Positions 1-32,210 of a stretch of 32,210 nt of DNA are shown piece by piece. The DNA is from Ruminococcus sp. (GTDB taxonomy: Bacteria; Bacillota; Clostridia; Oscillospirales; Acutalibacteraceae). The notes under the pieces are model-generated. The model worked only from the letters and a program-made list of their open reading frames with translations. It was not told the DNA's origin and made no database searches. The DNA lies in NCBI GenBank assembly GCA_017411385.1, contig JAFQQF010000001.1, positions 1 to 32,210 of the forward strand, given 5' to 3'. Both the position numbers and the translations under genes were made by a program. Position 1 is the stretch's first letter. Each line of letters opens with the position of its first letter.

Positions 1-2
1 AG

Positions 3-1358
3 ACAGTAGATATCAAGGAAGGCATTGTAGATAACGCAGGCTTCTACTGTGAAGAAGAGGTTGACGGTAAGATTACTGTTGGTACATATACATATAGTGA
101 TCCCGTAACACCTACAGATGCACCTACAGACGCACCTACAGACGCACCTACAGACGCACCTACAGTAGCACCCACAGATGCTCCTGCATCTGATGATGAG
201 CCTACAGTAGCACCCACAGAGGCACCTACAGATGCTCCCACAGAAGCACCTACAGCTGCTCCTACAGAAGCACCCACAGTTGCTCCTACAGATGCACCCA
301 CAGATGCTCCTACAGAAGCTCCCACAGATGCACCTGAGCTTGTAGAGTCTGACTATGACCTTATGGGTTCCTTCAACGATTGGAACGGTCAGGCACTGTA
401 CGTTGTTGATGATGCAACAGTAGCATTGACAATCGAGCTTGCAGCAGACGAGTATACATTTAAGATTAAGACCGGTGATACATGGTACGGTAACGACGGT
501 ACTATCGAAGGCGAATGTGACAACTGGGGCTTCCGTACTACCGCAGGTGACTGTACTCTTAAAATTACAGAGGCAGGCGAATACACATTTACAGTAACTG
601 TAAATGATGCAGAACGTCTTGGTGTTACAATCACAAAGGCAGCTGATGTAGAAGATCCCACAGAAGCACCTACAGATGCTCCTGTTGACGAGCCCACAGA
701 TGCTCCTACAGAAGCACCCACAGCTGCTCCTACAGAGGCACCTACAGAGGCACCTACAGAGGCACCTACAGAGGCACCTACAGAGGCTCCCGGATACACA
801 GCTTACTTTGTAAACTCCGGCAAGTGGTCCAAGGTTAATGCTTATGCATGGAGCCCTGAGAATGCAACATGGCCCGGCGTAGCAATGACTAAGACCGGTG
901 AGAAGGCTCCCAACGGTTCCGATGTATACTCCATCACATTTACTACTAAATACTCCAACATCATCTTCAATGACGGTTCATCACAGACAGAAGATCTTAC
1001 ATTTGAGGCCGGCAAGTACTTTGATTTTGCATCAGGCAAGTGGTACGCAAGCCTTGATGAGATTTCCTCTGCACAGCCCACAGGCTACACAGTATACTGT
1101 GTAAACTCCAAGAACTGGTCAAAGATTAATGCTTATGTTTGGAATCCCAACGGTGCAGGCTGGCCCGGTTCAGCAATGACCAAGACAGGAGAGAAGTCTT
1201 CTAAGGGCTATGATGTATATTCCTTTACATCTGTTCAGAAGCACGGCAACGTTATCTTCAACAATGGTTCATCTCAGACCGATGATCTTACTTTCCAGGC
1301 AGGTCAGTATTTTGACCTTGCATCCGGCAAGTGGTATACAAGCCTTGATCAGATTTAA
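3..1358 (+). CDS. Secreted multi-module starch-binding protein, 5' end missing
   Basis: The reading frame is open from the window edge, so the start and signal peptide lie outside. Visible modules in order: the last ~30 residues of a CBM26-like module (motif NAGFYCEEEVDGKITVGTY, nearly the same as in the protein at 3775); a Pro/Thr linker of TDAP/TEAP units; a domain at about 350-640 beginning MGSFNDWNG, which resembles the small beta-sandwich starch-binding folds (SusE/CBM48/X25-like, tentative); a second TEAP linker; then two tandem CBM26-type modules at about 796-1065 and 1081-1355, each with a W-x(n)-WPGxAMTKTGEK motif and an (I/V)IFN(D/N)GSSQT motif. No catalytic domain, dockerin or membrane anchor follows the last module. 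The likely role is binding starch outside the cell. Cohesin or catalytic modules may exist upstream of the window. A strong terminator follows at 1394. Confidence 0.85.
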   Translation, partial: TVDIKEGIVDNAGFYCEEEVDGKITVGTYTYSDPVTPTDAPTDAPTDAPTDAPTVAPTDAPASDDEPTVAPTEAPTDAPTEAPTAAPTEAPTVAPTDAPTDAPTEAPTDAPELVESDYDLMGSFNDWNGQALYVVDDATVALTIELAADEYTFKIKTGDTWYGNDGTIEGECDNWGFRTTAGDCTLKITEAGEYTFTVTVNDAERLGVTITKAADVEDPTEAPTDAPVDEPTDAPTEAPTAAPTEAPTEAPTEAPTEAPTEAPGYTAYFVNSGKWSKVNAYAWSPENATWPGVAMTKTGEKAPNGSDVYSITFTTKYSNIIFNDGSSQTEDLTFEAGKYFDFASGKWYASLDEISSAQPTGYTVYCVNSKNWSKINAYVWNPNGAGWPGSAMTKTGEKSSKGYDVYSFTSVQKHGNVIFNNGSSQTDDLTFQAGQYFDLASGKWYTSLDQI

Positions 1359-1393
1359 CAGGTTGAAGTTTTGCTGAAAACTTAATAAACATA

Positions 1394-1424
1394 GGGACAG
1401 GCGATTGCCTGTCCCTTTTGTTTT
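1394..1424 (+). terminator. Intrinsic terminator after the starch-binding protein
   Basis: A perfect 9-bp stem (GGGACAGGC / GCCTGTCCC) with a 4-base loop is followed by a T-rich run. It ends the partial gene and isolates it from the housekeeping operon. Confidence 0.85.
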
Positions 1425-1455
1425 GTCTGCAGGTTTATTCCAAAATAAAAATCTA

Positions 1456-1486
1456 TTCTTTATTTTCGCTCAATATGTGATATAAT
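1456..1486 (+). promoter_or_regulatory. Promoter of the cyclase-HAD-QueH operon
   Basis: TATAAT at 1481-1486 is preceded by TGA, giving an extended -10 (TGn). The -35 is weak (T-rich, around 1456-1463). It lies about 22 bases before the gene at 1509. Confidence 0.55.
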
Positions 1487-1508
1487 ATGAAAAAAGGGGG
1501 ATTTCAGA

Positions 1509-2099
1509 ATGCTTCTGTATGATATTACAAGTGATATTATGACCGCGAAGGTTTATGAGGGGGACCCTGCACCTGCACTTCAATACATAAGTCAGATTGA
1601 TTCTGGGGATGACTATAATCTGTCGCAGTTTAGTATGTGCAGTCACAATGGCACCCACATTGATGCACCCTACCATTTTGACCCTGACGGCGAAAAAATA
1701 GGAGATATGAGGCTTTCAACCTTTTACGGCAAGTGTACAGTTGTCAGCATCAAGGGCATTCTCACAGGTGAGGATATGGAAAAACTTCTGCCTTACTGCA
1801 AAAAACGCTTGATTCTTCATGGTGAGGGAGAGGCGTTTATCTCTCAGAGTGCGGCTGTTGTCATTGCTGACAGCGGAATTGTCCTTGTGGGTACAGACGG
1901 TTTATGCCTTTCAACTGCTTTTGACGAGATGCGGGTGCACCTTGAGTTTGCCCGAAAGGGTGTTGCTATTCTGGAGGGACTTGACCTTAAAGGTATTAAG
2001 GATGGTGAGTATACCCTCTGTGCTTTTCCGCTGAAGATGTCGCAGGCGGAGGCGGCTCCTTGCCGTGCGATTCTTATGGAGCAGGAAAAAGGCTTCTGA
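1509..2099 (+). CDS. Cyclase-family metal-dependent hydrolase (kynurenine formamidase-like)
   Basis: A 196-residue protein. The motif HNGTHIDAPYHF (residues about 46-57) is the HxGTHxDxPxHF metal-binding signature of the cyclase / KynB-like family (PF04199). Members are small cytoplasmic metal-dependent amidohydrolases; the substrate cannot be told here. There is no signal peptide. A G-rich ribosome binding site (GGGGG) lies upstream of the ATG. It is the first gene of an apparent operon with the HAD phosphatase (28 bases on) and QueH. There is no tryptophan-degradation context, so a kynurenine formamidase role is not supported beyond family membership. Confidence 0.8.
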   Translation: MLLYDITSDIMTAKVYEGDPAPALQYISQIDSGDDYNLSQFSMCSHNGTHIDAPYHFDPDGEKIGDMRLSTFYGKCTVVSIKGILTGEDMEKLLPYCKKRLILHGEGEAFISQSAAVVIADSGIVLVGTDGLCLSTAFDEMRVHLEFARKGVAILEGLDLKGIKDGEYTLCAFPLKMSQAEAAPCRAILMEQEKGF

Positions 2100-2127
2100 T
2101 TTATATATTTTTTTGGAGGAGTAATGT

Positions 2128-2784
2128 TTGAAAAAGTTTGCAATTTTTGATTTAGACGGAACCTTGGTTGACTCTATATATGATTTGGCAGATTGTGTAA
2201 ATACTGCATTGAGAACCCATAATCTTCCGGAAAATACGCTCAAAGAATATTATTCTTTTGTTGGCAATGGGATAGAGAACCTGATTCGCACATCAATGAA
2301 GGAGCAAGGCTCAAATGATGAGCTTTACAAAAAGGTTCGAGCAGACTTTGACAAGGAATATGCCCTTCATAGTAATGATAAAACCTGCCCTTATGAAGGA
2401 GTGACACAGCTTCTTGAAGAACTCAGTCAAAAGGGGATTGAAACTGCGGTGCTCACCAATAAAGCCGAAGAGTTTGTATATGCAATTCTTGCAAAAGCTT
2501 TTCCTTTTCATAAATTTTCATTTGCTTGGGGACAGCGTGAGGGGCTTGAGCGTAAGCCCTCACCTCAGGGACTTCTGAAGCTTATTGAGGAATCGGGCTT
2601 TGCAAAGGAGGATTGCATCTACATCGGTGACAGCGAGGTTGACGTGGAAACTGCAAAAAATGCAGGCGTGGATTTAATATGTGTGCTGTGGGGATTTCGC
2701 AGTGAAGCACAGCTTATAGCTGCAGGAGCAGAGAGGATGGCTTCAAATACAGAAGAACTTTTTAAAGATATTATTACAATATAA
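2128..2784 (+). CDS. HAD-superfamily phosphatase, phosphoglycolate phosphatase-like, TTG start
   Basis: A 218-residue protein beginning MKKFAIFDLDGTLVDS. FDLDGT is the HAD motif I with the nucleophile Asp. Motif II is LTN at about residue 110, and motif III/IV is KPSPQGL followed by IGDSEVD (acidic pair). The helical cap between motifs I and II fits subclass IA, as in Gph and related sugar-phosphate phosphatases. The start is TTG at 2128: GGAGGA at 2115-2120 is 7 bases upstream. The nearer ATG at 2124 is in another frame that stops after eight codons. It likely dephosphorylates 2-phosphoglycolate or a similar small phosphoester in the cytoplasm; the exact substrate is unknown. It is co-transcribed with its neighbours. 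Confidence 0.85.
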   Translation: MKKFAIFDLDGTLVDSIYDLADCVNTALRTHNLPENTLKEYYSFVGNGIENLIRTSMKEQGSNDELYKKVRADFDKEYALHSNDKTCPYEGVTQLLEELSQKGIETAVLTNKAEEFVYAILAKAFPFHKFSFAWGQREGLERKPSPQGLLKLIEESGFAKEDCIYIGDSEVDVETAKNAGVDLICVLWGFRSEAQLIAAGAERMASNTEELFKDIITI

Positions 2785-2803
2785 ATGTATAGAGTGATTT
2801 GTA

Positions 2804-3406
2804 ATGAAAAGAAATTATCAGAAAGAGCTGGATGCTCTCGTAGAGAAGAATTTAAAAGAATGTAAGGTACCGAGCTTGGTGCTACACAGCTGTTGTGCAC
2901 CCTGTTCAAGCTATGCTCTGGAATACCTGTCTGACTTCTTTAATATAAATGTTTTATATTACAACCCAAATATTTCTTCAAAAGAAGAATACCAACTGAG
3001 GCTTTCTGAGCAAAAAAGGCTTATAGCTGAGCTTCGTGTGAAATATCCTGTAACTCTTACAGAGGGGGAGTATGAGCCTTCTGTGTTTTATGCTGTGGCA
3101 AAGGGCTTGGAGCATTGTCCCGAGAGGGGCGAAAGATGCCTTAAGTGCTACCGACTAAGACTTGAAGCCGCGGCACGTCTTGCAAAGGAGCAGGGGGCAG
3201 ATTATTTTGCCACAACTCTTACCCTGAGTCCGCTTAAAAGTGCTGAGAGTATAAATGAAATCGGCGAAGAGCTCGAAAAAGAGTATGCAGTGAAGTATCT
3301 GCCAACGGATTTTAAGAAGAAAAACGGCTATAAGCGTTCCATTGAGCTCAGCCGTATACATAATCTGTACCGCCAGAATTTTTGCGGATGCGTGTATTCT
3401 AAATAA
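2804..3406 (+). CDS. queH: Epoxyqueuosine reductase QueH
   Basis: A 200-residue protein matching the QueH (former DUF208) family, which reduces epoxyqueuosine to queuosine in tRNA, the last step of queuosine synthesis. Visible hallmarks are the paired cysteines in SCCAPC (residues 29-34), a Cys-rich GERCLKCYR segment, the TTLTLSPLKS stretch, and the C-terminal FCGCVYS motif; the cysteines bind an iron-sulfur cluster and a metal in this family. Length is normal. It starts 19 bases after the HAD gene and is probably translated from the same transcript. No other queuosine genes are in the window, so salvage versus de novo synthesis cannot be judged. No clear terminator follows. Confidence 0.92.
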   Translation: MKRNYQKELDALVEKNLKECKVPSLVLHSCCAPCSSYALEYLSDFFNINVLYYNPNISSKEEYQLRLSEQKRLIAELRVKYPVTLTEGEYEPSVFYAVAKGLEHCPERGERCLKCYRLRLEAAARLAKEQGADYFATTLTLSPLKSAESINEIGEELEKEYAVKYLPTDFKKKNGYKRSIELSRIHNLYRQNFCGCVYSK

Positions 3407-3703
3407 GGAGATACTGATTTACTCTGGATATAATCACCTTTAAACAGATAACTTGTTGTATTTAGCCAAGTTTTCAAGTGGTTTTTGAGAGTACAAAAGC
3501 ACGAAAAAATCACAGTTGTGTAATAAATGTCTGCCAAATTAGACGTAAATTTGTAACTTTTTAATATAAAAGCTAAAATATCACCACACTTTGCAAGAAA
3601 AGATACTACAAAAAACAGGAAATTTAGCTTAATAAAACGCAAGAAATAACAAGATTTGTATAATATCAACAAAAACATACCTTAGTTTTTGGTTATAAAA
3701 TAC
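3407..3703 (+). other. AT-rich intergenic region upstream of the first scaffoldin
   Basis: No gene is visible. The stretch is AT-rich. A second TATAAT at 3659-3664 (context GATTTGTATAATATC, no good -35) could be an additional start site. There is no terminator-like hairpin for the queH operon. Confidence 0.4.
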
Positions 3704-3732
3704 TTGATTTTTTGCATTATATGCTTTATAAT
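3704..3732 (+). promoter_or_regulatory. SigA-type promoter of the scaffoldin at 3775
   Basis: TTGATT (3704-3709), 17-bp spacer, TATAAT (3727-3732). The TTGATTTTTT stretch and the spacing are the same as in the promoter of the paralogous scaffoldin at 7444. A strong AGGAGG sits at 3762-3767, 7 bases before the ATG. Confidence 0.85.
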
Positions 3733-3774
3733 GATAATGCTTAAAAAAGCATAATTTTAAAAGGAGGAACTATT

Positions 3775-5643
3775 ATGTCCAAAACAAAGAAGATAATCAG
3801 CCTTGTTCTTGTTGCAATGCTGGTTATGGCAATGGCAACAGTTGCTGTTGTTACTACTTCTGCTCTTAGCGAAGGCGAAGTATACACAGTAGCTGGTCAG
3901 GCAGGTCTTTGCGGTTCCGATTGGAATCCCGCAGACTCTAACAACCAGATGACCTGGAATGCAGACGCTAGCGTGTATGAGAAGGTTTACACCAACGTTG
4001 CTGCTGGTACTTATAACTACAAGGTAGTAAGAGGTACTGAGTGGGGCGATGCATACACAGAGCTTGGTCCTGCAAACAGCATGGGTGACGACGGCGTTAT
4101 CGTTGTTGATGCTGACGGCTCTACTGTTACACTTACTTTCAACGGTAGCCTCGTAGTTATCAAGGTTGAAGCAGGTAGCGATGTTCCCACACCTACAGAT
4201 GCTCCCACACCTACAGACGCTCCTACACCCACAGATGCTCCTGTAGTAGGCGGTGACACAATCACTGTTTACTTCACAAACAACTGGGCTTTCTTAACTC
4301 AGAATGTTTACTGGTGGGGCAGCACAACAGGTGAGAATCCCGCTGAGTTCCCCGGTGTTGCAATGACATTTGTTGAGAAAACTGAGCTTGGCGAAGACAT
4401 CTACTCCGCTGAGATTCCTGCAGACGTTGCAGGTCTTGTATTCTCCGGTGCACATGATCAGCAGCCCGATGTTATCAGACAGACTGTTGACATCACAGAG
4501 GGTATTGTTGACAACGCTGGCTTCTACTGTGAGTCTGAGGTTGACGGCAAGATCACTGTTGGTACTTACACATATGAGGCACCCACAGACGAGCCCACAG
4601 CAGCTCCCACAGATGCTCCCGTAGTTACAGATGCTCCCACAGACGCTCCTGTAGTTACAGATGCTCCCACAGCAGCTCCCACAGATGCTCCTACACAGGC
4701 TCCCACAGTTGAGCCCACAGAGGCACCCACAGATGCTCCTGTAGCAGGCAACGGCATCACAGTTGACGGCAAGGTATACGATGTAAAGGTTGGCGACGTT
4801 GTTACTTACACAGTAGATGTTACAGCAGCAAGACTCTTCGAGAACATTCAGGCAGTTGTTAACTACGACGCTGACAAGCTCGAGCTCAAGCTCGTTACTT
4901 CTACTGATCCCGACCTCACAGACCTTGAGTTCCAGGCAGCAACATACTGCGAGAACATCAACGATGGTCTTATCTTCAACCCCGGCATCGAGGGCGCTGT
5001 TAAGTTCAACGCTTCCAAGGTAGCTGGTTACAACTTCAAGTCTGAGAAGACTCTTATCTACCTCACATTCGAGGTTAAGGATGCTTCCGCTTCCACAATT
5101 GGCATCGCTATCGAAGAGATGACAATCAAGGGTGACGGCTCCGAGTCTTACTTCGCAAACGGTCAGGCTGTTATCACAGACGGTATCTCAGTTGTTCAGA
5201 AGCTCGACGCTCCTCAGGCTGAGAAGCCCACACAGGCACCTACACAGGAGCCCACAGCTGAGCCCACAGTAGCTCCCACACAGGAGCCCACAGCTGAGCC
5301 CACAGTAGCACCTACACAGGAGCCCACAGCTGAGCCCACAGTAGCACCTACACAGGAGCCCACAGCTGAGCCCACAGTAGCTCCCACACAGGAGCCCACA
5401 GCTGAGCCCACAGTAGCTCCCACACAGGCTCCCACAGCTAAGCCCACAGATGCTCCTGTAGATCCTACAAAGGCTCCCACAGCTGTAGTAGATCCCACAT
5501 CTGATTCTCAGACAGCTTCCAGCACAACTGGCGGCACAGGCGCTCCCAACACAGGTGCAGCAGCTTACATCTACGTTGTAGTTGCAGTTCTTGCTATGGC
5601 AGCTTGCGCAGTAGTTGTTCTCCGCAAGAGAGTTAACGGCTAA
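3775..5643 (+). CDS. Cell-surface scaffoldin: X25 - CBM26-like - cohesin - APNTG anchor
   Basis: A 622-residue secreted protein. A signal peptide (about 1-31, Lys-rich start and hydrophobic core) is followed by an X25-type starch-binding domain (about 36-131; AGLCGSDWNPADSNNQMTW resembles pullulanase X25). Next is a short PTPTDAP linker, a CBM26-like module (about 161-267; YWW, FPGVAMTF, NAGFYC), a PT(D/A)AP linker, and a type I-like cohesin (about 326-475; motifs VTYTVDVTAARLFENIQAVV and YDADKLEL). Then comes a long linker with five 12-residue TQEPTAEPTVAP repeats. The tail is APNTG (590-594), a hydrophobic stretch and RKR, a sortase-type sorting signal. The inferred role is a wall-attached scaffoldin that binds starch and captures one dockerin protein. 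Codon use is strongly biased (CTC, TAC, AAC, GTT), which suggests high expression. It has its own promoter and terminator. Confidence 0.9.
   Translation: MSKTKKIISLVLVAMLVMAMATVAVVTTSALSEGEVYTVAGQAGLCGSDWNPADSNNQMTWNADASVYEKVYTNVAAGTYNYKVVRGTEWGDAYTELGPANSMGDDGVIVVDADGSTVTLTFNGSLVVIKVEAGSDVPTPTDAPTPTDAPTPTDAPVVGGDTITVYFTNNWAFLTQNVYWWGSTTGENPAEFPGVAMTFVEKTELGEDIYSAEIPADVAGLVFSGAHDQQPDVIRQTVDITEGIVDNAGFYCESEVDGKITVGTYTYEAPTDEPTAAPTDAPVVTDAPTDAPVVTDAPTAAPTDAPTQAPTVEPTEAPTDAPVAGNGITVDGKVYDVKVGDVVTYTVDVTAARLFENIQAVVNYDADKLELKLVTSTDPDLTDLEFQAATYCENINDGLIFNPGIEGAVKFNASKVAGYNFKSEKTLIYLTFEVKDASASTIGIAIEEMTIKGDGSESYFANGQAVITDGISVVQKLDAPQAEKPTQAPTQEPTAEPTVAPTQEPTAEPTVAPTQEPTAEPTVAPTQEPTAEPTVAPTQEPTAEPTVAPTQAPTAKPTDAPVDPTKAPTAVVDPTSDSQTASSTTGGTGAPNTGAAAYIYVVVAVLAMAACAVVVLRKRVNG
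5242..5421 (+). repeat. Five perfect-register 36-bp coding repeats (TQEPTAEPTVAP linker)
   Basis: Five tandem 36-bp units encode the same 12 residues and differ only by silent changes such as GTAGCTCCC versus GTAGCACCT. They form the linker between cohesin and cell-wall anchor. The array could gain or lose units by slippage, changing linker length without breaking the frame. Confidence 0.85.
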
Positions 5644-5689
5644 TTGCTGAATAAAAAATAGATAATTAAATCTAATTATTATGCTTTTT

Positions 5690-5721
5690 CGCCCCTTCGG
5701 TTCGCCGAGGGGGCGTTTTTT
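5690..5721 (+). terminator. Intrinsic terminator of the first scaffoldin
   Basis: An 11-bp GC-rich stem (one G:T pair) closed by a TTCG tetraloop, then six Ts. The same hairpin with the same upstream flank (TCTAATTATTATGCTTTTT) ends the paralogous gene at 9186. Confidence 0.95.
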
Positions 5722-6008
5722 GTTACTACGCAAATGAAGGATGTTGCTATGCAAACAAAGGATGTTGCTATGCAAACAAAGGATGTTGCTATGCAAACAA
5801 AGGATGTTGCTATGCAAACTGTTGCTATGTATACGACGTTACTATGCAAAGGGTGGTCTTTCTATGCGAACGATATTGCTACGCGAACGATGCCACTACG
5901 TAAATAGTGATGCTATGTAAAGAATGTTGTTACGCAAGCAATAATGCGATGCAAAAAGGGATACGCGTAAACGATGTTGCTAGGCAAAAGACGTTGCTGT
6001 GCATATGA
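5722..6008. repeat. 21-bp minisatellite with decayed flanks
   Basis: Three perfect copies of TTGCTATGCAAACAAAGGATG start at 5744, 5765 and 5786, with a partial fourth at 5807. Before and after these the same TTGCTA(T/C)GCAAA(C/A) core recurs at irregular spacing to about 6008 with many substitutions. The period is a multiple of three, so both strands give spurious repetitive ORFs, but there is no ribosome binding site or protein-like composition. I see no gene here. The function is unknown. Confidence 0.8.
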
Positions 6009-6113
6009 TTTGAATTCTGCCGAACTACTGATAATGCTGGGATATTTGAGCTTGCTGTTAGTTTGAACACCTCTGCTTTCACATAAAAATCATAATTGCG
6101 TTAAAATACGTGA

Positions 6114-6142
6114 TTGTATTTTCCTTTAAGATGTAGTATAAT
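6114..6142 (+). promoter_or_regulatory. Promoter of the membrane-anchored cohesin protein
   Basis: TTGTAT (6114-6119), 17-bp spacer, TATAAT (6137-6142), about 55 bases before the ATG at 6197. An AGGAGA ribosome binding site lies at 6185-6190. Confidence 0.75.
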
Positions 6143-6196
6143 ACTTATGTTTGGTCGGCTTGCGACCTATTAACATTACATATTAGGAGAGTTATT

Positions 6197-6976
6197 ATGA
6201 AAAAGTTTTCTAAAATCATCCTTCCTTTAATGCTGACTGTGGTGCTTGTTTGCTTGTCAATGGTGAACACCTTTGCCGCAGAGGTTCTTACAGTTAACGG
6301 CAAGGAGGCTGCTGTAGGCAGCGAGGTCACCTACACCTTCTCAATCGGTGCTGCTCAGCAGAGAATTTGCGGCATACATATGGTAATCTTCTTTGATCAG
6401 GACTTGCTTTCCCTCAAAGAGGTTAACACTGATAACCTTGGCGGTGGCACAATCGTTAATGACAACAAGGGCAACAACGGCAGAATCATCGTAACAAACA
6501 GCTTTGTTAACGGTACCTCGGGTCTTGACTGCAAAGAGTCAAAAGACATCGTGACTGTTACCTTTGAGGTTATTAAGGAAGGCACAACCGATATTACATA
6601 TTATATGCCTTATCTTTACGACATCGACTCTGTAAACATCTACGATTACACCTTTACCTGTGACCTTGCTGTTGACGGTCAGGCTGTGATTGAGGATGTT
6701 GCTCCTCCCCTTGAGGATGTAGCTCAGCTTCAGGATTTCGGCGATGCAGGTGACTTCGAAAATAACGAAGCAGGCACAGGTTCCGGCGAAAAGCCTGTGG
6801 CTCCTTCCGTTCAGAACACACCACAGGGTTCCTCCCAAGGCTCAGAGGGCAAGGGCGAGGGCTCAGGCATTGTTATTCCTATTGTTTGTGCAAGCGTTAT
6901 CCTTGTAGCAATCATCGTTCTGGTTGTTGTTAAATCTGTCACATCTAAAAAATCAGATAATGATGGTGAACAGTAA
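6197..6976 (+). CDS. Membrane-anchored single-cohesin protein
   Basis: A 259-residue protein. A signal peptide (about 1-28, ending TFAA) leads into a cohesin-like domain (about 29-165): VTYTFSIGAAQQRICGIHMVIFF with FDQDLLSL aligns with the VTYTVDVTAARLFENIQAVV / YDADKLEL region of the scaffoldin at 3775, but the sequence is clearly divergent. A short Gly/Ser/Glu linker and a transmembrane helix (about 225-248) with a charged SKKSDNDGEQ end follow. There is no starch-binding module, TDAP linker or APNTG signal, so it is probably held in the cell membrane rather than attached to the wall. The inferred role is to hold a dockerin partner close to the membrane, possibly with another specificity than the other two cohesins. 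Confidence 0.8.
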   Translation: MKKFSKIILPLMLTVVLVCLSMVNTFAAEVLTVNGKEAAVGSEVTYTFSIGAAQQRICGIHMVIFFDQDLLSLKEVNTDNLGGGTIVNDNKGNNGRIIVTNSFVNGTSGLDCKESKDIVTVTFEVIKEGTTDITYYMPYLYDIDSVNIYDYTFTCDLAVDGQAVIEDVAPPLEDVAQLQDFGDAGDFENNEAGTGSGEKPVAPSVQNTPQGSSQGSEGKGEGSGIVIPIVCASVILVAIIVLVVVKSVTSKKSDNDGEQ

Positions 6977-6992
6977 TCAGCTGTAATATACC

Positions 6993-7029
6993 AAGCCTTT
7001 CTCTGTAAGTGAGGAAGGCTTTTTGTTTT
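6993..7029 (+). terminator. Intrinsic terminator after the membrane cohesin gene
   Basis: An 11-bp stem (AAGCCTTTCTC with GAGGAAGGCTT, one G:T pair), 7-base loop and T-rich tail. Confidence 0.85.
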
Positions 7030-7070
7030 GCGATTGGTGAAAATGATTGTTTGGATAATTAGCCTCAATA

Positions 7071-7216
7071 AGCCCTCTTTAGGGAGGGAGCCAAAAGAGT
7101 CCTCCTCCGAGAGGAAATTCCACTGCTAGGGGAAATGTCGGCTTTGCCGACAAAAGGGTTGCCGTCTTTGCAGAAGAGGTGGCTGTGCGAAGCACAGACG
7201 GGAGGAGTGGGTTTTG
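7071..7216. repeat. Interspersed intergenic element, copy A (long form)
   Basis: A non-coding block opening with CCCTCTTTAGGGAGGGAGCC, with internal short palindromes (GTCGGCTTTGCCGAC at about 7139-7153 and TGTGCGAAGCACA) and a GGAGGAGTGGGTTTTG end. From recall, this composition is typical of small repeated elements scattered between genes in Ruminococcus- and Faecalibacterium-like genomes. No ORF or ribosome binding site supports a gene. Confidence 0.6.
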
Positions 7217-7250
7217 AAGTAAGAGGGAAGAAGTAATAGGTAATAGTTTG

Positions 7251-7304
7251 ACTCCCTCAGTCAAAACCTAGCGGTTTTGCCAGCTCCCTCTGGGAGGGAG
7301 CCTC
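7251..7304. repeat. Interspersed inverted-repeat element, copy B
   Basis: The ends CTCCCTC(AGTC) and GAGGGAGCCTC are complementary, and the middle holds AAAACCTAGCGGTTTT, itself a hairpin. The flanks are the same as in copy C. Confidence 0.65.
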
Positions 7305-7325
7305 ATTGGGGTTGGGGAAGGAATC

Positions 7326-7374
7326 ACTCCCTCAGTCAGCTTCGCTGACAGCTCCTCGGTGAGGGAGCCTCATA
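7326..7374. repeat. Interspersed inverted-repeat element, copy C
   Basis: The outer arms CTCCCTCAGTCAG and GGTGAGGGAGCCTCAT match copy B; the centre is a GTCAGC-TTC-GCTGAC hairpin instead of the AAAACC one. The shared arms and different centre suggest members of one element family. Confidence 0.65.
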
Positions 7375-7443
7375 AGGCTTGATATAATACTTAATTAGCA
7401 AGACATAAGATAAAAACTGTGCTGTAAAAAGTCAAAAACCATC

Positions 7444-7472
7444 TTGATTTTTTATATAGCATAGTATATAAT
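7444..7472 (+). promoter_or_regulatory. SigA-type promoter of the scaffoldin at 7530
   Basis: TTGATT (7444-7449), 17-bp spacer, TATAAT (7467-7472). It shares TTGATTTTTT and the downstream AATGC with the promoter at 3704, implying common regulation of the two scaffoldins. Confidence 0.85.
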
Positions 7473-7529
7473 ATAAATGCCGAAAATTCATTCGGTAGAA
7501 TAGTACTATTTTATTAGGAGGAATTGAAA

Positions 7530-9128
7530 ATGTCCAAAAAAATCATTAGTGTTCTTTTGGCACTCGTTATGGTCCTTGCAATTGGTACTGTAGCATTGGT
7601 ATCAGTTTCTGCTGATCTGGCATCTCTTCCTGAGAAGCCCGACAACACAAAGAGATACTTCTTCTACATGCCTGATCAGTGGCTCGATAACGACTACGCT
7701 GAAACCGCTGGTATCTACTGGTGGGAAGGCACAGATGCACACTCTGCATGGCCCGGCATCGAGGCTAACAAAGCAGATCATCACGGCGTTTACTACTACG
7801 ATGTTCCCTCAGATGTTACTAAGATCATCTGGAACAACCTTGTAGACGGTGGTAGAGAGCCTTCTCTTCCCATCTATCAGGCAGCTGTTCAGACAGTAAA
7901 CGTTTCCAGTGAGTACTACGATCCCGGTGACAGCGATGTTTACCCCGATGGTATTCCTGAGGAGGAAGGCTTCGATGGCATGATCTACGTTACTGACTGT
8001 GCACAGAAGAGCTACGATCCCTTTGGCGGTAAGCTCACATACGGCGGCGAGTGGTACTACTACTACGGCGACGGCGAGTACGGCACAGCTAAGAACAAGG
8101 CTGACGCTGAGGTTGTTTACTCTGATCCCGCTTTCAACCTTGATGAGTACGTAACTGATCCCGGTGATGGTCAGCCCACAGGCGAGCCCACAGCAGCTCC
8201 CACAGAGGCACCTACAGCTGAGCCCACAGAGGCACCTACAGCTGAGCCCACAGAGGCACCTACAGCAGCTCCTACAGCAGCTCCCACAGTTGAGCCCACA
8301 GAGGTACCCACAGCTTCTCCCACAGAAGCTCCCTCCAACACTGTTATCACAGTTGGCGGCAAGGATTATCCTGCACAGGTTGGCGACACTCTTACTTACA
8401 CAGTAGATGTTACAGCAGCAAGACTCTTTGAGAACATTCAGGCAGTTGTTAACTACGATCCTGAGAAGCTCGAGCTTCAGCTCATCACATCTGATGATCC
8501 CGACGTAGCTGACTGGGAAGTTCAGGGCCCTGAGTACTGCAAGAACCTCGATGGCGTTATCTTCAACGCTGGTATTGCAGGCACAGTTAAGTTCAACGCT
8601 TCCAAGGTTGCAGGTTACAACTTCAAGACTGAGGCTAACCTCATCACTCTTACATTCGTAGTTAAGGAAGATGCAGCTTCTGAGATTGCTATCTCCATCG
8701 AAGAGATGACAATCAAGGGCGGCAACGATTCTTACTTCACAAACGGTCAGCCCGCTATCACAGAGGGTATCACTGTTACAGAAACACTCACAGGCAACAC
8801 TGTTCCTGTAGAGCCTCCCACACAGGAGCCCACAGAGAAGCCCACAGAGGCTCCCACAGCTGCTCCTACAGAGAAGCCCACAGCTGCTCCCACAGAGAAG
8901 CCCACAGCTGCTCCTACAGCTAAGCCCACAGATGCTCCTGTTGATCCTACAAAGACACCCACAGCTGTTGTAGATCCTACATCTGATTCTAATGCTCCTG
9001 CTTCCAGCACAACTGGCGGCACAGGTGCTCCCAACACAGGCGCAGCAGCTTACATCTATGTTGTAGTTGCAGTTCTTGCTATGGCAGCATGCGCAGTAGT
9101 TGTTCTCCGCAAGAGAGTTAACGGCTAA
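7530..9128 (+). CDS. Cell-surface scaffoldin: starch-binding-like module - cohesin - APNTG anchor
   Basis: A 532-residue secreted protein. The ATG at 7530 is preferred because AGGAGG (7516-7521) lies 8 bases upstream; the in-frame TTG at 7524 is too close. A signal peptide (about 1-27, ending VSA) is followed by an aromatic-rich module (about 28-210; KRYFFYMPDQW, YWWEG, AWPGIEA, IIWNNLVDGG), which looks like the extended CBM26-type module of ruminococcal amylases. A PTEAP/PTAEP linker leads to a cohesin (about 270-420) almost the same as that at 3775 (VTAARLFENIQAVVNYD). A PTEKPTAAP linker and APNTG (500-504) with hydrophobic stretch and RKR follow. The role is inferred to match its paralog, with a different starch-binding front end. 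Codon bias suggests high expression. Confidence 0.9.
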   Translation: MSKKIISVLLALVMVLAIGTVALVSVSADLASLPEKPDNTKRYFFYMPDQWLDNDYAETAGIYWWEGTDAHSAWPGIEANKADHHGVYYYDVPSDVTKIIWNNLVDGGREPSLPIYQAAVQTVNVSSEYYDPGDSDVYPDGIPEEEGFDGMIYVTDCAQKSYDPFGGKLTYGGEWYYYYGDGEYGTAKNKADAEVVYSDPAFNLDEYVTDPGDGQPTGEPTAAPTEAPTAEPTEAPTAEPTEAPTAAPTAAPTVEPTEVPTASPTEAPSNTVITVGGKDYPAQVGDTLTYTVDVTAARLFENIQAVVNYDPEKLELQLITSDDPDVADWEVQGPEYCKNLDGVIFNAGIAGTVKFNASKVAGYNFKTEANLITLTFVVKEDAASEIAISIEEMTIKGGNDSYFTNGQPAITEGITVTETLTGNTVPVEPPTQEPTEKPTEAPTAAPTEKPTAAPTEKPTAAPTAKPTDAPVDPTKTPTAVVDPTSDSNAPASSTTGGTGAPNTGAAAYIYVVVAVLAMAACAVVVLRKRVNG

Positions 9129-9185
9129 TTGCAGTTTTAAAAGATAATATATAATTAGTTCCTATTTCTAATTATTATGCTTTTT

Positions 9186-9215
9186 CGCCCCTTCGGTTCG
9201 CCGAGGGGGCGTTTT
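9186..9215 (+). terminator. Intrinsic terminator of the second scaffoldin
   Basis: The same TTCG-loop hairpin as at 5690, with a shorter T run (TTTTCC). Its flank is shared with the first scaffoldin gene. Confidence 0.92.
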
Positions 9216-9283
9216 CCTTTTGTGTTTATCATAAGATATTTTACTTCTGCATAAGATACTATGTATAAATATGTGGGAGGCGG

Positions 9284-10384
9284 ATGTGCTTGTGTAAAAA
9301 GCTTAAGGTTTTTATTTGTGCTGTGCTTGGAATATTCCTTGTTTCCTTGGGTGTTTTTTGCTTGTTTACGAGTACAAGAAGCAATGGATTTCCTACTAAA
9401 CATGCGGCACTTGCGGCGGCGGCTTTGGCTTTGCCTGACGGTGGCTACAGGCTTGCTCAGGTTTATGGGAATGACTCCACGGAACCCGACGCATCATCCT
9501 CTGAGTACAGCACAGAAGAGGTAACCTCCCCTGAGCTTCTGACAACAGCAACTATTGATGAAACGGTGTTTTCTGAGGATTCTTCACTATATGCTGATGA
9601 GGTGCAGCTGCCTGTGGTGGAAACTCAGTACTCCGACGGAGATTTGGGCTTTAATAACTTTTTTGTGAAGAATACAACAGGCTTTTCTCTGGATATTGAG
9701 AAATATCTTAATCGACCTTTGGATTGTCAGATTGAGAAGACAAAGGATGTGCAGGTGCTTATTGTTCACACCCACACCTGTGAAAGCTACCTTACTTATG
9801 ACGAGGGTTATTATCACGAAAGCTTTTATCCAAGAAGTGAAAATCCTCAAAGGAATATGCTCAGAGTCGGCAGAGCAATTGTTGAAGGGTTAGAAGCGCA
9901 GGGAATAGGTGCGGTGCAGGCAACAGAAATCCACGACAGCCCTGCTTATGACGGCGCTTATTACAGAAGCTATGACACAATTATGAAATATATCGAGAAA
10001 TACCCAGATATTAAGGTTGTACTTGATGTGCACCGAGATTCTATCAGCTACACAAACTCAGGTAAGGTTAAGCCGACCTTTACATATAACGGACAGAAGG
10101 GTGCACAGATTATGATTATGGCAGGCTATGACCCTGACGGCTCCTATGATTTTCCTTTTTGGGAGGAAAATCTGACCTTTGCTCTGAAGCTACAAGATGC
10201 CTGTGAGAATATGTACCCCGGTATGACACGGCCCTTATATTTCGGAAACTTTGCATATAATATGAGTGTTAACACAGGCTCTCTGCTTATTGAAATGGGT
10301 ACGGATGTTAATACTTTGCAGGAGGCTGTGTATACAGGGAAATTGCTTGCAAATGTGTTGGCTAAGGTATTGCAAACAGGCTGA
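9284..10384 (+). CDS. spoIIP: Stage II sporulation protein P, peptidoglycan amidase/endopeptidase
   Basis: A 366-residue protein with an N-terminal membrane anchor (about 7-30), a low-complexity Ser/Thr/Glu stretch, and the SpoIIP domain from about residue 155: VLIVHTHTCESYL (His162, Glu167, metal-binding type motif), NMLRVG, VVLDVHRDSI, MIMAGYD and NTGSLLIEMG. SpoIIP degrades peptidoglycan with SpoIID and SpoIIM during engulfment of the forespore, outside the mother-cell membrane. This marks the host as a spore former. The start is uncertain: GGAGG (9276-9280) is only 3 bases from the ATG at 9284, while an in-frame TTG at 9290 has a 9-base gap. I saw no clear SigA or SigE promoter in the short upstream gap. 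Confidence 0.93.
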   Translation: MCLCKKLKVFICAVLGIFLVSLGVFCLFTSTRSNGFPTKHAALAAAALALPDGGYRLAQVYGNDSTEPDASSSEYSTEEVTSPELLTTATIDETVFSEDSSLYADEVQLPVVETQYSDGDLGFNNFFVKNTTGFSLDIEKYLNRPLDCQIEKTKDVQVLIVHTHTCESYLTYDEGYYHESFYPRSENPQRNMLRVGRAIVEGLEAQGIGAVQATEIHDSPAYDGAYYRSYDTIMKYIEKYPDIKVVLDVHRDSISYTNSGKVKPTFTYNGQKGAQIMIMAGYDPDGSYDFPFWEENLTFALKLQDACENMYPGMTRPLYFGNFAYNMSVNTGSLLIEMGTDVNTLQEAVYTGKLLANVLAKVLQTG

Positions 10385-10398
10385 GCATTTGCTATAAT
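10370..10398 (+). promoter_or_regulatory. Promoter overlapping the spoIIP 3' end
   Basis: TTGCAA (10370-10375), 17-bp spacer, TATAAT (10393-10398). It drives the gene at 10443 and probably dusB and glyA independently of sporulation control. Confidence 0.75.
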
Positions 10399-10442
10399 AA
10401 ATTAATAATAGGGAAGTATGTGTGTTTGGAGTTTTGAATTAA

Positions 10443-10976
10443 ATGAAAAAGACAAATTTTTACAAATCACTTATATTATTGTTGCTTTTCTTAATGATGC
10501 TTTTCTCAGGCTCAATCTCTGCTTTTGCAGAAACCACAGCACCTGAGGAAACTTATGCTATTGAATCCTTCGTTGAGGAAACTACAACACCTTTTGTTGA
10601 GGACCTTACAGAGAGTGTGACTGACACTACCGAAGGGTTAACAGAGGATGTAACCGAGGAAGTAACAGAGGCTACAGAGCCTACCACAAGACCCGAGCCT
10701 ACTTATCCCGAGTCTTTACCTGAGATTTCTCAGACGGACATTGTAATTCCCCCCGTTATTGGGGAATTGAAGGAAGAAAACGAGCCCGCACTCTTTTGGG
10801 GCTTTGTTGCTTGGATTTGCATTGGTGTGGGTGCGGCAGTTATACTGGCGGTTCTCCTCACCACAAAAACAAAGGCTTATCGCTCAGGCGGTAAAAAGAG
10901 ATACTCCACAGGTGACAAAATCTCGGGCAAAAAGCGACTGCTGAACGACCAGTACTACAATAACAAACGCAAATAA
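10443..10976 (+). CDS. Small single-pass membrane protein with Thr/Glu-rich ectodomain, unknown function
   Basis: A 177-residue protein I cannot assign to a family. It has a signal peptide (about 1-29, ending SAFA), an acidic, Thr/Glu-rich low-complexity region (about 30-110; [20 protein letters not shown]), a transmembrane helix (about 117-140; [21 protein letters not shown]) and a strongly basic cytoplasmic tail ([14 protein letters not shown] to NNKRK). Topology is predicted to be extracellular N-terminus and cytoplasmic tail. A weak GGAG lies 11 bases before the ATG. It ends one base before dusB, so the two are co-transcribed and likely translationally coupled. The same architecture occurs in many poorly described clostridial proteins; no function is proposed. 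Confidence 0.7.
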
Positions 10977-10977
10977 T

Positions 10978-11946
10978 ATGAAAATTGGAAATCTTGAAAT
11001 TAAAGGCTATGCATCCTTGGCACCTATGGCAGGGGTTGCAGACAGAGCTTTCCGTGAGCTTTGTACCTCATTCGGTGCCTGTATGTCTACCACGGAAATG
11101 GTCAGCGCCAAGGGTATATCTTATAACAGCAAAAAGAGTGCTTCACTTATGGAAATATCTGATGCTGAACGTCCCTGCGGTGTCCAGCTTTTCGGTTGCG
11201 AGCCAGATACTATGGCTTACGCGGCAGAGTTTTCACTCAGGTATAATCCTGATTTTATAGATATAAATATGGGCTGTCCCGTGCCTAAGGTGAACTCTAT
11301 CGGCTGCGGCTGTGCTTTGATGCAAAATCCTGATTTGTGCGGACAGATAGTAGCGGCTGTGAAAAAGGCTGTTGACGTGCCTGTTACGGTGAAAATCCGC
11401 AAAGGCACAGACTCTCAGCACATAAATGCAGTTGAGGTAGCCCTTGCTTGTGAACAGGGCGGTGCTTCTGCGGTGGCTGTTCACGGCAGAACAAGAGAGC
11501 AGATGTACAAGCCTTTTGCTGATTATGATATTATACGTCAGGTTAAAGAGGCGGTGCGAATTCCCGTTATAGGCAATGGTGACATCTGCACAGCAAAAGA
11601 TGCTGTGAGAATGTACGAGGAAACAGGCTGTGACCTTGTGATGGTAGGCAGAGGTGCACTGGGAAACCCTTGGATTTTTGCTGAAATTAACGCCTATATG
11701 GATGGGGAGGTTATGCTCCCCGAACCCACTATTTCTCAGCGTCTTGACATTATGCGCAGGCATATTGAAAAGCTGTGCGAGTACAAGGGCGAGAATGTGG
11801 GAATGCGTGAAGCCAGAAAGCACGTTGCTTGGTACATAAAGGGTCAGCACGGTGCGGCGGCACTGCGAAATGAAGCAGGTAACCTCCGAACTCTGGAGGA
11901 TTTTTATACATTATTAAAAAGAGTTGCAAAAACTCACCAAATATAA
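10978..11946 (+). CDS. dusB: tRNA-dihydrouridine synthase (DusB type)
   Basis: A 322-residue TIM-barrel flavoprotein. [16 protein letters not shown] near the N-terminus binds [12 protein letters not shown] carries the catalytic Cys100; [21 protein letters not shown] and IGNGDI form the FMN/tRNA-binding barrel; [14 protein letters not shown] is the C-terminal phosphate-binding motif. The enzyme reduces uridine in the tRNA D-loop with NADPH. Length is normal. The ATG lies directly after the stop of the preceding gene, with no good Shine-Dalgarno, which points to translational coupling. It is followed after 18 bases by glyA. Confidence 0.95.
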
Positions 11947-11964
11947 GGAATGGAGCAGAAAATT

Positions 11965-13212
11965 ATGGACGTTACAAAGAACATCGAGCTGGTTGCTCAG
12001 TTTGACAAGGAAGTAGCAGAGGCTATGGATGCTGAGTACCGCAGACAGTGCAGAAACATTGAGCTGATTGCATCAGAGAACATCGCATCTCCTGCAGTTA
12101 TGGCTGCTATGGGCACAGTTCTCACAAACAAATATGCAGAGGGATATCCCGGCAAGCGCTACTACGGCGGTTGTCAGTGTGTAGACGTGGTTGAAGAAAT
12201 TGCAAGAAAGCGTGCTTGTGAGCTCTTCGGTGCAGAGCATGCAAACGTTCAGCCCCACTCAGGTGCTCAGGCTAACCTTGCTGTTTACTTTGCAATCCTA
12301 GAAGCAGGCGACACAGTTATGGGTATGAGCCTTGCTGAGGGCGGACACCTTACTCATGGTTCACCTGTTAATATGTCCGGTAAGATTTACAACTTCGTAC
12401 CCTATGGTGTAGACCCCGAAACTCACGTTATTGATTACGACAAGGTTCTGGAAATTGCAAAGGAGTGCAAGCCTAAGCTCATTGTTGCAGGTGCTTCCGC
12501 ATATCCCAGAGTTATCGATTTTGCTAAGTTCAGAGAGATTGCTGACGAGGTTGGCGCATATCTTATGGTAGATATGGCTCACATTGCAGGTCTTGTAGCT
12601 GCAGGTGTTCATCCCAATCCTGTTCCTTATTGCGATTTTGTTACAACAACTACCCACAAGACTCTTCGCGGTCCCCGTGGCGGTCTTATCCTTTGCAAAG
12701 AGGAGTTTGCAAAAGCTGTGGACAAGGCTATTTTCCCCGGTTCTCAGGGCGGTCCTCTGGAGCACATCATTGCCGCAAAGGCAGTTTGCTTCGGAGAGGC
12801 TTTGTCTGACGACTTCAAAACCTACGGTGAGAATATTGTAAAGAACTGTAAGGCTCTGGCTGATGCTCTTGTAGCACGCGGACATAAGCTTGTAAGCGGC
12901 GGCACAGACAACCACCTGCTCCTTCTTGACCTTCGTGATTCTGAAATCACAGGCAAGGAGCTTGAGGCAAGACTTGACGAGGTTAACATCACTGTTAACA
13001 AGAACACAGTTCCCAACGAGCCCAGAAGCCCCTTCGTTACCAGCGGTATCCGTATCGGTACAGCAGCTGTTACAACCCGTGGCTTCGGTGTGGAGGAAAT
13101 GGAGAAGATTGCCGAGCTTATTACAATGGTAATCGAGGACTTCGAAGGCAACAAGGAGAAGTGCATCGCTGAGGTTAAGGCTATCTGCGACAAGTATCCT
13201 CTTTACGCATAA
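11965..13212 (+). CDS. glyA: Serine hydroxymethyltransferase
   Basis: A 415-residue PLP enzyme converting serine and tetrahydrofolate to glycine and 5,10-methylene-THF in the cytoplasm. Hallmarks are IELIASEN near the N-terminus, [36 protein letters not shown] and the PLP-lysine motif [14 protein letters not shown] (Lys232). An in-frame ATG at 11950 exists, but it directly abuts AAGGA; the ATG at 11965 has GGAG (11952-11955) 9 bases upstream and is preferred. It lies downstream of dusB in the same direction with a short gap, so it is probably in one operon. Confidence 0.97.
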
Positions 13213-13225
13213 TATAAATTTTTAC

Positions 13226-13249
13226 AGGGCAGGGCTGAGGCTCTGCCCT
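13226..13249 (+). terminator. Hairpin after glyA (weak terminator)
   Basis: A 10-bp stem (AGGGCAGGGC with GCTCTGCCCT, one G:T pair) and TGAG loop, but no T run after it. It may slow or process the transcript rather than end it, so rarA could be partly read through from the glyA operon. Confidence 0.45.
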
Positions 13250-13275
13250 AAACATATTTGAATGGAGTGGGTGTT

Positions 13276-14550
13276 ATGTCATCACCTCTTGCTGACAGAA
13301 TCCGTCCCGATACTCTAGACGAAATAGTAGGGCAGAGGCACTTGCTTGCAGAGGGTAAGCCTCTCAGGCGGATTATTGAAAGCGGCGAAATTCCAAATTT
13401 AATATTTTACGGTCCCAGCGGAGTGGGTAAAACAACGCTTGCGACTTATATTGCCAGAAAGACCAATAAAACTCTGAAGAAGCTAAACGGCACCACAGCT
13501 TCTACAGCTGATATTCGTGCCATTGTGCAGGAGCTCGATACCTTCTCGGGCTTTGGCGGAATATTGCTGTACCTTGATGAGATTCAGTATTTCAACAAGA
13601 AACAGCAACAGACTCTTCTGGAGTTTATTGAGGATGGCAGAATAACCCTCATTGCTTCCACTACGGAGAATCCTTACTTTTATGTTTATAACGCCATTCT
13701 CTCCCGAAGCACGGTCTTTGAGTTTAAGCCTGTTGAGCCTTCGGACTTAGAGCCTGCAGTAAGACGTGCGGTAAAAATCCTTGGTGAAGAAAAACAGGGC
13801 AATATCGAAATTACTGATGAGGCTGTAAAACATATCTGTGCTTCCTGCGGCGGCGATGTGAGAAAATCTTTGAACACAGTGGAGCTGTGTGCTCTGTCTG
13901 CAAATGAGGTTGACGGCACAAGGGTTATCGACATTGAACTTGCACGACAGCTTTCTCAGAAAAGTGCTTTTCGCTATGACCGCGACGGTGACGAGCATTA
14001 TGACATTATCTCGGCTTATCAGAAGAGTATGCGAGGCTCTGATGCACAGGCGGCACTTCATTACTTGGCACGACTTCTTGTGGCGGGGGATTTGCCCTCT
14101 GCCTGCAGACGTCTTATGGTGTGTGCCTGTGAGGATGTGGGACTGGCTTATCCTCAGATTATCCCTATTGTCAAGGCTTGTGTTGACATTGCACAGGCGG
14201 TGGGGCTGCCTGAGGCAAAGCTTCCTTTGGCGGATGCTGTGGTTTTGGTTTGTCTGGCTCCCAAGTCCAATTCTGCTCATGATGCCATCGCGGCAGCGTT
14301 TGCGGATGTTGAAGCGGGGAAATCGGGACCTGTGCCAAGGAACCTGCAGAATAAGCACTTTGACGGAGCGGACAATACAAATCCCGGACAGTTTTATCAG
14401 TATCCCCATTCATTTCCCGACCACTATGTTTCTCAGCAATATCTGCCAGATAATCTGAAAGACGTTGTATATTATGAGGCAGGAGATAATAAAAACGAGC
14501 AGGCATTCAAGGTGTATTGGGATAAAATCAAAGGTAAATACGGAATGTAA
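13276..14550 (+). CDS. rarA: Replication-associated recombination protein RarA (MgsA), AAA+ ATPase
   Basis: A 424-residue AAA+ ATPase of the clamp-loader-like group that acts at stalled replication forks. RIRPDTLDEIVGQ starts the family-specific N-terminus; Walker A is GPSGVGKTT (about 46-54); Walker B is LLYLDEIQ (Asp101/Glu102); sensor 1 is ASTTENP. The C-terminal part (RGSDAQAALHYLARLL, CEDVGLAYP, LPLADA, PSHFPDHY-like YPHSFPDHYV) is the MgsA tetramerisation region. A TTG at 13258 extends the frame, but the ATG at 13276 has GGAG (13264-13267) 8 bases upstream and fits the usual N-terminus. Confidence 0.95.
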   Translation: MSSPLADRIRPDTLDEIVGQRHLLAEGKPLRRIIESGEIPNLIFYGPSGVGKTTLATYIARKTNKTLKKLNGTTASTADIRAIVQELDTFSGFGGILLYLDEIQYFNKKQQQTLLEFIEDGRITLIASTTENPYFYVYNAILSRSTVFEFKPVEPSDLEPAVRRAVKILGEEKQGNIEITDEAVKHICASCGGDVRKSLNTVELCALSANEVDGTRVIDIELARQLSQKSAFRYDRDGDEHYDIISAYQKSMRGSDAQAALHYLARLLVAGDLPSACRRLMVCACEDVGLAYPQIIPIVKACVDIAQAVGLPEAKLPLADAVVLVCLAPKSNSAHDAIAAAFADVEAGKSGPVPRNLQNKHFDGADNTNPGQFYQYPHSFPDHYVSQQYLPDNLKDVVYYEAGDNKNEQAFKVYWDKIKGKYGM

Positions 14551-14561
14551 TAAATATATAA

Positions 14562-14593
14562 AAACAGGAGGCATTGTCCTCCTGTTTCTTTTT
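14562..14593 (+). terminator. Intrinsic terminator after rarA
   Basis: A perfect 10-bp stem (AAACAGGAGG / CCTCCTGTTT), 6-base loop, then CTTTTT. Confidence 0.93.
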
Positions 14594-14614
14594 GTCAGAA
14601 AAGCTGTAATTCTG

Positions 14615-14643
14615 TTGACTTTACTGTGAAAAAAACGTATGAT
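14615..14643 (+). promoter_or_regulatory. Promoter of the LRR-dockerin gene
   Basis: TTGACT (14615-14620), 17-bp spacer, TATGAT (14638-14643). The ribosome binding site AAGGAGG follows at about 14655-14661. The -10 is only about 25 bases from the ATG, so the leader is very short. Confidence 0.75.
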
Positions 14644-14668
14644 TGAATTAAGATAAGGAGGCGTTCCT

Positions 14669-16972
14669 ATGAAAACAAAAAGTGTTAAAATCTTATCCTT
14701 TGTGCTGGTACTGTTGCTTGTATTAACAGCTCTGCCTTTTTCTGTTATGGCAGACTCCTTTGTGGTAGCAGGGGAGAAGTTTGATTATGAGCTTAATGAA
14801 GAAGGTACATACACAATCACAGGCTATGACGGCGAGGACGAGGTACTTCAGATTCCTGCATACATTGATGATATTGCAGTAACCGAGCTTTCGCCTCACT
14901 CTTTATATAATGATATTGAGGGTTATAAGCTGATAATCCCCGAAACTATCAAGAAGATTGGCGGGAATGCTTTGACCTGCAGTAACCTCACAGAGATAGA
15001 GGTGCACCCCGACAATGAATTCTTCTGCGACGTTGACGGTGTGCTTTTTGATAAAGACGTTACCACGCTTATATACTATCCCGAAGACAGAGTGGAGCTT
15101 TCTTATACTGTGCCTTCGACTGTTACCGAGATAGGAGCTTATGGATTCCATTACGGCGGACAGCTTGAAAAAATCACATTACCCGAGGGGCTCAAAGTAT
15201 TGGGAGAACGTGCCTTTTATTTTGTTGACACCCTGAAAGAGATTAATATGCCCGAAACCTTGGAATCTATCGGCTCAGGAGCATTTATAGGCTGTAGCGA
15301 GCTTATAGCTGTTCGTGTTCCCGATAGTGTTACAGAGCTTGGATGGGGTGCTTTTGATTCCTGCACCAATCTTCAGAGTATATATTTTGGAAGCGGAATA
15401 CAGAGCGTGAATAACGAGCTTCTTACAGGTTGTTCATCTCTTATGAATATCACTGTAGCCGAGGACAGTCAGGTGTTCAGTGTTGAGGATGGAGTGCTTT
15501 TTAACAAGGACAAAACTGAGCTTATCAAATACCCTAGTGCAAAAGCAGATAAAAACTACACCGTTCCCGCTACTGTAAAAACCATCAAGACAGAAGCTTT
15601 TTCTCACGTTACTCAGCTAGAGAATATTACCATTCCTGAGGGTGTGGAAACACTTGAGGAGTCGGCTTTCTGGAGTTGTGATGAATTAAGATTTGTCAAG
15701 ATACCGGACAGCGTTACATCTATGGGCTACGGCTTTTCAAATTGTAAAAAGCTTGAGCGTGTTTTTATAGGCAAGAATGCTAATGTTATAGATATGCACT
15801 CCACATTTGCAGACTGTGATTCATTGATTGCAATTGACGTGGATGAAGAAAATCCCTACTGTGCATCGGTGGATGGTGTACTTTATAATAAGGATGTTAC
15901 CAAGATAATCAAGTTTCCTAAGGGCCTTGATATGAAGTCTTATAAGCTTCCTCTAACTGTTAAAGAGGTTTATTATCCTGCTTTTGCAGATCAGGAAGAC
16001 TACTACGATGAGTTTTATGAAAATCTGGAAATTTACGTTGACGATTGTCTTTTAGAGTATGATTATCAGGATAAGGGGAATATTGTTGTAAAGACAGGTA
16101 CCCGTGTTATCGGTTCTCATGCTTTCTGGGCAGAAAGCCAGATATGGGGAATTTCTCTGCCTGAGGAGATAAGATACATCGGAAGTATGGCTTTCAGTTG
16201 CATGGATATGCTGCAGGCAATTTATATTCCTGCAGGTGTTAAGTATATAGGTACCGATGCTTTCTGGGTAAGTGATATTTGCTATGACATTTATTACGGC
16301 GGAAGTGAGTCCCAGTGGAAGAGTATTGAAAATATTGAAAATGCAGAGATTCCCGAGTATGCTACCATTCATTTCAACAGCGAGGGCAATGAGTTTGTAA
16401 ACCCTGTTTTCCCCGAGGATGAGTATGATTACGAATACTCTAACCCTGAGCTGGGCATATCTGTTTTTACAGATACAGATGCGCAACTGAATGCAGATAA
16501 CATTACAAGCGAAGAGCTGGTGGCTTCTGTGGATGAGCTTCTTCCCAAGGCTACGGTTGAGGCTGTATACGAGATTAATCTCAGCCGCGATGGCGAAGAG
16601 ATTCAGCCTGAGGACAGGGTCGTTGTAAAAATCCCAACAAACAACAGATTTGCCAGAGTCTACAGAATGGAAGAGGATGGCACGCTGACTGATATGAACG
16701 CAGAATACAGAGGAGGGTATCTTGTGTTCTACACAGACCATTTCAGCCTCTATACTCTTGCACAGAAGGTTGCCTCTTTATATGAGTGCGGTGATGTGAA
16801 TATGGACGAAAACGTTAATATCAAGGATGCTACTGCCGTTCAGAAGTACACAGCTTCGCTGATTGAATTGGAGGATGGGGTGCTGAGCTTCCTTGCTGAT
16901 TTTGATAAAAACAAAGAGGTTAATATCAAGGATGCAACCTCCATTCAGAAATTCATTGCAGGACTTATCTAG
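14669..16972 (+). CDS. Secreted BspA-type leucine-rich-repeat protein with C-terminal dockerin
   Basis: A 767-residue protein. A signal peptide (about 1-28, ending VMA) precedes a long array of ~23-residue BspA-like LRR_5 repeats (about 50-560; recurring pattern IP..V..IG..AF..C..L, and three 'VDGVLF/YNKDVTxL' insertions). Next is a beta-rich domain (about 590-700; ending YLVFYTDHFSLYTL). A type I dockerin follows (about 708-767): two calcium loops, DVNMDENVNIKD and DFDKNKEVNIKD, each followed by A(T)xxQK. BspA repeats commonly mediate protein, mucin or glycan contact. The dockerin predicts incorporation into the amylosome through a cohesin such as those at 3775-9128. There is no catalytic motif. 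It is a monocistronic gene with its own promoter and terminator. The ligand is unknown. Confidence 0.9.
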   Translation: MKTKSVKILSFVLVLLLVLTALPFSVMADSFVVAGEKFDYELNEEGTYTITGYDGEDEVLQIPAYIDDIAVTELSPHSLYNDIEGYKLIIPETIKKIGGNALTCSNLTEIEVHPDNEFFCDVDGVLFDKDVTTLIYYPEDRVELSYTVPSTVTEIGAYGFHYGGQLEKITLPEGLKVLGERAFYFVDTLKEINMPETLESIGSGAFIGCSELIAVRVPDSVTELGWGAFDSCTNLQSIYFGSGIQSVNNELLTGCSSLMNITVAEDSQVFSVEDGVLFNKDKTELIKYPSAKADKNYTVPATVKTIKTEAFSHVTQLENITIPEGVETLEESAFWSCDELRFVKIPDSVTSMGYGFSNCKKLERVFIGKNANVIDMHSTFADCDSLIAIDVDEENPYCASVDGVLYNKDVTKIIKFPKGLDMKSYKLPLTVKEVYYPAFADQEDYYDEFYENLEIYVDDCLLEYDYQDKGNIVVKTGTRVIGSHAFWAESQIWGISLPEEIRYIGSMAFSCMDMLQAIYIPAGVKYIGTDAFWVSDICYDIYYGGSESQWKSIENIENAEIPEYATIHFNSEGNEFVNPVFPEDEYDYEYSNPELGISVFTDTDAQLNADNITSEELVASVDELLPKATVEAVYEINLSRDGEEIQPEDRVVVKIPTNNRFARVYRMEEDGTLTDMNAEYRGGYLVFYTDHFSLYTLAQKVASLYECGDVNMDENVNIKDATAVQKYTASLIELEDGVLSFLADFDKNKEVNIKDATSIQKFIAGLI

Positions 16973-17014
16973 AATATGGTGAAAAATTATCTTGTATAAT
17001 ACAATCGTTTTAAA

Positions 17015-17048
17015 GGTACAGGGCAGAACGCTGCCTTGTACCTTTTTT
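17015..17048 (+). terminator. Intrinsic terminator after the LRR-dockerin gene
   Basis: A 12-bp stem (GGTACAGGGCAG with CTGCCTTGTACC, one G:T pair), AACG loop and six Ts. Confidence 0.93.
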
Positions 17049-17345
17049 GCTTTTGACAGGATAAAATATTTCTCAATGAGTTGCCGAATTTTGACAATCA
17101 CGGAGAAATCCCATAAATAGTAAGTTTTTTTACGTTGTTAATTTCAACATATCGCATGTATGGATAAAAAAAGGCTATGCATCACAACCAAAAGTGGAAC
17201 GAAAACATTGTATATTAATAAAGTGCAATATTTCTAATACAGAAAAATAATTCCTGTAAGATTTTGTATAATTAGTATGACTGATAGTATGCGGTAATAT
17301 TATCTGCATGCTATACAATTTACTTCAAAAGAAGGAGGAATTTTT
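17049..17345 (+). promoter_or_regulatory. Leader and promoter region of the starch-binding/amylase operon
   Basis: An AT-rich stretch without a gene. TATAAT at 17267-17272 (context GATTTTGTATAATTAG, like the one at 3659) is the likely -10; no convincing -35 is present at 16-18 bases, so the promoter may need an activator. Downstream, 17284-17292 and 17306-17314 form a 9-bp hairpin (ATAGTATGC / GCATGCTAT, one G:T pair) in the 5' leader. AAGGAGG at 17332-17338 is the ribosome binding site. Confidence 0.5.
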
Positions 17346-19166
17346 ATGGTAAGAAGAAAGCATCGACTGATGTCGCTTCTGCTTACTGTGCTTATGGTTC
17401 TGTCCCTTGCAACAATTGCAACAACAGCTTCTGTCAGTGCAGCAAATGGCGACACGGTCTATTGCCAGAACGACAAGAACTGGGGCGAAGTTTACTGCTA
17501 CATGTGGACTGACGACTCCAACAAGAACGCCCAGTGGCCCGGCGTTAAGATGACAAAGGGCGAGGGTAATCTCTGGTCCTACAAAGTTACCGGCGATTGG
17601 GGAAACATCATCTTCAATAACGGTCAGGGCGACCAGACAGGTGATATGACTCATCAGGGTAACGGCAGTTGCTACAACAACTCAAACGGCAACTGGTCAA
17701 AGATTGATACTCCTGAGCCTTCCAATCCCACCAATCCCACCAATCCTACCAATCCCACAACCCCCACACCTTCAAATCCCACTCCCTCTAATCCTACAGG
17801 TAAGAACGTGGTTTACTGCAAGAACGAAGCAGGCTGGGGCAAAGTAAGTATTTACATGTGGACAGACGGACAGGGAGATAACAAATCATGGCCCGGCGTT
17901 GACGCAACAAACATCGGTGACGATGTTTGGATGCTTGAGTACGACAAAGACTATGCAAAGATTATCTTCAACAACGGCAGCGACCAGGCAAAGACCGGCG
18001 ACCTTGAACATCCCGGTTCAGGTTATATCTACAACAACAGCAATGGTAAATGGGATATTTATGACCCCACTATGCTCCGTATTGTCAGCACAAAAGCTAA
18101 CCCCGACTCTCCTCAGTACACAGGCGTTGACGTTAAGCTTTCAATTGAGGCAGCAGGCGGTGAAGGAGCTCTCCTTTATAAGTTCTCTGCAAACAGCACA
18201 GTTATCAGCGATTATTCCGCTAACAGCTCTGTTGTGTGGACTCCCACTCAGGCAGGCAATTATACAATCAAGTATGAAATAAAGGATGAAACAGGCAACA
18301 CAAAGTCTGAAACCGCTTCCTTTACAGTTAAGGATATCACTACTGAGAAGGCTCCTGTTGTTCAGAAGGTTGATGTTACTCCCACAAATGCTCAGAAGAA
18401 TGAAATTCAGAAGGGCAAGGAGGCAACTGTTGATATTACAGCAGGCGGCGGTAAGACAGGTACAAACCTGCTCTTCTATAAGGTTAAGATTACCGACCCT
18501 GCAGGTAATACAGCAAACGTTCCCTACTACACAACAAAGGACGTTTACAAGTTTACACCTGCTACTCTCGGTACATATACAATCGAAGTTTCAGTTCAGA
18601 ACTCAGATAACACAACTGAGGTAAGAACCTACGAATACGAAAGCGTATCTGAGCTTTCAGCACCCGGTGAGCTTTCATTAAGCCTTAAGTCTGCAGGTAA
18701 GACTCAGGTAGGTTCTACTGTTACTGTTACAGCTTCTGCTTCCGGCGGTACTGCTCCCTACACCTATCAGTTTAAGGTAGGCGGCCAGATCGTTAAGGCT
18801 TACTCTTCTGCTTCTTCCTATGCATTGGAGCTTACTAAGGCAGGCAACTATGTCGTTGAGGCTACAGTCAAGGATGCAGCAGGCAAGACAGCTACGAAAT
18901 CTGTTACAATAACAGCAACTTCCGCTGATAACCCCAATCCCAGTAACCCCTCTGGATCTGTTGATATGGCAATTAAGGGTGACGCAGACTGTGACACAGC
19001 AGTAAATATCAAGGATGCTACAAAGATTCAGAAGCACCTTGCTTCCCTCGAAACCCTTTCAGCACAGGGTGCAATTAACGCTGAGGTTGACGGTGACGGC
19101 AACATCACTATCAAGGATGCAACTATGATTCAGAAGCACATTGCAGGTATGGATGTAAATTGGTAA
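17346..19166 (+). CDS. Secreted double-CBM26 starch-binding protein with dockerin
   Basis: A 606-residue protein without a catalytic domain. A signal peptide (about 1-33, ending VSA) is followed by a CBM26-type module (about 36-120; VYCQNDKNWGEVYCYMW, WPGVKMTK, IIFNNG), an NPT/TPSNPT linker, and a second CBM26 (about 153-240; VVYCKNEAGWGKVSIYMW, SWPGVDA). Three consecutive immunoglobulin-like beta domains follow (about 243-330, 335-440 and 443-530; YTIKYEIKDETGNT and YVVEATVKDAAGKT are typical strands), then an NPNPSNPSG linker and a type I dockerin (about 545-606; loops DADCDTAVNIKD and DGDGNITIKD followed by A(T)xIQKH). The inferred role is to bring starch to the surface scaffoldins. It is the first gene of an operon with the two amylases; the next ATG is 13 bases after its stop. 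Confidence 0.93.
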   Translation: MVRRKHRLMSLLLTVLMVLSLATIATTASVSAANGDTVYCQNDKNWGEVYCYMWTDDSNKNAQWPGVKMTKGEGNLWSYKVTGDWGNIIFNNGQGDQTGDMTHQGNGSCYNNSNGNWSKIDTPEPSNPTNPTNPTNPTTPTPSNPTPSNPTGKNVVYCKNEAGWGKVSIYMWTDGQGDNKSWPGVDATNIGDDVWMLEYDKDYAKIIFNNGSDQAKTGDLEHPGSGYIYNNSNGKWDIYDPTMLRIVSTKANPDSPQYTGVDVKLSIEAAGGEGALLYKFSANSTVISDYSANSSVVWTPTQAGNYTIKYEIKDETGNTKSETASFTVKDITTEKAPVVQKVDVTPTNAQKNEIQKGKEATVDITAGGGKTGTNLLFYKVKITDPAGNTANVPYYTTKDVYKFTPATLGTYTIEVSVQNSDNTTEVRTYEYESVSELSAPGELSLSLKSAGKTQVGSTVTVTASASGGTAPYTYQFKVGGQIVKAYSSASSYALELTKAGNYVVEATVKDAAGKTATKSVTITATSADNPNPSNPSGSVDMAIKGDADCDTAVNIKDATKIQKHLASLETLSAQGAINAEVDGDGNITIKDATMIQKHIAGMDVNW

Positions 19167-19179
19167 GGAGGAATAAAAA

Positions 19180-21624
19180 ATGAGTAAAATAAAAAGAATA
19201 TCCGCATTTATACTCGTTTTCATCCTTACTGTTTCCATAGGTATAGTTGGTGTTTATGCCGCTGAGGAGGATTTGGCTGATGTTTCAGCTGCTTCTGACA
19301 AAGCCGGCATTACCGTATACTTTAAATGTGAGAATAAAACTCCCTATGTTTATTACTGGAATGCATTGCCTCAGAATATTGAGGTGGAATATCCCGGTGT
19401 CAAGATGACACTTGATGCAAGCCAGGAAGGTGGAAACTGGTATAAATACACCTTTGAAAATTCCACAAAGATCAATATGCTTTTTACAGACGGAACCGCT
19501 GAGCTTGATGGCCAGCTGTCCTCTGAGCTTTCACGTACATCAGGCGAATGGTGGTACAAAGACGGCAAGTGGCGTGGCAGAAACCCCGACCTTCCCGATG
19601 AGTACGACCCCTCCGATATGCGTGAGGACACTATCTATTTCGTAATGACAACCCGTTTCTATGACGGCGACAAGGGTAACAACGTTTTTTGCTGGGATGA
19701 CGGACAGGCAGGAAATGCTCCTGTAGATAGTGAAGGAAAAATAATCTATGATCAAGGCGGTGACCATGCATGGCGAGGTGATTTTAAAGGCCTTGCCGAT
19801 AAGCTTGATTATATCAAGGCTTTGGGATTTTCCGCTGTATGGATTACTCCTGTTGTAACAAACGCATCGGGTTATGACTACCACGGCTACCATGCTATGG
19901 ACTTCTCAACCGTTGATGTTCGTTACGAGTCCGATGATTTCACTTACGAAGATCTTATTCAGGCTGCACACGACAAGGATATGAAGATTATTCAGGACGT
20001 TGTGTGGCAGCACACGGGTAACTTTGGTGAGGCTTTCTTCTGTCCTGTGTTCGAGAAGGACACAAACAAGAATTTGGGAAATCTTGAGGAATGCATGGTT
20101 CCCACAGATTTGCTCCTTGATACCTTCGGACTTTCTTCTCCTGAAGAGTATTATGCTCAGCAGCCCTTCCTACAGTATCAGCAAAGACTTGGTATGATGA
20201 AAGACTTAACATATCCCGGCGAGGTTGGAAACAGCAAGGGTACACATCCTGATGATTCCGACTACGATATAATAAAGCTTTCTTCAAGTGATACCTACAA
20301 CGTAAATAACTACTATCATTCAGGTTATTGGCAAAGTCCCAACTGGGATGACTGGACAACAAAGTTCTGTCAGATTGCAGGTGACTGCGTAGACCTTAAT
20401 ACAGAAAACCCTGCAGTAGCAGAATATATTGTAGATTGCTATTCCAAGTACCTTGAAATGGGCGTAGACGGCTTCCGTGTTGACACAGTGCGCCATATTC
20501 CCAGACTTACTCTGAATATGATGTATAACACTCAGATGCACGATGCTGCAAAGGACGCAGGTAACAACAACTTTATGATGTTCGGTGAAATCTGCACAAG
20601 ATATACTCAGGTTTGGTACAGAGATCACGCTGAAGAGTCAACTCCTTACTACACATGGGCCGAGTCCAACAGTAAGTGGGCAAAGGCTTGGAGTATGGAT
20701 ACTACCCGCGAAGCAATCAACAATAATATGAATCTGGTGTTTGACCATTACCGCGAAGAAGATAGCGTTCACGATGAGCCTACATCACAGAACGCTTTCC
20801 TCAATGGTATTACCTATCGTACACCTGATACCTCCAGAGCATCAGGTATGACAGCAATCGACTTCCAGATGCACAGAATGTTCGGTAATGCACGTAATGC
20901 TTACGGCATTGCACTTAGCAGTGACAAGTATTACAATGATGCGACTTGGAACGTAATGTATGTTGATTCTCACGACTACGCACCTGAACAGCCTCAGGAA
21001 TCCACAAGATTCTCAGGTGGCACACAGGCATGGGCTGAGAACCTTTCGCTTATGTTTACATTCCGCGGTATTCCTTGTGTGTACTATGGCTCTGAGGTTG
21101 AGTTCAAGAAGGGTGCACCCATTGACGTTGGTCCCAATGCTCCACTTGAAACAACAGGCCGTGCATACTTCGGCGATTACCTTGAGGGTACTGTTACCGC
21201 TACTGATTTCTCAGAATTCACAGCCTCCGGTAAGGTTGCAGAAACTCTGAACTCAACACTTTCAAAGCACATTGCAAAGCTCAATGCTGTTCGTCGTGCT
21301 GTACCTGCTTTGCAGAAGGGTCAGTATACAACAGACTCCAAGTACGTATCCGGTAATATGGCATATGTCCGCCGCTTTACAGATGCTAAGGAGGGTATTG
21401 ACAGCTTGGCACTTGTAACTGTTTCCGGCGGTGCAACATTCAAGGGCATACCCAATGGAAAGTACATTGATGCTATCACAGGTGATGTTCAGAATGTTAC
21501 AAACGGAACGCTCACGGTTCCCTCTATCGGCACAGCTAACGCAAGAGTTTACGTTTGTTGTGCATCAGGTTTCACAGGCATCACAGGTGCTGTTGGTGAA
21601 ACAGGTCTTACTTACCTTAAATAA
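19180..21624 (+). CDS. Secreted GH13 alpha-amylase with N-terminal starch-binding module (region I Asn replaced by Gln)
   Basis: An 814-residue enzyme expected to cut alpha-1,4 bonds of starch. A signal peptide (about 1-25) precedes a CBM26-like module (about 43-125; VYYWN, YPGVKMT, INMLFTDG). The GH13 barrel runs from about 150 (TIYFVMTTRFYDGDKGNN). The catalytic residues read as nucleophile Asp435 (GVDGFRVDTVRH), acid/base Glu470 (MMFGEICTR) and Asp599 (VDSHDY). Region I is DVVWQH (272-277 plus His278): the usual Asn, a calcium ligand in well-studied alpha-amylases, is Gln277. The tandem paralog keeps Asn. A beta domain C closes the protein at GLTYLK. No dockerin and no anchor are present. 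AAGGAGG precedes the ATG. It is probably active but possibly with altered calcium need; a specialised role is equally open. Confidence 0.93.
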   Translation: MSKIKRISAFILVFILTVSIGIVGVYAAEEDLADVSAASDKAGITVYFKCENKTPYVYYWNALPQNIEVEYPGVKMTLDASQEGGNWYKYTFENSTKINMLFTDGTAELDGQLSSELSRTSGEWWYKDGKWRGRNPDLPDEYDPSDMREDTIYFVMTTRFYDGDKGNNVFCWDDGQAGNAPVDSEGKIIYDQGGDHAWRGDFKGLADKLDYIKALGFSAVWITPVVTNASGYDYHGYHAMDFSTVDVRYESDDFTYEDLIQAAHDKDMKIIQDVVWQHTGNFGEAFFCPVFEKDTNKNLGNLEECMVPTDLLLDTFGLSSPEEYYAQQPFLQYQQRLGMMKDLTYPGEVGNSKGTHPDDSDYDIIKLSSSDTYNVNNYYHSGYWQSPNWDDWTTKFCQIAGDCVDLNTENPAVAEYIVDCYSKYLEMGVDGFRVDTVRHIPRLTLNMMYNTQMHDAAKDAGNNNFMMFGEICTRYTQVWYRDHAEESTPYYTWAESNSKWAKAWSMDTTREAINNNMNLVFDHYREEDSVHDEPTSQNAFLNGITYRTPDTSRASGMTAIDFQMHRMFGNARNAYGIALSSDKYYNDATWNVMYVDSHDYAPEQPQESTRFSGGTQAWAENLSLMFTFRGIPCVYYGSEVEFKKGAPIDVGPNAPLETTGRAYFGDYLEGTVTATDFSEFTASGKVAETLNSTLSKHIAKLNAVRRAVPALQKGQYTTDSKYVSGNMAYVRRFTDAKEGIDSLALVTVSGGATFKGIPNGKYIDAITGDVQNVTNGTLTVPSIGTANARVYVCCASGFTGITGAVGETGLTYLK

Positions 21625-21641
21625 TCATTTCTTTTAATACT

Positions 21642-21678
21642 GCATAGCATCGCAGTACAAATCTCTGCGATGCTATGC
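21642..21678 (+). other. 14-bp intercistronic hairpin between the two amylase genes
   Basis: GCATAGCATCGCAG (21642-21655) and CTGCGATGCTATGC (21665-21678) pair perfectly around a 9-base loop. No T run follows, so it does not look like a simple terminator. It may stabilise or process the operon mRNA and set the ratio of the two enzymes. Confidence 0.75.
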
Positions 21679-21736
21679 GAAATAACAAACCTTAGCCTGT
21701 AAGGCTTAAATTAAGAAAAAAGGAGGATAGATACCG

Positions 21737-24052
21737 ATGAAGCATATTAAGTCCATTGTAGCTCTTGTGCTTTGCTTTGCTCTTTGCCTTGGTATTGGTG
21801 TAGTTGCTGCATTTGCCGCTGAAGAGGAAGTTGCAGAAACAGGTGCTGCAGGTATAACTATCCATTATTATCACGAGGGCGGTGTTCCTTACCTTTACTA
21901 CTGGAACACTATGCCTCAGAACATGGAAACTGCTTATCCCGGTGTTAAGATGTCAGCAGATACTGCATCAGGTGCAAACTGGTATAAGTACAGCTTCCCC
22001 ACATGTTCAAAAATCAATCTTATGTTTACAGACGGCTCCAACAAGCTTTCAGGTCAGCTCACTTCTGAGCTTACCAGAAATGCTGCAGGCGACTGGTACT
22101 ACAAAGACGGCAAATGGAGCAAAACTCCCAATCCCGATCCCGTTACACGTACAGACTTCCGTGAGGAGTCCATTTACTTCGTAATTACAACCCGTTTCTA
22201 CGATGGTGACAAGGGTAACAACGTTTTTTGCTGGGATGATGGAAAGGCGCAAAACGCTCCTGTAGATAATAATGGAAATATATTATTAAATCAAGGCGGT
22301 GACCATGCATGGCGAGGCGACTTTAAGGGCCTTGCTGAAAAGCTGGATTATATCAAAGCTCTTGGTTTCTCCGCTATCTGGATTACTCCCGTTGTAGAGA
22401 ACGCTTCAGGTTACGACTACCACGGCTATCATGCCTTTGACTTCGGCAAGGTTGACCCAAGATATGAGTCCTCCGACTTTACATATCAGGACCTTATTGA
22501 TGCTGTTCACGAAAAAGGCATGAAGCTTGTTCAGGACGTAGTTTGGAATCACACAGGTAACTTCGGCGAAGCTTGGCTTGAGCCTCTCTTTACAAAAGAG
22601 TACGACGAAATTCAGGACCTTAGCTATGCCAGCAGTATGAAGGTTAAGCCCGGCTCAGCACTTGCACAGCATTATCCAAACTATGACAACCTTGATGCCG
22701 GTCTTCAGTTCCAAGCAAGACTTGACTGTCTGAAAGCTCACAAGAGCGGTCCCAATAGCCAGCTCAACAAGAAGGAGCACTATCACCGTGAAACAGGAAT
22801 GGGTTATGAATCACCCATTGAGCAGCAGGGCTCTATGGCTGGTGACTGCGTTGATATCAACACAGAGAACCCAGAGGTTGCAAAGTACATCACAGATACA
22901 TACCTTGAGTATGTAGATATGGGCGTTGATGCTTTCCGTCTTGATACAGAGAAGCACATCAACCGCTGGACTCTCAACAGTGCTTACTTCCCTGCATTCC
23001 AGGGCATTAAGAACTTCTACATCTTCGGTGAGGTTTGCTCACGTGTTCGTGAAACATGGAACCACAATATCCCCTCATCTTCACCTGCGTTCTTCACATG
23101 GAAAGAAACAAGCTCTGCTTGGATTGGCAACTGGGATACAACAAGCCCCACAGCTAACATTCAGAAGTCTATCAACCATTACGAGGCTTACAATAACCCC
23201 AATGGTGCTCCCACTTCTTCCAATGCATTCCTCAATGGTATCAAGTACCACACACCCGACTACTCCAAGTCCAACGGCACAGGTGTTATCGACTTTACAA
23301 TGCACTGGAACTTCGAGAATGCATACAATGCTGTAAGAGCAGGTTATGCTGAGGACCAGTATTTCAACGATTCCACATGGAACGTTATGTATGTTGACTC
23401 TCACGACTACGGTCCCGACGGTATGGAGAAAACACGTTACAGTCAGGGTACACAGGCTTGGGCTGAGAACCTGAACCTTATCTTCACCTTCCGCGGTATT
23501 CCCTGTGTATACTACGGCACTGAGATTGAGTTCTGTAAGGACCTTCCCATTGACGTTGGTCCCAACGCTCCCCTTGCAAAGACAGGCCGCGCATACTTAG
23601 GTGACCATCTTGAAGGTACAGTTAATGCAACAGATTTTAGCAAGTACACAGCTTCAGGTACTGTTGCAAATACTCTGAACTCCACTCTTTCCAAGCATCT
23701 CCAGAAGCTTAATGCTATCCGCCGTGCTATACCTGCTCTGCAGAAGGGTCAGTATACACACGATGGTGCATATGTTCAGGGGGGAGAGATGTCTTACATC
23801 CGTCGTTACACAAACGCTTCTGAGGGCGTTGACAGCCTTGCTTGCGTAGCAGTAACAGACGGCGCAACCTTCAAGAACCTTCCCAACGGCAAGTACATTG
23901 ATGCAGTTACAGGTGATGTTAAGAACGTTACAAACGGTACACTCACGGTTTCCTCCACAGGTAGAGGTAATATGAGAGTATACGTTTGCTGTGCATCAGG
24001 GCTTCACAGGAATCAGTGGCGCAATCGGTCCTGCAGGCCAGACTTACCTTAA
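21737..24052 (+). CDS. Secreted GH13 alpha-amylase with N-terminal starch-binding module (3' frameshift suspected)
   Basis: As it stands 771 residues. A signal peptide (about 1-28, ending AFA) precedes a CBM26-like module (about 36-115; HYYHEGGVPYLYYWN, YPGVKMS) and a GH13 catalytic barrel from about 137 (SIYFVITTRFYDGDKGNN). Catalytic residues: region I DVVWNH (267-272) intact, nucleophile Asp403 (GVDAFRLDTEKH), acid/base Glu432 (YIFGEVCSR) and Asp557 (VDSHDY). Domain C closes the protein. It is a tandem duplicate of the gene at 19180. The last 19 codons differ: after YVCCASG the frame continues LHRNQWRN..., but removing one G of the GGG at 23999-24001 restores GFTGISGAIGPAGQTYLK with a stop at 24054-24056, matching the paralog's GFTGITGAVGETGLTYLK. 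The intact gene would therefore be 21737-24056. It has no dockerin. Confidence 0.92.
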   Translation: MKHIKSIVALVLCFALCLGIGVVAAFAAEEEVAETGAAGITIHYYHEGGVPYLYYWNTMPQNMETAYPGVKMSADTASGANWYKYSFPTCSKINLMFTDGSNKLSGQLTSELTRNAAGDWYYKDGKWSKTPNPDPVTRTDFREESIYFVITTRFYDGDKGNNVFCWDDGKAQNAPVDNNGNILLNQGGDHAWRGDFKGLAEKLDYIKALGFSAIWITPVVENASGYDYHGYHAFDFGKVDPRYESSDFTYQDLIDAVHEKGMKLVQDVVWNHTGNFGEAWLEPLFTKEYDEIQDLSYASSMKVKPGSALAQHYPNYDNLDAGLQFQARLDCLKAHKSGPNSQLNKKEHYHRETGMGYESPIEQQGSMAGDCVDINTENPEVAKYITDTYLEYVDMGVDAFRLDTEKHINRWTLNSAYFPAFQGIKNFYIFGEVCSRVRETWNHNIPSSSPAFFTWKETSSAWIGNWDTTSPTANIQKSINHYEAYNNPNGAPTSSNAFLNGIKYHTPDYSKSNGTGVIDFTMHWNFENAYNAVRAGYAEDQYFNDSTWNVMYVDSHDYGPDGMEKTRYSQGTQAWAENLNLIFTFRGIPCVYYGTEIEFCKDLPIDVGPNAPLAKTGRAYLGDHLEGTVNATDFSKYTASGTVANTLNSTLSKHLQKLNAIRRAIPALQKGQYTHDGAYVQGGEMSYIRRYTNASEGVDSLACVAVTDGATFKNLPNGKYIDAVTGDVKNVTNGTLTVSSTGRGNMRVYVCCASGLHRNQWRNRSCRPDLP

Positions 24053-24083
24053 ATAATTCCTACTAAATAAATCCTTTAGAATT

Positions 24084-24116
24084 CAGCGTACTGGGAAATA
24101 CTCAGTACGCTGATTT
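24084..24116 (+). terminator. Terminator of the amylase operon
   Basis: A perfect 10-bp stem (CAGCGTACTG / CAGTACGCTG) with a 9-base loop and a short weak T tract. Confidence 0.65.
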
Positions 24117-24118
24117 GT

Positions 24119-24142
24119 ATGCTTCCCCTTAAGGAGGGGCTG
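24119..24142. repeat. Relic of an interspersed inverted-repeat element
   Basis: CTTCCCCTTAAGGAGGGGCTG is a small palindrome of the same C-rich / G-rich type as the elements at 7071-7374. It is probably the end of a decayed copy. Confidence 0.35.
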
Positions 24143-24266
24143 TGTATTATAGTAATGTGTCTACACCTTGGAGCAATCCTTAGGTTTTGGCACAAGGGGT
24201 TGATTTGTGTAAAAATAAGCCCTTCATTTTTGTGCAAAACGATGCAACTAATATTTGTAAAAAGTA

Positions 24267-24295
24267 TTGCAGTTTTGAAACTTTTGTAGTATAAT
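24267..24295 (+). promoter_or_regulatory. Promoter of the secreted protein at 24345
   Basis: TTGCAG (24267-24272), 17-bp spacer, TATAAT (24290-24295). AGGAGG lies at about 24331-24336, ahead of the ATG. Confidence 0.8.
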
Positions 24296-24344
24296 CATTG
24301 ATGACGAGTAGAATCTCGAGATATTTTTTAGGAGGTACAATCCA

Positions 24345-25178
24345 ATGCTTAAGAAAATTCTTTGCTTTGCTATGATTCTTGTTATGGTAGCAAGCATGGC
24401 TGTTATCGGCGTTTCCGCTGCTGACACCAAAGTTTACTTCGAAGTTCCCGAAGACTGGAACAACTACAAGTTCGTATACTGCCACATCTTCCCCTATGGC
24501 GGCGGCGATCCCCTCGCTAACTGGCAGTCCAAGAAGGAGCAGGCAACTCTCGTTGAGGGTCGTCTTTATTCCTACGATATCGTTGCTAAGGTTAAAGGCC
24601 TTGAGGCTGGCAAAACCTACGGTATCATCTTCAGCCTTGACACAGGTATGGAAACATACACAACTCTTATGACAACAGCTTGCTACGGCGACACACTTTA
24701 CTGCAACGACACATTCTATGAGAATCCTGTTGACTCTTCAAAGACTAGCCGTGCAGCATTCTGGAAGAACCACTCTGCTTCTGAGTACGGCCCCCTCATG
24801 CAGGTAACATCCATCGGTAACATCGTTGGTACTTGCATTGCTCCCGGTGCAACAGCTAAGTCCATGTTCTCCGACTTCCTCGCAAACAGCTTTGACGATG
24901 CTCAGACATACTCCGGTAAGGACGATCAGGCTATCATCGACGATATCGCAAAGATCCTCGGTCTTTCTCAGGATACAGTTGAGAGCCTCATCAAGGAGTC
25001 CGGTATCACTTGTGGCTGGGAGAAGGCTAAGTCTGAGGCTCCCAAGGAAGATCAGGCTATCAACAAGGACGCTATCGCAACAGGTCAGGAGACAACAATC
25101 GTTTACATTGCACTTGCAATGATGCTTGCTTCTGCAGCAGTTGTTTTCTTCGCACGCAAGAAGAGAGTTACTGAGTAA
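24345..25178 (+). CDS. Secreted, membrane/wall-anchored protein with starch-binding-like N-domain, unknown function
   Basis: A 277-residue protein I do not recognise as a named family. A signal peptide (about 1-26, ending VSAA) is followed by an aromatic-rich beta-type domain (about 28-165; VYFEVPEDWNNYKFVYCHIF, NWQSKKEQATLVEGRLYSYD, TYGIIFSLDTG), whose pattern recalls carbohydrate-binding modules. A helical segment (about 166-235; FSDFLANSFDDAQTY, DDIAKILGLSQDTVESLIKE) follows. The C-terminus is ATGQE, a hydrophobic helix and FARKKRVTE. The tail resembles a sortase-like or simple membrane anchor, but ATGQE is not a good LPXTG. Codons are strongly biased to the set used by the scaffoldins, suggesting an abundant product. 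It has its own promoter and terminator, next to the amylase operon. A starch-sensing or starch-binding surface protein is only an inference from context. Confidence 0.75.
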   Translation: MLKKILCFAMILVMVASMAVIGVSAADTKVYFEVPEDWNNYKFVYCHIFPYGGGDPLANWQSKKEQATLVEGRLYSYDIVAKVKGLEAGKTYGIIFSLDTGMETYTTLMTTACYGDTLYCNDTFYENPVDSSKTSRAAFWKNHSASEYGPLMQVTSIGNIVGTCIAPGATAKSMFSDFLANSFDDAQTYSGKDDQAIIDDIAKILGLSQDTVESLIKESGITCGWEKAKSEAPKEDQAINKDAIATGQETTIVYIALAMMLASAAVVFFARKKRVTE

Positions 25179-25215
25179 TCATAACTTCTGATTGTGAATT
25201 CTTAATAAGAATTAC

Positions 25216-25247
25216 AAAACCTCCCAAGGCAGCTTGGGAGGTTTTTT
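25216..25247 (+). terminator. Intrinsic terminator after the gene at 24345
   Basis: A 13-bp stem (AAAACCTCCCAAG / CTTGGGAGGTTTT), GCAG loop and six Ts. Confidence 0.95.
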
Positions 25248-25476
25248 GTTTTGATAGTGCACGGTGTCCTCGGGGGGTGCAATCCTCGTAGAGATGGTGG
25301 CACGACACCTTGATATATCTTACCTTGTGTAAAATAGAATTGTGTAGGGCAGGGGCTTGCTCCTGCCGTAGGCTATGTAGGGGGGATATTCACTAAAGTT
25401 TGCAAATCCTGTAGAGGGCAACACCTCGATGCCTTGCAAAAGCTCTCTTTACACAAGGGAGCCTGTATTTTTGTGC
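25248..25476. repeat. Non-coding region with relics of interspersed elements
   Basis: No gene is visible between the two convergent terminators. It holds a GGGCAGGGGCTTGCTCCTGCC hairpin region at 25347-25367 and an AGCTCTCTTTACACAAGGGAGCC palindrome at 25441-25463. Both look like pieces of small intergenic repeats found scattered in related genomes (from recall). GGTGTC at 25264 and GACACC at 25314 could form the ends of a further decayed element. Confidence 0.4.
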
Positions 25477-25510
25477 AAAAAAACAGAACGTCTTTTAAAA
25501 GACGTTCTGT
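25477..25510 (-). terminator. Terminator of glyS
   Basis: A perfect palindrome (ACAGAACGTCTTTT / AAAAGACGTTCTGT, 25483-25510). On the minus strand it is followed by seven Ts, as expected of an intrinsic terminator for glyS. Confidence 0.9.
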
Positions 25511-25543
25511 TGCTGTTTTGTGTGGTTTTAATTGTAAGCTTTA

Positions 25544-26920
25544 TCAGAATGCACACTTCTCTGTAAGATAAGCTGCAAGCTCGGAGATAGGCATTCTTAC
25601 CTGCTCCATTGTGTCACGGTCACGGACTGTAACACAATTGTCCTCAAGAGAATCAAAGTCATAGCAGATTGAGAAGGGAGTTCCGATTTCGTCCTGACGG
25701 CGGTAACGCTTTCCGATAGAGCCTGCATCGTCAAACTCAACAGGGAAGTGCTTGGAAAGCATATCTGCAACCTCCTCTGCCTGCTCGGAGAGCTTCTTGG
25801 AAAGGGGAAGCACTGCTGCCTTGAAGGGAGCGAGTGCGGGGTGAAGTCTGAGCACAACTCTTGTGTCACCCTCAGAAACCTCCTCCTCGTCATAAGCCTC
25901 TGTGATGATGGAGAGGAAGAGTCGCTCAACACCCAGAGAAGGCTCGATAACATAGGGGATGTAGCGGGAATTGTCTGTGGGGTCAAAGTACTCCATAGAT
26001 TTGCCTGAAACTGTCTGATGCTGTGTCAGGTCGTAGTCTGTTCTGTCAGCAATACCCCAAAGCTCACCCCAGCCGAAGGGGAAGAGATACTCAAAGTCAG
26101 TTGTTGCTTTTGAATAGAAGCAAAGCTCCTCAGCAGAGTGGTCGCGGAGTCTGAGGTTTTCTTCCTTGATGCCTAAGGAGTACAGGAAGTCACGGCAGAA
26201 TGAACGCCAGTAATCGAACCACTCAAGGTCTGTACCGGGCTTGCAGAAGAACTCAAGCTCCATCTGCTCGAACTCGCGAACACGGAAGATAAAGTTACCG
26301 GGTGTAATCTCATTACGGAAGGATTTGCCAATCTGAGCAACACCGAAAGGAACCTTCTTACGGCTTGTACGCTGAATATTCTGGAAATTTACAAAGATAC
26401 CCTGTGCTGTTTCGGGTCTGAGGTAAATCTCACTCTTGCTGTCCTCTGTAACACCCTGGAAGGTCTTGAACATAAGGTTGAACTGACGGATGTCAGTAAA
26501 ATTATGTTTACCGCAGTTGGGGCAGGGGATGCTGTTATCCTTAATGTACTGCATCATTTCCTCGTTGCTCCAGCCTGCAACGTTTGTGCCGTCAAAGTCC
26601 TCAATGAGGTTATCTGCTCTGTGACGTGTTTTGCACTCTTTACAATCCATCAGAGGGTCGGAGAAGCCGCCAAGGTGACCTGATGCAACCCAAGTCTGAG
26701 GATTCATAAGGATAGCAGAATCCAGAGCAACGTTGTATTTGTTTTCCTGAACGAACTTCTTCATCCAAGCGTTTTTGATGTTAGCTTTGAGCACTGCACC
26801 CAAGGGACCGTAATCCCAAGTGTTTGCAAGACCGCCGTAAATCTCACTGCCGGGATATACAAAGCCTCTGCCTTTGCAAAGTGCAACGATTTTTTCCATT
26901 ACTTTTTCTGTGTTTTTCAT
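25544..26920 (-). CDS. glyS: Glycyl-tRNA synthetase, single-chain alpha2 type
   Basis: A 458-residue class II synthetase that charges tRNA-Gly. [22 protein letters not shown] near the N-terminus, [28 protein letters not shown] (motif 2) and [11 protein letters not shown] (motif 3) are diagnostic. An insert with CxxC pairs ([11 protein letters not shown] and CPNCGKHNF) fits the zinc-binding insert seen in some bacterial members. The anticodon-binding domain forms the C-terminus ([17 protein letters not shown]). GGAGGT precedes the ATG on the minus strand. The leader between promoter and start is only about 35 bases, so there is no T-box. Confidence 0.97.
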
Positions 26921-26959
26921 AACTGTACCTCCGTATTTTAGAAAATACCATACCTAAAT

Positions 26960-26988
26960 ATAGTAATACATTACTTAAAGCTTGTCAA
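26960..26988 (-). promoter_or_regulatory. Promoter of glyS
   Basis: On the minus strand TTGACA (26988-26983), 17-bp spacer, TACTAT (26965-26960). Confidence 0.85.
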
Positions 26989-27049
26989 CCGAAAAGGGGA
27001 AATATTCCGACAATAACTGTATTTTAAGTACGAGCTGAGCTTGACTTTA

Positions 27050-27078
27050 TTGACTTCAAGTGTCGGCTGTGATATTAT
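27050..27078 (+). promoter_or_regulatory. Promoter of pyrR
   Basis: TTGACT (27050-27055), 17-bp spacer, TATTAT (27073-27078), giving a leader of about 110 bases before the pyrR ATG. Confidence 0.75.
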
Positions 27079-27097
27079 AGAGATAATAAAAATATCT

Positions 27098-27173
27098 TTA
27101 AGTGCAGTACAGCGATGCTCACAAGGTATGTTTTTGAGTGTGTGAACTGTCTGCTTTTGCGGGCAGTTTTTTT
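27098..27173 (+). promoter_or_regulatory. PyrR-type attenuator in the pyrR leader
   Basis: The leader segment 27102-27126 (GCAGTACAGCGATGCTCACAAGG) resembles the PyrR RNA-binding loop consensus (AGTCCAGAGAGGCT..AAGG). It is followed by an intrinsic terminator: 9-bp stem 27146-27154 / 27159-27167 with two G:T pairs, then seven Ts to 27173, about 20 bases before the pyrR ATG. The expected control is that UMP-bound PyrR stabilises the binding hairpin, so that the terminator forms and pyrR expression is reduced. Confidence 0.6.
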
Positions 27174-27194
27174 GTTTATCTTTGAGGTGGTTTT

Positions 27195-27728
27195 ATGAAT
27201 TTTAAGGCAAAGATACTGTCAGAGTCGGATATTGACAGAATTCTTATCCGAATCGCTCACCAGATATGCGAAAAAAACAGTGGAATTGAAAACTTGTGTC
27301 TGATTGGAATCCGTACCCGCGGAGTACCTTTGGCACACAGGCTTTCTGAGTATATAGGCAGGATTGAGGGAGTGTGCCCCGAGGTGGGTGCCTTGGATAT
27401 AACCCTGCACCGTGACGATATTGCAAAGGGCGGTGCTCCTGTTGTGTCCTCTACCGATGTGCCCTTTTCAGTTGAGGGAAAGACCGTGGTGCTTGTGGAT
27501 GACGTAATCTACACCTGCCGTACTGCAAGAGCCGCACTTGATGCTGTTATGACCTTGGGCAGACCTGCACGTATCCAGCTTTGCGTGCTTATTGACAGAG
27601 GTCACTCTGAGCTTCCTATCCGTGCAAACTTTGTAGGCAAGAACATTCCTACCTCTCAGGAGGAAATTATAGCTGTAAGGCTTAAGGAGCAAGACGGTGA
27701 GGATTCCGTGAGCATTTTTGCAAAGTGA
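27195..27728 (+). CDS. pyrR: Bifunctional PyrR: pyrimidine operon attenuator / uracil phosphoribosyltransferase
   Basis: A 177-residue cytoplasmic protein of the PyrR family. [15 protein letters not shown] and [10 protein letters not shown] near the centre, the PRPP-binding motif [21 protein letters not shown], and the C-terminal [14 protein letters not shown] are diagnostic; length is typical. PyrR binds mRNA leaders of pyrimidine genes when UMP is high and causes termination, and has a weak uracil phosphoribosyltransferase activity. GAGGTGG precedes the ATG. No pyr biosynthesis genes follow, so here it is a stand-alone regulator, with its own attenuator suggesting autoregulation. Confidence 0.95.
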
Positions 27729-27740
27729 TACGTTTTGCAC

Positions 27741-27769
27741 TTGACAAAATCGGCACAAGGGTTTACAAT
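27741..27769 (+). promoter_or_regulatory. Promoter of the TPP riboswitch-thiT unit
   Basis: TTGACA (27741-27746), 17-bp spacer, TACAAT (27764-27769). It starts 12 bases after the pyrR stop. Confidence 0.85.
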
Positions 27770-27783
27770 ACAATCAAACAAAA

Positions 27784-27876
27784 CAGGGGTGCTGACGGCA
27801 AGTCGGCTGAGATTGAGAATGAATGTGCTTCTCTGACCCTATAACCTGATACGGATAATGCCGGCGTAGGGAGTAG
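27784..27876 (+). ncRNA. TPP riboswitch (THI element)
   Basis: Conserved elements appear in order: GGGGTGC (P1/P2 start), GGCTGAGA at about 27824-27831, GACCCTATAACCTGAT (27835-27850), CGGATAATGCCGGCGTAGGGA (27852-27872). These are the signature of the thiamine-pyrophosphate aptamer. It lies just upstream of a thiamine transporter gene, as expected. Confidence 0.97.
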
Positions 27877-27891
27877 ATTCACTGATATTAT

Positions 27892-27924
27892 CAGCACTGC
27901 AGACCGGTATGCAGTGCTGTTTTT
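27892..27924 (+). terminator. Riboswitch-controlled terminator
   Basis: A perfect 9-bp stem (CAGCACTGC / GCAGTGCTG), 10-base loop and five Ts, between the TPP aptamer and thiT. It is the likely expression platform: TPP binding favours termination and turns thiT off. Confidence 0.9.
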
Positions 27925-27979
27925 CTTTTCTGAGAAAATATCTTCTGTTTTGTTGAATATATTTTATTGAGGTGGTTTG

Positions 27980-28825
27980 ATGAAAGAAAACAAAAACAAC
28001 TCAAAATCAACTAAAAACAGAGTTTTGATGTTGACAGAGAGTGCGGCAATGATTGCGTTTGCAACGGTGCTGAGTATTGTGAAAATTGTTGATATGCCTT
28101 ACGGCGGTAGCGTTACTGCCTGCAGTATGTTGCCTCTGCTGATTATCTCTTACAGATACGGCACAAAGTGGGGCTTGCTTACATCCTTTACCTACGGCGT
28201 GATTCAGATGCTTTTAGGTATGGATAATCTGACTTATGCAACCTCTTTCTGGGCTGTGATTGCCATTATCCTGTTTGACTATTTGTTTGCATTTGTTGTA
28301 CTGGGTTTGGGTGGCCTTTTTAGAAAGCTTACTAAAACACAGGGTCAGGCTCTGTGCACAGCGGCTATTGTAACCGGCCTCTTGCGTTATCTGTGTCATA
28401 CTGTTTCCGGTTGCACAGTTTGGGCAGGAATGGCTCTGCCCACAAAGGAGGCACTTATCTACTCATTATCCTATAACCTTACATATATGCTTCCCGAGAT
28501 AATCGTGCTGGCTGTAGGCGCTGTGCTTGTGTCAAGACTTCTTGATTTCTCACAGACAGATATTAAGAGAATTGTAGTGAGAAAGAGCACTTCTGTTGTA
28601 GCTGTAATCCTTTCGGCAGTTGCAGATGTTGCACTGGTTGCGGCTGTAATTGTGTCAATTGTATTTATTGCACCCTATCTTCAGGCGGAAGACGGTTCGT
28701 TTTTACTCAAGGGAATTCTCCTTGTAAACTGGACACCTGTGCTTATAACTCTTCTTTGCGGTGTTGCCGTGTTTGCAATTCTCTTTGTTATTTCCAATGT
28801 AATTAAGAAGAAAGCAGTAAAATAA
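27980..28825 (+). CDS. thiT: Energy-coupled thiamine transporter substrate-binding subunit ThiT
   Basis: A 281-residue membrane protein of the ECF-transporter S-component family. It has about six hydrophobic helices in the ThiT part (residues about 18-185), with GTKWGLLTSFTYGVIQMLLG, TGLLRYLCHTVSGCTVW and YSLSYNLTYMLPE matching regions conserved in ThiT. It binds thiamine and works with a shared EcfA/EcfA'/EcfT module encoded elsewhere. Two extra transmembrane helices at the C-terminus (about 205-235 and 248-272) make it longer than the short ThiT form of about 180 residues. The ATG at 27980 with GAGGTGG upstream is preferred over the TTG at 27977. Control by the TPP riboswitch supports the assignment. 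Confidence 0.93.
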   Translation: MKENKNNSKSTKNRVLMLTESAAMIAFATVLSIVKIVDMPYGGSVTACSMLPLLIISYRYGTKWGLLTSFTYGVIQMLLGMDNLTYATSFWAVIAIILFDYLFAFVVLGLGGLFRKLTKTQGQALCTAAIVTGLLRYLCHTVSGCTVWAGMALPTKEALIYSLSYNLTYMLPEIIVLAVGAVLVSRLLDFSQTDIKRIVVRKSTSVVAVILSAVADVALVAAVIVSIVFIAPYLQAEDGSFLLKGILLVNWTPVLITLLCGVAVFAILFVISNVIKKKAVK

Positions 28826-28835
28826 GCATTAAGAA

Positions 28836-28873
28836 AACAGGCAACGTGTGAAAACGTTGCCTGTTGATTTTTT
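28836..28873 (+). terminator. Bidirectional terminator between thiT and the minus-strand operon
   Basis: A perfect 12-bp stem (AACAGGCAACGT / ACGTTGCCTGTT), 6-base loop, then GATTTTTTT on the plus strand. On the minus strand the stem is followed by TTTTC, so it may also end the hydrolase operon. It overlaps the last codon or so of the minus-strand gene. Confidence 0.85.
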
Positions 28874-29618
28874 ATATGAACTTTTCGCAGATTTTAAGGA
28901 ATTCTCCTTTGAAAATATCCTTGTCATCTTCTGTGTAGAAATAATGGGTGGAGTGTTCAAGAGCGATGACGTTGATGTTGGGGTGTTTTCTGAGGATTTT
29001 CTCCGACTGGTTTGAAACTAATTCATCGTGCCTGCTTTGAAAAGCCACGGCAGGCGGAGTAATCAATGAGAGCTTTTTGCGAGTGTCGTCTGCTTTTACA
29101 AAAAGCTCAATAAACCTTGGCAACCACTTAGGATAAAGCCACAGCCTTCTGTCAACCTCAATTCCGTAGGCATCCCTTGCGGCAACCTCATGGGCTTTAT
29201 CCTCTCTTACCTTATCAAAGATAACACGGTAAGAGTGCATGGCAGCGTTGTAGGTTGTTCGGGGAGTAAGGGGCACATTGAGCAGATAAAGCTGACTTAC
29301 TCTGTTTGGGTGCTTTATAGCAAGGTCAATAGACAGCAGTGTGCCCATTGAATGGCCAACCAAAATAACGTTTTTGTGATTCTCTGTAAGGTCGCAAAAA
29401 CACTTTTCCGCCTGAGCTTCCCACTTTTTCATAGAGGTTTGGGCAAAAGCTTCAATGTCCTTGCCGTGACCGTCAAGCACCAGATTGTGCACAGAAAAGC
29501 TCTCAGGCACCAAGGGGAGCAAATCACGGAAGTGATAGGGCGTGCCAAGTATGCCGTGAATGAAGAGCACGGCGGTTTTGGCATTGTCTACTTTTCTTAT
29601 GTATTCATTCTTTGTCAT
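28872..29618 (-). CDS. Alpha/beta hydrolase (serine esterase/lipase-like), copy 2
   Basis: A 248-residue cytoplasmic protein of the alpha/beta hydrolase superfamily. Oxyanion-type motif FIHGILGTP (about 19-27), nucleophile elbow VGHSMG with Ser90, acid in RHDELVS and His in LEHSTHYF complete the triad. It is closest in layout to the carboxylesterase / monoacylglycerol-lipase-like group, but the substrate is unknown. It is a tandem paralog of the upstream gene (shared SMKKWEAQAE, VNTPLTPR/LNVPLTPR, DKRLWLY/DRRLWLY and SRHDELVSN-type motifs). It is last in an operon with a 23-base gap. Confidence 0.87.
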   Translation of the reverse strand: MTKNEYIRKVDNAKTAVLFIHGILGTPYHFRDLLPLVPESFSVHNLVLDGHGKDIEAFAQTSMKKWEAQAEKCFCDLTENHKNVILVGHSMGTLLSIDLAIKHPNRVSQLYLLNVPLTPRTTYNAAMHSYRVIFDKVREDKAHEVAARDAYGIEVDRRLWLYPKWLPRFIELFVKADDTRKKLSLITPPAVAFQSRHDELVSNQSEKILRKHPNINVIALEHSTHYFYTEDDKDIFKGEFLKICEKFI

Positions 29619-29641
29619 AAAGACACTTCCAGAAGAAAGAA

Positions 29642-30403
29642 TTATGCGGCGTTAACTTTTCTGAGCTTTTTACACTCTCTTTCGAATACTTTGAGCATAT
29701 ATTGCTTTTCGTCTTCGTTATACAGGTAATGAGTGCTTTCCTTGAATGTGAAGGTTTTGATATTGGGATTTTGCCTTAAAATCTCTTCGGAGCGGTTTGA
29801 TACCAGCTCGTCGTGAACAGACTGAAAGGCTATGCACTTGGATTTTAACAGAGGGAGCTGTTCAATAGTATTCTTAGCTTTTATGAAGAGCTCGCGGAAT
29901 CTGGGAATCCAACTAAGATAAAGCCACAGACGTTTGTCGGGAGTAACACCGTAGGTTTCGCTGGCAGCTACCTCGTCGGGGTGGTCTGGGCGAACCTTGC
30001 TGAATATTACACGCATAGCGTTGCAGGCGAATTTAAAGGTGCAGCGGGGAGTTAAGGGAGTGTTCACCAAGAAGGGAAGCACAACCTTTTCTGTGTGCTT
30101 AAGTGTAAGGCTTAAAGCAAGCAGAGATCCCATTGAATGACCTACAACAATAATATTTTCGTGAGTTTTTGCAAGCTGAGAGAATGCTTCTTCTGCCTGA
30201 GCCTCCCACTTTTTCATAGAGGATTTTGCAAAATCGAGGACACCCTTGCAATGACCGTCAAGGAGTATGTTGTGCAAGGTGAACTCCTTGGGTACCAAGG
30301 GCAGAAAATCCAAAAACTCATTAGGTGTGCTCATAAAGCCGTGGAGAAACAGCACCGCGGTGTCAGCACCTTCTACATCTCTGATGTATTCCTTTCCTAT
30401 CAT
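29642..30403 (-). CDS. Alpha/beta hydrolase (serine esterase/lipase-like), copy 1
   Basis: A 253-residue protein with FLHGFMSTP (about 19-27), VGHSMG with Ser90, the Asp in VHDELVS and the His in KESTHYLY. The catalytic triad appears intact. The lid region differs from its tandem copy, so substrate range may differ. AGGATGAGGT upstream on the minus strand is the ribosome binding site. It starts 22 bases after the DUF1015 gene. The duplicated pair probably arose by tandem duplication inside the operon. Confidence 0.87.
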   Translation of the reverse strand: MIGKEYIRDVEGADTAVLFLHGFMSTPNEFLDFLPLVPKEFTLHNILLDGHCKGVLDFAKSSMKKWEAQAEEAFSQLAKTHENIIVVGHSMGSLLALSLTLKHTEKVVLPFLVNTPLTPRCTFKFACNAMRVIFSKVRPDHPDEVAASETYGVTPDKRLWLYLSWIPRFRELFIKAKNTIEQLPLLKSKCIAFQSVHDELVSNRSEEILRQNPNIKTFTFKESTHYLYNEDEKQYMLKVFERECKKLRKVNAA

Positions 30404-30425
30404 CTTACCTCATCCTTTTGTTTAA

Positions 30426-31709
30426 TCAGTCAAGTTTATTCATTACCATACCCGTAATCATCTTGGGATAGAAGTATGTGGATTTCTGGGGCATCTTTTC
30501 GCCCTCTGAAGCTACATCACGGATTTCTTCAACCTTGGTGGGGTTGAGAACAAAGGAGCACTGAGCCACGCCCTCGTCAACTGCACAGAGTGCTTCCTCA
30601 AAGAACTTGGTGTAAGTCAGGTTAATCTGCTGTGCCATGTTCTCTTTATCAATGCCGAAAATCTGCTCTAAAATAAGAGTGTGCAGAACTGTAACATCAA
30701 GGCTTCTGGAGGCTTTTGACAGCTCGGGCAGAAGCTCGTTCATAACTGAAATGTCCTTGAGAGTGAGCAGATACCACTCACCCTTTCCTGTGTAGAAGCC
30801 AAAAGCTTTTTTGCCTTGTTTATCTTTATCTGCAAGGATTTTCTCCATATTTTCGGTGTCGGTGTATTTTTCAACATCAAAGTAAGCCTCGCACTTTGCA
30901 AGAACTTCTGCTTTGTCAAATGTTTCGAGGTCGCGGACAAGTCTGTGAGTGGGGAACACCACAAGACCGGGGTGACCCATATCGCAGAGGAATATCATCT
31001 GATAGTCGCAAGCATCGCCCTCTTTTGCGATGCCCTTCTCTCTGCACCAGTTGCGGTAGTTAAGAGCGGTTTCATAGCGGTGATGTCCGTCTGCTATGTA
31101 GATTTTTCTGTCATCAAAATCTGCACAGAGCTTTTCAATAGCATCCTTGTCGGTAACAATCCACAGACGATGAGTGATGTTGTCGTCATCTGTGAAAGAT
31201 AAATCACATTCTCTTTCGGAGAGTGCATCAATGGTGGACAGGGAAGTGTGTTCCTCGTCCATATAAAGACCGTAAATCTGGCTGAAGTTACAGTTAGTAG
31301 CCTTCATAAGATTGAGTCTGTCTTCCTTGGCTTTGGAGAGAGTGAACTCGTGAGGGAGTACAACACCCTTAGAAAACTCCTCAACCTTAAGACGGCAGAT
31401 AAGACCCTTGATGGATTTACGCTCACCGTAGGCGGTGAATTCCTCTTCGTAGATGTAGAGTGCATCCTCGGCTTCGCGGATAAGGATGCCTTTATCCTCC
31501 CACATTTTGAGAACTTCACAAGCGGTAGCGTAGGGATTTTCGCCTTCCTTTGGAAGCTCCAGACGGATTATGTTGTTTTCGTTTTCAGCAAGATACTGAA
31601 GCCTCTGAGCTTCGGAGATAATATCGTAAGGGGGACAGCAGATAGATTTGATACAGCCTGCTGTGTTTGTGTCAAAGCGTAAGCCCTTGAAGGCTTTAAT
31701 CTGTGCCAT
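30426..31709 (-). CDS. DUF1015 family protein
   Basis: A 427-residue protein matching the DUF1015 family (function not established): AFKGLRFD at the N-terminus, ICCPPYDIISEAQ, NIIRLELPKEGE, and the highly conserved IADGHHRYETALNYR with its GHHR core. The family is cytoplasmic, and in clostridia it is often near serine biosynthesis genes (recalled, not shown here). It is the first gene of the minus-strand operon with two alpha/beta hydrolases. CGGAGGTTCACT upstream of the ATG gives a good ribosome binding site. Confidence 0.88.
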   Translation of the reverse strand: MAQIKAFKGLRFDTNTAGCIKSICCPPYDIISEAQRLQYLAENENNIIRLELPKEGENPYATACEVLKMWEDKGILIREAEDALYIYEEEFTAYGERKSIKGLICRLKVEEFSKGVVLPHEFTLSKAKEDRLNLMKATNCNFSQIYGLYMDEEHTSLSTIDALSERECDLSFTDDDNITHRLWIVTDKDAIEKLCADFDDRKIYIADGHHRYETALNYRNWCREKGIAKEGDACDYQMIFLCDMGHPGLVVFPTHRLVRDLETFDKAEVLAKCEAYFDVEKYTDTENMEKILADKDKQGKKAFGFYTGKGEWYLLTLKDISVMNELLPELSKASRSLDVTVLHTLILEQIFGIDKENMAQQINLTYTKFFEEALCAVDEGVAQCSFVLNPTKVEEIRDVASEGEKMPQKSTYFYPKMITGMVMNKLD

Positions 31710-31747
31710 AGTGAACCTCCGTAATTAATTTAATCACATACATATAT

Positions 31748-31776
31748 ATTATATCAATTATGAAGATTTATTGCAA
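31748..31776 (-). promoter_or_regulatory. Promoter of the DUF1015-hydrolase operon
   Basis: On the minus strand TTGCAA (31776-31771), 17-bp spacer, TATAAT (31753-31748), with a leader of about 35 bases. Confidence 0.85.
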
Positions 31777-31891
31777 CTATAAAAGATACAAAAATTTCAC
31801 ATAAAAGCTATATCGGATATAGTGATTTTTTGTTTTTCAGAAACAGGCTGCTATACTTTCTCTTGTTATGCCTTTTATCATTTTAGGGCTG

Positions 31892-32010
31892 GAGTCCCTG
31901 ATGTCGCCACTACGGGTAAAATCAAAAGGCAGGCCATCAGTACTATCATATATACAAAGCCTATTGTCCTCGCATGTTGCGGTGTGCATCGTGTAGAAGT
32001 TTCATCAGCG
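31892..32010. repeat. 119-bp direct repeat, copy 1
   Basis: GAGTCCCTGATGTCGCC... to ...TTTCATCAGCG is identical base for base to 32092-32210. The preceding base differs (G versus C), so this is the left limit of identity. No ORF with a ribosome binding site lies here. Confidence 0.95.
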
Positions 32011-32018
32011 CTCTCCTT

Positions 32019-32075
32019 AAAAATGATTCACCGAATCATTTTTACCTTCGGATACAGCGACTTTGCGCTGTATCC
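32019..32075. other. Two hairpins between the direct repeats
   Basis: An 11-bp perfect stem AAAAATGATTC / GAATCATTTTT (32019-32043, loop ACC) is followed by a 10-bp stem GGATACAGCG / CGCTGTATCC (32050-32075). The first one is symmetrical enough to act as a bidirectional terminator. If the repeats form a 200-bp tandem unit, these hairpins are part of each unit. Confidence 0.8.
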
Positions 32076-32091
32076 TCGGCACAGTCGCCTC

Positions 32092-32210
32092 GAGTCCCTG
32101 ATGTCGCCACTACGGGTAAAATCAAAAGGCAGGCCATCAGTACTATCATATATACAAAGCCTATTGTCCTCGCATGTTGCGGTGTGCATCGTGTAGAAGT
32201 TTCATCAGCG
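32092..32210. repeat. 119-bp direct repeat, copy 2, runs to the window end
   Basis: Identical to 31892-32010, offset by exactly 200 bases. The identity reaches the last base of the window, so its true right limit is unknown. It is either a tandem array of 200-bp units that continues, or an assembly edge caused by the repeat. Confidence 0.95.

Follow-up and report, generated by a model that had tools for sequence, protein, structure and literature searches.

Introduction

The closest described system is the amylosome of Ruminococcus bromii. According to PMC5814915 and PMC9112005, it combines cohesin scaffoldins that carry starch modules and sortase-type tails with dockerin proteins, including five dockerin-bearing GH13 enzymes per genome, and with Amy1- and Amy2-type enzymes that have no dockerin. 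Here, we describe a window (the whole 32,210-nucleotide stretch of contig JAFQQF010000001.1, Ruminococcus sp. assembly GCA_017411385.1) from a genome that shares all of these features. The host group belongs to a genus whose name we take to be Ruminococcus_E. Very probably, the window is a cell-surface starch locus of the amylosome type, from an uncultured gut bacterium that belongs to the genus of R. bromii. Because its surface-anchor genes and its starch-binding and starch-cutting genes resemble the known complex of R. bromii, we regard it as one more instance of a known machine and not as a new kind. Its peculiarity is that a cohesin block and an amylase block lie together on one stretch.

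The cohesin block

A sequence-only reading of this DNA had proposed three cohesin proteins, two dockerin proteins, CBM26/X25 modules and two GH13 amylases, and domain searches confirmed all of them. Profile searches matched the cohesins in the three proteins of the first block:

3775..5643, + strand: CohA, with X25, a CBM26-like module, PT linkers, one cohesin (4753-5193) and an APNTG sorting-like tail
5690..5715, + strand: terminator-like hairpin 3' of CohA, identical to the hairpin 3' of CohC
6197..6976, + strand: CohB, small, with a single cohesin (6287-6685) and a transmembrane segment at its C-terminus
7530..9128, + strand: CohC, with N-terminal modules that resemble starch-binding ones, PT linkers, a single cohesin (8343-8777) and the same tail as CohA
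9186..9211, + strand: terminator-like hairpin 3' of CohC

CohA and CohC are duplicates of each other and probably wall-anchored scaffoldins, each with one cohesin and putative starch-binding modules. CohA carries an X25, and the CBM26-like module of CohC scored under the cut-off. Their APNTG tails match the NCBIfam NPXTG model under its curated cut-off (19.8 bits for CohA, against 23.5), and three sortase genes score over the cut-off in the genome. Searches of whole CohA and CohC against PDB sequences matched mostly low-complexity linkers. Neither CohB nor the transmembrane cohesin of the relative G123 had a credible PDB match by sequence search; the structure model of CohB has the cohesin fold by its structural matches, and an additional VIA comparison re-aligned only Foldseek's own matches. 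CohB would be a small membrane-anchored protein presenting one cohesin.

The dockerin proteins and the amylase block

Downstream lie the two dockerin proteins, in both of which profile searches matched the dockerin, and the amylases; a truncated gene lies at the contig start:

3..1358, + strand: first ORF, the 3' portion of a gene for a starch-binding protein with an X25-like module and two CBM26 (97.9 bits), open at the contig start
14669..16972, + strand: P5, a BspA-type leucine-rich repeat (LRR) protein with a C-terminal dockerin (16790-16957)
17346..19166, + strand: P6, the R. bromii Doc22 ortholog, with two CBM26, Ig-like domains and a dockerin at the C-terminus (18975-19142)
19180..21624, + strand: AmyA, a CBM26-GH13 amylase without a dockerin, Amy1-like, 64% to its G123 homolog
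21737..24052, + strand: AmyB, a CBM26-GH13 amylase without a dockerin, Amy2-like, 59% to its G123 homolog
24345..25178, + strand: P9, a Sas20-domain-1-like starch-binding protein with a TGQE sorting-like tail

The first ORF probably encodes the C-terminal part of a third dockerin protein, whose dockerin would lie on contig C45 (19648-19806). An ORF there, with a dockerin and CBM26, extends past the contig end; over 222 columns it shares 59% identity with the first ORF. The sister genome G100 has a whole 1424-residue ortholog with an N-terminal dockerin in the same genomic place. In addition, the C45 end and the window start have 8 bases in common, a length below the reach of the overlap test; we noted them by eye and consider them weak evidence.

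P9 resembles domain 1 of R. bromii Sas20 (PDB 7RAW, 7RFT) both by sequence (E 1e-19) and by fold (structure model against 7RFT and 7RAW, E 4.5e-14 and 6.5e-14); as in that family, a helical bundle comes after a CBM26-like sandwich. It differs from Sas20 in having a putative surface-anchor tail where Sas20 carries another starch domain and its dockerin. This tail is conserved among 9 aligned sequences and scores 17.1 bits against the Pfam anchor model, under the cut-off of 20. P9 may provide one more anchored starch-binding site.

Gene order in R. bromii and other relatives

The comparison with R. bromii was made through genome G123, which we infer to be this species. It encodes a stretch of 90 residues with 100% identity to R. 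bromii Amy16 of PDB 9qf9, its 27 Pfam dockerins equal the published number, and its ORFs of 804, 548, 550 and 751 residues have the published lengths of Amy1, Doc22, Doc14 and Amy2 (PMC9112005).

Blocks orthologous to those of the window are present in G123 and in congeners, which supports the amylosome-type parts and the likeness to R. bromii that the sequence-only reading had put forward. Three cohesin ORFs lie inside 5.5 kb of G123 (locus L224), where anchored and transmembrane cohesin genes adjoin; the order of the cluster, anchored, transmembrane, anchored protein, is common to both. In a second block (L228), RarA, Doc22 and Amy1 adjoin, and the pairing of a Doc22-like protein with an Amy1-like gene is likewise shared. 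This gene order does not support the earlier premise that R. bromii genes are mostly dispersed, nor the view that grouping is notable for that reason; the idea that all scaffoldin genes of R. bromii are dispersed was rejected. Since G123 has further cohesins elsewhere in its genome, "partly dispersed" is fair wording. Both blocks exist in G123, but they lie apart there, whereas in the window they share one stretch and AmyB adjoins AmyA. The window also differs from R. bromii in the duplication seen in CohA and CohC, in placing a Sas20-domain-1 module on a putatively anchored protein, and in CohA, which has one cohesin compared to two in R. bromii Sca5. Two relatives, G032 and G034, have an intact first cluster gene; the G034 copy matches solved Sca5 pieces and on that basis is Sca5-like.

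In the literature listings and passages searched (PMC5814915, PMC9112005, PMC11557425, PMC9763041, PMC8726730, PMC7260996, PMC6118326 and PMC12997984, with PMC10390834 as a reference entry), we found no description of the clustering or of the Doc22–Amy1 pairing; we do not claim that these are absent from print. For the prediction of complexes, PMC12997984 gives an F1 of 0.87 for its method on R. bromii.

Cohesins and dockerins across the genome

The assembly is fragmented and approximately 93% complete. Within it we found seven cohesins, three of them in the window, and 52 dockerin proteins, two of them in the window, compared to the 27 dockerins published for R. bromii. Pfam alone finds only the three cohesins of the window, but the idea that these are the only ones was rejected: a protein query added three (one on C10, two on C43) and a wider profile four, the fourth on C56. 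This composition resembles the dockerin-rich, cohesin-poor class of R. albus and R. bromii, and we found no feature that separates this genome from that class as presented in PMC6118326. Five of the 52 dockerin proteins carry GH13, none of these being in the window, and 14 carry CBM26, one under the cut-off; the other 38 have none at Pfam E 1e-4 (E 0.01 for two of the 52), and many have LRR, CotH, peptidase or CHAP domains. The genome thus has cohesin scaffoldins, dockerin-bearing GH13 enzymes and starch modules on both scaffoldins and dockerin proteins (counting the X25 of CohA and the two CBM26 of P6). An ORF of 1051 residues resembling Amy4, the amylase type with both a cohesin and a dockerin, is cut by a contig end.

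Discussion

How the two amylases stay near starch is a separate question, compatible with the main reading either way. The sequence-only reading implied that they dock by dockerins of their own, which fails because neither has one. A dockerin is carried by none of 76 Amy1/Amy2-type amylases compared, and no hidden dockerin or cohesin was found in 14 amylases at E 10. A special docking tail was also rejected, as the C-terminal ...G.IG...YLK ending occurs in Treponema and Lachnospiraceae homologs. It is likely that AmyA and AmyB are free secreted enzymes held near starch by their own CBM26, with P6 merely co-expressed. Consistent with this, Amy2 was raised in R. bromii EDTA washes like Amy1, yet G123 Amy2 has no dockerin gene directly 5', and Doc22 itself showed a small gain with galactose (from 12 to 16.5 spectra) and a clear one with amylopectin (from 6 to 53; wash data from PMC9112005). 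However, 25 of the 76 amylase ORFs lie directly 3' of a dockerin ORF, 20 of them at most 19 bases away, which is tighter than co-regulation requires; the gap between P6 and AmyA is 13 bases. Because Amy1, Amy2 and Doc22 were all raised in those washes, P6 may instead dock AmyA in trans. This tentative and rather doubtful alternative holds that, in the genus of R. bromii, a dedicated dockerin/CBM26/Ig partner (P6, Doc22) binds the conserved, secreted, dockerin-less Amy1/Amy2-type amylases produced alongside it and plugs them into surface cohesins.

For the locus as a whole, the cohesin proteins might be general display anchors for varied dockerin proteins such as adhesins, proteases and wall enzymes, the amylase genes being neighbors by history. 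Most dockerin proteins do lack a starch domain by Pfam, the cohesin cluster lies apart from the amylase block in G123, G026 and G096, and the hairpin pattern marks the cohesin genes as separate transcription units. We nevertheless consider this improbable, given the X25 on CohA and the CBM26-like module on CohC, the fusion of a Sas20-domain-1 module to a cohesin in two congeners (G026 and G096), and the listing of R. bromii LRR-dockerin proteins among EDTA-eluted amylosome proteins in a table of PMC9112005. A cellulosome or mucinolysome, suggested by the shared cohesin–dockerin principle and by a three-cohesin protein with a dockerin in G100, is very improbable, as none of the 52 dockerin proteins has a cellulase or xylanase family by Pfam (E 1e-4 for 50 of them, 0.01 for two), GH13 and CBM26 recur, and no ORF found in this fragmented genome has more than two cohesins (on C43).

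In the amylosome reading that we prefer, the dockerin proteins of the locus (P6, P5 and probably the product of the truncated first gene) would dock on CohA, CohB, CohC and the few other cohesins. About 49 further dockerin proteins encoded elsewhere, including the five GH13 enzymes, would use the same cohesins and be retained at the cell surface beside starch. AmyA and AmyB would be secreted, and P6, the operon partner, may retain them at the surface. Two kinds of cohesin and two kinds of dockerin appear in the comparison, and some anchors could hold other cargo.

These findings widen the amylosome beyond its one well-studied species to related bacteria of ruminant guts, among which two blocks persist, the cohesin cluster and the pairing of Doc22 with Amy1. 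A single starch-binding module, Sas20 domain 1, occurs on dockerin, anchored and cohesin proteins. The published puzzle that Amy1 and Amy2 are raised in the EDTA wash despite lacking a dockerin (PMC9112005) becomes a binding question with a named candidate partner. If docking in trans is true, docking in the amylosome could also proceed in two steps, with a single adaptor serving enzymes that lack a dockerin.

Composition of the locus

The window is the whole of contig C7 in a 2.1-Mb genome of 62 contigs that is 93% complete. Cohesin, dockerin, CBM26 and GH13 genes had been claimed in the sequence-only reading, and they were confirmed at the cohesin, dockerin and amylase starts below.

3-1358: first open reading frame (ORF), open at the contig start
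3775 (start): cohesin protein CohA
6197 (start): cohesin protein CohB
7530 (start): cohesin protein CohC; its frame also opens at TTG 7524
14669 (start): dockerin protein P5
17346 (start): dockerin protein P6, ortholog of R. bromii Doc22
19180 (start): CBM26-GH13 amylase AmyA, Amy1-like
21737 (start): CBM26-GH13 amylase AmyB, Amy2-like
24345 (start): surface protein P9

The stretch separating the cohesin genes from the dockerin and amylase genes contains SpoIIP, Dus, GlyA and RarA. A third dockerin protein probably heads the locus, because a dockerin/CBM26 ORF cut by the end of contig C45 shares 59% identity with a portion of ORF 3-1358, and because the related genome G100 has in the same place a single gene of 1424 aa whose product has its dockerin at the N-terminus and shares the C-terminal modules of this ORF. 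The G100 gene precedes cyclase-like, HAD and QueH genes and CohA. Elsewhere in the window, an ordinary TPP riboswitch (27775-27889) is found ahead of a thiamine transporter gene.

Profile searches matched the claimed dockerins and cohesins; cohesin B scored above cut-off in a six-frame search, yet was not detected by plain hmmscan. The cohesins of CohA and CohC are 69% identical, compared to 26-31% between that of CohB and either of them. The predicted structure of cohesin B resembles solved cohesins, and its top match is 7URP, which is cohesin 2 of Sca5 from R. bromii and, according to PMC9112005, binds the Sas20 dockerin in that species. Because they have a promoter-like site in common (TTGATT-17-TATAAT), identical 26-base hairpins after the gene, and 3' ends with 94% identity across 143 bases, CohA and CohC appear to be copies of one entire transcription unit. 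CohB has a separate hairpin. Terminator-like sites numbered 11, compared to 4.8 (sd 2.2) in shuffles. Immediately after the CohA hairpin are 4.7 tandem copies of a 21-base unit (5721-5819); a 15-base piece of this unit, allowing at most one mismatch, occurs at four places in the genome, all in this array.

Cohesins and dockerins across the genome

Pfam detected three cohesins in the genome, every one inside the window. A 21-sequence profile found seven, namely those of CohA, CohB and CohC, one on C10, two in a single ORF on C43 and one on C56. Two small one-cohesin proteins of the same genome (L233:6163-6942 and L175:4086-4757) have, one each, a transmembrane tail and a lipoprotein-like start.

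Dockerins were more numerous, with 52 Pfam matches at E 0.001 (51 above cut-off). The domain scan took in all 52 dockerin proteins, 50 at E 1e-4 and two at E 0.01. GH13 was present in five and CBM26 in 14, one of these below cut-off. Other domains, which overlap in their distribution, were LRR_5 (seven), CotH, peptidases and CHAP (four each), calcineurin-like phosphoesterase (two), and esterase, GDSL and GH25 (one each); two more proteins match other glycosidase models (MGH1-like and GH65 C-terminal). CBM26 and a dockerin occur together on two calcineurin-like phosphoesterases and one esterase (L123:4247-7345, L128:4215-7550 and L127:4856-6379), which are candidate enzymes for cleaving phosphate or other ester groups off starch. 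KDAT-IQK-like motifs are found in both repeats of 41 of the 52 dockerins; seven are of a second kind, two are mixed and two are other. The second kind is encoded on C59 (five) and C52 (two), where these dockerins accompany CotH, C-type lectin/CHAP and other proteins (L094, L100 and L104 on C59; L105 on C52).

Amylases and their neighbors

The amylase comparison covered 76 ORFs: 49 of 52 loci supplied 72, and genomes G123 and G032 supplied four; the other three loci gave no amylase ORF. None of the 76 carries a dockerin. Twenty-five directly follow a dockerin ORF, with a gap of 19 bases or fewer in 20 of them; the gap between P6 and AmyA is 13 bases. Three begin at a contig edge, and many of the remainder come after another amylase in the same operon. 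The dockerin partner gene is absent from the Treponema and Lachnospiraceae loci compared. One interpretation of the published rise of Amy1, Amy2 and Doc22 in EDTA washes of R. bromii is that P6/Doc22 may serve Amy1 as a docking partner in trans. Against this, Amy2 behaves like Amy1 yet has no such neighbor in G123, and the rise of Doc22 on galactose is small (12 to 16.5 spectra, PMC9112005). The final residues of AmyB (21737-24052) do not line up with the C-terminal ending conserved among the relatives compared; from the sequence this looks like a frame change caused by a sequencing error or recent mutation.

P9 is a relative of Sas20 domain 1 by sequence and model matches (model mean pLDDT 73.8), and its relatives come after AmyB in eight of the 52 loci (L041, L042, L044, L045, L046, L050, L052 and L060). 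In G026 and G096 a Sas20-domain-1-like domain occurs in one protein with a cohesin and a tail of membrane or anchor type, a fusion that ties the P9 domain to the same surface system.

Gene order across the genus

Our genus sample comprised 161 genomes. CohB-type matches occur in 80 genomes, counting the present one, out of 100 from the genus, and at least 20 of these 80 have a second cohesin within 10 kb, a lower bound from by-eye comparison among the cohesin matches listed, many genomes being fragmented. Among the surroundings fetched, the cluster adjoins SpoIIP in G100 and G094 and is near QueH in G020, G088, G094 and G100, as in the window. It has other surroundings in G026, G096, G123, G032 and G034; the contigs of G111 and G010 are too short to place it. 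G100 encodes an additional protein of 1044 aa in which starch-module-like repeats are combined with three cohesins and a C-terminal dockerin (L239:2054-5188), a polyvalent adaptor of a kind for which the literature consulted gave no report from R. bromii. Its gene sits between the GlyRS and phosphoribosyltransferase genes, which in the window are separated by 274 bases with no gene between. A single-contig genus genome, G090, has a 1603-aa ORF with five cohesin matches (contig 1, 984744-986981).

The sequence-only reading described the R. bromii genes as mostly dispersed, which holds in part for G123, a genome we infer to be R. bromii. Four of its seven cohesin matches lie outside the cluster, on four contigs. 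The dispersal does not extend to C37, where four genes follow one another. The first encodes an anchored cohesin protein truncated by the contig start, the second a transmembrane cohesin protein of 294 aa (27% to CohB), the third an anchored CBM-like protein lacking a cohesin (31% to CohC), and the fourth an anchored cohesin protein of 545 aa (44% to the N-terminal part of CohC). The first of these genes is complete in G032 and G034, with two cohesins, and in G034 matches the solved Sca5 pieces 7RPY, 7URP and 7UVG. Nor does the dispersal extend to C34, with the order 550-aa dockerin ORF, RarA, 548-aa P6 homolog and 804-aa amylase; by size and neighboring locus numbers in a table of PMC9112005, the three ORFs fit Doc14, Doc22 and Amy1. 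The Amy2-like gene is on a different contig from this block. In the single-contig genome G124, cohesin ORFs of 1053, 283 and 573 aa lie inside 4.5 kb, with the remaining cohesin matches at least 97 kb away.

The union of the cohesin and amylase blocks is common to close relatives, G100 and G094 among them, and is not found in G123. The clustering is largely ancestral. The proposed interpretation is supported in part: the locus is of the amylosome type and belongs to a species in the same genus as R. bromii.
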